Of a DNA stretch of 64,000 nt, positions 1-64,000 are shown one piece after another. The stretch lies in NCBI GenBank assembly GCA_951799425.1, contig OX637402.1, forward strand, positions 7,530,001 through 7,594,000, read 5' to 3'. Under the pieces are notes generated by a model, which had not been told where the DNA came from, did no database searches, and was given only the letters and a program-made list of their open reading frames with translations. The stretch's first letter is position 1; every line of letters begins with the position of its first letter. This DNA is from Ilex aquifolium. Lineage: Eukaryota > Streptophyta > Magnoliopsida > Aquifoliales > Aquifoliaceae. The position numbers and the translations under genes were made by a program.

Positions 1-1663
1 TTTTTAGGATAAAATAACATTAAAAATGAATTCGGAACGTCTAAAAACCTTAGGGTGGTCATAGAGATCAAAATGGAGATAGTCAGTGGCAAAATTGTAA
101 TTTCAAGGAAAAATGAAATTTTTGGCCCTGTGAACAGTAAAAATCGGGAATGGGTAGGCTTAAAACACCCTTCTCATTCCATTTTTCTCTTATTCTTTCA
201 CTCCACTCTCAACCCACATCTCTTAGAACCCTAAAGGAAGACTAAGGGAGGAAGGAGGTCTATAAAGCTTGAGTTTAGCTTGGAAATCTTGATTCAAGGT
301 AGGGGTTTTCTTCCTATTCTCTTACATTGAGGCTAGGGCTTATATATATGTATTATTTTGACTCTAAATCCTATAGGTATGCTATGAAATCTTTGATTCT
401 TGATATTCTTGTAAAGATTACCATGTCTTGAACAATGCTATGGTGGAATATCTACTAAATCTCTTTTCTTGATTTAAAACCCTGGTTTTCAAGAGAAATG
501 AATTTTTCTCTTGACTTTTCCTTTGTCCTTGATTTCAAAACTTTAGCACTTTGTATTGAACAACAAAATTGTATTGTTGATGATCTCTTGCATATTTTTC
601 TTGAATTTTGCTTCGTTAGAAGAACACCTATGGAATTGGGGGTTTTTGATTTAGTTGGGAAATGGAGAAATTTGTGGAGGATTGTATCTCTTATGGATGT
701 TTGGATGACCATGGGTGGCCGTTGACCGGGTATCGTAGAGTGGGTAGATGCGTTTCTTACTCCGTGCGGGTTTGAATTTTTCCTACCACTCGTAGTGGGG
801 TTGGGGCCTTGTGAGGACCAAACCACTATTTGCTCACCGGTGCCGTGGCAGAGGGTTAGTATACTATTCCTGGGTTGGATTCGTCACTGCCGATGTGTCG
901 GTATACGCCCTTCCTAAAGTTGTATATCCTTGAGAGGATTGGGTGTGTGTCTGGGCCAGGATATTCTCGATGTGTTTACTCATGCGATATCATACATCAT
1001 ACTTGAGATACATATTGTTGTTGAGATACAAGTTGTGGTTTGAATTACATTGTGAGCTATGGTTTATAGTGAATTGTTGAAATTGTTCGTTTTGGAAATT
1101 GGTTTTACTTCTCAATTTACTTCATTGATATTGCTTAAACTTGAGATCGGATAAATTGTCACGGTTTCCTTTCAAAAGTTATATATGATATTTGTGAAAT
1201 GAGACCGACTTGTTTTATATGATTTCTAAACCTTGTTTGAGTTTGGGAGGATGTTGCTATTGAGCTTAGTGCTCACCCCCTACAAATAATATATTTTCAG
1301 ATTATGATTTAGAGGAAGGGCTCGGAGTTGACGAGCAGGTGCCTTGGGAAGCTCAAGCTGATGGGCATTTAGATCCGGAGGGAACTATATAGGATCGTTC
1401 TTGTTACGTTCTAGACAAGGAGATTCCTTTTGAGAATATTGTTCATATTAATATTTTTGTTATTCCGCTGCAAATTAATAGTTGACTTTTGGAATGTAAT
1501 TGCCATAGTTGGGCATATTCTTTTGGATGTAATGGCCATGGTTTGGTCTATTCTTTTGGATGACGAATGAAAGTTTCCTTATTTATGAAATTTATTAGTT
1601 GCTCTCATGATGTGAATGGTTTTAGATAGTAATGTTGTCCAAGGGGGATTTTGGGGTGTTACA
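1..1663 (+). mobile_element. 3' portion of a Tekay/Del-type LTR (family I)
   Basis: The segment ends at GGGGTGTTACA, the plus-strand form of the GGGGCGTCACA end of the Tekay-type LTRs B and C in this window. No TGGTATCAGAGC primer site follows, so this is a 3' or solo LTR; its 5' end lies outside the window. A hairpin at 1261-1275 (TGAGC stem, GCTCA return) followed by TTTTCAG at 1294-1300 matches elements in the B and C LTRs. It sits in Athila-type LTR sequence that resumes at 1664; AAATG at 1664-1668 could be one TSD copy. Short ORFs inside it show no recognisable family. Confidence 0.75.
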
Positions 1664-2506
1664 AAATGAAAATGTGTGTGTGAACAAAAGTGGTCCCCAA
1701 GCACAGGGAGACTTTCGATTGTCGTGTTTTACTTGGAAATCGTATTCCAAGGTCATCTCCTCAGGGAAGGAGGTGAATCGTGTTGAAGGTGATTTTGGTG
1801 AACAAAAAGAAAAGTGTAAAAATCTTTTGATGTTTGAATTTGGTTTGTGATAGTGTTTTTGCTAAAAAATGAAATGGAACAAGTGTTGGCTAATCCGAAT
1901 GGGTCATTCCAATGGGAATGTCAAATCAACTCAAGACCTTCCTCCAATGGTGCTTAGATGTTCAATTGATTCGTAGGAAGCGCGGGACCAAAATGGAGGT
2001 GAGGATTCAAGCATAACCCGTGACAATGTCTACGGTGTATCAAGAACTCACAACCACGTCCACACTCAACCTAGTCAAACCGAATCATCGTACACTACGA
2101 GGAGGAATGAAAATGAGTTGAAGTAGCATACCCAAGGGAAATTTTCCCTTGGATTAGCCAACTATAAACTTAGCTACTCATATCTAAAGCAAAGACATAA
2201 ATGAAATGAAGAGACATTGTAAAGAAATTAAGATTGGAGTTTAGTTTAATGCAAAGAAACTTAAACTAGGAATAAAAACATTCAATACCCATTTTAAAAG
2301 CTTGAAAAGGAAGAACTTGAATGCATTAATGGTGAAATCCAAAATGTAAGACTAAACTTGAAATGTGCTTGTAATAAATGATATTAAAGGCATTAAATAA
2401 AGATTAAAACAAGTCTTACAAGAAATTACAAGACAATGTATGGAAGAAAATGCAAAAATATCAACTTCTCTCTCTAGCACTATTCATCTTCTTCCTTAGA
2501 GCTTCC

Positions 2507-2515
2507 CTCTATATA
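2507..2515 (-). promoter_or_regulatory. Candidate TATA box of LTR D0
   Basis: TATATAGAG on the minus strand, about 320 bp downstream of the palindrome cluster in the LTR's own orientation. Position and sequence fit a plant core promoter, but related LTRs do not keep the motif clearly. Confidence 0.35.
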
Positions 2516-2831
2516 TTACAATCTATATCATATAATGGTGTATCTCCCTTGCCAAAAACGTCCATGGAGCTCGTTGGGTCTGTGTGATTGATCTCCCATC
2601 AATAGGGGGCTGAAAGGATGGGTTTGGTAGGCTAGCACATGCCTAGCCTGCACTCCCAGGCTTCACCCATTCTCTCTCTCCTCATTAATGTCCAAGCCTC
2701 CAAAAGCCAAGCTATGGTATAGGAGGGGGTGTCTTGTGTGTAAGGAGTGTCAGGAAAGTGTGGGAGATCCAATGGTGGGACCCCCAAAGTTATAGAGCTT
2801 GAGTTGCAGAATCTGGCGTTTTTCCAGTAAA

Positions 2832-2930
2832 ACCTATCGGTAGGTCAATGGAAACCTACCGGTAGGTTTTACTTCAGTGAGCAAAACCTATCGGTAGGTG
2901 CAGGTTCAGTAACCAAAACCTACCGGTAGG
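2832..2930. repeat. Palindrome cluster, core ACCTACCGGTAGGT
   Basis: Four sites: 2832-2845 and 2886-2899 (one-base variants with TATCGG), 2852-2869 (perfect 18-bp palindrome AAACCTACCGGTAGGTTT) and 2919-2930. Centre spacings are about 22, 32 and 32 bp. They lie in the U3 side of LTR D0. Confidence 0.9.
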
Positions 2931-3011
2931 GCCTTGATTAGTAGTTAAAATTAGCATATTACTATGCCCTTTTAAGACTAATTATACTTTGATGGAGTTT
3001 AAATGATGACA

Positions 3012-3070
3012 TTTCAGGGCATAAATTGTACAAGGGACCAAAGGCGATAAATATCAGACTTTCATGCAAC
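3012..3070 (+). mobile_element. Left piece of LTR-like sequence E
   Basis: Short unique stretch between LTR D0 and element A. Removing A and one TSD copy joins it to 33660 onward, so E existed before A inserted. Its own left boundary is not certain. Confidence 0.45.
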
Positions 3071-3075
3071 ACCAG
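3071..3075. other. TSD (ACCAG), left copy, of element A
   Basis: ACCAG directly before TGATTAAGG; an identical ACCAG follows the 3' LTR at 33655-33659. A 5-bp duplication is normal for Ty3/gypsy integration. Confidence 0.93.
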
Positions 3076-3277
3076 TGATTAAGGCCGAATAATCACAATT
3101 ATTATTAGGAAAGATTGATATTTTAATTGTAAAAGTGTGATAAATATAAGAGTTTATTCAAGTTTGGGTGTTATGCTATTAAATGTTGATTTGTGATAAT
3201 TTGCAGGTCAAAAGCATAATTTTGGGGTCAAATTATGGAAAGACCAAGCGTAGCTCAAAGGAAAACACACTGGATAA

Positions 3278-3396
3278 CGCGTCCGGACGGAAGAAGAGTA
3301 CGCGTCCGGACGCGATTGGCAGAAAGTTGATAAACGGAGGAAGGACCATTCTGAAAGTTGCGTCCGGACGGTTGAGAGAGGTGCGTCCGGACGCGT
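3278..3396. repeat. Palindrome cluster, core GCGTCCGGACGC, in 5' LTR of A
   Basis: Four sites starting at 3279, 3302, 3360 and 3383. The site at 3301-3314 is a perfect 14-bp palindrome. They form two pairs, each 23 bp centre to centre, although the sequence between the members differs. The cluster lies about 60-180 bp upstream of the TATA box. Confidence 0.95.
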
Positions 3397-3457
3397 GTCA
3401 AGCTTCTGCTGCCGAATTTAGAATCCTAATGGGATGCAATCTCTTTCGAATGTACTT

Positions 3458-3465
3458 TATAAATA
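3458..3465 (+). promoter_or_regulatory. TATA box of the A 5' LTR promoter
   Basis: TATAAATA, a standard plant TATA element, downstream of the palindromes; transcription would start near 3490. Confidence 0.75.
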
Positions 3466-4151
3466 CAAACCTAGGACCTTGTAAAAGGGGAGTTCTTTTT
3501 CATTAATCTGTTTCGAGATCCTTTTACCATGTCTGGCTAGAAGGCTAAGCTAGGGCTAGGGGAAAACCTCTCGACGGAGTACGGTATTTTTATTGACTCT
3601 TGTACTTAAGGATTTATGTTATTGTGTTAATTTAATCCTTAATCTTTTAGCAAAGTGTTTATGCTGTATAAACTCTTGAGTTGTTGTGCCACGTACATCG
3701 ATTGCTTGATTTTCCCTGCGTGTAAATCACTGGTTATTCCACGCTGGAAGGATTAACATTATTTCATAAAATAATATGATTGAATGATTATTCAGGTTCC
3801 TGGTAGTCTTTTGATTATAACCTTTGGACTTATCACTTGATTTGTTAATCGGATTAACTGACATTTAATTCCTCTTTCAAGTCAAGCTTTGAGTCTTTAA
3901 CTATTATTGTATGAAGTTGAGAGGGAGTACCTGATGCTCTAGTATTTCTTTTATTACTGTTTTAATTACAAAAATGACTTTTCTCCAGTCAACAATTTTC
4001 CAAACAAATCTTTTTCCTTTCAAATTACTTTTATTGTTCGTGTGATTGCTTCTTGTTACAATTCCTTGTGGGATCGACCTCGGATTTCGAGATTATATTA
4101 CTCTGCTCAACCTGTGCTTGGGTTTACACTTTTAAAGTTGAAGCAAGTTTT

Positions 4152-4169
4152 TGGCGCCGTTGCCGGGGA
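4152..4169 (+). other. Primer-binding site (tRNA-Asp type) of element A
   Basis: TGGCGCCGTTGCCGGGGA begins 6 bases after the LTR end. It is the known Athila/Tat primer site, complementary to a tRNA-Asp 3' end. Confidence 0.93.
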
Positions 4170-4322
4170 ACTGAAGGATAAGGAGCCATTACATCATTGA
4201 GGTTTGCGGTATTTGCGAGTCTTTGGAAATCCGGTAACTTCGTTCTAATTTTTAGTTTATTTATTTTAGTTATTTTTCTTATTAGTTAAATTTAGAATTT
4301 ATTTAGGTTATTTATTTGTTTT

Positions 4323-5478
4323 ATGAGCTTTTGGCATCGTGATTTAAGTGGACGTTTAACAAGAGAAGATTTAGATACTCTGTTTGGAAATTTATTTGAT
4401 TTATCTGTGTCGAATCACTTCTTGCACACAATGGCTGCTAATCCTAATGACCATAGGCAGAATGATCTTCCCGAACGGGAGGATCATGTTGATAGAGTAA
4501 GTAATCATGATGAGAATGAGGTGGATAATGCTAATATGGGTAGGACTCTGCGTGATTATTTACAGCCTGCACGTCAAACTGCACCATCATGCATTGTTTT
4601 TCCATTAAATGCCACCAATTTTGCTTTTAAACCTGGCATGATTCAATTGCTTCCAAAATTCCTTGGTCTAGAGTCAGAAAATCCATACCTACACATTAGA
4701 GAATTTGAGGATGTGTGTGCTACATTCCATGACCAAAATGTTTCAGTAAATACAATTAGATTAAATTTGTTTCCTTTCTCATTAAAGGAAAAGGCTAAGA
4801 CCTGGTTGTATTCATTGAGATCTAGGACCATAGGCACATGGCCTGAGATGCAAAAAGAATTCCTGAAAAAGTTTTTTCCCACACATCGCACAAACTCTTT
4901 GAAAAGACAAATAATGAATTTTTCCCAAAAAGAGTCTGAAAATTTTTATCAAAGTTGGGAAAGATTTAAAGACCTTCTTGCATCTTGTCCACATCATGGT
5001 TATGAGAGCTGGCGCGTGATAAGCTTCTTCTATAAGGGTCTAGGCCCACAGCTGCGTCAATTTGTTGAAATGATGTGTAATAGTGATTTCATGAATAAGG
5101 AACCAGATGAAGCATATGATTATCTAGACCAGTTGTCTGAGAATGCACAATCATGGGATACTACATCCCACGATCATCCTAAAGGTAGAAATACACAATC
5201 ACCATCATCTAGTGGGGGTAAATACCAGTTGAGGGAAGATGATGACCTAGGAGCTAGGATTGCCACCTTAACAAGACGGGTAGAGGCTATGGAGTACAAA
5301 AAGGTTAACCAGGTTGACACAGTTCAGGTTGAGGGGATATGCAGTGTCTGTGAAATCCCTGGACATCCTGTGACAGAGTGTCCATCATTACCTGCGTTAA
5401 AAGAGTTGTATGACCAAGCAAATGCTGTAAACACTTTTTCAAAGCCTTACAATAATCCATACTCGAACACATACAATC
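4323..5478 (+). pseudogene. gag: Gag of element A, N-terminal part (split by insertion)
   Basis: ATG at 4323 opens an uninterrupted frame for about 385 codons up to the inserted array. Middle residues (about 110-290) look like a plant retrotransposon gag/capsid domain, with the KTWLYSL and FLKKFFP motifs typical of Athila gag. A CCHC zinc knuckle follows at about residues 340-353 (C-x2-C-x4-H-x4-C, CSVCEIPGHPVTEC). Gag packages the genomic RNA in cytoplasmic virus-like particles. The frame is cut in an asparagine codon region by LTR1 of the nested array and resumes in the same frame at 24579. No stop occurs in this half. Confidence 0.92.
5474..5478. other. TSD left copy (CAATC) of the nested array
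   Basis: CAATC precedes the array and GAATC follows it at 24578-24582; four of five bases match, and the gag frame is continuous across the two flanks. Confidence 0.75.
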
Positions 5479-5763
5479 TGTGACGCCCCAAAATCCGGGG
5501 GTCCCTTATTAACCGTTGACAACCCGTCAACCCGCGGAAATACCCGTGGATGTCGCTTAACCCGACACCACGTCGTTAACATTCCCCAAAGTCGGAATTA
5601 TTGTCCATAGTTGTGATCTATGTTTCTTTAATCATTTAATTCAATCAAGGTCCAATGTACCCCAATCTACCTCAATTTTGGTCCATTTGTGTCATTGGAA
5701 CTAAAGAAAACAAGGTCCAAAAGCTTGGTGAAATAATTTCAAATTTTCAAATTTTTGGACTAA

Positions 5764-5965
5764 CTACCGGTAGCTGTTTATTGACTACCGGTAGCTGGAA
5801 CCTTCTGGACCAACGACTACCTGTTGACTACCGGTAGTTGTTGCCTACTGGACCTTCGACTACCCGTTGACTACCGGTAGTTCAGGTACACTGGACGACG
5901 ACTACCTATTGACTACCGGTAGTTCGCAGCTACTGGGCTGCCGACTACCTGTTGACTACCGGTAG
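5764..5965. repeat. Palindrome cluster, core CTACCGGTAG, LTR1 of B
   Basis: Six perfect copies starting at 5764, 5785, 5828, 5871, 5913 and 5956; spacings 21, 43, 43, 42 and 43 bp. From the third copy on, each full site is preceded 11 bp upstream by a GACTACC half-site, giving a 43-bp tandem repeat. Confidence 0.95.
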
Positions 5966-8024
5966 TTAAACCCAGATTTTTGCCCATTTGAATAGTTTCT
6001 CATTTCCAATCCATTTCAAACCACTTCAAAATCATCCAAAACTTATACAATGAAGTTTCTAACATAAAACATTGTTTGTACAAGTTCTATTACAACCCAA
6101 TACATATATTTACATGTCAATATCAAATTTCCTTAAAAGTTTTACAAAAATTCAAAACAAAGCCACATCCGGCTTTCTTAGTCCTTGAAGCCCGTATGAG
6201 GGTCTTCCACCCATGCATATCCCACACCTGAAAATGTTGTCCCACGAAGGGTGAGCCACGCTCAATAGGATATCCTCCTACAGAGGCTACTCCCCAACCT
6301 AAGTGCATATGAAATGCGCACATGCAACAATCAACAAGCATCAACCAATCCAACAAGAGTATACACTTCAATGTTAGAAAGCTATCATGTTATGCTATGT
6401 CATGCCATGATATGAGATGGAACTCACTCACGCACCTTATCCCGAGTCTTCCCCGACTCACACAACACAATGCAAAAGCCAATGTGTATGAACCCGTCTA
6501 TTGACGGAAAAACCCTCCCAATGATCGTTTGAATTAAAAGTTATGTCTTTATAAAAAATCAAATCATTGTTGGAGGCTACCCATTGAATGGGTGTTTTTA
6601 TACAAAAAAATCTTGTGTCTTCCTGGGCAACGGATTTCGGAATCGCACCGCCGGCTCCGTGGGCATGCCACTTTTCTGGAATTTCACCGCCGGACAAGTG
6701 GCTGAACCAAGTGGTTCCGGGTTTTTCACCCGAGGGAGTGTCTAGCCCTACTTGCTTTACCCGACACAAGTTTTCCTTATGCAATGCAACCGTGCAACTC
6801 AGTCGGATCTTAGATCCCGACTTTCCTGAGCTCACATACCAATCACCAAGATTTGGTGTTTGATCCACAACACATGCACCCACCCACACCCATGTGTATT
6901 ACCCATGAATGTGATGCCAACTCACACACACACTCATGTCTTACGACCATGAATGTGATGTACCCATGAGAATGCAATGTAATGTACCAATTGCACTCTA
7001 ACCACATGTTCGATATGTATGAGTGTCATATGAACAATGTCAAGATAAATCTACATATTCATGGTACTTCATATCATAAGCATATAAATACCATAATTTA
7101 ACCCATTGTCAATATATAGCCAGCATGCATATATCAACATTTCATCCAATAACCATTTTCAAACATGTTATCACATAAGCATGCAATTAACATAGCAAAC
7201 TCATCAATACATCATTTTCACCAAGGCATTTAATCAACACCTTCAAAACACCCAAAACATGTAATCATATAATATACTCAATTTCATCATCAAACTCAAG
7301 AAATCATATCTAGTGATTTCTACACAATTATACTCAGATATAATTTATTCTATCAATTTCTTAATATCCACATATCATAATCTCCCAAGAGAATTATAAA
7401 GCAACCACCTCTAAATGTCAATTCCATTTAGAATTTCACTTTACCAATTTTTTTCCATATCCATTTTCTACACTTCAAGTTCCTTTATGAAATTTACCCA
7501 ACAAGTAAATATATACACCCATTTCATACCAACCTTGCTTAGCACATTTGGTACCCATTTCCCACACATGAAATACATTGGTGGTACATTAAACTAGAGA
7601 ATGTGATTTAAATCATACCACCCATTCTCAATACCCAATTAACCACAATAGGCAAGTGATACATATATATATACACCTACCCATTCCATATAACCCTCCT
7701 AGGTTGGAAATAAACCTAAGTAGGAAGAAAACCCTACCTCTTGTAGCGTGTAGAATCGCCGTGGGAAGCTCCTAGAACTCAAAGCAAGCTTGAATCCTCC
7801 ACTTCCAACTTTTCGGCCTCCCAACGTTCGGTGAAAGCCGTCGTTTTTGGTACCCACGCGTAGCCCTCGACGCGTAGAGCAACTCTTGTTCTTGGCCCGA
7901 GTCGATTTGAGCGCTAGAACGGAGTAGATCGTAGAGAGAAGGTGGAGTGTTTCTCTCTTTTCCCTCTCTTCTCAATCGGCTGAACAATCGGCTGAAACAA
8001 TGGGGAAAAATCTAATTTTTCCCC

Positions 8025-8033
8025 CTATTTATA
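8025..8033 (-). promoter_or_regulatory. TATA box of the B LTR promoter (LTR1 copy)
   Basis: TATAAATAG on the minus strand in U3; the same element occurs in each of the five LTRs. Confidence 0.65.
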
Positions 8034-8421
8034 TTTTAGAATACTTGGCCCACAATTGGCCACACGTCCTATTTAATTTCGGGTCCGTTTTAATCCCGAA
8101 ACGACTAAGTTTTGCTCCGGTTCAAGTTCGAATTATTTTTATTTCAACTTGCCTCTAATATTTCCCCAAACTTTAAAATTTTATAAAAATTTCGTGTACG
8201 GGGTCACCCGAGGCCCGTTCGTCTCGTAAAACGCGAAAAATCCGATTATCTCGGAATTCAACGAAATTTGACGTGGTAACTAGATTTCGCGAGACGAATC
8301 CAACGGTGAAATCCGTTTCGTCATCCGAGATCTAGAAAAATTCAGTTTTTCAACTAGTACCGAAGTGGCAATTCACCTATTGCCCTTGTTCGTCAAAGTT
8401 TAAATTTTCCGGGGTTTCACA

Positions 8422-9537
8422 TTCTTCCCCCCTTAAAAGAATTTCGTCCCCGAAATTCACACCCTCATGCACATTTGACCATATGCATAAGTTACAACAA
8501 TACTGTCTAAACTGTCCCACATGTATCCGTCTCTCTCCCGGACTAGGTTCTAGACGCAACCAAGTCCGTCCGTAAAGGCACCACATATCCCGTGTACCTC
8601 TGTCCCATTTCCGGGACTACTAGAATAGGGGTATAGTAACCTTCTTTGTAATTTGACAATAGTACCGAAGCATCCCAAGGCGAAACATTCGGTAGTGAAG
8701 TCCTTATTCAACCTAGAGTTCTCACAACTCTACCAGTGTCCTTCTATGAGGAACCATAGAGTAGACAACATACCGGGGTGTAACTCAACACTGAAGTCTA
8801 CATCCCTACGTGGAGGCAAATATTCGTAAGCTCATAAACATCTGAGGTGGACGAAATTCATGTCTCACTTCGTTCTCTAAGGTAAAGCTTGCTAGCTAAC
8901 CCATTAACTACCCGTTCCAACGGAATTCATATTTTACTTGAGGTAAACGTCATGTGTTTTCCCTAAAACTTAAAAAATACACACTCCAAGGTGTAAACAG
9001 TGACCCGCTGATGATCACAATCACCGACGACTCAGTGTGCCGTCAATCCGTCCATCCCAAGTATGACATCAAATTCTAACATGTCCGTGGAGTAGAATCC
9101 CCGAGAATCCTAACTCACATTCCTGACATACCCATTTACTACTCACCCTAGCTCCTAGGGGAGAACTCACAAACAATGGCTCTTCCAAGATTACAATCTC
9201 TGAGCCCATTCCCTTACTCAAGTTAAATTGTCATAGGACAATAACTTAATATCCCAATGTAGGGACCAAGTTCAAAACAAGAAGAATTCCCTCACCGTCT
9301 CACTAGTAGACATTTAACCCATGAACTATCCCGTTCATCCTTTTTCGAACTCCCAAGGTTATGTTTTCTAAACACTAGGGTTAAAATACTTTTCACTATG
9401 CACATTCATCATGCATACAATTCATATAGCACATAGCAAGTAAAGCACATAACATGTAATGCACATGGAATGCAATGGTCTAGACCCATGCCCCTCAAGC
9501 CCAAGGTAAATCGTAAACCTATGCTCTGATACCAAGC
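8422..9537 (-). mobile_element. Array B, internal region 1 (noncoding)
   Basis: 1116 bp. Primer site TGGTATCAGAGC (minus) at 9523-9534 and the polypurine tract next to 8422. Patches between match element C: the leader (9420-9530), the protease region (about 9000-9180, around the CTAGCTCCTAGGGGAGAACTC text) and the reverse-transcriptase region (about 8600). No usable frame remains. Confidence 0.85.
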
Positions 9538-12480
9538 TGTGACGCCCCAAAATCCGGGGGTCCCTTATTAACCGTTGACAACCCGTCAACCCGCGGAAAT
9601 ACCCGTGGATGTCGCTTAACCCGACACCACGTCGTTAACATTCCCCAAAGTCGGAATTATTGTCCATAGATGTGATCTATGTTTCTTTAATCATTTAATT
9701 CAATCAAGGTCCAATGTACCCCAATCTACCTCAATTTTGGTCCATTTGTGTCATTGGAACTAAAGAAAACAAGGTCCAAAAGCTTGGTGAAATAATTTCA
9801 AATTTTCAGATTTTTGGACTAACTACCGGTAGCTGTTTATTGACTACCGGTAGCTGGAACCTTCTGGACCAACGACTACCTGTTGACTACCGGTAGTTGT
9901 TGCCTACTGGACCTTCGACTACCCGTTGACTACCGGTAGTTCGGGTACACTGGACGACGACTACCTATTGACTACCGGTAGTTCGCAGCTACTGGGCTGC
10001 CGACTACCTGTTGACTACCGGTAGTTAAACCCAGATTTTTGCCCATTTGAATAGTTTCTCATTTCCAATCCATTTCAAACCACTTCAAAATCATCCAAAA
10101 CTTATACAATGAAGTTTCTAACATAAAACATTGTTTGTACAAGTTCTATTACAACCCAATACATATATTTACATGTCAATATCAAATTTCCTTAAAAGTT
10201 TTACAAAAATTCAAAACAAAGCCACATCCGGCTTTCTTCGTCCTTGAAGCCCGTATGAGGGTCTTCCACCCATGCATATCCCACACCTGAAAATGTTGTC
10301 CCACGAAGGGTGAGCCACGCTCAATAGGACATCCTCCTACAGAGGCTACTCCCCAACCTAAGTGCATATGAAATGCGCACATGCAACAATCAACAAGAAT
10401 CAACCAATCCAACAAGAGTATACACTTCAATGTTAGAAAGCTACCATGCTATGCTATGTCATGCCATGATATGAGATGGAACTCACTCACGCACCTTATC
10501 CCGAGTCTTCCCCGACTCACACAACACAATGCAAAAGCCAATGTGTATGAACCCGTCTATTGACGGAAAAACCCTCCCAATGATCGTTTGAATTAAAAGT
10601 TATGTCTTTATAAAAAATCAAATCATTGTTGGAGGCTACCCATTGAATGGGTGTTTTTATACAACAAAATCTTGTGTCATCCTGGGCAACGGATTTCGGA
10701 ATCGCACCGCCGGCTCCGTGGGCATGCCACTTTTCTGGAATTTCACCGCCGAACAAGTGGCTGAACCAAGTGGTTCCGGGTTTTTCACCCGAGGGAGTGT
10801 CTAGCCCTACTTGCTTTACCCGACACAAGTTTTCCTTATGCAATGCAACCGTGCAACTCAGTCGGATCTTAGATCCCGACTTTCCTGAGCTCACATACCA
10901 ATCACCAAGATTTGGTGTTTGATCCACAACACATGCACCCACCCACACCCATGTGTATTACCCATGAATGTGATGCCAACTCACACACACACTCATGTCT
11001 TACGACCATGAATGTGATGTACCCATGAGAATGCAATGTAATGTACCAATTGCACTCTAACCACATGTTCGATATGTATGAGTGTCATATGAACAATGTC
11101 AAGATAAATCTACATATTCATGGTACTTCATATCATAAGCATATAAATACCATAATTTAACCCATTGTCAATATATAGCCAGCATGCATATATCAACATT
11201 TCATCCAATAACCATTTTCAAACATGTTATCACATAAGCATGCAATTAACATAGCAAACTCATCAATACATCATTTTCACCAAGGCATTTAATCAACACC
11301 TTCAAAACACCCAAAACATGTAATCATATAATATACTCAATTTCATCATCAAACTCAAGAAATCATATCTAGTGATTTCTACACAATTATACCAAGATAT
11401 AATTTATTCTATCAATTTCTTAATATCCACATATCATAATCTCCCAAGAGAATTATAAAGCAACCACCTCTAAATGTCAATTCCATTTAGAATTTCACTT
11501 TACCAATTTTTTTCCATATCCATTTTCTACACTTCAAGTTCCTTTATGAAATTTACCCAACAAGTAAATATATACACCCATTTCATACCAACCTTGCTTA
11601 GCACATTTGGTACCCATTTCCCACACATGAAATACATTGGTGGTACATTAAACTAGAGAATGTGATTTAAATCATACCACCCATTCTCAATACCCAATTA
11701 ACCACAATAGGCAAGTGATACATATATATATACACCTACCCATTCCATATAACCCTCCTAGGTTGGAAATAAACCTAAGTAGGAAGAAAACCCTACCTCT
11801 TGTAGCGTGTAGAATCGCCGTGGGAAGCTCCTAGAACTCAAAGCAAACTTGAATCCTCCACTTCCAACTTTTCGGCCTCCCAACGTTCGGTGAAAGCCGT
11901 CGTTTTTGGTACCCACGCGTAGCCCTCGACGCGTAGAGCAACTCTTGTTCTTGGCCCGAGTCGATTTGAGCGCTAGAACGGAGTAGATCGTAGAGAGAAG
12001 GTGGAGTGTTTCTCTCTTTTCCCTCTCTTCTCAATCGGCTGAACAATCGGCTGAAACAATGGGGAAAAATCTAATTTTTCCCCCTATTTATATTTTAGAA
12101 TACTTGGCCCACAATTGGCCACACGTCCTATTTAATTTCGGGTCCGTTTTAATCCCGAAACGACTAAGTTTCGCTCCGGTTCAAGTTCGAATTATTTTTA
12201 TTTCAACTTGCCTCTAATATTTCCCCAAACTTTAAAATTTTATAAAAATTTCGTGTACGGGGTCACCCGAGGGCCGTTCATCTCGTAAAACGCGAAAAAT
12301 CCGACTATCTCGGAATTCAACGAAATTTGACGTGGTAACTAGATTTCGCGAGACGAATCCAACAGTGAAATCCGTTTCGTCATCCGAGATCTAGAAAAAT
12401 TCAGTTTTTCAACTAGTACCGAAGTGGCAATTCACCTATTGCCCTTGTTCGTCAAAGTTTAAATTTTCCGGGGTTTCACA
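9538..12480 (-). repeat. Array B, LTR2
   Basis: 2943 bp, same structure as LTR1 with six palindromes. Its primer-site half is LTR1-like and its other half carries variants shared with LTR3 (GTCATCCTGG near 10676, GGGCCGTTCATC near 12270). Confidence 0.93.
9823..10024. repeat. Palindrome cluster CTACCGGTAG, LTR2 of B
   Basis: Six copies with the same spacing as in LTR1. Confidence 0.93.
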
Positions 12481-13597
12481 TTTTTCCCCCCTTAAAAGAA
12501 TTTCGTCCCCGAAATTCACACCCTCATGCACATTCGACCATATGCATAAGTTACAACAATACTGTCTAAACTGTCCCACATGTATCCGTCTCTCTCCCGG
12601 ACTAGGTTCTAGACGCAACCAAGTTCGTCCGTAAAGGCACCACATATCCCGTGTACCTCTGTCCCATTTTCGGGACTACTAGAATAGGGGGTAAAGTAAC
12701 CTTCTTTGTAATTTGACAATAGTACCGAAGCATCCCAAGGCGAAACATTCGGTAGTGAAGTCCTTATTCAACCTAGAGTTCTCACAACTCTACCAGTGTC
12801 CTTCTATGAGGAACCATAGAATAGACAACATACCGGGGTGTAACTCAACACTGAAGTCTACATCCCTGCGTGGAGGCAAATATTCGTAAGCTCATAAACA
12901 TCTGAGGTGGACGAAATTCATGTCTCACTTCGTTCTCTAAGGTAAAGCTTGCTAGCTAACCCATTAACTACCCGTTCCAACGGAATTCATATTTTACTTG
13001 AGGTAAACGTCATGTGTTTTCCCTAAAACTTAAAAAATACACACTCCAAGGTGTAAACAGTGACCCGCTGATGATCACAATCACCGACGACTCAGTGTGC
13101 CGTCAATCCGTCCATCCCAAGTATGACATCAAATTCTAACATGTCCGTGGAGTAGAATCCCCGAGAATCCTAACTCACATTCCTGACATACCCATTTACT
13201 ACTCACCCTAGCTCCTAGGGGAGAACTCACAAACAATGGCTCTTCCAAGATTACAATCTCTGAGCCCATTCCCTTACTCAAGTTAAATTGTCATAGGACA
13301 ATAACTTAATATCCCAATGTAGGGACCAAGTTCAAAACAAGAAGAATTCCCTCACCGTCTCACTAGTAGACATTTAACCCATGAACTATCCCGTTCATCC
13401 TTATTCGAACTCCCAAGGTTATGTTTTCTAAACACTAGGGTTAAAATACTTTTCACTATGCACATTCATCATGCATACAATTCATATAGCACATAGCAAG
13501 TAAAGCACATAACATGTAATGCACATGGAATGCAATGGTCTAGACCCATGCCCCTCAAGCCCAAGGTAAATCGTAAACCTATGCTCTGATACCAAGC
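12481..13597 (-). mobile_element. Array B, internal region 2 (noncoding)
   Basis: 1117 bp; same layout as internal region 1. By eye identical to internal region 3. Confidence 0.85.
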
Positions 13598-16497
13598 TGT
13601 GACGCCCCAAAATCCGGGGGTCCCTTATTAACCGTTGACAACCCGTCAACCCGCGGAAATACCCGTGGATGTCGCTTAACCCGACACCACGTCGTTAACA
13701 TTCCCCAAAGTCGGAATTATTGTCCATAGTTGTGATCTATGTTTCTTTAATCATTTAATTCAATCAAGGTCCAATGTACCCCAATCAACCTCAATTTTGG
13801 TCCATTTGTGTCATTGGAACTAAAGAAAACAAGGTCCAAAAGCTTGGTGAAATAATTTCAAATTTTCAGATTTTTGGACTAACTACCGGTAGCTGTTTAT
13901 TGACTACCGGTAGCTGGAACCTTCTGGACCAACGACTACCTGTTGACTACCGGTAGTTGTTGCCTACTGGACCTTCGACTACCCGTTGACTACCGGTAGT
14001 TCGGGTACACTGGACGACGACTACCTATTGACTACCGGTAGTTAAACCCAGATTTTTGCCCATTTGAATAGTTTCTCATTTCCAATCCATTTCAAACCAC
14101 TTCAAAATCATCCAAAACTTATACAATGAAGTTTCTAACATAAAACATAGTTTGTACAAGTTCTATTACAACCCAATACATATATTTACATGTCAATATC
14201 AAATTTCCTTAAAAGTTTTACAAAAATTCAAAACAAAGCCACATCCGGCTTTCTTCGTCCTTGAAGCCCGTATGAGGGTCTTCCACCCATGCATATCCCA
14301 CACCTGAAAATGTTGTCCCACGAAGGGTGAGCCACGCTCAATAGGATATCCTCCTACAGAGGCTACTCCCCAACCTAAGTGCATATGAAATGCGCACATG
14401 CAACAATCAACAAGCATCAACCAATCCAACAAGAGTATACACTTCAATGTTAGAAAGCTACCATGCTATGCTATGTCATGCCATGATATGAGATGGAACT
14501 CACTCACGCACCTTATCCCGAGTCTTCCCCGACTCACACAACACAATGCAAAAGCCAATGTGTATGAACCCGTCTATTGACGGAAAAACCCTCCCAATGA
14601 TCGTTTGAATTAAAAGTTATGTCTTTATAAAAAATCAAATCATTGTTGGAGGCTACCCATTGAATGGGTGTTTTTATACAACAAAATCTTGTGTCATCCT
14701 GGGCAACGGATTTCGGAATCGCACCGCCGGCTCCGTGGGCATGCCACTTTTCTGGAATTTCACCGCCGAACAAGTGGCTGAACCAAGTGGTTCCGGGTTT
14801 TTCACCCGAGGGAGTGTCTAGCCCTACTTGCTTTACCCGACACAAGTTTTCCTTATGCAATGCAACCGTGCAACTCAGTCGGATCTTAGATCCCGACTTT
14901 CCTGAGCTCACATACCAATCACCAAGATTTGGTGTTTGATCCACAACACATGCACCCACCCACACCCATGTGTATTACCCATGAATGTGATGCCAACTCA
15001 CACACACACTCATGTCTTACGACCATGAATGTGATGTACCCATGAGAATGCAATGTAATGTACCAATTGCACTCTAACCACATGTTCGATATGTATGAGT
15101 GTCATATGAACAATGTCAAGATAAATCTACATATTCATGGTACTTCATATCATAAGCATATAAATACCATAATTTAACCCATTGTCAATATATAGCCAGC
15201 ATGCATATATCAACATTTCATCCAATAACCATTTTCAAACATGTTATCACATAAGCATGCAATTAACATAGCAAACTCATCAATACATCATTTTCACCAA
15301 GGCATTTAATCAACACCTTCAAAACACCCAAAACATGTAATCATATAATATACTCAATTTCATCATCAAACTCAAGAAATCATATCTAGTGATTTCTACA
15401 CAATTATACCAAGATATAATTTATTCTATCAATTTCTTAATATCCACATATCATAATCTCCCAAGAGAATTATAAAGCAACCACCTCTAAATGTCAATTC
15501 CATTTAGAATTTCACTTTACCAATTTTTTTCCATATCCATTTTCTACACTTCAAGTTCCTTTATGAAATTTACCCAACAAGTAAATATATACACCCATTT
15601 CATACCAACCTTGCTTAGCACATTTGGTACCCATTTCCCACACATGAAATACATTGGTGGTACATTAAACTAGAGAATGTGATTTAAATCATACCACCCA
15701 TTCTCAATACCCAATTAACCACAATAGGCAAGTGATACATATATATATACACCTACCCATTCCATATAACCCTCCTAGGTTGGAAATAAACCTAAGTAGG
15801 AAGAAAACCCTACCTCTTGTAGCGTGTAGAATCGCCGTGGGAAGCTCCTAGAACTCAAAGCAAACTTGAATCCTCCACTTCCAACTTTTCGGCCTCCCAA
15901 CGTTCGGTGAAAGCCGTCGTTTTTGGTACCCACGCGTAGCCCTCGACGCGTAGAGCAACTCTTGTTCTTGGCCCGAGTCGATTTGAGCGCTAGAACGGAG
16001 TAGATCGTAGAGAGAAGGTGGAGTGTTTCTCTCTTTTCCCTCTCTTCTCAATCGGCTGAACAATCGGCTGAAACAATGGGGAAAAATCTAATTTTTCCCC
16101 CTATTTATATTTTAGAATACTTGGCCCACAATTGGCCACACGTCCTATTTAATTTCGGGTCCGTTTTAATCCCGAAACGACTAAGTTTCGCTCCGGTTCA
16201 AGTTCGAATTATTTTTATTTCAACTTGCCTCTAATATTTCCCCAAACTTTAAAATTTTATAAAAATTTCGTGTACGGGGTCACCCGAGGGCCGTTCATCT
16301 CGTAAAACGCGAAAAATCCGACTATCTCGGAATTCAACGAAATTTGACGTGGTAACTAGATTTCGCGAGACGAATCCAACAGTGAAATCCGTTTCGTCAT
16401 CCGAGATCTAGAAAAATTCAGTTTTTCAACTAGTACCGAAGTGGCAATTCACCTATTGCCCTTGTTCGTCAAAGTTTAAATTTTCCGGGGTTTCACA
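13598..16497 (-). repeat. Array B, LTR3 (43-bp deletion)
   Basis: 2900 bp. One 43-bp repeat unit is missing from the palindrome cluster, leaving five copies. Left part matches LTR4 and right part matches LTR2, so it is a recombinant LTR. Confidence 0.93.
13883..14041. repeat. Palindrome cluster CTACCGGTAG, LTR3 of B
   Basis: Five copies; one 43-bp period lost relative to LTR1, LTR2 and LTR5. Confidence 0.93.
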
Positions 16498-17614
16498 TTT
16501 TTCCCCCCTTAAAAGAATTTCGTCCCCGAAATTCACACCCTCATGCACATTCGACCATATGCATAAGTTACAACAATACTGTCTAAACTGTCCCACATGT
16601 ATCCGTCTCTCTCCCGGACTAGGTTCTAGACGCAACCAAGTTCGTCCGTAAAGGCACCACATATCCCGTGTACCTCTGTCCCATTTTCGGGACTACTAGA
16701 ATAGGGGGTAAAGTAACCTTCTTTGTAATTTGACAATAGTACCGAAGCATCCCAAGGCGAAACATTCGGTAGTGAAGTCCTTATTCAACCTAGAGTTCTC
16801 ACAACTCTACCAGTGTCCTTCTATGAGGAACCATAGAATAGACAACATACCGGGGTGTAACTCAACACTGAAGTCTACATCCCTGCGTGGAGGCAAATAT
16901 TCGTAAGCTCATAAACATCTGAGGTGGACGAAATTCATGTCTCACTTCGTTCTCTAAGGTAAAGCTTGCTAGCTAACCCATTAACTACCCGTTCCAACGG
17001 AATTCATATTTTACTTGAGGTAAACGTCATGTGTTTTCCCTAAAACTTAAAAAATACACACTCCAAGGTGTAAACAGTGACCCGCTGATGATCACAATCA
17101 CCGACGACTCAGTGTGCCGTCAATCCGTCCATCCCAAGTATGACATCAAATTCTAACATGTCCGTGGAGTAGAATCCCCGAGAATCCTAACTCACATTCC
17201 TGACATACCCATTTACTACTCACCCTAGCTCCTAGGGGAGAACTCACAAACAATGGCTCTTCCAAGATTACAATCTCTGAGCCCATTCCCTTACTCAAGT
17301 TAAATTGTCATAGGACAATAACTTAATATCCCAATGTAGGGACCAAGTTCAAAACAAGAAGAATTCCCTCACCGTCTCACTAGTAGACATTTAACCCATG
17401 AACTATCCCGTTCATCCTTATTCGAACTCCCAAGGTTATGTTTTCTAAACACTAGGGTTAAAATACTTTTCACTATGCACATTCATCATGCATACAATTC
17501 ATATAGCACATAGCAAGTAAAGCACATAACATGTAATGCACATGGAATGCAATGGTCTAGACCCATGCCCCTCAAGCCCAAGGTAAATCGTAAACCTATG
17601 CTCTGATACCAAGC
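16498..17614 (-). mobile_element. Array B, internal region 3 (noncoding)
   Basis: 1117 bp, indistinguishable by eye from internal region 2; the product of the last duplication in the array. Confidence 0.85.
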
Positions 17615-20514
17615 TGTGACGCCCCAAAATCCGGGGGTCCCTTATTAACCGTTGACAACCCGTCAACCCGCGGAAATACCCGTGGATGTCGCTTAACCCG
17701 ACACCACGTCGTTAACATTCCCCAAAGTCGGAATTATTGTCCATAGTTGTGATCTATGTTTCTTTAATCATTTAATTCAATCAAGGTCCAATGTACCCCA
17801 ATCAACCTCAATTTTGGTCCATTTGTGTCATTGGAACTAAAGAAAACAAGGTCCAAAAGCTTGGTGAAATAATTTCAAATTTTCAGATTTTTGGACTAAC
17901 TACCGGTAGCTGTTTATTGACTACCGGTAGCTGGAACCTTCTGGACCAACGACTACCTGTTGACTACCGGTAGTTGTTGCCTACTGGACCTTCGACTACC
18001 CGTTGACTACCGGTAGTTCGGGTACACTGGACGACGACTACCTATTGACTACCGGTAGTTAAACCCAGATTTTTGCCCATTTGAATAGTTTCTCATTTCC
18101 AATCCATTTCAAACCACTTCAAAATCATCCAAAACTTATACAATGAAGTTTCTAACATAAAACATAGTTTGTACAAGTTCTATTACAACCCAATACATAT
18201 ATTTACATGTCAATATCAAATTTCCTTAAAAGTTTTACAAAAATTCAAAACAAAGCCACATCCGGCTTTCTTCGTCCTTGAAGCCCGTATGAGGGTCTTC
18301 CACCCATGCATATCCCACACCTGAAAATGTTGTCCCACGAAGGGTGAGCCACGCTCAATAGGATATCCTCCTACAGAGGCTACTCCCCAACCTAAGTGCA
18401 TATGAAATGCGCACATGCAACAATCAACAAGCATCAACCAATCCAACAAGAGTATACACTTCAATGTTAGAAAGCTACCATGCTATGCTATGTCATGCCA
18501 TGATATGAGATGGAACTCACTCACGCACCTTATCCCGAGTCTTCCCCGACTCACACAACACAATGCAAAAGCCAATGTGTATGAACCCGTCTATTGACGG
18601 AAAAACCCTCCCAATGATCGTTTGAATTAAAAGTTATGTCTTTATAAAAAATCAAATCATTGTTGGAGGCTACCCATTGAATGGGTGTTTTTATACAAAA
18701 AAATCTTGTGTCTTCCTGGGCAACGGATTTCGGAATCGCACCGCCGGCTCCGTGGGCATGCCACTTTTCTGGAATTTCACCGCCGGACAAGTGGCTGAAC
18801 CAAGTGGTTCCGGGTTTTTCACCCGAGGGAGTGTCTAGCCCTACTTGCTTTACCCGACACAAGTTTTCCTTATGCAATGCAACCGTGCAACTCAGTCGGA
18901 TCTTAGATCCCGACTTTCCTGAGCTCACATACCAATCACCAAGATTTGGTGTTTGATCCACAACACATGCACCCACCCACACCCATGTGTATTACCCATG
19001 AATGTGATGCCAACTCACACACACACTCATGTCTTACGACCATGAATGTGATGTACCCATGAGAATGCAATGTAATGTACCAATTGCACTCTAACCACAT
19101 GTTCGATATGTATGAGTGTCATATGAACAATGTCAAGATAAATCTACATATTCATGGTACTTCATATCATAAGCATATAAATACCATAATTTAACCCATT
19201 GTCAATATATAGCCAGCATGCATATATCAACATTTCATCCAATAACCATTTTCAAACATGTTATCACATAAGCATGCAATTAACATAGCAAACTCATCAA
19301 TACATCATTTTCACCAAGGCATTTAATCAACACCTTCAAAACACCCAAAACATGTAATCATATAATATACTCAATTTCATCATCAAACTCAAGAAATCAT
19401 AGCTAGTGATTTCTACACAATTATACCAAGATATAATTTATTCTATCAATTTCTTAATATCCACATATCATAATCTCCCAAGAGAATTATAAAGCAACCA
19501 CCTCTAAATGTCAATTCCATTTAGAATTTCACTTTACCAATTCTTTTCCATATCCATTTTCTACACTTCAAGTTCCTTTATGAAATTTACCCAACAAGTA
19601 AATATATACACCCATTTCATACCAACCTTGCTTAGCACATTTGGTACCCATTTCCCACACATGAAATACATTGGTGGTACATTAAACTAGAGAATGTGAT
19701 TTAAATCATACCACCCATTCTCAATACCCAATTAACCACAATAGGCAAGTGATACATATATATATACACCTACCCATTCCATATAACCCTCCTAGGTTGG
19801 AAATAAACCTAAGTAGGAAGAAAACCCTACCTCTTGTAGCGTGTAGAATCGCCGTGGGAAGCTCCTAGAACTCAAAGCAAGCTTGAATCCTCCACTTCCA
19901 ACTTTTCGGCCTCCCAACGTTCGGTGAAAGCCGTCGTTTTTGGTACCCACGCGTAGCCCTCGACGCGTAGAGCAACTCTTGTTCTTGGCCCGAGTCGATT
20001 TGAGCGCTAGAACGGAGTAGATCGTAGAGAGAAGGTGGAGTGTTTCTCTCTTTTCCCTCTCTTCTCAATCGGCTGAACAATCGGCTGAAACAATGGGGAA
20101 AAATCTAATTTTTCCCCCTATTTATATTTTAGAATACTTGGCCCACAATTGGCCACACGTCCTATTTAATTTCGGGTCCGTTTTAATCACGAAACGACTA
20201 AGTTTCGCTCCGGTTCAAGTTCGAATTATTTTTATTTCAACTTGCCTCTAATATTTCCCCAAACTTTAAAATTTTATAAAAATTTCGTGTACGGGGTCAC
20301 CCGAGGCCCGTTCGTCTCGTAAAACGCGAAAAATCCGATTATCTCGGAATTCAACGAAATTTGACGTGGTAACTAGATTTCGCGAGACGAATCCAACGGT
20401 GAAATCCGTTTCGTCATCCGAGATCTAGAAAAATTCAGTTTTTCAACTAGTACCGAAGTGGCAATTCACCTATTGCCCTTGTTCGTCAAAGTTTAAATTT
20501 TCCGGGGTTTCACA
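17615..20514 (-). repeat. Array B, LTR4 (43-bp deletion)
   Basis: 2900 bp. Left part shares the 43-bp deletion and the CAATCAACCTC variant with LTR3; right part is LTR1/LTR5-like (GTCTTCCTGG, GGCCCGTTCGTC). Confidence 0.93.
17900..18058. repeat. Palindrome cluster CTACCGGTAG, LTR4 of B
   Basis: Five copies, as in LTR3. Confidence 0.93.
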
Positions 20515-21631
20515 TTCTTCCCCCCTTAAAAGAATTTCGTCCCCGAAATTCACACCCTCATGCACATTCGACCATATGCATAAGTTACAACAATACTGTC
20601 TAAACTGTCCCACATGTATCCGTCTCTCTCCCGGACTAGGTTCTAGACGCAACCAAGTCCGTCCGTAAAGGCACCACATATCCCGTGTACCTCTGTCCCA
20701 TTTCCGGGACTACTAGAATAGGGGGTAAAGTAACCTTCTTTGTAATTTGACAATAGTACTGAAGCATCCCAAGGCGAAACATTCGGTAGTGAAGTCCTTA
20801 TTCAACCTAGAGTTCTCACAACTCTACCAGTGTCCTTCTATGAGGAACCATAGAGTAGACAACATACCGGGGTGTAACTCAACACTGAAGTCTACATCCC
20901 TGCGTGGAGGCAAATATTCGTAAGCTCATAAACATCTGAGGTGGACGAAATTCATGTCTCACTTCGTTCTCTAAGGTAAAGCTTGCTAGCTAACCCATTA
21001 ACTACCCGTTCCAACGGAATTCATATTTTACTTGAGGTAAACGTCATGTGTTTTCCCTAAAACTTAAAAAATACACACTCCAAGGTGTAAACAGTGACCC
21101 GCTGATGATCACAATCACCGACGACTCAGTGTGCCGTCAATCCGTCCATCCCAAGTATGACATCAAATTCTAACATGTCCGTGGAGTAGAATCCCCGAGA
21201 ATCCTAACTCACATTCCTGACATACCCATTTACTACTCACCCTAGCTCCTAGGGGAGAACTCACAAACAATGGCTCTTCCAAGATTACAATCTCTGAGCC
21301 CATTCCCTTACTCAAGTTAAATTGTCATAGGACAATAACTTAATATCCCAATGTAGGGACCAAGTTCAAAACAAGAAGAATTCCCTCACCGTCTCACTAG
21401 TAGACATTTAACCCATGAACTATCCCGTTCATCCTTTTTCGAACTCCCAAGGTTATGTTTTCTAAACACTAGGGTTAAAATACTTTTCACTATGCACATT
21501 CATCATGCATACAATTCATATAGCACATAGCAAGTAAAGCACATAACATGTAATGCACATGGAATGCAATGGTCTAGACCCATGCCCCTCAAGCCCAAGG
21601 TAAATCGTAAACCTATGCTCTGATACCAAGC
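20515..21631 (-). mobile_element. Array B, internal region 4 (noncoding)
   Basis: 1117 bp, same layout as the others with a few single-base differences. Confidence 0.85.
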
Positions 21632-24577
21632 TGTGACGCCCCAAAATCCGGGGGTCCCTTATTAACCGTTGACAACCCGTCAACCCGCGGAAATACCCGT
21701 GGATGTCGCTTAACCCGACACCACGTCGTTAACATTCCCCAAAGTCGGAATTATTGTCCATAGTTGTGATCTATGTTTCTTTAATCATTTAATTCAATCA
21801 AGGTCCAATGTACCCCAATCTACCTCAATTTTGGTCCATTTGTGTCATTGGAACTAAAGAAAACAAGGTCCAAAAGCTTGGTGAAATAATTTCAAATTTT
21901 CAAATTTTTGGACTAACTACCGGTAGCTGTTTATTGACTACCGGTAGCTGGAACCTTCTGGACCAACGACTACCTGTTGACTACCGGTAGTTGTTGCCTA
22001 CTGGACCTTCGACTACCCGTTGACTACCGGTAGTTCGGGTACACTGGACGACGACTACCTATTGACTACCGGTAGTTCGCAGCTACTGGGCTGCCGACTA
22101 CCTGTTGACTACCGGTAGTTAAACCCAGATTTTTGCCCATTTGAATAGTTTCTCATTTCCAATCCATTTCAAACCACTTCAAAATCATCCAAAACTTATA
22201 CAATGAAGTTTCTAACATAAAACATAGTTTGTACAAGTTCTATTACAACCCAATACATATATTTACATGTCAATATCAAATTTCCTTAAAAGTTTTACAA
22301 AAATTCAAAACAAAGCCACATCCGGCTTTCTTCGTCCTTGAAGCCCGTATGAGGGTCTTCCACCCATGCATATCCCACACCTGAAAATGTTGTCCCACGA
22401 AGGGTGAGCCACGCTCAATAGGATATCCTCCTACAGAGGCTACTCCCCAACCTAAGTGCATATGAAATGCGCACATGCAACAATCAACAAGCATCAACCA
22501 ATCCAACAAGAGTATACACTTCAATGTTAGAAAGCTACCATGCTATGCTATGTCATGCCATGATATGAGATGGAACTCACTCACGCACCTTATCCCGAGT
22601 CTTCCCCGACTCACACAACACAATGCAAAAGCCAATGTGTATGAACCCGTCTATTGACGGAAAAACCCTCCCAATGATCGTTTGAATTAAAAGTTATGTC
22701 TTTATAAAAAATCAAATCATTGTTGGAGGCTACCCATTGAATGGGTGTTTTTATACAAAAAAATCTTGTGTCTTCCTGGGCAACGGATTTCGGAATCGCA
22801 CCGCCGGCTCCGTGGGCATGCCACTTTTCTGGAATTTCACCGCCGGACAAGTGGCTGAACCAAGTGGTTCCGGGTTTTTCACCCGAGGGAGTGTCTAGCC
22901 CTACTTGCTTTACCCGACACAAGTTTTCCTTATGCAATGCAACCGTGCAACTCAGTCGGATCTTAGATCCCGACTTTCCTGAGCTCACATACCAATCACC
23001 AAGATTTGGTGTTTGATCCACAACACATGCACCCACCCACACCCATGTGTATTACCCATGAATGTGATGCCAACTCACACACACACTCATGTCTTACGAC
23101 CATGAATGTGATGTACCCATGAGAATGCAATGTAATGTACCAATTGCACTCTAACCACATGTTCGATATGTATGAGTGTCATATGAACAATGTCAAGATA
23201 AATCTACATATTCATGGTACTTCATATCATAAGCATATAAATACCATAATTTAACCCATTGTCAATATATAGCCAGCATGCATATATCAACATTTCATCC
23301 AATAACCATTTTCAAACATGTTATCACATAAGCATGCAATTAACATAGCAAACTCATCAATACATCATTTTCACCAAGGCATTTAATCAACACCTTCAAA
23401 ACACCCAAAACATGTAATCATATAATATACTCAATTTCATCATCAAACTCAAGAAATCATATCTAGTGATTTCTACACAATTATACCAAGATATAATTTA
23501 TTCTATCAATTTCTTAATATCCACATATCATAATCTCCCAAGAGAATTATAAAGCAACCACCTCTAAATGTCAATTCCATTTAGAATTTCACTTTACCAA
23601 TTCTTTTCCATATCCATTTTCTACACTTCAAGTTCCTTTATGAAATTTACCCAACAAGTAAATATATACACCCATTTCATACCAACCTTGCTTAGCACAT
23701 TTGGTACCCATTTCCCACACATGAAATACATTGGTGGTACATTAAACTAGAGAATGTGATTTAAATCATACCACCCATTCTCAATACCCAATTAACCACA
23801 ATAGGCAAGTGATACATATATATATACACCTACCCATTCCATATAACCCTCCTAGGTTGGAAATAAACCTAAGTAGGAAGAAAACCCTACCTCTTGTAGC
23901 GTGTAGAATAATCGCCGTGGGAAGCTCCTAGAACTCAAAACAAGCTTGAATCCTCCACTTCCAAATTTTCGGCCTCCCAACATTCGGTGAAAGCCGTCGT
24001 TGTTGGTACCCACGCGTAGCCCTCGACGCGTAGAGCAACTCTTGTTCTTGGCCCGAGTCGATTTGAGCGCTAGAACGGAGTAGATCGTAGAGAGAAGGTG
24101 GAGTGTTTCTCTCTTTTCCCTCTCTTCTCAATCGGCTGAACAATCGGCTGAAACAATGGGGAAAAATCTAATTTTTCCCCCTATTTATATTTTAGAATAC
24201 TTGGCCCACAATTGGCCACACGTCCTATTTAATTTCGGGTCCGTTTTAATCCCGAAACGACTAAGTTTCGCTCCGGTTCAAGTTCGAATTATTTTTATTT
24301 CAACTTGCCTCTAATATTTCCCCAAACTTTAAAATTTTATAAAAATTTCGTGTACGGGGTCACCCGAGGCCCGTTCGTCTCGTAAAACACGAAAAATCCG
24401 ACTATCTCGGAATTCAACGAAATTTGACGTGGTAACTAGATTTCGCGAGACGAATCCAACGGTGAAATCCGTTTCGTCATCCGAGATCTAGAAAAATTCA
24501 GTTTTTCAACTAGTACCGAAGTGGCAATTCACCTATTGCCCTTGTTCGTCAAAGTTTAAATTTTCTGGGGTTTCACA
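21632..24577 (-). repeat. Array B, LTR5 (outer)
   Basis: 2946 bp. It differs from the other outer LTR (LTR1) at roughly 16 positions by eye, including a 3-bp gain near 23908. Its end at 24577 abuts the gag of element A. Confidence 0.93.
21917..22118. repeat. Palindrome cluster CTACCGGTAG, LTR5 of B
   Basis: Six copies, as in LTR1. Confidence 0.93.
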
Positions 24578-24582
24578 GAATC
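24578..24582. other. TSD right copy (GAATC) of the nested array
   Basis: One mismatch to CAATC at 5474-5478. Confidence 0.7.
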
Positions 24583-24863
24583 CGGGGTGGAAGAATCATC
24601 CAAATTTTAGTTGGAGGAATTACAATCATGCATCACAACCACCCCAACAAAACTCTTCAAATGTTGCACCTTACGTTCCACGCCCGAAAAGAGACATTGA
24701 GGAGGTGTTGTCACAATTCATGCAGAGTCAGCAAACATACAATAGACAAACAACTCAGGCTATTGAGGATATGAGGAGTGCAATCACTAAATTGACCATT
24801 GACCCTTGCCATCAGGAAAAAGGTAGGCTTCCAGCACAACCACAACCGAACCCACAGGGTTAA
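24579..24863 (+). pseudogene. gag: Gag of element A, C-terminal part
   Basis: The gag frame resumes after the array and runs for about 94 codons through a Gln/Asn/Pro-rich stretch (VPRPKRDIEEVLSQFM, QPQPNPQG) to a TAA at 24861-24863. In Athila elements gag normally runs straight into protease in one frame, and the pol frame here continues in the same register right after the TAA. The stop therefore looks like a single C-to-T change in a Gln codon, although translational readthrough cannot be excluded. Confidence 0.85.
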
Positions 24864-27800
24864 TTTGTTGTGAATGAGACTTGCACTTCTGAGACTGTCC
24901 ACGAGCAAGTAAAGTCTATCACTACACTCCGCAGCGGGAAAGAAATTAATAAAACCATTCCTTTGGAAACTCAAGATTCTGAAAAGATTTCTCAACCCAC
25001 GGAGAGTGATGATAAGATTAGCCTGTCAGAAATCAATAAGTCTGAAAAGTATGTTCCACCTGCACCATTCCCACAGAGATTGCTTACTTCTACCAGGCCT
25101 ATTGTGCATAATGATATGTTAGAGATTTTTAAGCAGGTGAAAATCAATATTTTCTTGTTGGATGCCATTAAACAAATACCTTCTTATGCAAAATTTTTGA
25201 AAGAGTTATGCACTGTTAAAAGGAAATTAAATGTGCAAAAGAAGGCATTTTTGACTGAGCAAGTATCCTCCATTATACAGCACAGAACTCCACCAAAGTA
25301 TAAAGACCCTGGTTGTCCTACTATTTCTTGTGTTATAGGCAACCACAAAATTGAACAAGCATTACTGGATTTAGGAGCTAGTGTGAATTTGCTCCCCTAT
25401 TCAGTATATGAACAATTAGGGTTGGGGGAGTTAAAACCCACTTCGGTTACACTTCAATTAGCTGACCGATCAGTGAAGATACCGAGGGGTATGGTGGAGG
25501 ATGTTTTAGTACAGGTTGATAAATTTTATTTTCCCGTGGATTTCATAATTTTGGACACTCAACCTGTATTAAATACTAGTGCTCAAATTCCCGTCATTTT
25601 AGGCAGACCATTCCTAGCAACTTCAAATGCTCTAATTAATTGCAGGAATGGTGTGATGAAATTGACCTTTGGGAATATGACATTAGAGCTAAACATCTTT
25701 AATATATGCAAACAACCTGGGAATGTTGATGAAGATGTGCATGAAGTTAACATGATTGAATCTATTGTTCCAAGCAGAGTATATGATTCTTCCTTGTTTG
25801 ATCCACTTGAAGCATGTTTGCTTGAACAATATTCTGAGTTAGAGATAGATGAAAAGAATCCTGAAATTTCTGTTTCAACTGATATGTTAAACTCTTTGCA
25901 GGTACTTGAAATGAGAGAGTTGAGACAGAGATTTGAGGAGCTCCCACCAAGAACTGATCCACCAATACCATCCAAGGATAAAGCTCCCAAGCTAGACCTC
26001 AAGCAATTACCGGTAGATTTGAAATATGCATTTTTAGGAGATGATGAAACTTATCCGGTAATAATTTCTTCTCAATTGAATTCAGCACAGGAAGGTATGT
26101 TGTTACACCTTCTTAAGGAACATAAGAATGCAATTGGTTGGACTTTAGCTGATATAAAAGGAATTAGCCCTTTGGTTTGCACCCACAAGATTTATTTGGA
26201 GGATAATGCTAAAACATCTAGGGAGATGCAACGTAGGCTAAATCCACATATGAAAGAAGTTGTGAAAAAAGAGGTGTTGAAACTGTTAGATGTAGGAATT
26301 ATCTACCCTATTGCAGACAGCAAATGGGTGAGCCCCACACAGGTAGTTCCTAAGAAATCTGGAGTCACTGTAATTGCTAATGAAAATAATGAATTTGTGC
26401 CAACTAGGACAATTACTGGTTGGAGAATGTGCATAGACTACAGGAGACTTAATGCTGTTACTAGAAAAGATCACTTCCCTTTGCCTTTTATGGATCAAAT
26501 TTTAGAAAGGGTAGCTTCACACTTGTACTATTATTTTTTAGATGGTTATTCGGGATATAACCAGATTGAAATTGGCCTAGAAGACCAAGAGAAGACCACA
26601 TTTACTTGCCCTTTTGGCACCTTTGCTTATAGAAGGATGCCTTTTGGACTATGCAATGCACCTGCGACTTTTCAAAGGTGTATGCTTAGTATTTTCAGTG
26701 ATATGGTTGAACGTTTTGTTGAAGTTTTTATGGATGATTTTACTGTCTTTGGTGATTCCTATGATGACTGTTTATCTAACCTTGAGAAAGTGCTTATAAG
26801 ATGTGAAGAAAAGAACCTGGTACTTAACTGGGAGAAATGCCACTTCATGGTTCGAAAGGGAATTGTTCTTGGTCACATTGTCTCTTTTGAGGGAATTCAG
26901 GTAGATAAGGCCAAAATTGAATTAATCGCTAATTTACCTATTCCTAAAGCCCTTAAGGATGTTAGATCTTTCTTGGGTCATGCTGGTTTTTATAAGAGAT
27001 TTATAAAGGATTTTAGTTCTATATCTAGACCACTCTGCAATCTCCTAGGGAAAGACACACCTTTTGAGTGGGATAATGCATGCCAAGAAGCTTTTGATAA
27101 GTTAAAGGGCATGCTTGTCACCGCTCCAATCATGCAACCCCCAGATTGGAGTCGTCCTTTCGAAATCATGTGTGATGCCAGTGACTATGCTGTAGGGGCG
27201 GTTTTAGGACAAAGGAATGACAAAAAGCCTCATGTCATCTACTATGCCAGTAGAACTTTAAATAGTGCACAGATGAACTATTCTACCACAGAAAAAGAAT
27301 TACTGGCTGTAGTATTTGCACTAGACAAATTCAGGTCGTACTTAGTAGGTTTCCCCATTGTTATCTTCACAGACCATGCAGCTCTCAAATACTTATTAAC
27401 TAAGAAAGATGCAAAACCGAGACTGTTGAGGTGGATCCTACTACTCCAAGAATTTGATATCACTATTAAGGATAAAAAAGGAGTAGAAAATGTAATGGCT
27501 GACCATTTGTCTAGACTTGTGAGTGATGTGCCCATTGAGACAGTGCCGATCAAAGATACTTTCCCGGATGAACAGTTATTGACAGTTTCCTCATTACCAT
27601 GGTTTGCTGACATTGTGAATTTCCTTGTTACAGGTAATATGCCACCGGCTTGGACTGCTTTGGATAAGAGGAAATTTTTAGTCGAAGTAAAGAGTTTCTT
27701 CTGGGATGACCCATACCTTTTCAAATATTGCCCAGATCAGATTATCCGGAGATGTGTACCTGATGATGAGGTAAGTAGCATTCTATCTTTTTGTCATTCG

Positions 27801-28889
27801 GGAGCTTGTGGAGGCCATTTTTCTATGAAAAAGACCGCTGCAAAAGTTTTGCAGTGCGGATTTTATTGGCCTACAATTTTTAAGGATGCTCATAATTTTT
27901 GTAAAGTGTGTGAGCGATGTCAAAAACTGGGGGGATTGACCCGAAGGAATATGATGCCCCTAAACCCGATTTTGATCATAGAAATTTTTGACTGCTGGGG
28001 AATAGATTTCATGGGTCCTTTTCCCCCATCTTTTGGGTATATGTACATTTTAGTGGGAGTAGATTATGTCTCTAAGTGGGTTGAAGCTATACCTTGTCGG
28101 ACAAATGATCATAAAGTTGTTTTGAAATTTTTAAAGGAAAATATTTTGTCCAGATTTGGTATACCTCGAGCCATTATCAGTGATGGGGGATTGCATTTTT
28201 GTAATAGGCCTTTTGAGAATTTGATGAAGAAATATGGTGTAACACATAAAGTTGCAACTCCCTATCACCCACAGACAAGTGGTCAAGCAGAGCTTGCCAA
28301 TCGGGAAATTTCTTACATTTTGGAAAAAACGGTGAACCCAGATCGTAAAGATTGGTCGTTACGACTAATCGATGCATTATGGGCATACCGAACTGCATAT
28401 AAATCCCCGATTGGTATGTCTCCGTATAGATTGATTTATGGAAAAACTTGTCACTTGCCTGTGGAATTAGAGCATAAAGCATATTGGGCCATTAAAATGT
28501 TCAACTTTAGTTTTGACCAAGCCGGCACCGCAAGAAAATTACAGCTAAATGAGCTTGATGAGATCCGGAATGAGGCATATGAGAACTCTAGAATCAGTAA
28601 AGAACGCATGAAGGTGTTTCATGATAAGAATATTGTGTGTAAAACCTTTACACCTGCACATAAAGTTCTTCTTTATAATTCTAGGCTTCACATCTTTAAG
28701 GGAAAGCTTCGGACTAGATGGAGTGGTCCGTACGTTGTCAAGGAAGTATTCCCATATGGAACAGTGGAGATTGAAAACCCAAGTAATGGGAACATTTTTA
28801 AGGTTAATGGGCAAAGATTGAAACCATTCTTGGAGGAGGGTATCGTGGAAGTGGAATCCATCGAATTGGTGGATCCCCACTATGAATGA
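24864..28889 (+). CDS. pol: Pol of element A: protease, reverse transcriptase, RNase H, integrase
   Basis: About 1340 codons are open from the TAA after gag to TGA at 28887-28889; there is no clear ATG, so it is made as part of gag-pol. Counting from 24870: retropepsin around residues 150-250 (DLGAS near 166, ILGRPFLAT near 243); reverse transcriptase about 440-700 with catalytic FMDDF near 620; RNase H about 765-890 ([25 protein letters not shown]); integrase zinc finger about 976-1010 (H-x3-H, C-x2-C); core with WGIDFMGPF near 1045, ISDGG near 1103 and the catalytic Glu near 1140; a conserved C-terminus ending VNGQRLKPF. All catalytic motifs look intact, with no frameshift. The enzymes mature the particle, copy the RNA and integrate the DNA. 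DLGAS rather than DSGAS is usual for Athila. Confidence 0.95.
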
Positions 28890-29233
28890 TCCATCTCTAA
28901 CCATTTTCTGTACATTTATGTATATTAGTGTTGTTCTTTTGTTTTTGTTTATTTTTTTCACAGATACATGAGCACATTATCTGAGCATCCGGTATGTCTT
29001 CGTAACCCTTATTTAATATTACATTGCGTGTTGTTACATTGAGGACAATGCAAACTCTTGAGTGGGGGGGTGAAGCATACATGTTTGATTATTTGATTGA
29101 CCAATTCAGTGTGCCTGTATGTGCATGTATCTGTCTTCAGTGTGCCTGTATGTGCATGTATCAGTCTTTTAAAAAAAAAAAAAAAATGTGTGAAAATTTT
29201 TCTAAGTATGGAAGAAGAACCACACTGGACTCC
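28890..29233 (+). other. Pol-ORF3 spacer of A with internal G-tract
   Basis: Noncoding. CATTGAGGACAATG at 29037-29050 is followed by a G7 tract at 29064-29070 that repeats the form of the 3' polypurine tract. The same pair occurs downstream of pol in G and H and, degenerate, in F. An A-run and a short GTATGTGCATGTATC duplication (about 29115-29165) lie between it and the palindromes. Confidence 0.7.
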
Positions 29234-29488
29234 GCGTCCGGACGCATGAATTATAGTATAAAATCTTCTGGAGTTTGCGTCCGGACGGGGAAGAATAGGC
29301 TGAACTTACTGGAACACGCGTCCGGATGGTGATTTGTCATGCGTCTGGACGGGAAAGCTAACCGTTTCAAATTCAGAGTACGCGTCCGGACGGAAACACC
29401 CCATGCATCCGGACGCGTGTCATTCAAAGCTTATTAATGCCGGTAGTTGAGCCGCGTCCGGACGGAAACACCCCATGCGTCCGGACGC
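29234..29488. repeat. Palindrome cluster, core GCGTCCGGACGC, upstream of ORF3 of A
   Basis: Eight sites starting at 29234, 29277, 29318, 29341, 29382, 29405, 29454 and 29477; some have one substitution. The last six form three pairs, each exactly 23 bp apart, the spacing seen in the LTR. The final pair ends 12 bp before a TATA box. Confidence 0.95.
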
Positions 29489-29499
29489 GTGTGCGAATC

Positions 29500-29508
29500 T
29501 ATAAATAG
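29500..29508 (+). promoter_or_regulatory. Internal TATA box for ORF3 of element A
   Basis: TATAAATAG, a canonical plant TATA element, 12 bp after the last palindrome and 102 bp before the ORF3 ATG, which has a good context (ACAACCATGGCA). This suggests ORF3 has its own promoter rather than depending only on the LTR transcript. Confidence 0.7.
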
Positions 29509-29601
29509 AGGCCTTGTCAGTTAACTTGTTTTGCACGTTTCTAAACCGAATTTCAAAGAACTCCCACCCATTCCACTTCTCTCTTCTCCATTCTAACAAC
29601 C

Positions 29602-30678
29602 ATGGCACCACCTAGAGCCTCCACCACAAAGAGAGCCCGATTGAGCACCCAAGAAGAGGAGGACACCACATTTGACCCGATGCGTTTCCAAATACTAGAG
29701 GAGCGGGTAAGATTCGAGAAATACTACGCTTCCAAACCCTTTGTCTGTGAGAGGAAGATTGAACTCAAGGATTTCTCTCGATTAGGAATCCAAGAGATCA
29801 TCACATCTAGAGGGTGGGCCGAGTTTATGGGTAGAGATTGGCCTTGCATTCCCATCCTGGCAAGGGAGTTCTACAGCAACGCTGATGACCTCGGGAATGG
29901 TCAGCTGACCACCTATGTCCGAGGTAAGCACATCAGTGTAGATGCCACAACCATTGCCCAATTGACTGGAATGACTCAAGCCCGGGTGGCTAGCCCTGAA
30001 TACCCCCAGAATTTTGGTGGTGATGAGGTGGGTAGAGAGTTAATGGGTGATCAAGATTTTGTGTGGACGGACGGAGTGAAATTCCTTTAGTAGGGAGACT
30101 TGACCAATAAGTACAAGATTCTCAATCTGATTTCAGTCTCCAACATTTTCCCTTTGCTGAGGAATAATCACATATACCCTGACCGAGCCCGACTTCTGTA
30201 TGCCATAGGCACTGGCAAGACCATAGACCTCCCCTCCCTTATTTTCTCAAAAATGCGTAGGGTCATTGGTGACCCTAAAAAGCCATCTTTCCCATTTCCC
30301 GGTCTGGCTACCGCATTCTGTGAAAAGGCGGGGGTGGTGATTGACGCCACGATGGAGAAGGCAAAGAAGGTTGTTGCACTCAACTCCGGTTCTCTTCTAA
30401 AGAGTCGGAGTGTGGCGAGGCCAGTGGGGATGAGAAGCCAGCAGGGGGAGGCTGCAGCTGAGGGTGATATACCGGTAGAGGATTGGGATCAGTTCCTCAA
30501 TATTGATGAGGACTTTGAGATACCAGTGGATGAGGACACTGATCCCAGGACTGACAGACAGATTTTGTTTGAGCTGCTGAGAAGGCAGAGAGAGATAAGG
30601 AAGGAGATGAGGGAGTTAAGGGCGCAGATGAGGGGGCTAGGGCAGAGTTCTCAGGATCAGGCAGGCCCCTCATCTTAG
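29602..30678 (+). pseudogene. ORF3 of element A (putative plant transposon protein-like), two in-frame stops
   Basis: ATG at 29602; the frame runs to TAG TAG at 30088-30093 and continues in the same frame to TAG at 30676-30678, about 356 codons. The N-terminus is basic (MAPPRASTTKRARLS). The middle (about residues 60-230) has the layout of the putative plant transposon protein family found in plant Ty3/gypsy elements: a RGW/F region, LAREFYSN, then VRGKHISVD and an IAQLTGM helix. The C-terminus is acidic, then Arg/Glu-rich and possibly coiled-coil. It corresponds to the ORFs at 45454-48499 and 60241-61427. No signal peptide or membrane segment is evident, so a viral-type envelope role is not supported. 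Function unknown. The double stop is the pattern expected from C-to-T change at two Gln codons. Confidence 0.8.
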
Positions 30679-32548
30679 GATGATTTCTTCTAGGTCCCGG
30701 TGTTTTGAATTTCTTTCGGTTATTCTTCCAGTTTTATGTAGAAATCAAAGCCTATTTTGGGTAGTTTTTGTTAGGCTTGATTTCTTTTATCTTTTGAATA
30801 TGCATTGTACTCGAATTCTCATTATTATATAAAATGCATATTTTGTTTGGTGTGTTATCAAATATCTAAATAACATTGTTATGAATAAGTTGATACCACA
30901 TAGTTGAAATAATTTACTCAACTTTAAATTTGCAACTGTTTAAGCATCACAGAGAACTTTATTCTATATTTTTGTATCTCATATCATGTTCTTATAAAAA
31001 CTCACAATTTGTGCACTTTAGACTTTACCAAGTTGAAAATTTGCTAGGTAGTTTACCTTGAGGACTTGAAACATATAGTGGAGATGCATAAAAAACCCTA
31101 GTGAGTTTTGATCCAATCTTTCTTGGAGGATTATTTACATTTACTCAATAAAAAAAAAAAAATTTATTCAGCTAATCTCCTTCAATAATTTCATTATTTT
31201 TGTTTTGGTTAACACCAATATTGTAAATGATTGTTTGACTTTGAATTATTTGCATGAGAAGTGTGTTATCAAAAGCTCTTGAGATATGATTTTAGGCCAT
31301 CTTTGTCATTATTTGAGCCTAAACCTAATTCTTTGAATATTATTATCCCTAGAAGCCATGATTGAGCCTTTAAAGCAAAATTTTATTTCTTATACCCAAC
31401 ATATAATAACCAAGCCAATGAAAAAAAAATAAAATAATATCTTTTACCCTTGGTTATCCTGAGATTGAACTTTTATTGTTTATGTAATTTGGGAGATGTT
31501 GGTTAAGAAAAGAAAAAAAAAAGAGAGTTTTACATACTTGTGAATATTTGCATTAGATGTCTTGCTAAAAAAAAAAAAAAAGGGGGTTAAAAGAAAAAAA
31601 GAAAAAAAGAAAGACAATATGTCTAGCTGTGAAAAAAAAAAAAAAGAGAAAAAAAAATAGCAAGCATGTGTTTGAAAAAAAAAAAATATGAGCAAGTGAT
31701 GTAAATTGTGCTTCTAAAGGATGGACAATGAAAGGCTATGGAAAGAAGTTTGGTTGTGTAATGTACATGTTCTCTCGGGATAGTCTTTTGAATTCCTGAA
31801 TATCCTTTGTTTCAAAACCCTAATCCCAAGGCCCCATTACAACCTTAAATAAAGACCTATCTGATCTCAAGAGTGTATTGAGGATGCATGACTTGTGTGA
31901 ATAAGGAGGAGAATAATGATTATTTGTTTATTGTGTGTTGATTTCCTTTCATGAGATTATGTCAAATCCTATTTCTTTTTTATTACATTCTTCGTAATGG
32001 AACATGTGAGCACTATTTTGTGTTGATTTAAATATCCTCCACTCACATGTGATACTTGAGTGTATAATTACTATAATCTGAGAGAATTATTCATGAGTGA
32101 ATTATCTAGTGAGATTTGACATTGAGACGAATAGTTGATAGTTGTAGAGGTGATTACTGGATAAATTACTGACTTGGTATAGTTAACTCACACTACACAC
32201 GAGTTTATATGAGAATATGATAAGTGCATACAGTTATATACCGCATAGTTCTATATGTTGTTTTGCATGTGCTTATAAAAAAGTGTGCGTCTTAGAATTT
32301 CAATATTGTGGTAGCAACTTATATTATAAAGTTGTTATTCAGATGTTTGATTACAGGGTGATGTTTGTGGGTATCATCTCTGGAAACCCTCACGAGACTA
32401 TACTCGTCCACTAGGAGAAACCTAGGGGTTTAAAGGCTTGTTGCATATGCTAAATGCAATCGTGAGTCCTACGAAAAGTGGTTTTGTTTTATTGCACTTT
32501 GTTTTGTTTCCTAAAATCAGTGGTTTTATTTATTTATTGATATTTGTC
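30679..32548 (+). other. Conserved noncoding block of element A (3' of ORF3)
   Basis: About 1.9 kb without a gene. Blocks align with reversed text in G (about 49300-50815), F (54482-55585) and H (about 62000-63590): for example the TTTACATTTACTCAA stretch near 31130, the CCAAGCCAATGAAAA stretch near 31410, the AAGGCCCCATTA stretch near 31828 and ACACACGAGTTT near 32195. It contains many A-runs (31140-31700). In A it lies after ORF3; in G and H it lies before ORF3. Confidence 0.8.
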
Positions 32549-32583
32549 TTGCTAGGGACTAGCAAGATCTAAGTGGGGGGGTG
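32549..32583 (+). other. Stem-loop and 3' polypurine tract of element A
   Basis: TTGCTAGGGACTAGCAA (32549-32565) folds into a 7-bp stem; AAGTGGGGGGGTG (32571-32583) abuts the 3' LTR and would prime plus-strand DNA synthesis. The same pair abuts the 3' LTRs of G and H. Confidence 0.88.
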
Positions 32584-32785
32584 TGATTAAGGCCGAATAA
32601 TCACAATTATTATTAGGAAAGATTGATATTTTAATTGTAAAAGTGTGATAAATATAAGAGTTTATTCAAGTTTGGGTGTTATGCTATTAAATGTTGATTT
32701 GTGATAATTTGCAGGTCAAAAGCATAATTTTGGGGTCAAATTATGGAAAGACCAAGCGTAGCTCAAAGGAAAACACACTGGATAA

Positions 32786-32904
32786 CGCGTCCGGACGGAA
32801 GAAGAGTACGCGTCCGGACGCGATTGGCAGAAAGTTGATAAACGGAGGAAGGACCATTCTGAAAGTTGCGTCCGGACGGTTGAGAGAGGTGCGTCCGGAC
32901 GCGT
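32786..32904. repeat. Palindrome cluster, core GCGTCCGGACGC, in 3' LTR of A
   Basis: The same four sites and 23-bp pairs as in the 5' LTR; no difference by eye. Confidence 0.95.
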
Positions 32905-32965
32905 GTCAAGCTTCTGCTGCCGAATTTAGAATCCTAATGGGATGCAATCTCTTTCGAATGTACTT

Positions 32966-32973
32966 TATAAATA
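32966..32973 (+). promoter_or_regulatory. TATA box of the A 3' LTR
   Basis: TATAAATA, the copy of 3458-3465. Confidence 0.7.
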
Positions 32974-33654
32974 CAAACCTAGGACCTTGTAAAAGGGGAG
33001 TTCTTTTTCATTAATCTGTTTCGAGATCCTTTTACCATGTCTGGCTAGAAGGCTAAGCTAGGGCTAGAGGAAAACCTCTCGACGGAGTACGGTATTTTTA
33101 TTGACTCTTGTACTTAAGGATTTATGTTATTGTGTTAATTTAATCCCTAATCTTTTAGCAAAGTGTTTATGTTGTATAAACTCTTGAGTTGTTGTGCCAC
33201 GTACATCGATTGCTTGATTTTCCCTGCGTGTAAATCACTGGTTATTCCACGCTGGAAGGATTAACATTATTTCATAAAATAATATGATTGAATGATTATT
33301 CAGGTTCCTGGTAGTCTTTTGATTATAACCTTTGGACTTATCACTTGATTTGTTAATCAGATTAACTGACATTTAATTCCTCTTTCAAGTCAAGCTTTGA
33401 GTCTTTAACTATTATTGTATGAAGTTGAGAGGGAGTACCTGATGCTCTAGTATTTCTTTTATTACTGTTTTAATTACAAAAATCACTTTTCTCCAGTCAA
33501 CAATTTTCCAAACAAATCTTTTTCCTTTCAAATTACTTTTATTGTTCGTGTGATTGCTTCTTGTTACAATTCCTTGTGGGATCGACCTCGGATTTCCGAG
33601 ATTATATTACTCTGCTTAACCTGCGCTTGGGTTTACACTTTTAAAGTTGAAGCA

Positions 33655-33659
33655 ACCAG
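33655..33659. other. TSD (ACCAG), right copy, of element A
   Basis: Perfect match to 3071-3075. Confidence 0.93.
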
Positions 33660-33702
33660 CATATTCTGGAGAAAAAATTGGAAAAGCTTGGACCAAGGCA
33701 AG

Positions 33703-33998
33703 AACGTTCGAATGCCAATCAACGTTCGAACGTTACCTTAAATCATGTGAAGACCAGACTACTGAGACATGGCATGTTGCAACCAAGAATACTTGAGTAC
33801 CACGTTCAAACGCCAATCAACGTTCGAACGTCCCCTGGAATCGTTTGAAGACCAGACTGCTACATGGAGTGTGGAAATGAACTTCACATAAGACTACTGG
33901 CCACTTGAGTGGGAAGGTCAGACCCCATCAGTACGTTCGAACGCCCATTAAGCAAAGGCAGAGACAACGTTTGAATGCCAAACAACGTTCGAACGTTG
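33703..33998. repeat. Palindrome cluster, core AACGTTCGAACGTT, in E
   Basis: Seven sites. Perfect copies are 33721-33734 (14 bp), 33820-33831 and 33983-33998 (16 bp); imperfect partners lie 18 bp upstream of each (centres near 33709, 33807 and 33972); a single site is at 33933-33943. The cluster lies 100-390 bp upstream of a TATA box. Confidence 0.93.
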
Positions 33999-34091
33999 TC
34001 CCTAGACTGGCTACAGAATGGTTGACTTTTCACTAGGACTTGGGCGGCCATGCACTATTCCTTCACCCCCTCTTGTTTCCTCCTCCTTGCC

Positions 34092-34099
34092 TATAAATA
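34092..34099 (+). promoter_or_regulatory. TATA box of E
   Basis: TATAAATA downstream of the palindrome cluster, the arrangement seen in the A LTR. Confidence 0.65.
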
Positions 34100-34747
34100 C
34101 TCCCATTATGGGAGAGTAAGGGGGGCTTGGAGAGTTGTTCTGGAGATTAGTTTGACATTTAAACCAACATCTCTTAGCTTGCTATAAAGTTAGTCTTAGG
34201 CTTAAACTTTCAATTACATGCATAGAGGAAGATAGATCTTTTGGTTGAGGATCACCCTCCAAAAGTGACTAGCCTTCTTCTACTTTCAATATTTGTTATT
34301 CCATGTTTAGAAGGAAGATAGATCATCTTTTGGTTGCGGATCACCCTCCAAAAATGACTAGCTTTCTTCTACTTTCAATATATGTTTCATTCACTTCCAT
34401 TGCTTGAGCTTCTTTCTTCCCTTAGAGGAGTGAAACTCTTCCACTTTTCTAGAGCTTCGCCAAAGCCGTGAAGGGTGGAACGTGATTCACTCATTCTTTG
34501 TCGAAGATCGGCTCCTTGTTTATTGTGCTTTACCTTGTGAACTCTCTACTTGGAGGAATGAGCATCACTCACTTTTTTAGCTTTGCCAAAGCCATGAAGA
34601 GTGATTAGTTTCTCATTCACTCTTTAGTAAGAGGTAATGGACATGTATAAATTATCTAGAAGTTATATCTGTGCAATTTCGATTATGCTTAGTGCTTTAT
34701 ATTCCCCATGCTTATTGAATGATTGATTGCATCTAGCAAAGCAAAGG

Positions 34748-36907
34748 TGTGACGCCCCAAAAATTGGGGGTCCTTAATTTAACAAAATTCGGGCAGAGTC
34801 TCCTTTGTACGGAGAGCTCTACCCAAAAGACAACTTGTGTCACATACACTCACATGACCCATCCGAGGTCTAATATACAATATTAACCACACCGGGTCCA
34901 TTTATGAGTAAACATTGACCACACCGGGTCCATTTATCCATACTCATCTAATACATGCAAGGTTACATTAAAAATAGTCCATGTTAGTTCGATTACAATT
35001 CTTTTACATACATTACATGCTCAAAAACTAATTTACATGAAGTTTTACAAAAATAAGATTTAAAAGCCACATATCGGTTTTTTCTTAGTCACTGGGGCCC
35101 CGAATAAGCACCGTCCAACGGCGTGTATCCCCCACCTGAAATGTTTTCCCGTATAGGGTGAGCTACGCTCAATAGAGTATTTCCTATAGAGGCTACTCCA
35201 CAACCTAGATACATATGAAATGTGCATATGTAACAATCAACAACCATTATCCATTCCAAACAAGAACATGTAATTCAAGATGAGAATTCTACCATGTCAT
35301 TTCATGGTATGAGATGATACTCACTCATGCACTTTAACCCGAGTCCTCACCAACTCCCACAACACAATGCTATGCATGTGTGTAATACTTTTGTCATTGA
35401 TGAAATACATCTAATGATTGCTTGAAATAAAAGTCATGTGTTTATAAAACCAAATCATTATTGGATGTTACTCATCAAATGAGTACTTTATAAAACAAAA
35501 TCATGTGTCTTTATTGGGTATCGGATTTTGGAATCACACCGCTGGCTCCGTACGCCATTACACTTTTCCGGAATTTCACCACAGGGGAGTGTATGAACCA
35601 AGTGGCCAGGTTTTTCACCCGAGGGAGAATCTATCCCTTCTTGCTATACCTGACACAAGTTTTTTTTTCATGCAACCATGTGACTCAACGGGATCTTCGA
35701 TCCAACCTTCCCAAATCCACTTATCAACCACCAAGTATGGTGTTTGATCAACCATTCACACACACCTACACTCATGTCCAATGCCCATGAATGTGATGCC
35801 AACATCATGCCCACTATGTAATGAATGCCAAATGAGCCATTTAACCGCATATCATCATATTCCATGGCGACTTACATCATATGCATATAATCACCAAAAT
35901 TTATCACACCGTTAATATATCACTAAGCGTATATAAACAACAATATCACAAGCAAGTTATTACATAATCTATGTCACTAACACATTTCATTCACAAAGGT
36001 ACAATATAAACACATAGCATGCCCATGTAATACCAAATTCCAAGAAATTACATAAGTAACTTCCGCACCTCAAATTCAAGCTAGAAATTGATTCAAGCCA
36101 TTTCTATACCCATTTCCTCATTTCCCTAATAATAGGGAAGTTCTATACACCTAACCATTCCCTATGGACACCATAGGTTAGAAATAAACTAAAGTAGGAG
36201 AGAACCCTACCTCTTAAAGCGTAAAATAAAGGGTAGAACCTTCAAGAACACCAACCACAACTCTAAACATTTGATTTCCCAAAATCTCTTCTTTGGATCT
36301 TCGGTGAAATCCTTCGTTCTTGGTATGGTTGCGTAGCCCTCGTCGAGGAGATCGACTTTGATTCTTGGCCCGAAGAATTCTGACAGGCGGAACTTCGTAG
36401 ATCTGAGAAATAAGTGTTGAAATTTCTTTTTTTTTTCCTCTCCTCCTCTCTCCAACGTTTATACACTGTTTTCAGCAGAATATTCTGCTAGAAAATCAGA
36501 TTTTTATGGATATTTATAACCCTTGATGCTTGGTGCACGTCGCGCCACACGCCTCCCTTGTCCGGGTCCGTTTTCGCCCCGAAACGATTAATTTCATCCC
36601 GATTTAAGTTCAAATTATTTTTATTTGAACTTTCCTTCAATTATAAGGAAATTTTATAAATTTTATTTGTGGGTACGTTCGTAAGGTCACCTGACACCCT
36701 GTTATCTCGTAAAATGTGAAAAATCCGACTATCTCAGAATTTGGCAAAAATTTTCTGGGCAACTCGGTTTCGTGATACGAATCAAATGGTGAAGTCCGTT
36801 GTGTCATCCGAGCTCTAGAGAAATACGTATTTTAAATCCGCATTATAGTGGCAAATTACCGTTTTTCCCTTTTTCAGAAAAAAGTTCAAATTTACCCGAG
36901 TTTTACA
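34748..36907 (-). repeat. 3' LTR of element C (full length)
   Basis: 2160 bp, TGTAAAACTC to GGGGCGTCACA on the minus strand. TATAAATA (minus) at 36511-36518; Tekay hairpin at 35159-35171. It has no CCGG palindrome cluster, unlike B. Confidence 0.9.
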
Positions 36908-36920
36908 TTCTTCCCTCCTT
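36908..36920 (-). other. Polypurine tract of element C
   Basis: AAGGAGGGAAGAA on the minus strand, directly before the 3' LTR; matches the AAGGGGGGAAGAA tract of B. Confidence 0.8.
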
Positions 36921-36960
36921 GAAAGAATTTCGTCCCCGAAATTCACACACACGTGCACAT

Positions 36961-38040
36961 TCAACCACATGCACATGCGACAAGTATATCATACCCATAA
37001 TTACAAAAATGTACCTCCATCCTCGAAAAATGTACCTCCCATGTCGCCTCCTCCACTCCTCGGTGCTGCCACAGCACCTTCACTAGCCTCATGGTCTTGC
37101 CTTGCAAAACTTGATCCCGGATATCCATGATACGCACCGGTCCCTCCTCGAAGGTCCCATCCGCATCAACAACAAGCTCGCCCCAATCAACCACATGAGT
37201 CAGATCTGGGGTGTATTTCCGGAGCATGGAGACATGGAATACCGCGTGAACACCCGATAGATTTGGCGGTAACGCCAACCGGTAAGCAACTGTACCAACC
37301 CTCTCAAGTACTTCGAAGGGCCCGATATACCTCGGCGACAGCTTTCCCTGCTTGCCGAACCTTACCACTCCTCTTTTAGGCATCACCTTCAAGAAGACAT
37401 GATCCCCCACCTCAAACTCCAAAGGTCACCGCCGTCTGTCGGTATAGCTCTTCTGCTGGCTCTGAGCCGTAAGAAGACGCTTTCGTATAAAGTCCACCTT
37501 TTCTGAGGTGTCTCTAACCAAATCCGGACCCGTAGAGGGTCTGTCTCCAACCTCCGTCCAACAAATCGGAGAAAGGTATGGCCTCCCATAAAGTGCCTCA
37601 TAGGGTGCCATATGTATGCTCGTCTAATAACTGTTGTTGTAGGCGAACTCCACTAAGGGTAAATGTTCTTCCCAGCTACCCTTGAGATCTAGGATGCATG
37701 CCCGTAGCATGTCCTCTAAAGTCTGGATGGTCCTTTCCGACTTACCGTCCATCTGGGGATGAAAAACAGTGCTCATCATCAACTGTGTCCCCATGGCTCG
37801 CTGGAAATTCTCCCAAAAATGAGCCATAAACCTGGGATCCCAATCCGATACTATAGATACGGGCACCCCATGCAACCGGACAATCTCCCGTATATATAAC
37901 CTGCAAAATTTCTCCAGTGTGAAGGTCATCCGCACCGCCAAAAAGTGTGCCGACTTCGTAAGCCGTTCCACTATCACCCATACCGCGTCATGACCTCGCG
38001 ATGTCCGTGGCAAGTGGGTCACAAAATCCATCGTGACATG
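36961..38040 (-). pseudogene. Integrase core, C-terminus and chromodomain of element C
   Basis: Minus-strand frames at 37624-38031, 37426-37611 and 36961-37422 together cover the integrase core from TMDFVTHLP, through IVSDWDPRF and the GKSERTIQ glutamate region, to a C-terminal domain (FEVGDHVFLKV, SPRYIGPFEVLERVG) and a chromodomain-like tail (VKVLWQHRGVEEATWEVHF). The chromodomain is diagnostic of chromoviruses. The second catalytic motif reads SDWDPRF where the family usually has SDRDPRF. A stop near 37626 and a frameshift near 37425 break it, and the N-terminal part lies beyond the solo LTR, from 39936. Confidence 0.88.
38036..38040. other. TSD left copy (ACATG) of the solo LTR in C
   Basis: Pairs with TCATG at 39936-39940; four of five bases match. 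Confidence 0.65.
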
Positions 38041-38123
38041 TGATTGATCGGAAAACGTTGTTGTATCCTAACCTCGTAACATCACCCTCACCCTCAATGT
38101 GTGTATGTGGCTTATAGTGATGG

Positions 38124-38142
38124 GGGAGTGTCACTCTCCCTC
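38124..38142 (-). other. U5 hairpin of the solo LTR in C
   Basis: GGGAG/CTCCC stem around GTGTCACT near the U5 end; counterparts at 46564-46584, 56973-56994 and 58405-58424. Confidence 0.55.
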
Positions 38143-39414
38143 CGGATAATGCAAGAGATATAGGAGCAACAACAAATGTGAATGGAAATGTGGAATGAAC
38201 AAAATGTATGGAATGAAATGTGGAATGGAATGCGTGTGAACAAAAGTGCTCCCCAATCGTAAGGAGTCTCTTGTTGTCGGTGTTTTACTTGGAAAAGTAT
38301 TCCAAGGTCGTCTCCTCAGGGAAGGAAAGGGAGTTTTGTGAAAGTGATTTTGCAAAAAAATAAAAGAAAGTGTAAAATCTTGTATTTGTGTTTTGTTGAG
38401 TTTTGTTCAAAATGAAAATGCAAGAAAGCAAGTGTTGGCTAATCCAAGAGGTTCATTCCAATGGGAATCTCAAGCCAACTCAAAGCCTTTCTCCAATGGT
38501 GCCTAGAAGTACGATTGATTCATGGGAAGCTAGGGATAAAATGGTGAGTATCCAAGCATAAACCGTGACTAGGCCTACGGAATATCAAAGACTCACCAAT
38601 TTATCCACCCTCAACCCAATCAAACCGAGCCAACATACACCGAGAGAAGGAATGAAAGAGAGTTGGAATGGAATCCCCAAATGGAATTCACCCTTGGACT
38701 AACCAACTTAAAAGCTAGCTACTTATGCATAAATGAAAGACAAGCATAATGTAAATAGACATATAAAGGAAATGGAGATTAAAGCATGAAACTTAACTTG
38801 AAGCAATAAATCTAAAACTATGAAGAAAAACATTCAATACCCATTTTAAGAAAAGTTTGAAGTGGAAAGACTCATACAACAATGGTGAAAGCTAGAACAT
38901 GTAACTAAAGTTGCAATGTACTTGAAAGGAATGGGATTAAAGACAATAAATTAAACTTAGAAGATCCTTACAAGAGATTAAAAAAGATTTCTACAACTTG
39001 AATGGAGAAGAAAATGCAAAAACATCACTATTCATCATCTTCCTCCTTGGAGCTCCAAAAAAAACTAATCCTAAGCTTAGGTAGCCAACCCCCCATACAA
39101 TGTGTAATGCTGAATATAATGGTGTGTGGGAGACTTCCCATTTCGTGCATGAGGCTCCCCCCTAGCTGTGTGGACGAGCTCTCATCAAGAGAGGGCTGAA
39201 TGGATGGGTCTTGATAGGCTAGCCTGCAACCCCATATGGCAGCCCACTTCTCTCTCCTCTTCATTCAATGCCAAGCCTCCAAAGTCTTCCATTTGTGTAA
39301 GGGAGGCATGGTTGTAGGGATAAAATGTCAGGCAAGGCGTGGGAGAAGTGTAGGTGGGACCCCCAAGCAAGTGGAGCAAGAAAGAAGTCGTTCTGGGCAC
39401 TTCTGGGCAATCAA

Positions 39415-39467
39415 CTACCGGTAGCTCGGCGGTAGCAGCAACTCTAGAAGCAATCGGCTACCGGTAG
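39415..39467. repeat. Palindrome pair CTACCGGTAG in the solo LTR in C
   Basis: Perfect copies at 39415-39424 and 39458-39467, 43 bp apart, with a decayed GGCGGTAGC-like remnant between. Core and spacing equal those in the unrelated B LTRs. Confidence 0.9.
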
Positions 39468-39935
39468 TAATGCGGTATCTGGCTTCGTTGGACCAGTTTT
39501 GGTAGAATAGGCATAACTTTTGATCCAACCGTTGGATTGGGCTGAACTTTGGACACAATATATAAGACATCCAGATCTACAACTTTCATGTTTTGAACTT
39601 TTCCTGATTCTGAGTAGATCATGGCCAAAATGGAGTAAAACCAAGGCAGTGCTTCCAAATGATGTGGCTGCTGATGCCCTTGTTCCCAAGCACCAATGCC
39701 TTATTGATTTCTTCACTTTTAAGCCTCCAATTCTTCATGTATTGTGTCTATGCCTTCACCACACATCCATCATAGTTGCAAGGTTATAAAATACATGATT
39801 TAAGCAATAAAAATTTGCAACATCAAAATATCAACATTATTCATAATTTCGGCTAACTCTAAGTACTTAAATGCAAAAGTTGAGTTAAAATGCATGTAAT
39901 GAGCCCTTCAAATATGCAATATTATGTGCTCATCA

Positions 39936-41834
39936 TCATGCTCCCATTTCCACTCAGCCACCTCTAAAGGTTGGAGCAACCCTACTAGTCTCTGGTGCTC
40001 TGCCTTGACCTGCTGACATGTGAGACATCTACTGACAAAGTCTCCCACGTGCCTCTTCATCCCACTCCAGTAATACTAGCGACGAAGATAATGGTACATC
40101 TTCGTGCCACCTGGATGAATAGCAAAACGGGAGCAATGAAACTCCCTAAGGATCTCCTCTCTCAGATCAACAGACTGGGGAACCACAACCCATCCCCTGT
40201 ACCGAAGACTACCATCCGAGTGAATGGCCCATCCCTCATCACCTGTACCCCCCTGTACTCGGTCCCCGATGGACAATATCTTCGTGTCCTGCCCCTGGGA
40301 CTCGGTCACCCTACTCAGTAGGGAAGACGTAGCCACCAAGCTCCCCAATACCCCCTGAGCCTGCCCCATGCAGCGTAGCCCGAACTGTCCCACAGTCTCG
40401 AGCATCTGCCATTCTCGGGAAGCCACACTAGCCAAGACTCCCCGTGACTTCCGACTGAGTGTATCAGCCACCACATTTGCCTTACCGGGATGGTAATGCA
40501 AAGTGAAGTTATAGTCCTCCAGATACTCCATCCACCTGTGTTGCCTCATGTTGAGGTCCCGCTGTGTAAAGATGTACTTCAGACTTTTGTGATCCGAAAA
40601 CACCTCGAACTGCTCACCGTATAGATAGTGGCGCCAAGTCTTCAAGGCAAAGACTATGGCCGCCAACTCCATGTCGTGCGTAGGATAGTTTTGCTCGTGA
40701 TTCTTTAACTGTCAAGGACCAGAAGCCACCACCTTTCCCGATTGCATCAAAAAAAACCAAGTCCATCCTTCGAGGCATCACAATACACTGTGTATCTCTG
40801 TCCCCTTTCTGGGACTATCAAAATAGGGGCAAAAGTAAGCCTCCTCTTCAACTCCTGGAATGCCTTCTCACACGAATCATTCCACTCAAACTTGACCTCT
40901 TTTCGGGTTAACTTGGTCATAGGTGCAGCTAATCGAGAGAAGTCCTCAATGAACCTCCGGTAGTACCCTGCTAATCCCCAGAAACTGCGTATCTCGAAGA
41001 CTGACTTCGGTCTCTCCCAATTCATGACTGCCTCAACCTTCTCCGGGTCCACGGATACACCCGAAGCCGACACCACGTGTCCTAAAAAATTCACCTCCGT
41101 AAGTCAAAATTCACACTTGCTGAACTTGGCGTACAACTGGTGGTCTCTCAACGCCTGGAGGACAACCCTTAAGTGGTCCTATTGCTCCTCCTCAGTCTTG
41201 GAATAGATTAAGATGTCGTCAACAAAAACCACGACGAACTGATCTAGGTAGGGCTGGAACACCCTATGCATGGATCCATGAATGCCGTCGGGACATTCGT
41301 CAATCCAAAGGGCATCATGGTAAACTCAAAATGCCCATACCGCGTTTTGAACGCCATCTTAGGGATATCTGGCTCCCTAATCCTCAACTGATGGTAGCTC
41401 GTACGGAGATCTATCTTGGAGTAGACCCATGCTCCCCTCAGCTGATCAAACAAGTCATCAATCCTCGACAAAGGGTACCTATTCTTGATAGTCACCCGAT
41501 TCAACTGCCGGTAGTCTATGCATAGCCGAAGGGTCTTGTCCTTTTTCTTGGCGAACAACACCGGAGCGCCCCAAGGTGAAGTGCTCGGTCTAATAAAGCC
41601 TCTGTCCAACAACTCTTGTAATTGGACCTTGAGTTCTTGCAACTCAGCTAGCGCCATCCTATGTGGAGTCATAGAAATGGGCGATGTTCCGGGGTGCAAC
41701 TCAATAGTGAAGTCTACATCCCTATGTGGAGGTAATCCCGGTAGTTCGTCCAAAAAAAACATCCTTATACTCACACACCACCCGAGGTTAACCAAACTCC
41801 TGTCTCGCCTCGTCCACCAGGGTAAGGCTCGCAA
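39936..41834 (-). pseudogene. Reverse transcriptase, RNase H and integrase N-terminus of element C
   Basis: Minus-strand frames at 41244-41834, 40747-41094 and 40076-40672. The RT part shows [16 protein letters not shown] and, after a frameshift near 41270, FVDDILIYS at about 41212-41226. Then come NFLGHVVS, the RT-RNase H connection, an RNase H domain ([30 protein letters not shown]) and the start of the integrase zinc finger ([22 protein letters not shown]). Stops near 41177, 41103 and 40076 and the frameshift inactivate it; one stop stands where a Trp codon is expected. It is interrupted after EWKWEH by the solo LTR. Confidence 0.88.
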
Positions 41835-42230
41835 GCCAGCCCATCAACTGTCCATGCCATCGAGAGTCATACATGGCTTGGGGTAAGGCATCATGCTTTT
41901 CCCCTTGGAACTTGAAACAAACACCCTCCGGTGTGTAGGCAGTGACCCTTTTCCGATTACAATCAATGACGACACGGTGTGCTGCCAACCAGTCTATCCC
42001 AAGGATGACATCAAACTCCAACATATCCAGGACCCTAAGGTCCACGGTGAGTAGAACCCCCGAGATCTCTAACTCACAACCCCGACATATCTGATCAATA
42101 CTCACCCTAGCTCCTAGGGGAGAACTCACATGCAATGGCTCTTCCAAGGTTTCGACCTCTAAGCCCAAATCTTTCACACATGATGCAGCAATAAAATAAT
42201 GAGATGCACCAGAGTCAAATAATACCCTTG
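41788..42230 (-). pseudogene. Retropepsin region of element C
   Basis: DSGASHYFIAASC is visible on the minus strand with the catalytic DSGA at 42205-42216, followed by LGLEVETLEEPLHVSSPLG and the C-terminal VILGIDWLAAH motif. This is the standard aspartic protease of Ty3/gypsy polyproteins, which cuts gag-pol. A frameshift separates the catalytic motif from upstream gag, and it overlaps the first residues of the RT frame in another phase. Confidence 0.85.
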
Positions 42231-42355
42231 CCCATAAGCGAGAGTAGAAATGTACCCTGAATAACCGACTGATCTACTGGCTTAGTTTGAGGCATAATGG
42301 CGTAGACACGCCCCTAGGTCCCTGAAGTCCCGACTTGTGAGCCATGTCCTCGACG

Positions 42356-43486
42356 TCAACCTCGACCCTTGCTCTGGCCCATCTGGCCTGATTGCGGGAT
42401 CCCTGCACGTGAAGTAATAAGGCCCTGTGCAGCACCTTGGAACTGATACTGGCTCCCCTGGCCTATGGTGGGGTAGGGAGGAACAAAGTGCGTCTGTGCA
42501 TGCCCCACCGAAGGCTGGGACTGGGATGCTCCATAGCTCTGAGATCCCTGTCGCTGAGGACAATCCCGCTTCATATGCCCCGGTTGGTTGCAATGATAGC
42601 AAGTCCTTTGGCCTGCCTGGTAGGAAGGCCTCTGATTTCTCCCGCCTTGGGAGGATTGGCCTTGGCCTTGGCCTTAATAGCCGCGGCCCTGTGGAGTTGA
42701 AGTCCTTTGCCTCTTCCCCAAACTTGAAGAAAAAGATTGGCCCTCCTTCTTCTTGTCTTTAACAGCCGCTTCCCGGATGTTCCGTGCGTCATCTATCTCT
42801 CTCTCAATGGCCATAGATGTCTCGACCATCGAGTCCAAGTCTTGTAGGCGGAGGCCCACAATTTTTCCCCGGATGGACAATTTCCGGCCATCCTCAAACT
42901 TCCTCACCTTGGCCATGTCTGTGGCCACATAATCGTCGGCGAAACGGGCTAATTCCGTGAACTTAGCCACGTATTCTAATACCGTCATAGTCCTTTGCCT
43001 CAAGTCCAGGAACTCTCGAGCCTTAGCTTGTCGGACAGACGCCGAGAAATATTTGCCCATGAAGAGCTCTCGGAACTCTCCCCATGTCGTCGCCTCCAAG
43101 TTCCTCGAGGCCTTTACTCAATCCCACCACAATTGGGATTCTCCCTCTAGCTGGAATGTAGCTAGCGTTATCTTAGTGGCATCAGAGGTGATCTCCATAG
43201 CCCCTAAGATCTTGTCGACTTGTCGGAACCAATGGTCAGCCACCATCGGATCCGCCCCTCCCACAAACGTCGGAGGCTTGTGTGCCTTAAAATTATGGAG
43301 GTTACTTGAGCCTCCTTGGCCCACATTTGCACTAGCATGTGCAATGGTTGCAGCCGCAGCACTAGCCTGTGCAATGGTAGCAGCCGCAGCACTAATAGCC
43401 TCCACGAAGGCTTGTTGGTCAAAGGCCAGTGGTGGTTGGTTGTTGTTCCGCCCACCGCCTCGGCGTTCCCTTCCTCGATTTGCCAT
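42356..43486 (-). pseudogene. gag: Gag of element C
   Basis: ATG at 43486 (MANRGRERRGGGRNN), then a retrotransposon gag domain (PPTFVGGADPMVADHWFRQVDKI, LATFQLEGESQLWWD, FRELFMGKYF, EFLDLRQRTMTVLEY) and a CCHC knuckle (CYHCNQPGHMKRDC). Stops near 43115 (a Trp codon is expected there) and 42675 (a Gln codon is expected), and a phase change before the zinc knuckle, break it. An Ala-rich repeat (AAAATIAQASAAAATIAHAS) lies near residues 33-53. Function: capsid and RNA packaging. Confidence 0.88.
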
Positions 43487-43825
43487 CTACACACATGTAA
43501 GATAACAATAGAGCCTCACATAGTATCCCAAGATAGGGATCAAGTTTAAACTTTGAGATTTCTCTTCTTGTCTCACTAGTAGAGCGTATGCCACCACTAG
43601 TAGACATTTACACATTGAACTATCCCGTTCATCCATTTTTCCGAACCCCAAGGTTATATTTTCTAACCCTAGTGTCTCTTTTCCATATACATTTAACCAT
43701 GCATAATTTTCACATAACACATAACACATAAGATGTAGCATATTAAAACACATAACATGTAATGCAGAATGGATGCAATGGCCTAAGCTCATGCCCCTCA
43801 AGCCCTAGGTAAATCGTAAACCTAA
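43487..43825 (-). other. Leader of element C between primer site and gag
   Basis: About 340 bp, noncoding. It aligns with the leader half of the B internal regions (for example the GGGCTTGAGGGGCATG stretch), which is the strongest evidence that B derives from a C-like element. Confidence 0.7.
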
Positions 43826-43837
43826 GCTCTGATACCA
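43826..43837 (-). other. Primer-binding site copy 1 of element C
   Basis: TGGTATCAGAGC on the minus strand (tRNA-iMet type), adjoining an LTR-end remnant. Confidence 0.85.
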
Positions 43838-43840
43838 AGC

Positions 43841-43913
43841 TGTGACACCCCAAAATTCAGGTGTCCGTAATTAACCCATGATTAACTCGAATTAAACTAA
43901 GATATAAAACCTG
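43841..43913 (-). other. Remnant of a second LTR end between two primer sites
   Basis: Starts (plus) TGTGACACCCC and reads like an LTR terminus related to, but different from, the C LTR. It is bracketed by two TGGTATCAGAGC primer sites 88 bp apart. Confidence 0.7.
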
Positions 43914-43925
43914 GCTCTGATACCA
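43914..43925 (-). other. Primer-binding site copy 2 of element C
   Basis: TGGTATCAGAGC (minus), 3 bp from the C 5' LTR; the conventionally placed copy. Confidence 0.85.
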
Positions 43926-43928
43926 AGC

Positions 43929-44805
43929 TGTGACGCCCCAAAAATCGGGGGTCCTTAATTTAACAAAATTCGGGCAGAGTCTCCTTTGTACGGAGAGCTC
44001 TACCCAAAAGACAACCTGTGTCACATACACTCACATGACCCATCCGAGGTCTAATACACAATATTAACCACACCGGATCCATTTATGAGTAAACATTGAC
44101 TACACCGGGTCCATTTATCCATACTCATCTAATACATGCAAGGTTACGTTAAAAATAGTCCATGTCAGTTCAATTACAATTTTTTTACATACATTACATG
44201 CTCAAAAACTAATTTACATGAAGTTTTACAAAAATAAGATTTAAAAGCCACATATCGGCTTTTCTTCGTCATTGGGGCCCCGAATAAGCACCGTCCAATG
44301 GCGTGTATCCCCCACCTGAAATATTTTCCCGTATAGGGTGAGCTACGCTCAATAGAGTATCTCCTACAAAGGCTACTCCCCAACCTAGATGCATATGAAA
44401 TGTGCACATGTAACAATCAACAACCATTATCCATTCCAAACAAGAATATGTAATTGAAGATGGGAATTCTACCATGTCATGTCATGGTATGAGATGATAC
44501 TCACTCATGCACTTTAACCCGAGTCCTCACCGACTCCCACAACACAATGCTATGAATGTGTATAATACTTTTGTCATTGATGAAATACATCTAATGATTG
44601 CTTGAAATAAAATTCATGTGTTTATAAAACCAAATCATTGTTGGATGTTACCCATCGAATGAGTACTTTATAAAACAAAATCATGTGTCTTTATTGGGTA
44701 TCGGATTTTGGAATCACACCGCTGGCTCCGTACGCCATTACACTCTTCCGAAATTTCACCACAAGGGAGTGTATGAACCAAGTGGCCGGGTTTTTCACCT
44801 AAGGG
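43929..44805 (-). repeat. 5' LTR of element C, truncated
   Basis: Aligns with 34748-35624 for about 877 bp at about 96% identity, then similarity stops at about 44800-44806 where element G LTR text begins. Confidence 0.9.
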
Positions 44806-44892
44806 AAAACCTTCCGGAAGGTTTTGGCAGTGAAAAAGATATCAATGGCAAAACCTTCTGGAAGGTTTTTACCCAAACCTTCCGGAAGGTTT
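44806..44892. repeat. Palindrome cluster, core CCTTCCGGAAGG, in G LTR
   Basis: 44806-44825 is a perfect 20-bp palindrome (AAAACCTTCCGGAAGGTTTT); 44850-44869 has one mismatch; 44875-44892 is a perfect 18-bp palindrome. Further sites may have been lost with the truncation. Confidence 0.95.
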
Positions 44893-45138
44893 TCAACCAA
44901 TTTGCATTTTCTTGGCTTCTTTACCCTCCAAACCATCCTTTAAGCTACCCCCTTCTTCTTCATTGACTTCGACCACTTTAACGGGGGTTTAACTCATGTC
45001 ATTTACATCATTTCACCTGTATTCACACAAAACTCCATAAATACGAAGATTAAACACATTTCTCCTTAATTTCATGACAAAAGCAAGTGTAGAGGGGCAT
45101 ATTAGCATACAATATATGTCATGTTTTTGTGCTAATCA
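44806..45138 (-). repeat. 3' LTR of element G, truncated U3 part
   Basis: Begins TGATTAGCAC at 45138 next to the polypurine tract; 333 bp remain before the junction with C. Holds the palindrome cluster. Confidence 0.8.
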
Positions 45139-45173
45139 CACCCCCCAACTTGAGTTTTGCTAGTCCCTAGCAA
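45139..45173 (-). other. Polypurine tract and stem-loop of element G
   Basis: Minus strand: TTGCTAGGGACTAGCAA (45157-45173), then AAGTTGGGGGGTG (45139-45151) abutting the 3' LTR, as in element A. Confidence 0.87.
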
Positions 45174-45453
45174 ACATTATTTCCAACCACATACTATAAC
45201 TACATTAAACATCCATTCATACAAGTAAATATTATAACAATTCAAGATCCAAAAATCACATTGCAATTAAGGGAATAGCTTTGAACAATGATAAACAACA
45301 CAATTGTGGTATTTCATTGAACACTTCAAAAAGTTCTTTACAATGTGTTCAAGTCCCAAAACAAAACGGCCAAAACCTAAAGATATTTCTACTGGCCGAC
45401 ACCAAGAACCCTAACTGTGTACAACCAATATTCAAAACAAAAAAAAAAAATCC
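45174..45453 (-). other. Region between ORF3 stop and stem-loop of G
   Basis: About 280 bp with no gene or recognised motif; probable 3' untranslated sequence of ORF3. Confidence 0.5.
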
Positions 45454-46487
45454 TCAGTCCTCCTCCTCGTCAAAAACGTCCTCGTCCTCAGTCTCGGACT
45501 CGGATTCCTCCTCGTCCTCGTCATCATCCTCTCCCACCTCCAAAGTCACGGAGGGCACAGAAGCAGCAGTAGAGGGTCCAGCTGAAGGCTGTGGAGGTGC
45601 TAGTGGTCCTCCAGGGACAGGCTCACCTGGGAAAGTATGCTCAAAAAGTCTCGTAACCATGACCATCAAGCTGTGCATAGTGGACTCTAAAGTATCCAAG
45701 TGCTGAGGAATGGTACGGGCCCGGGCTGGTGTAGGTGTTGGTAGTGGGGGTGCTGCAGAAGAAGGCCCGACCTCAAAATGCTCTGGCTCCCTAGCCCTAG
45801 CTCTTCCCCCTCCAGTCCTGGCAGCTATCTTTAACCTGCTAGACTTGCTAATCGCTCCAGTCTCTGGGGGGAGTAGGGTATCATGAGCATAGTACTTGAC
45901 CTTGGCCAGGTCACATAATTTGGTGATGAGGCTGCCAAAGGGGAGGTTTGCCTTCGGCTTTGCAGCCTGGGCAAACTCCCGCATCTCTAACCAAATCACA
46001 TAAGCCGCATCAATGGCAACCCCCGTCATAAAAGCCTGAAGCAAAGCCAACTTCTCTAAGTTTGGGCTCTTCTCTGAACCCTGGGGCATCAAGTTATAAT
46101 GAAGAAGCTTGTTCATGATTCCATACGAATGCTTGAGGCTCCTAACCAACGTTGTTCCTGTGAACGTGGCCGGGTCCTCATAGGTGAGGGCCACATAGTC
46201 TCTGAGAGTCCTACCCCCATCCATATTATGTGGGTAGACTGGGGTGGTAAGGGGAGGTCTCTCATAGCCCATCGCCTTGGCTATTGTGTCAAGAGTCATC
46301 TCGAATGTCTTACCCCTCACATTATTTCTCAACCCCTGCCCGTTATCTCCAAACACCAACAATTTTTGAAAGAATTCGTGACACAAGCTCAAGTTATACC
46401 CTTTTACTTCCTCAAACCACAATTTCAAACCCCGTTGTTCGATAATTTTTGCAACCTCATTTGTAGGTCCCAAAGAAGTCTTATCGA

Positions 46488-46492
46488 CATAC
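46488..46492. other. TSD left copy (CATAC) of the solo LTR in G
   Basis: Identical to 48325-48329. Confidence 0.92.
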
Positions 46493-48324
46493 TGCTTAAT
46501 CAAAATCGTTGTTGTTCCTAACCTCCTAATATCATTCCTCAATATGTATATGATGTAGGTGCGAAGGGAGTGTCACTCTCCCTTGGGATGAATTGGGAAA
46601 TAGGGCAATGAAATGGTGGATGGAATGAAATGTATGAAATGGAGAGTGCGAAATGGACAAAAGTGCTCCCCAAGCACAATGAGTCTTTTGCTTGTCGTGT
46701 TTTACTTGGAAAAGTATTCCAAGATCGTCTCCTCAGGGAAGGAAGGGAATTGTGTGAAGGTGATTTTGTAAAAATAAAAAGTGTAAAATCTTGTAGTTGG
46801 TTTTGGTGAGTTTTGTTCTTAATGAAAATGCAGGAAAACAATTGTTGGCTAATCCGAAGGATTCACTCCAATGGGAATCCCAAATCAACTCGAAGCCTTC
46901 CTCGAATAGAGCTTAGATGAACGATTGATTCGTGGGAAGCTAGGGATGAAATGGAGGTGAGGATCCAAGCATAACCCGTGACCAGGCCTACGGGATATCA
47001 AAGACTCACAACCGCATCCACTCTCACCCCAGTCAAACTGAACCATCGTACTCTGAGAGGAGGAATGAAAATGAGTTGAAGTGGCACACCCAAGAGGAGT
47101 TCTCCCTTGGATAACCAACTTAAAATCTAGCTACTCATACTTGAAGGAAAGACAATGAGGTAATGTAAAGTGGCATAATGAAGAAAGTAAACATTGAACT
47201 TAACTTAAAGCAAGAAATCTTAAGCTATGAAGAAAAATATTCAATACCCATTTTAAAATAAGAAATGAAGAAAACTTGGAAGCAACAATGGTGAAATCTA
47301 AAATGTAGCATTGAACTTGAAATGTACTTGAAGTAAATGACATTAAAGACATTAAATGAAGATTACAACAGTCTTACAATAAATTACAAGTGAAATGATG
47401 GAAGAAAATACAAAAACATAAGCTTTCTATCTACTATTCATCATCTTCTTCCTTGGACTTTCTAAGCTTAGGTAGCCACCCTCTAAAATCTTGTGTGAAT
47501 GCTGAGTATATGGAGTGTGAGAGCTCTGCATTTTCCTCCATGAGGGTCCCCCTAGGTGTGTGATAAGCCTCACATCCATAGGAGGCTGAGTTGATGCATT
47601 GCACAAGCTAAGACAAGCCTAGCCTGCAACTCTCCTGGCTGCCCCCTTCTCTCCCATCCCCATTAATGTCATTGCCTTCAAAGTCTTCCACAAGGGTGTA
47701 GGAATCATGTAAATTTGTAAGGGATGTCAGGGGACAAGTGGGGGAATCAATGGTGGGACCCCCAAGCAAGTGGAGAATGGTTTGCAGGTGTTTTGGGCTG
47801 TTCAGCAGACAGTACCGGCACTGTGTACCGGTACCCCGAACTCCAGAGGCAGAACCGTACCAGTACTGCGTACCGGTACTGTTTCTGCTGCGGACCAGTT
47901 TTCGTAGAATTATCATAACTTTTGATCCAACCGTCCGATTGAGCTGAAATTTTAACACAATATAGAAGACATCCATGTTTTTCACTTTTTTAGATTCGAA
48001 GCGGATCATGGTCAAAAATGAGGAAAACTGAGGTACTACTACAAAATGGTGTGGGTGTTGATGCCTATGTTACCAAACACCAATACCTCCTTGATTTCTT
48101 TCACTTTTAAGCCTCCAAATTCTCATGCAATGTGTTCATCTCTTCACCACACATCCACACATAGTTGCAAGGTTCTAAAATCCATCATTTATGCTATAAT
48201 TACTTGCAACATCGAAAATTCAACATTATTGACAATTTTGGCTAACTCTAAGTACTTAAATGCAAAAGTTGAGTTAAAATGCATGTAATGAGGCCTTCAA
48301 ATATGCAATATTATGTGCTCATCA
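46493..48324 (-). mobile_element. Solo Athila-type LTR inside ORF3 of G
   Basis: 1832 bp, TGATGAGCAC to TTGATTAAGCA on the minus strand, with a perfect CATAC TSD. It belongs to the GTACCGGTAC class (sites at 47812-47879). U5 hairpin at 46564-46584. Short ORFs inside have no family. Confidence 0.93.
47812..47879. repeat. Palindrome cluster, core GTACCGGTAC, in the solo LTR in G
   Basis: Four sites starting at 47812 (GTACCGGCAC), 47825, 47857 (GTACCAGTAC) and 47870. They form two pairs, each 13 bp centre to centre, the pairs 45 bp apart. In each pair one site is perfect and the other has one change. Confidence 0.93.
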
Positions 48325-48329
48325 CATAC
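48325..48329. other. TSD right copy (CATAC) of the solo LTR in G
   Basis: Identical to 46488-46492; the bases are also part of the ORF3 coding sequence. Confidence 0.92.
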
Positions 48330-48499
48330 CTCTCACATGTTACCCCTTTTTTCTCCATTCTTTGTGTTCGGTTGTCATGCCTCACCTTGGTCCTTCTCTC
48401 TTGTCTCTCTTGGCCACTTGGGCTCTCCCCGGCTCTCTTTCGAGAGCTCGAGCCTATGGGTGGAGGAGAGTCCGGGTCCGTTCTTTTGGTACGGGCCAT

Positions 48500-48884
48500 G
48501 AGCATCAACCGTGCCCCTATACCTAAAACCATCAAAAACATCCGCCATATACTCTCAACGAGCTCAAGTGCCTCCATAGACATCCCATTAATCCTAGTCA
48601 TTGCAATGGAGTCAAGTAAGGTTGGAAAAGGTCACAGAAACCGCACAAATTGGGGAAAATAGTAACCTAGGGTTTTTGTGGAGCACCCTTGAAATTTTCG
48701 GCTAAAATGCTCTAAGATTCAACCCTAAACAAGAGAAAGTAAGAGAATTGAGAGCTGGGAGGAGTGATTTGAAAGTTAGAAGAGAGTAGGAGGAAAGAAG
48801 AGGGTTTGGGAGCAAGAGGTGGATTGGAAATGTGAAGGGTTTTTCAAAATTTCGAACTTAAAACCCTTGTTTTCAGTTTTCTGG
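48500..48884 (-). promoter_or_regulatory. Leader and probable promoter region of ORF3 in G
   Basis: Between palindromes and ATG. Near 48865-48830 the minus strand reads AGGGTTTTAAGTTCGAAA, then AAACCCTTCACATTTCC. Element H has a similar layout (AGGGCTTTTAATTTAAA, then AAACCCTTCATTTCC) at the same relative place. TTTTAA may act as a weak TATA element. Confidence 0.4.
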
Positions 48885-48960
48885 GCAAAACTTTCGAAGG
48901 TTTTGCTTACTGTCTAGGTCAAAAAATTCCAGTAGGCAAAACCTTCCGGAAGGTTTTGCC
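48885..48960. repeat. Palindromes upstream of ORF3 of G (core CCTTCCGGAAGG)
   Basis: 48935-48960 is a perfect 26-bp palindrome: GGCAAAACCTTCC followed by its exact inverted complement. A second, imperfect site (centre TTTCGAAGG) lies at 48885-48906. The core equals that of the G LTR. Confidence 0.93.
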
Positions 48961-49299
48961 TTTGCTGCAAAACCAATCCCTTTTTCAAAAATTCACATCC
49001 AATCCATCCTTTCTCAACTCCAACACATTTAAACACCTTTTCTAAAACCTCTAGCCTACCAGAGACTTCAACCACTCTTATGAACCACAATTGGTTGATC
49101 ATGCCCAAAGTCATTTCCGAAATTGTAACATGATTTTAGGTTTTGATGTTTTCAAAGTATAAGACATGGAATTCTAATTTAACTACCAAAATGAATACCC
49201 AAAATATGAAACATGAATTCAAATAGCAATGGTATTCCTAAAACTTATCAAATATCGAAAGTTGATCAATATTCCCCCATCCTTAAAGCATAGGGCTAC

Positions 49300-50815
49300 T
49301 TAACATGTCGTTCAACTGTCTGAACCAAGCACACATGAACATCATTATAGCCTTAAATACTAGTCTAAAGTATGCACCTACACATTCATTTTCAAACTCG
49401 TGTGTGTGTGGATTGGATAAGTAATTTGAGCATTTACGCAACAGAATTCACATTAGAATGGCTAGCCAACTTCAGCTTCAACGCAAAACTCACCAAAGGT
49501 CACTCTTAACAATGAAATACACTCTAGTTATCCTGGCATGCACTCCATGTGTACATGTGAGATAGAATATTGTGCACAAAACAAAGTGTGCTCACATGTA
49601 ATCCAAAAATGAAATTCATGTATGAAAATGAAGCGACTTTGGCATAATCTCATGAAAAGAATGCTAGGTCATTAGGTAGCAAGACTAACTCATCATTTTC
49701 TTTAAAATTATGCATCTCCCATGCTTCTCGAGATCATTTAGGATTTCAAAGGTTATAATGGGGCCTTGGGGCGATATTGAGGCAAAAGAAACGAAGGGCA
49801 TGGGATAACAAAGAGGGTTGTTCCAAGTGAAAGATTTTTATTTCAGAAACAGTTCCCTTTTCATGGGATTTCATTCTTACACCATCACAACACTCTTTGC
49901 TTCTTTTCTTTCTTTTCCTTAACATTTTCCTTTTCTTTTGATCATTCTTTTCTTCTTCTCACCCTCTTTTCTCCTTTTCTTGGATTTTCATTCTTTTTCC
50001 GTTCAACTCTTCGAGTTTCAACATCATACATCCCTTTGTTTGAGTTTCCACACCATACTTCCTTCTCTTTTACAATCACTCATATTCAGTACTAGGAACA
50101 ACCAAGGTAAGGAAAATATTTATCATTTTCATTGGCTTGGTCAAATTTGTGGCATAAAAACGAATTTCAATTAAGGCTCAATCACAGCACTAGGGATAAT
50201 ATTTCACAAGAAAAAGGCAAAGGCTCGAAATATTCAAAGATGGTCTAAGATCACTTCTAGGTAAGCATAGGGGAGCATTGTACATTTCAAGACCAGTCAA
50301 TAAACTACATAAATGCTCCTAACCGAAACAAGCATAATGAGACTATTGAAAAAATTTGAACTTTAAGAATGGTTTCTTGAGTAAATGTAAGTCCCCTCAA
50401 AAAATGATTGGCACTAAAGCTCTCATTGGTTCTTACTCATTTCCACTATTCATGTCAAGCCTCAAATATAAATCTAGTCCGTAAATTGCTAAAATTACAC
50501 AACAAGGAGCACATACGGTTGAGTTCAAAAGCATATACATATGTGATACTCACGCATAGGATTAACTTCTATAATATGCTCATGTGCTCGGGGTTCAAAA
50601 CAACAAACAACCTATCAACTAACCCAAGCACTCTTAATAAGAGAATACATATCAACATTCAGATATTTTTCACAAAAATGTTCAAAATTTTCACATAATT
50701 TGCACTATTGTGAACAAAAATCTGTATGTATGTAAAAGGTGAATGTTCACCACAAAAATTGGTATTATCCACAAAAATTCCAAAACATTGGTGTATCATA
50801 CAAATGGTGCACCTC
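49300..50815 (-). other. Conserved noncoding block of element G
   Basis: About 1.5 kb without a gene. Homologous to A 30679-32548, F 54482-55585 and H 62000-63590. It contains pyrimidine-rich plus-strand text at 49895-50090 matching the A-rich tract of A. Here it precedes ORF3. The 49000-49300 stretch beyond it holds nothing I recognise. Confidence 0.8.
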
Positions 50816-50816
50816 G

Positions 50817-50849
50817 CCCCCCAACTTGTTTCATGCATTGTCCTCAATA
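50817..50849 (-). other. Internal G-tract and ATTGAGGACAATG motif of G
   Basis: Minus strand: ATTGAGGACAATG (50836-50848), then AAGTTGGGGGG ending at 50817. Same arrangement and place as in A (29037-29070). Confidence 0.75.
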
Positions 50850-51053
50850 TAACAAAAAGATATGAAATGCAATGAAAGACTGTAAAATGATGAGTAGGGT
50901 TAGAGAACACCTCGCAGTTGAGCTTTTGTCAAAAACACCAATACCTAAAACTAAGAAAACAACAACACTATACGACAAAGAAATTGAGTAACATGAAATA
51001 AAAGTTAAGTTAGTAAATAAAAGCAATTGTACATTAAGAAGCATAAAAACTTT

Positions 51054-54000
51054 TACCCTTGCACCAAGTCCGGATACACCTGATCAGTCAAATCCTCCTC
51101 CACTCCTTGTCCCTCAAAACCCTAGAAAAATAGCTTAAGTCTTTGGCCATTGACCTTGAATGTCTGGCCATTCTCGAGGTTTGTGACTTCTACAGCTCCA
51201 TTAGGGTAGGCCACCTTGAGAAGATAGGGGTCGTCCCAACGGGATTGGAGTTTGCCTTAGAAAATCGAGAGACGAGAATTGTATAAGAGCACTTTTTGGC
51301 CGGACTCGAATGACTTCCTCACAATGGATTTGTCATGAAAGATCTTAGTCCGCTCTTTTGAAATTTTGGAGCTCTCATACGCATCTCTTCGAATCTCTTC
51401 CAATTCATTCAATTCTAGCTTTCTATGTTCTCCAGCCATCCTCAATTTGAAATTCAAATTCTTTATGGCCCAATAGGTCTTGTATTCCATCTCAACTGGA
51501 AAATGGCAAGCCTTTTCATAAACGAGCCGGAAGGGAGACATGCCTAAGACAGTCTTGTAGGCGATGCGATAAGCCCATAGGGCATCAATCAGTCTGCCTG
51601 ACCAATCTTTTCTATTTGGGTTAACCGTCTTTTCTAAGATATTCTTGATCTCCCTGTTGGCCAACTCGGCTTGACCATTGGTTTGTGGGTGGTATGCGGT
51701 GGATACCTTATCTGTGACACCATATTTGTTTATCAAAGATGCAAATGGTCTGTTGTAAAAATGTGATCCATCGTCACTTATCATTGCACGAGGCATCCCA
51801 AACCTCGAGAAGATGTTCTCTTTCAAGAATTTGACCACGACCCGGTGGTCATTAGTCTTAGTTGGGATAGCCTCCACCCATTTGGACACGTAGTCCACAA
51901 CTAGTAGAATGTATAGATAGCCAAACGACATAGGGAAAGGACCCATGAAGTTGATGCCCCAACAATCAAATATTTCTATAACAAGTACAGGGGAGAGGGG
52001 CATCACGTTCCTTCGTGTCACACTACCCAAATGTTGACATCTATCACATTCCTTACAAAATGAAAAACAATCTTTTATTAGAAAGGGCCAGTAAAAACCT
52101 GACTATAGGATTTTTGCCGAAGTTTTCTTCCCAGAGAAGTATCCACCCCATGCCTCTAAATGGCAAAATGTAAGGACTTCCCGCTGTTCATTCTCCGGTA
52201 CACATCTCCGCATGACTTGGTCAGGGTAGTACTTGAACAGATACGGGTTGTTGAAGTAGAAGTACTTCACATCCGCCATAAATCTCCTTCGATCCTCCGG
52301 GCTCCACTGCGGTGGTATTTGTCCTGTTGCAAGGTAATTACATATGTCAGCATACCAAGGACACACAGAATGAATTGAAAGTAAATTTTCATCAGGGAAG
52401 AAATTTGGGATAGGAATGTGCTCATCGGCCTCTTGCACCACCAGTCGAGATAAATGGTCCGCCACCACATTCTCCACTCTCTTCTTGTCTTTGATTGTCA
52501 GATTGAATTCTTGGAGTAGGAGGATCCACCTGATGAGTCTTGGTTTGGCATCCTGCTTAGACAACAAATACTTCAAAACAGAGTAATCAGTATAGACTAC
52601 TATCGGTGACCCAATGATGTAAGAACGGAATTTATCTAATGCAAATACTACCGCTAGCAGCTCCTTTTATATGGTAGTGTAATTCATTTGGGCTTCATTG
52701 AGCGTTTTGCTAGCATAGTATATTACATAAGGTCTATTTTCCTCTCTTTGATCGAGCACTGCGCTGACCGCGTAATCACTCGCGTCGCACATCAGCTCAA
52801 ATGGTGAATCCCACTTGGGTGATCGCATAATTGGAGGTGTGGTAAGCATACTTTTAAGTTTTGTAAAAGATGCCTCACAACTATCCGATCACTCAAATGG
52901 GACATCTTTAGACAATAAATTGATCAAAGGTCGTGCCAATACACTAAATTTTTTAATGAATTGACGGTAAAAACCCGCATGGTCCAGAAACGACCTGATA
53001 TCCTTGACGACTTTCGGTGTAGGGAGGTTGCAGATGGCCTCCACCTTTGATTTATCAACCTCAATCCCCTTCATCGAGACGATATGCCCAAGCACAATTC
53101 ATTGCATCACCATGAAGTGACACTTATCCCAATTCAAGACTAAGCTATTCTCTTCACATCTAGCAAGAACTTTCTCCAAATTCTCTAAGCATCCACTGAA
53201 AGAATCCCTAAAGACCAAGAAGTCATCCATAAACACCTCTATAATCTTTTCCACCATATCACTAAAGATCCCCATCATGCATCGTTGAAAGGTTCCCGGG
53301 GCATTACATAGCCCAAAAGGCATGCGACGGTAAGCAAAGGTACCGTAGGGACAAGTGAAGGTGGTCTTCTCCTGATCTTTCAATGCAATCTCGATTTGAT
53401 TGTAGCTGGAGTATCCATCTAAGAAGCAATAGAATAGATGCCCCGCTACTCGTTCCAACACTTGGTCGAGGAAAGGCAATGGGAAGTGGTCTTTTCTTGT
53501 GCACAGGTTGAGTTTCCGGTAATCAATACAAACTCTCCACCCGGTGATCACCCTTGTTGGAATAAAATCATTATCCTCATTTGCCACCACAGTGACTCCC
53601 GAATTCTTGGGTACTACTTGCGTGGGGCTAACCCACTTACTATCAGCAATCGAAAAAATGATGCCCACGTCAAGTAGTTTTAGCACCTCGTCCCTCACCA
53701 CATCTTTCATAATTGGATTCAATCTTCTTTGTGGTTGTCGTGATGGCTTGGAGTCCTCTTCGAGATAGATACGGTGTGTTCAAATGATGGGGCTTATCCC
53801 CTTGATGTCCGCAATTGTCCAACCAATCGCCCCCTTATGCCTCCTCAACACCTCAAAGAGCTCTTCTTCTTTCTTTGCATCCAATGTTGAGCTAATCACC
53901 ACCGGAAATGTCTCATCTTCCCCAATATATGCATACTTCAAATGGGAAGGTAATTGCTTCAATTCCAAATTGGTATTTTGCTCATTTGATGGGAAAATCT

Positions 54001-54481
54001 TCTTGTCTTGGTGTGGGAGCTTCTCAAATGTAGGGATCCACTTTTCTACCCCTTTCAAACTCTCTAATTCCTCTTGCTCATCAACTTCTTCTAGATCAAC
54101 ATTCTCCTCTTCTTTCAACTTTAACATGCCCAAAAGTTCCAAGTGTTCTTCTGCCAAGGTGTCAATCCTATTGACTTCATGCACCTCCTCATCATCCTCC
54201 GGTTGCTTGGACAAGTTGAACACGTTGAGATCAATAGTCATGTTCCCAAATGCTAGCTTCATAAGACTGTTCCTACAATTAATCACAGCATTAGATGTGG
54301 CAAGAAAAGGTCTTCCACGTATTACAGGGATTTGGGAGCTAAGATTTGCAACCGGGTGAGTGTCAAGCACAATAAAATCAATGGAAAAGTAAAATTTATC
54401 GACTTGCACTAAAACATCCTTAACTACTCCCCTTGATGTTCGGACACTACGGTCCGCCAGTTGAAACATGATTAATCTCAT
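51054..54481 (-). pseudogene. pol: Pol of element G (5'-truncated, many lesions)
   Basis: Starts in mid-protease (FQLADRSV) after the catalytic motif and ends with the conserved VNGQRLK tail at the stop 51054-51056. Visible parts: protease end ([15 protein letters not shown]), RT with FMDDF at about 53216-53230, RNase H ([14 protein letters not shown]), integrase zinc finger, and a core whose first motif reads WGINFMGPF, where the catalytic Asp is replaced by Asn. Lesions include stops near 53778, 53096, 52887, 52665, 52101, 51254 and 51125 and altered zinc-finger residues (GGYFS for GGHFS). Several stops stand where Trp or Gln codons are expected. The domain order and sequence are close to element A. 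Confidence 0.9.
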
Positions 54482-54490
54482 GAAAGGAAT
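54471..54490. other. Recombination junction between elements F and G
   Basis: Pol of G ends abruptly and the F noncoding block begins at AATCTCATGAAA, a string also present at the matching place in the G block (49648) and, one base different, in H (62467). This points to joining at about 9-12 bp of microhomology. Confidence 0.65.
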
Positions 54491-55585
54491 GTTAAGGCAC
54501 TGGATAGCAAAATCAACTTCTATTTTCTTGAAAAGTATGCTTCCCCCGTGCTTTCTCTAGATCATTTAGGAATTTCAAGGGTTGTAATGAGGCCTTGAAG
54601 TGATATTGAGGAAAGAGAAATGAAGGATAGAGGATAACAAAGAGAGTTGTTCCGAGTGAATGACCTTTATTGTCAACAATTTCCCCTTTTTGTGAAATTT
54701 TCAGCTTATCACCTTCACCTCACTCTTTGTTTCTTTTTCGTCCTTTTCCTTAACATTTTCCTTTTCTTTTTCGTCTTCCACCCCTTTTTCTCCTTTTCTT
54801 GTATTTTTTCTGTGTTTTCCATTTAACATTTTGAATTCAGCAATCATTTATACCTCTTTAGGTTCCCTCACCATATTATCTTCCCTTTTATGATCAATTA
54901 CAATCAATTCTTGGAACAACCAAGGTGTTGTAAATTTTTATCATTTTGCACTGGCTTGGTCAATTGTGTGACATGGAAACGAATTTTTCATTTAAGGCTC
55001 AATCATGGCACTAGGGATAAACTTTCCAAGAAAAAGGCTAAGGCTCAAAGCAAAACAAAGATGGCCTAGGATCATTTCTAGACAGGCATGGGAGAGCATT
55101 GTACATATCAAGACAAAGTCAATTAACTACCAAAATGCACCTAACCAAAACAAGCATAATGAGATTATTGAACAAATTTGGAATTTAAAAAATTGTTCCT
55201 TGAGTAAATGTAAGTTCCCTCCAACAAGGATTGGCACTAAAGCTCACATGGGTTCTTACTCATCTCCACTATTCATGTCAAGCACTAAATGTGGACTCAA
55301 TCCGTAAATTACCAAAATTACAAGTTCATGGTGCACTTATGGTTGAGTTCAAAAGCAAACAAGTATGTGATACTCTTAGCAATAGGATAAACTTCTATAA
55401 TGTGCTCATGTATTCAAAGTTTAAAATGAAGATCAAGTAATCACAAATCCCATAACCATTAGGATAGGGGAATATAGTTCAATATTGGAACCAAAATTTT
55501 TCAAAATTTTCACATTTTCCATTATTCTAGACAAAAAGTGATGGAAAATGTAAATGGTACACCTCACCCACCAACTTGAACCATG
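54482..55585 (-). other. Conserved noncoding block of element F (truncated)
   Basis: Homologous to G 49640-50815 over its length; the part that would precede palindromes and ORF3 is missing. Confidence 0.78.
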
Positions 55586-55599
55586 CATTGTCCTCAATG
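55565..55599 (-). other. CATTGAGGACAATG motif with degenerate G-tract in F
   Basis: CATTGAGGACAATG (minus, 55586-55599) followed by AAGTTGGTGGGTG, a broken form of the G-tract. Confidence 0.65.
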
Positions 55600-56039
55600 C
55601 ACAAGGAATCATGCAATGAGAAAAATGAAAGTAACATGGGAAATGAGATACTCCCTTTTTTTTTTCATATATATATGTCTATTAACGAAAAAAATAAAAC
55701 ACAAAAATCTTGTCTACACCCCCCAACTTAGACTAGAACATGATACCCAATAAGATTTGCTACAATGATGCTCAAAGTGAAATGAGTCCAACTTAGGAAG
55801 AGGTAAACAACCTTCATGCTAAAATCTACACTACAACATTATGAAAATAAAAATATACCAATAAAAGAAATCTAATTACTATGTACATGAAAACAAAACA
55901 AAAATGGCTCATGTCAATCGGGCTTCAATTCGGATATGAGCTTGTGCCCATTGATTTTTTTGATTTTAAAATTTTTTTGTTGTATAAATGCCCTTTCTAT
56001 CCAATCTATCCAAAAATATAAAGGATAATGATTCAAAAA
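55600..56039 (-). other. Noncoding region between the F ORF and its block
   Basis: Mostly AT-rich. AAGTTGGGGGGTG (minus; G6 at 55719-55724) is another copy of the polypurine-like tract. Otherwise nothing recognised. Confidence 0.5.
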
Positions 56040-56732
56040 TCACAACCAAACCGAGGTGTATGCAAATTTATGCAATTCCAACAATGGAGTATGCAATTTA
56101 TCTTTAAAAGTTTCTCCACTCAACTCCATTTCAATGCCCTCCCCAAGTTGAAAATTGTGAACCTCAACACCACTCTTAGATGGAAAAATGACCTTGGGCT
56201 CATTAGCCTCATGTGAGATAATAACTTCATCAAATTTTTCACAATCAAGAGTGGTGGGAGATTCAACATCAATTTGCAATCCATTGAGATGATCATCCTC
56301 AATACATTGACTATGCTCAAGATGTTGTTCTTCATGCATAGTACTTATAGCATTAGTCAATGCAATAACGTCATCTCTAATTTCAGAAAATTGTTGGGCT
56401 ACTTGGGCATTGAATTCCATTTGATATTGCATAAACTCGTAAATAATATTTTCCAATTCTTGTTCGGTTGAGTTCTCATATGTTGGATAGTGGTAAAATT
56501 CATTTGGTGGTGTGAGATTGGATGAAAAATTATAGGGTTCATTCTCCCAACCATAACTCGAATAACTCGTTGCAACATAATGGTTGGGGTAAAAATTTAA
56601 GTAGTCCAAAACTAAATTTGAACCTTCGCATGCAAAGTCTTCAACCGGATAATTTATTGGGCACTCACTAGTGATGTGCCCATACTCATCACAAATCTCA
56701 CACACATTTTCAAAATAAGGGGCATTTAACAT
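56040..56732 (-). CDS. Gag-remnant ORF of element F (CCHC knuckle, no capsid domain)
   Basis: ATG at 56732; 230 residues, uninterrupted. It begins almost at a CCHC zinc knuckle (CEICDEYGHITSEC, residues 11-24), the nucleocapsid part of Athila gag, and lacks the capsid region seen in A (about residues 110-290 there). The remainder is Tyr/Asn/Pro-rich, then a helical region (EQELENIIYEFMQYQMEFNAQ), an acidic stretch and a C-terminus (PLLELHKFAYTSVWL). The open frame suggests recent constraint or youth. A possible role is RNA binding that lets a non-autonomous element be packaged by proteins of relatives; this is inference. Confidence 0.7.
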   Translation of the reverse strand: MLNAPYFENVCEICDEYGHITSECPINYPVEDFACEGSNLVLDYLNFYPNHYVATSYSSYGWENEPYNFSSNLTPPNEFYHYPTYENSTEQELENIIYEFMQYQMEFNAQVAQQFSEIRDDVIALTNAISTMHEEQHLEHSQCIEDDHLNGLQIDVESPTTLDCEKFDEVIISHEANEPKVIFPSKSGVEVHNFQLGEGIEMELSGETFKDKLHTPLLELHKFAYTSVWL

Positions 56733-56877
56733 ATTTTCATAAAAATTAGAAAATATAACACAAAATACAAGCTAAAACAAACTATTTACAAATAAGACGA
56801 CATACCTTGGCCCGTGATGAAAATCACAAGACTTACCTATGCCGTCCAAAATCACCTTCGAACTAGACGCTTTACCT
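56733..56877 (-). other. Leader of element F
   Basis: About 145 bp between primer site and ATG; no motif recognised. Confidence 0.5.
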
Positions 56878-56895
56878 TCCCCTGCAACGGCGCCA
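56878..56895 (-). other. Primer-binding site of element F
   Basis: TGGCGCCGTTGCAGGGGA on the minus strand, one base different from the A site. Confidence 0.9.
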
Positions 56896-56899
56896 AAAA

Positions 56900-58238
56900 T
56901 GCTTGATTAAAAACCTTGTTGTTCCTAAACTCTTAAGATTCTGCCTCAATGTGTATGTATGATGTGTGTATGAAGGGGAGTGTCACTCTCCCTTGGTATG
57001 ATGTCAAAAGAAAGGGCAACGAAATGGTGGATGAATGAAATGAAATGAAATGCGTGTGTGAACAAAAGTGCTCCCCAAGCGCAAGGAGTCTTTTGCGTGT
57101 CGTGTTTTACTTGGAAAAGTATTTCAAGGTCATCTCCTCTGGGAAGGAAGGGAATTGTGTGAAGGTGATTTTGTAAAAAGGGAAAAGTGTACAATTTTGT
57201 AGTTGGTTTTGGTGAGTTTTGTTCTTAATGAAAATACAAGAAAACAAGTGTTGGCTAATCCGAAGGATTCACTCCAATGAGGATGTCAATCCAACTCAAA
57301 GCCTTCCTCCAATGATGCATAGATGAACGATTGATTCGTGGGAAGCTAGAGACGAAATGGAGGTGAGGATCCAAGCATAACCCGTGACCAGGCCTATGGG
57401 ATATCAAAGACTCACAACCGTATCCACTCTCAACCCAGTCAAACCGAACCACTATACACCGAGTGGAGGAAAAAAGAAGAGTTGAAATGGAATCCTCACG
57501 GGGAGGTCTCCCTTGGATTAACCAACTAAAATTCTAGCTACTCATGGTAAAAGGAAAGGCATGCATAATGTTAAGAGACATGTAGAAGAAATGAAGATTA
57601 AAACTTAACTCAATGCAAGAAAACTTAAACTAAGAAGAAAAATATTCAAAACCCATTTCAAAGCTTGAAAATGAAGAACTCAAAACAACAATGGTAGAAT
57701 CTAGAATGCATAACTAAACTTGAAATAAATGACATTAAAGACATTAAATGAAGATTACAAGAGTCTTACAATAAATTACAAGTGAAAGGATGGAAGAAAA
57801 TGCAAAAATCTAAGTTTCTATTACACTATTCATCATCTTCTTCCTTGGACTACTCCTAAGCTTAGGTTGCCACACCCTTCAATGCTTGGTGAATGCTGAG
57901 TATATGGAGTGTGAGAGCTCTCCTTTTCGTCCATGAGGGTTCCCCTAGGTGTGTGATAAGCCTCCCACCCATAGGAGGCTGAGTTGATGCATTGCACAGG
58001 CTAAGACAAGCCTAGCCTGTAACTCTCCTGGCTACCCCCTTCTCTCCAATCCTCATTAATTCCCTTGCCTCCAAAGTCTTGAAATTGTGTAAGGATGGCA
58101 TGGTTATGTGTAGAATATGTCAGGGTAGGTGTGGGAGAAGTGTAGGTGGGCCCCCCAAAAAGTTGGAGAAGACTTGCAGGAGTTCTGGGAATTTTGAGTT
58201 TCAAAAGAGCGTACCGGTACTCAATACCGGTACCCCGA
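56900..58238 (-). repeat. 5' LTR of element F, truncated in U3
   Basis: Ends (minus) GGTTTTTAATCAAGCA next to the primer site. The U3 end is interrupted at 58239 by element X. U5 hairpin at 56973-56994; palindromes at 58211-58233. Confidence 0.85.
58211..58233. repeat. Palindrome pair GTACCGGTAC in F LTR
   Basis: 58211-58220 perfect and 58224-58233 with one change (ATACCGGTAC), 13 bp apart; any further pair was cut off by element X. Confidence 0.9.
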
Positions 58239-58324
58239 TGTAACTCCCCGCATTTTCTTTTATATATGTATATAGATATATAGTAAGTATTTGTTGTAAA
58301 AATGTGGATATGTGATGAGGTATG
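58239..58324 (+). mobile_element. Fragment X of another LTR
   Basis: 86 bp starting TGTAACTCCCCGC, the style of a Tekay-type LTR end, between the F LTR and H. AT-rich with a TATATATG run. H appears to have inserted into it. Confidence 0.5.
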
Positions 58325-59964
58325 TGATTGAGCAAAAACAGTCCTATTCCTAACCCCTAAAATACTACCCCCCAAGGTGTATGTGTGATGTATATTCAAC
58401 CGGGAAGGGAGGTTACGCTCCCTTGGAATAGTGTGAAAAGAAAGGGCAATAGGAAAGGAAATAGGTCAGTGGGAATGTGATAGGTGAATGCACAAAAATG
58501 CTCCCCAATCGCAAGGAGACTTTCGTGGGTCGTCTTTTACTTGGTGGTATTCCAAGGTCGTTTCCACGGGGAAGGAAGTAAACCAATTTGAAAGTGATTT
58601 TGGGCAAAGAAAGTGTAAAATTCTTGTTGTTGGAAATTGTTTGATGAAGTGTGTTTTGGTAAAATTAGAATGAGAGAACAAGCGTTGGCAATTCCAAGGG
58701 TTCCCTCCAATGGGTATACTATCTCAACTCAACTCACACCTCCGATTGAGCAAGAATGAACGGTTGATTCACGGAAAGCCGAGGATGATGTTGGTGAGTG
58801 CCTAAGCATAAACCGTGACTAGGCCTACGGATTATCAAAGATTCACCGAATCATCCACCTTCAATCCGGTCAAACCGAACCATGGGACTCTAAAGGGAGG
58901 GTGTAGAAAGAGTTGAAACGATATACCCAAATGAGGATTCCCCTTGGTCTTGCCAACAAAAAGGGCTTAGCTACTCATACTTGAAATAGAAATGACAATG
59001 TAAATATAATGCATTGTATGGATATGGAGTTTTGAAGTAACTAAGTGCAAGAAATCATAGACTAGAAGTGAATGAAATGAAAATCTATTTTATATCTATA
59101 AACATGAATACTTTGAAAGCATTAATGGTAGAACTTAAATGGGAGCATTAAACTAGCAATGACATAAGGGAAAATGACATTAATGACATTCATTGAAGAT
59201 ATAAAGGTTCCTACCCTTGATTACAAGACAATGCAGTAAAAGAAATGCAAAAATCATAACTTTCTCTCTCTAAAACTACTATTCATCATCTTCTACGCCC
59301 AGAGCTTTTCTCTCTATCTGCCTCTCTCTGCTATGGAAGAATGCTGATCATTGGAGAGCTCTCTCCCTCCAAAACCGTGCCTGGTCTGCTCCTGTAGCTC
59401 CCTGAAGTGACCCCCATCAGTAGGGTGTAGCCTGGATGACCTAGACAAGGGAGTGCAGAATTGGTCTGCACACACCCAGCTCCTCCTCTTCTCTCTCTCT
59501 TCCTTTAAGGCTGTAGCTCTAGAGTGCAGAGTAAGGTGTGGGCCTGATGAACAGTGTTGTGGGCGTGTCAGAGGAGTGTGGGGGCATCTATGGTGGGACC
59601 CTCGAAGTAGCTAAGCAGATCTGCAAACTCTGGGCTTATCAGGCAAATCGTACCGGTACTGAGTACCGGTACTTCGACTCCAGAATGTTTGGCGTACCGG
59701 TACTGAGTACCGGTACTGTTCTGCCTCCTTGTCTGAAACTTCTGATTCCTTTGCTCCTAAGCTGTCCCCAAGTTCTCTTTTCATCTCCTTTCATCCCAAG
59801 TGGTATGGGTGGGCCTTAACAAACCATAATTAGCTCCTTTCAACTGCAAACACAAATTTTTGACGTTAAGACTTCAATCATCATAACTCCTATCGTTTAA
59901 TCTTCAAAAACAAGTGAAATGAGCTGATTAGGACCTTAAAATATACAAAGTTTTGTGCTAATCA
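58325..59964 (-). repeat. 3' LTR of element H
   Basis: 1640 bp, TGATTAGCAC to GCTCAATCA on the minus strand. U5 hairpin at 58405-58424 (AAGGGAG/CTCCCTT stem with a different loop from its relatives). Confidence 0.85.
59650..59716. repeat. Palindrome cluster, core GTACCGGTAC, in H LTR
   Basis: Four perfect copies starting at 59650, 59663, 59694 and 59707: two pairs at 13-bp spacing, the pairs 44 bp apart. About 80 bp around them is nearly identical to 61622-61700 upstream of ORF3. Confidence 0.95.
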
Positions 59965-60002
59965 CACCCCCCAACTTAGGTTTTGCTAGTCCCTTAGCAA
60001 AA
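59965..60002 (-). other. Polypurine tract and stem-loop of element H
   Basis: Minus strand: TTTTGCTA/TAGCAAAA stem (59981-60002), then AAGTTGGGGGGTG abutting the LTR. Confidence 0.85.
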
Positions 60003-60240
60003 GATTCATTCCCCAGCACAACACAATGAAAATAGCACATATTCAATCCAAATCAATGATCATTCATTCAATCAATCAAAATGCAAGTAACAACATGAAA
60101 GTGAGTAAAATGGAATTGTGGGTTTATATTAATGTGAACGAAGTTGGAGTACAAAATGGAGTAGGTCATCAAAAAGAACAAAATAGCCTAATCTCCCCCC
60201 CCCCCAACTACACAAAATCCTATACTAGCACAAGAACTCC
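60003..60240 (-). other. Region between ORF3 stop and stem-loop of H
   Basis: Noncoding. Contains AGTTG followed by a G11 run on the minus strand (60195-60205), a further polypurine-like tract directly after ORF3. Confidence 0.55.
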
Positions 60241-61427
60241 TTACTCTCCATCACTCTCTTCCTCATAACCCTCTGATTCTTCCCCTTCCTCAGACTCCTC
60301 ATCATCTTCCACATCCTCATTCACCCTGGAGGTTGAAGGTGCAGTAGGAACTTCTGGGATGGGTCTCCCAGGGAATGTGTGCATGTACATCTCCTTCATC
60401 ATCACCATCATTCCCTGAACCGAGGCCTCAATCCCATGCACTGTCGTCTCTAGTGCATCATGTCTCTTAGGGACTGAGTGTGCTGAAACAGGCTTGAATG
60501 GCATGGTGAGTGCAGTTGGTACAACGTCCTCATCAGACTCAAGCTGAGCTCGCTCCCCACGACCCATAGCCCTCCTCTTTTGGCTACTGGCCCTACCTAT
60601 GGCCCTAGTCTCAGGTGGAGTGAGTTTTTCTGATGCGTAGCCCTTCACCTTAAAATGGTTACACAGTCGGGTAACCAAGCTCCCATACGACAGGTTAGTC
60701 AATGGCTTCTCTGGGATGGCAAAGTCTTTCATAACTTCCCAAATAACAAGGGCAAAATCGATTGTTTTGCCCAACACAACAGCATCCAGAATGGCCAGCT
60801 TTTCCAGGTTTGGTTTCTTTTCTGCAGCCCTTGGGAGTAGGTTATAATGAAGCAATTTGTTGAGAAGCCCATAAACATGCTTCAACCCACCACTATGAAC
60901 CACTCCCTTGAATTCAGCCGGATCCTCATACATCAAATCGACATACTCCGCCTTAGTCTTAGCTCTTCCCATGTTGTAGGGATAGACAGGTGGGGAAGAT
61001 GGGGGTCTTTGATAGTCTCCAAGAAGGGTGGCTATGACATCAGGGGTCACTGTAAACACCTTTCCCCTAACATTCACTCTCAGAACTTCCCCAACAGCAA
61101 CCTCAACCAATTTCAATGAACGGTAGAACTCCCTCACCAATGCTAGGTTGTAACCCTCAACCTCCTTGAACCAGAAATGCATCCTATGTTCCTCAATGAT
61201 TTTCACAACGGGATGAATGGGGGAAAGGGAAATTTTATCCAAAAATCGTTCACAGGTCACGCCCTTACCATCGATCAATTGGAGACGGGCATCCCTCTTA
61301 GCCCTCTTCCTCTGCTCCTCTGGGTCCTCGACCCTTCACCTCCTCTCTTGCGGCTGGAGGAGACCTTGGCAAGAGGGGAACTGGGCTCTGGTCCTGGCCC
61401 TGGTCCTGCTCTCTTGGTGCGAACCAT
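60241..61427 (-). pseudogene. ORF3 of element H (putative plant transposon protein-like), one frameshift
   Basis: ATG at 61427 (MVRTKRAGPGP). A single phase change near 61335-61365 separates the basic N-terminus from the main frame, which is open from about 61370 to the stop at 60241. Main domain: KGVTCERF, FKEVEGYNLALVREFYRSL, NVRGKVFTVTPDVIATLLGDYQRP, GGLKHVYGLLNKLLHYNLLP, close to ORF3 of G and more distantly ORF3 of A. Ends in an acidic tail (DDEESEEGEESEGYEEE). No membrane segment. It lies 200 bp downstream of the palindromes and directly upstream of the 3' polypurine region. Confidence 0.82.
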
Positions 61428-61628
61428 TGAGATTATCCAATGAGGGTTGTCCAAAGAAGCCGAAATCAAAGGGGGTTTTATGGATTGAGAGGGAAGTGGA
61501 GAGGGTTTTGGGATCTTGGAGTGTTTTCGAGTGAGAGAGGAATAGGGCAGGAATAGAAATGGGGAAATGAAGGGTTTAACGAGGAGTTTAAATTAAAAGC
61601 CCTAAAAAATTTTCGTGTCAGACAAATC
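61428..61628 (-). promoter_or_regulatory. Leader and probable promoter region of ORF3 in H
   Basis: Minus strand near 61610-61565 reads AGGGCTTTTAATTTAAA, then AAACCCTTCATTTCC, matching the equivalent place in G. TTTTAATTTAAA is a possible weak TATA element. Confidence 0.4.
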
Positions 61629-61768
61629 GTACCGGTACTGAGTACCGGTACTTCGACTCCAGAAGGTTTGGCGTACCGGTACTGAATACCGGTACTTCGA
61701 CTCCAGAAGGTTTGGCGTACCGGTACTGAGTACCGGTACTATATGGTACCGGTACTGAATACCGGTAC
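61629..61768. repeat. Palindrome cluster, core GTACCGGTAC, upstream of ORF3 of H
   Basis: Eight sites starting at 61629, 61642, 61673, 61686, 61717, 61730, 61746 and 61759; the sites at 61686 and 61759 have one change (ATACCGGTAC). They form four pairs, every pair 13 bp centre to centre; the first three pairs repeat every 44 bp, as in the LTR. Confidence 0.95.
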
Positions 61769-63590
61769 TGTTATGCTTTGTCGGACAGACTCCTCCTACT
61801 GAGCATACCACCACTCCAATTCAGCTTAGGACCTTCCTAGACATTTCCTCACATTACTTGTGACTCCAACTCCCTTCCAAAAGATGTAGTCCACTTAATT
61901 TCCACAATTTCATCCATCATGCCCAAGTTAAATTCAAAATTGCAAAGTGATTTAAAACTTTGATGCATTCAACATCCAAGGAATGGATTTCTATTCTTTA
62001 ATTATCAAAATGAGTATCCCAAAATGTAAAAATGGATTTAAACAAAACACATAGTTCTAATCCTTTCCAAATATCAAAAACTTGAGCAGTATTCCCTCAT
62101 TGTTGCAAGCCCTGAGTTACTTAACAAATTTCTCAATTGATTGAACTAGGCTAACATGAGCAAAACCCCTGTTTTAGATACTAGTCTAAAGTATGCACCT
62201 AAACATTGATTTTCAACTTGTGTGTGTGTGAATTAAACAAGTAATTTGAACAGTTACACAACAGGATTCACATTTGAAAAATTTGACAAATTCAGCTTCA
62301 ATGCAACAACTCACCAAGGGACACTCTTAAGCAATGAAATACACTCAAGTTATCCTGGTATGCACTCCATGTGTACATGTGAGATAAAGTCTTATGTTCA
62401 AAACAAAGTGTGCCCACATGTAATCCAAAAATGAAGTTAACAAATGAAAATGAAGCGAACTTGGCATAGTCTCATGAATAGAATATTAGGGCATTAGGTA
62501 GTAAGACTAAACTCATCATTTTCTTTGAAATATGCACCTCCCAACTTCTCTAGATCACTTAGGACTTTAAGGGTTAAAATGGGGCCTTGGGGTGGTATCT
62601 AGGAAATTGAAATGAAGGATATAGGATAACAAAGAGGGTTGTTCCGAGTGAGAGACTTTTATTCTAGAAAAACACTTCCCTTTTCATGGGATTTTGATTC
62701 TCACCCCGTCACCACATTCTTCGTTTCTCTTTTTTTTTTTTTTTTTTCAACAATTTCCTTTTCTTTTTCTCTTTATTTTCTTCTTTCACCCATTTTCTTC
62801 CTTTTCTTGGATTTTCATTCTTTTTCCATTGAACTCTTTGAGTTTCAACATCATTTATCCCTTTTGTTTGGGTTTCCACACCATACATCCTTTACTTTTG
62901 CAATCACTCATTTCTGCTTTTAGGAACAACCAAGGTAAGGTATATCTTTCTTGTTTTCACAGGCTTGGTCAATTGTGTGGCATAGAAACGAATTCCAAAT
63001 AAGCTCAATCACGGCACTAGGGATAATATTTGCACAAGAAAAAGGTTAAAGGCTCAAAATATTCAAAGATGGCCTAAGATCACTTCCAGGTCCGAATGGG
63101 AGGGCATTATATGTTCAAGACAAATCAATCTACTAACCAACGCGAACATAATCAGACTATTGAACAACTTGACAAAAAAAATATGTTCTTTGAGTAATTG
63201 TAAATTCCCTCCAAAAAGGATTTGGCACTAAAGCTCTCAAGGGTCTTTACTCGTCTCCACTACTTATGTCAAGCTTAAAAACATGAATCCAATCCGTAAA
63301 TTGCCAAAATTACACATTCAAGAGTTACATACAGTTGAGTTCAAAAATCAATACCTAAATGATACTCATGCATAGGATCCACTTCCATAGAATACTCATG
63401 TGCACAAAGTTCAAAACAAAGATCAACATGTCATCAACTCACACAAGTACAACATGAAGGAATACAGATCAACAATTAGATATTTTTTTCATCAAAAATT
63501 TTCAAAAATTTCACCTATTTTTCACAATTGCAAGCAAAAATCAAAAAAAATTCCAAACAACCTTGGTGTATCATACAAATGGTGCACTTC
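61769..63590 (-). other. Conserved noncoding block of element H
   Basis: No gene. From about 62000 it is homologous to the G block (for example TTTACATTACTC-like text near 63195, CCAAGCCTGTGAAAA near 62960, AAGGCCCCATTT near 62583). A T-run at 62730-62748 matches the A-rich tract of A. The first 230 bp (61769-62000) hold nothing recognised. Confidence 0.75.
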
Positions 63591-63591
63591 A

Positions 63592-63624
63592 CCCCCCAAC
63601 TAGAACCATGCATTGTCCTCAATG
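63592..63624 (-). other. Internal G-tract and CATTGAGGACAATG motif of H
   Basis: Minus strand: CATTGAGGACAATG (63611-63624), then TAGTTGGGGGGTG ending near 63590; the same pair as in A and G. Confidence 0.78.
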
Positions 63625-63828
63625 CAACAAAAAGATATAATATGCAATGGAAGACAATAAAAAAGATAAGTAGGGTAAGAGAACACCTCGCAATTGCGCT
63701 TTCGACAAAAGCACCAAGATCTGGATCTAAGAGAACCCAATCTATACAACCACATCAAGTGAGTGACATAAAATAACATTAACATAAATAAGTAAAAATA
63801 ACTGTACAGTAAAAGGAATAAACCCTAG
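63625..63828 (-). other. Spacer just downstream of pol in H
   Basis: About 200 bp, noncoding, similar in place to 50850-51053 of G. Confidence 0.5.
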
Positions 63829-64000
63829 CTAACCCTCCATCAATTCCGGGTATACCGGGTCAACTAAATCTTCCTCTACCACTTGTTCCTCGAAACCCTC
63901 AAAGAATGGCTTGAGTCTTTGGCCATTGACCTTGAATGTTTGGCCATCTTTAGGGTTTGTGATATCTACCGCTCCGTTGGGGTAGGCCGCCTCGACAAAA
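63829..64000 (-). CDS. pol: C-terminus of pol (integrase tail) of element H, partial
   Basis: The last 57 codons are open and end at TAG 63829-63831. Sequence such as [12 protein letters not shown] and [20 protein letters not shown] matches the C-terminal integrase tail of A ([13 protein letters not shown]). The rest of pol lies beyond the right edge. No lesion is visible in this piece, unlike G. Confidence 0.88.

Follow-up and report, generated by a model that had tools for sequence, protein, structure and literature searches.

Element-specific palindromes shared by the LTR and the ORF3-upstream region in three Athila-type elements of Ilex aquifolium

Each of three Athila-type Ty3/gypsy elements (A, G and H) in a 64,000-nucleotide window of Ilex aquifolium contig OX637402.1 has a 10-bp palindrome in its LTR that recurs upstream of its ORF3. 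As the first-pass annotation had claimed, the core differs between the three elements (CGTCCGGACG in A, CTTCCGGAAG in G, GTACCGGTAC in H) and is matched at both sites in 3/3 elements readable at both (n = 3); its coordinates hold. Judging from these sequences, we consider it probable that each element has an LTR promoter and an ORF3 promoter that share element-specific palindromic sites for one dimeric DNA-binding factor. The matching in 3/3 elements, the retention of the A cores despite weak flanks, the linkage of array and ORF3, and an analogue in Sireviruses argue for this reading. Against it stand the H match, which is a 79-bp copy, the one perfect ORF3-upstream site in G, and the small number of elements.

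Ten-bp palindromes numbered 97 in 49,301 bases, against a mean of 49.3 and a maximum of 67 in 200 dinucleotide shuffles, and those centred on CCGG numbered 39 (shuffle mean 1.36, maximum 4). Clusters in which one 10-mer palindrome recurs within 300 bp numbered 11 (shuffle mean 0.025, maximum 1), which rules out a chance origin of the clusters. All 13 regions tested held a single core type out of five, with no second type at 0 or 1 mismatch in any of them; the five cores were chosen from these regions themselves, so that the result measures exclusivity and not presence. Outside the tested regions (42,554 bases, a count that, like the 49,301, leaves out copies 2–5 of a 4-kb tandem array), the five cores gave 0 exact matches and 5 at ≤1 mismatch.

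Element A has a gypsy-type gag–pol, a 5-bp target duplication and an additional 3' ORF with PF20167, as is characteristic of Athila (Table 1); for these elements as a group, the Athila name is our assumption, based on ORF3.

Table 1. Positions of LTRs, palindrome arrays and coding regions in the window.
Feature	Position	Strand	Remarks
A target duplication ACCAG	3071-3075 / 33656-33660		
A 5' LTR	3076..4147	+	99.25% identity to A 3' LTR over 1073 bp; boundaries from sequence
A 5' LTR array	3280..3393	+	4 CGTCCGGACG, spacing 23/58/23; TATAAATA at 3458
A primer-binding site (presumed)	4153..4169	+	GGCGCCGTTGCCGGGGA
A gag ORF	4296..5483	+	PF03732
A pol ORF	24864..28889	+	protease, RT, RNase H, integrase
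Internal polypurine-tract (PPT)-like site after A pol	29037..29070	+	CATTGAGGACAATG, then G-run
A ORF3-upstream array	29234..29488	+	8 CGTCCGGACG sites: 5 exact, 3 with one change
A TATA box CTATAAATA	29499..29507	+	TATAAATA begins 12 nt past last A core
A ORF3	29602..30678	+	PF20167 in two open stretches, stop codons between
Segment S in A	30943..32231	+	3' of ORF3
A 3' LTR	32584..33655	+	array 32788-32901; TATAAATA at 32966
Athila-type LTR B, right part	33661..34747	+	cut in two by A; putative boundaries and type
G 3' LTR remnant	44806..45138	-	first ~330 nt; CTTCCGGAAG sites at 44888-44811
G ORF3 main part	45454..46492	-	PF20167
Solo LTR within G ORF3	46493..48324	-	target duplication GTATG; own core GTACCGGTAC
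G ORF3 N-terminal part	48325..48499	-	MARTKR...SSSRKR
G ORF3-upstream 28-bp palindrome	48934..48961	-	AGGCAAAACCTTCCGGAAGGTTTTGCCT
Segment S in G	49370..50580	-	ahead of array and ORF3
G pol remnant	51125..54472	-	65% identity to A pol residues 195-1323
H 3' LTR array	59650..59717	-	4 GTACCGGTAC as two pairs (spacing 13 bp within a pair; pairs repeat at 44 bp)
H ORF3 main open stretch	60241..61335	-	PF20167; N-terminal ATG 61427 in another frame
H ORF3-upstream array	61629..61770	-	8 GTACCGGTAC sites: 6 exact, 2 with one change
Segment S in H	62191..63273	-	ahead of array and ORF3

Both A LTRs contain four exact cores, and every one of these is the ORF3-upstream core, with ±10 nt flanks averaging 0.33 identity (32 pairs). 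This exceeds all 1,000 random-position sets in the A interior (mean 0.254, maximum 0.328), making it likely that the two arrays share an old origin or that the site is longer than the core. Local duplication alone is insufficient for A, in which the 10-bp cores and the 23-bp spacing of their pairs persist between differing spacers, although the flanks are weakly alike. For G, made readable by recognizing the solo LTR inside its ORF3, the LTR remnant has sites at 44811, 44855 (one change) and 44879, and one exact site lies upstream of ORF3, where the palindrome is widened to 28 bp. Flanks in G averaged 0.51 identity over 9 pairs; with few sites to judge by, local duplication may account for the G match. 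The H LTR starts at 59964 and has four exact cores, and H 61618-61696 is 96% identical to LTR 59639-59717 over a 79-bp block. Direct copying of this block would also explain the H match, and we accept it for H.

Concerted evolution without coupling, in which the ORF3-upstream array is an LTR U3 segment copied inward by recombination or template switching and re-copied at times, seems to us improbable. The H block includes its spacers, as copying would predict, and the low but above-random A flank identity points the same way. A PPT-like site also lies ahead of the array in both LTR and interior (about 165 and 206 nt upstream in A), so that the A interior resembles a partial PPT–U3 copy. However, A cores kept amid different spacers would need selection after any old copy, and the array goes with ORF3 rather than with the internal PPT-like site, about 1.8 kb away in G and H. 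The PPT-like motif of the A interior is also present in G, H, the neighbouring element X and L001, a contig of a bacterial MAG that carries a plant-like Athila pol.

The linkage of array and ORF3 is apparent from segment S (~1.2 kb), which aligns between A 30943..32231 and G 50580-49370 (62% identity, E 1e-61) and between A 31065-32231 and H 63273-62191 (62%, E 2e-53). Array and ORF3 precede S in A and follow it in G and H; the array is thus linked to ORF3 and not to a fixed map position.

On G's side, X has a 5' LTR (58240-56910) with core GTACCGGTAC, not G's core. We take X to be a separate element that was joined to G at 54472/54473. We did not accept G as a single intact element with 56910-58240 as its 5' LTR: the LTR cores differ, and the post-pol segment joins the truncated pol at 54472/54473. 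If X were nevertheless G's own 5' LTR, G would be a core mismatch or a recombinant.

In the two-promoter reading, the LTR promoter would make genomic RNA and an internal promoter the ORF3 message, arrays of one element-specific palindromic site would lie upstream of both, and a single dimeric DNA-binding factor would act on both arrays, so that genomic RNA and ORF3 message would be switched on together. In A, G and H, the arrays begin 204, 250 and 248 nt from the LTR start, with positions spanning about 204–330 nt, and those upstream of ORF3 end 114, 435 and 202 nt before its ATG, respectively. Counting the tandem copies as one, TATAAATA is present at 7 places in the window; at 4 of them (A 5' LTR, A 3' LTR, A ORF3-upstream and B) it is correctly oriented and lies 12–96 nt downstream of an array. 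A TATAAATA-type box was absent after the ORF3-upstream arrays of G and H, and the patterns used gave none downstream of the LTR arrays of H, solo38 and solo46. By eye, A, G and H each have a CT-rich leader ahead of the ORF3 ATG. From these features we infer promoter activity, protein binding and co-regulation; selection, with copying (recent in H, perhaps old in A), would keep the two sites alike. As an alternative to an internal promoter, splice acceptor sites have been predicted for the Athila envelope-like gene (available part of PMC2829016).

Arrays of the same style occur in LTRs that have no readable ORF3 here, namely B, X, three solo LTRs and a chromovirus-like LTR. LTR B, whose left part probably lies at about 2934-3075, has a CGTTCGAACG array at 33705-33995 with pairs 18 bp apart and TATAAATA at 34092. 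Core CTACCGGTAG is common to two Athila-type LTRs and the chromovirus-like LTR. A search for further elements, with the pol protein against viral contigs, an ORF3 alignment and three DNA patterns, turned up nothing relevant; of 4 loci obtained in it, the three inspected (one whole, two in part) showed no retrotransposon. L001 ends about 716 bp past its internal PPT-like site, before any ORF3, and has six 10-bp palindromes, all different and none CCGG-centred.

A similar layout has been published for Sireviruses, Ty1/copia elements with palindromic RM boxes in the LTR and upstream of an envelope-like gene (Bousios et al. 2010, PMC2829016), so the kind of layout described here is already known, and its setting in Athila-type Ty3/gypsy elements is what is new. 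According to the available part of that paper, there are at least eight box copies per box-bearing element; 117/127 palindromic repeats are in the upper LTR half, ahead of the TATA box, beginning 200–400 bp past the PPT/LTR junction; and, in nine box-bearing Sireviruses with an envelope-like gene, 77/79 linker copies lie upstream of the gene. The boxes are CpG-rich and form CpG islands, and an internal promoter for the envelope-like gene was hypothesized (PMC2829016). Similarly, the palindromes here are conserved within an element, with several LTR copies (in G, three in the LTR remnant plus one), and the same box stands upstream of ORF3 in 3/3 elements. All three LTR arrays start within that 200–400 bp interval, with TATAAATA downstream in A and, by the patterns used, none in H. 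Unlike in Sireviruses, the pol order in A is that of Ty3/gypsy and not Ty1/copia, ORF3 carries PF20167, and the array stays with ORF3 across a changed gene order. The Sirevirus signature is CGG...CCG, whereas cores here centre on CCGG (the two triplets overlapping), or on TCGA in B. CpG observed/expected ratios were 1.0–1.5 in the arrays of A, B and H, about 0.4 in G, and 0.66–1.07 in the solo and chromovirus-like arrays, compared with 0.51 in the rest of the window. A TATA box is visible by the ORF3 array in A, whereas PMC2829016 was unable to identify a promoter. A Sirevirus-like, element-specific site shared by LTR and ORF3 in gypsy elements points to convergent or host-driven two-promoter control. 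Such sites bear on what the extra 3' ORF of plant endogenous retrovirus-like elements does and how it is expressed.

VANDAL elements are DNA transposons, unlike the LTR retrotransposons with gag and pol described here. VANC, the anti-silencing protein of VANDAL, which binds its motif and removes methylation, had been proposed as the closest precedent but proved more distant than the RM boxes; the domain found in ORF3 is PF20167. Like the present elements, VANDALs have element-specific short motifs repeated in noncoding regions, with related families differing in motif, but the VANC21 motif YAGTATTAY is non-palindromic and in a single orientation (available part of PMC5735166). VANC binding was demonstrated by ChIP-seq and EMSA (same source), whereas binding at the sites described here is predicted. 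Grande gene23, as cited in the available part of PMC7264820, is likewise an extra ORF between pol and the 3' LTR, nuclear and with its own promoter, but it is antisense, and that text mentions no palindrome arrays for it. The plant mobile domain proteins MAIN and MAIL1 with the DOWN motif also tie transposon-derived plant proteins to a promoter motif; they are, however, host genes, and the available text on the DOWN motif lacks the word palindrome (PMC7156037). Among the open-access papers listed in a literature search, judged by title and abstract start, none described Athila palindromes or an ORF3 promoter.

The first-pass annotation had read the matched sites as co-evolving targets of one element-specific factor, with the ORF3 product as suspect. 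Core identity against weak flanks in A, the TATA box by the A array and the array–ORF3 linkage support matched, element-specific sites as shared targets; ORF3 as an element-specific palindrome-binding dimer, a VANC-like autoregulator or anti-silencer co-evolving with its sites, seems to us doubtful. The array is linked to ORF3, and elements with different ORF3 proteins have different cores (identity is 45–46% between G and H, and A was matched by tblastn over part of the domain at 31%). ORF3 combines PF20167 with a putative NLS (RTKR...SSSRKR, by reading), a heptad-like stretch (also by reading) in which family members differ by a 7-residue indel, and an acidic tail, which would fit a dimeric nuclear regulator, and a sunflower Athila ORF with PF20167 is predicted to be nuclear (available part of PMC11728184). 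However, the array in the chromovirus-like LTR has the very core that two Athila-type LTRs carry, and tblastn found no ORF3 there, although its units are internally deleted and a parent with an extra ORF is possible. Moreover, 4/13 box-bearing Sireviruses have no envelope-like gene and six others have the gene but no boxes (available part of PMC2829016), and no solved relative of ORF3 was matched in the PDB by sequence. At least four proteins homologous to ORF3 came from sequence searches, the second of which scored the best 8,000 candidates; within the window, tblastn with the G and H ORF3 gave no loci beyond A, G and H, and none of these three copies is intact. In its fullest form, this reading would have ORF3 recognize its own palindrome at both the LTR and its own internal promoter in a private positive feedback or anti-silencing loop, with specificity changing as protein and core co-evolve and the array–ORF3 cassette moving as a unit, which we likewise think unlikely. 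Were ORF3 the factor, it would add to VANC a second kind of sequence-specific regulator encoded by plant elements themselves. A host transcription-factor family whose palindromic targets vary is no less likely a candidate than ORF3; a literature search on LOB-type host factors gave no usable motif evidence.

It is very unlikely, in our estimation, that the palindromes act as nucleic-acid structure (paired-palindrome hairpins, RNA dimerization, or small-RNA or methylation targets) rather than as protein-binding DNA. Many sites are paired and stem-capable, with spacings of 13, 18 or 23 bp, and three LTRs are broken at their arrays. By eye, one-base core changes are CpG transitions in 4/4 cases in A and G, as expected of methylated DNA there, and in 0/2 in H. 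By contrast, TATA boxes follow the arrays in A and B, and the chromovirus-like LTR has mostly single palindromes, 42–43 bp apart.

In each of three Athila-type elements (A, G and H; n = 3), the same 10-bp palindromic core occurs in the LTR and upstream of ORF3, an extra gene between pol and the 3' LTR. Each of 13 regions (LTR, ORF3-upstream and other LTRs) held a single core type, with no second type at 0 or 1 mismatch. Across the remaining 42,554 bases, the five cores had no exact copies and five one-mismatch matches, and shuffles excluded a chance origin of the palindrome clusters.

Judged by its repeat families, the window is plant-type DNA composed of nested LTR retrotransposons, presumably Athila-type and chromovirus-like. 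Element A (+) is a complete insertion bounded by a target duplication, with LTRs 99.25% identical to each other. It encodes gag, pol and an ORF3 with PF20167, and between its gag and pol lie chromovirus-like units of ~4 kb in tandem. Two partial elements are on the opposite strand: G (-) retains pol, ORF3 and, of its 3' LTR, the first ~330 nt, and H (-) the end of pol, ORF3 and the 3' LTR. The ORF3 of G is interrupted by a solo LTR, which is flanked by the target duplication GTATG. A post-pol segment, X, is joined to the truncated pol of G, an apparent chimera of two Athila-type elements formed by deletion or recombination. The X 5' LTR adjoining G has a core other than that of G, and X is probably, not certainly, a separate element fused to it. 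Outside the window, a plant-type Athila pol with 79% identity to that of A is encoded on contig L001 (1-3330); this contig is assigned to a Candidatus Nomurabacteria MAG and looks like plant contamination.

Positions of arrays and associated features (nt; window coordinates except for L001)
Feature	Element	Position	Remark
Target duplication ACCAG	A	3071-3075, 33656-33660	
Chromovirus-like LTR-interior units	inside A	5479-24236	4017-4060 bp each, head to tail, about five copies
Less deleted chromovirus-like copy		34748-44812	
Junction	X/G	54472/54473	
Segment S (about 1.2 kb)	A	30943-32231	after ORF3
Segment S	G	50580-49370	before array and ORF3
Segment S	H	63273-62191	before array and ORF3
CATTGAGGACAATG (or nearly) then G-run, after pol	A, G, H, X segment, L001	29037, 50845, 63620, 55595, 2580	
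CGTTCGAACG array and TATA box	LTR B	33705-34092	array upstream of TATA box
Arrays with paired palindromes		3280, 29235, 33705, 59650, 61629	
Apparent LTR truncation at array	solo1, G, X	2930, 44806-44812, 58240	boundaries inferred

The match between the two sites differs in kind among the elements. In H, the LTR and ORF3-upstream arrays have a common 79-bp block at 96% identity that takes in the spacers; the match is, judged from sequence, a direct copy. For G, the two places agree over 20 bp around their cores, and flanks (±10 nt) average 0.51 identity over 9 pairs, weak sites counted in. In A, the ORF3-upstream core equals all four LTR cores, with five of the eight ORF3-upstream sites exact and three carrying one change. 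Its flanks (±10 nt) are weakly alike: mean identity over 32 pairs was 0.33, low yet above all 1000 random-position sets from the interior of A (mean 0.254, maximum 0.328), and part of this excess arises because the palindrome exceeds ten bases and neighbouring cores extend into the flanks. A 23-bp pair spacing is found at both places in A, with different spacer letters. Our reading of A is an old copy or a common origin, after which selection probably kept the cores and the pair spacing alike. This maintained likeness, seen mostly in A, would be the chief indication that both sites are functional. Copying alone is a less likely rival.

Segment S, a conserved stretch near ORF3 (matches at E values of 1e-61 and 2e-53), follows ORF3 in A and precedes the array and ORF3 in G and H. 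Since the array lies directly upstream of ORF3 in both gene orders and its distance to an internal polypurine-tract-like site varies (165 nt in A, about 1.8 kb in G and H), it is, by this arrangement, tied to ORF3, not to map position. The post-pol CATTGAGGACAATG with its G-run is a polypurine-tract-like site additional to the TTGCTAGGGACTAGCAA ahead of the 3' LTR; it has an inverted repeat of its own and resembles TTGCTAGGGACTAGCAA in design.

When the tandem copies are counted once, the window has TATAAATA at 7 places, four of which (A 5' LTR, A 3' LTR, A ORF3-upstream and LTR B) are in the right orientation 12-96 nt downstream of an array. On the ORF3 side of A, the array is followed by CTATAAATAG, a CT-rich leader and the ATG at 29602. 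CT-rich leaders also precede ORF3 in G and H; no TATAAATA-type box was found in their ORF3-upstream stretches, which speaks against a uniform promoter. The array of LTR B, a further LTR split by A, has the same design, but with centre TCGA instead of CCGG.

The ORF3 of G, that of H and each of the two open pieces of A ORF3 contain PF20167 (Pfam); one A piece scored below the curated cut-off. None of the three copies is intact. The family alignment has a basic N-terminus (RTKR ... SSRKR), an acidic tail and a heptad-like stretch with, on our reading, a seven-residue difference between members. These features would fit a nuclear dimer and prove nothing on DNA binding. Chromovirus-like LTRs carry 5-6 CTACCGGTAG sites each, mostly 42-43 bp apart, and two Athila-type LTRs (solo1 and solo38) have this same core. 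Together with this shared core, the lack of an ORF3 match in the chromovirus-like units by tblastn with G and H ORF3 argues against ORF3 alone as the palindrome-binding factor, but the units are internally deleted and their parent could have carried an extra ORF. The LTRs of the less deleted copy lack these palindromes. A factor encoded by the elements would still be compatible with shared cores, because in the VANDAL system VANC6 motifs also occur on an unrelated element (PMC5735166). A host factor behind the arrays is the simpler reading.

Bousios et al. (2010) describe palindromic boxes in the LTRs of 13 Sirevirus elements, with motifs different in most elements; the boxes begin 200-400 bp past the PPT and lie ahead of the TATA (PMC2829016). 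Nine of the 13 carry an envelope-like gene with the same motif repeated upstream, six other envelope-containing Sireviruses are without boxes, and the authors propose an internal promoter and identify none (PMC2829016). The present arrays are alike in layout but differ in superfamily, ORF and core geometry; going by that paper, the layout was already known and ours is a variant in another superfamily. The first-pass annotation had named VANC anti-silencing proteins as the closest precedent; they stand as a possible analogy but not as the nearest relative, since the Sirevirus boxes have the matching layout.

Three LTRs seem truncated at palindrome arrays, as though breaks or insertions favoured the arrays. 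Spacing of paired palindromes is element-specific and rises in steps of five, from 13 bp in H through 18 bp in B to 23 bp in A, and several arrays have a recurrent ~43-45 bp repeat. CTGGA/TCCAG is 6.5 times denser in arrays than in the whole window, and some copies look like CpG-decayed cores. Relative to the element, 14 of 15 copies in Athila-type arrays are on one strand, and all four in the chromovirus-like array are on the opposite one.
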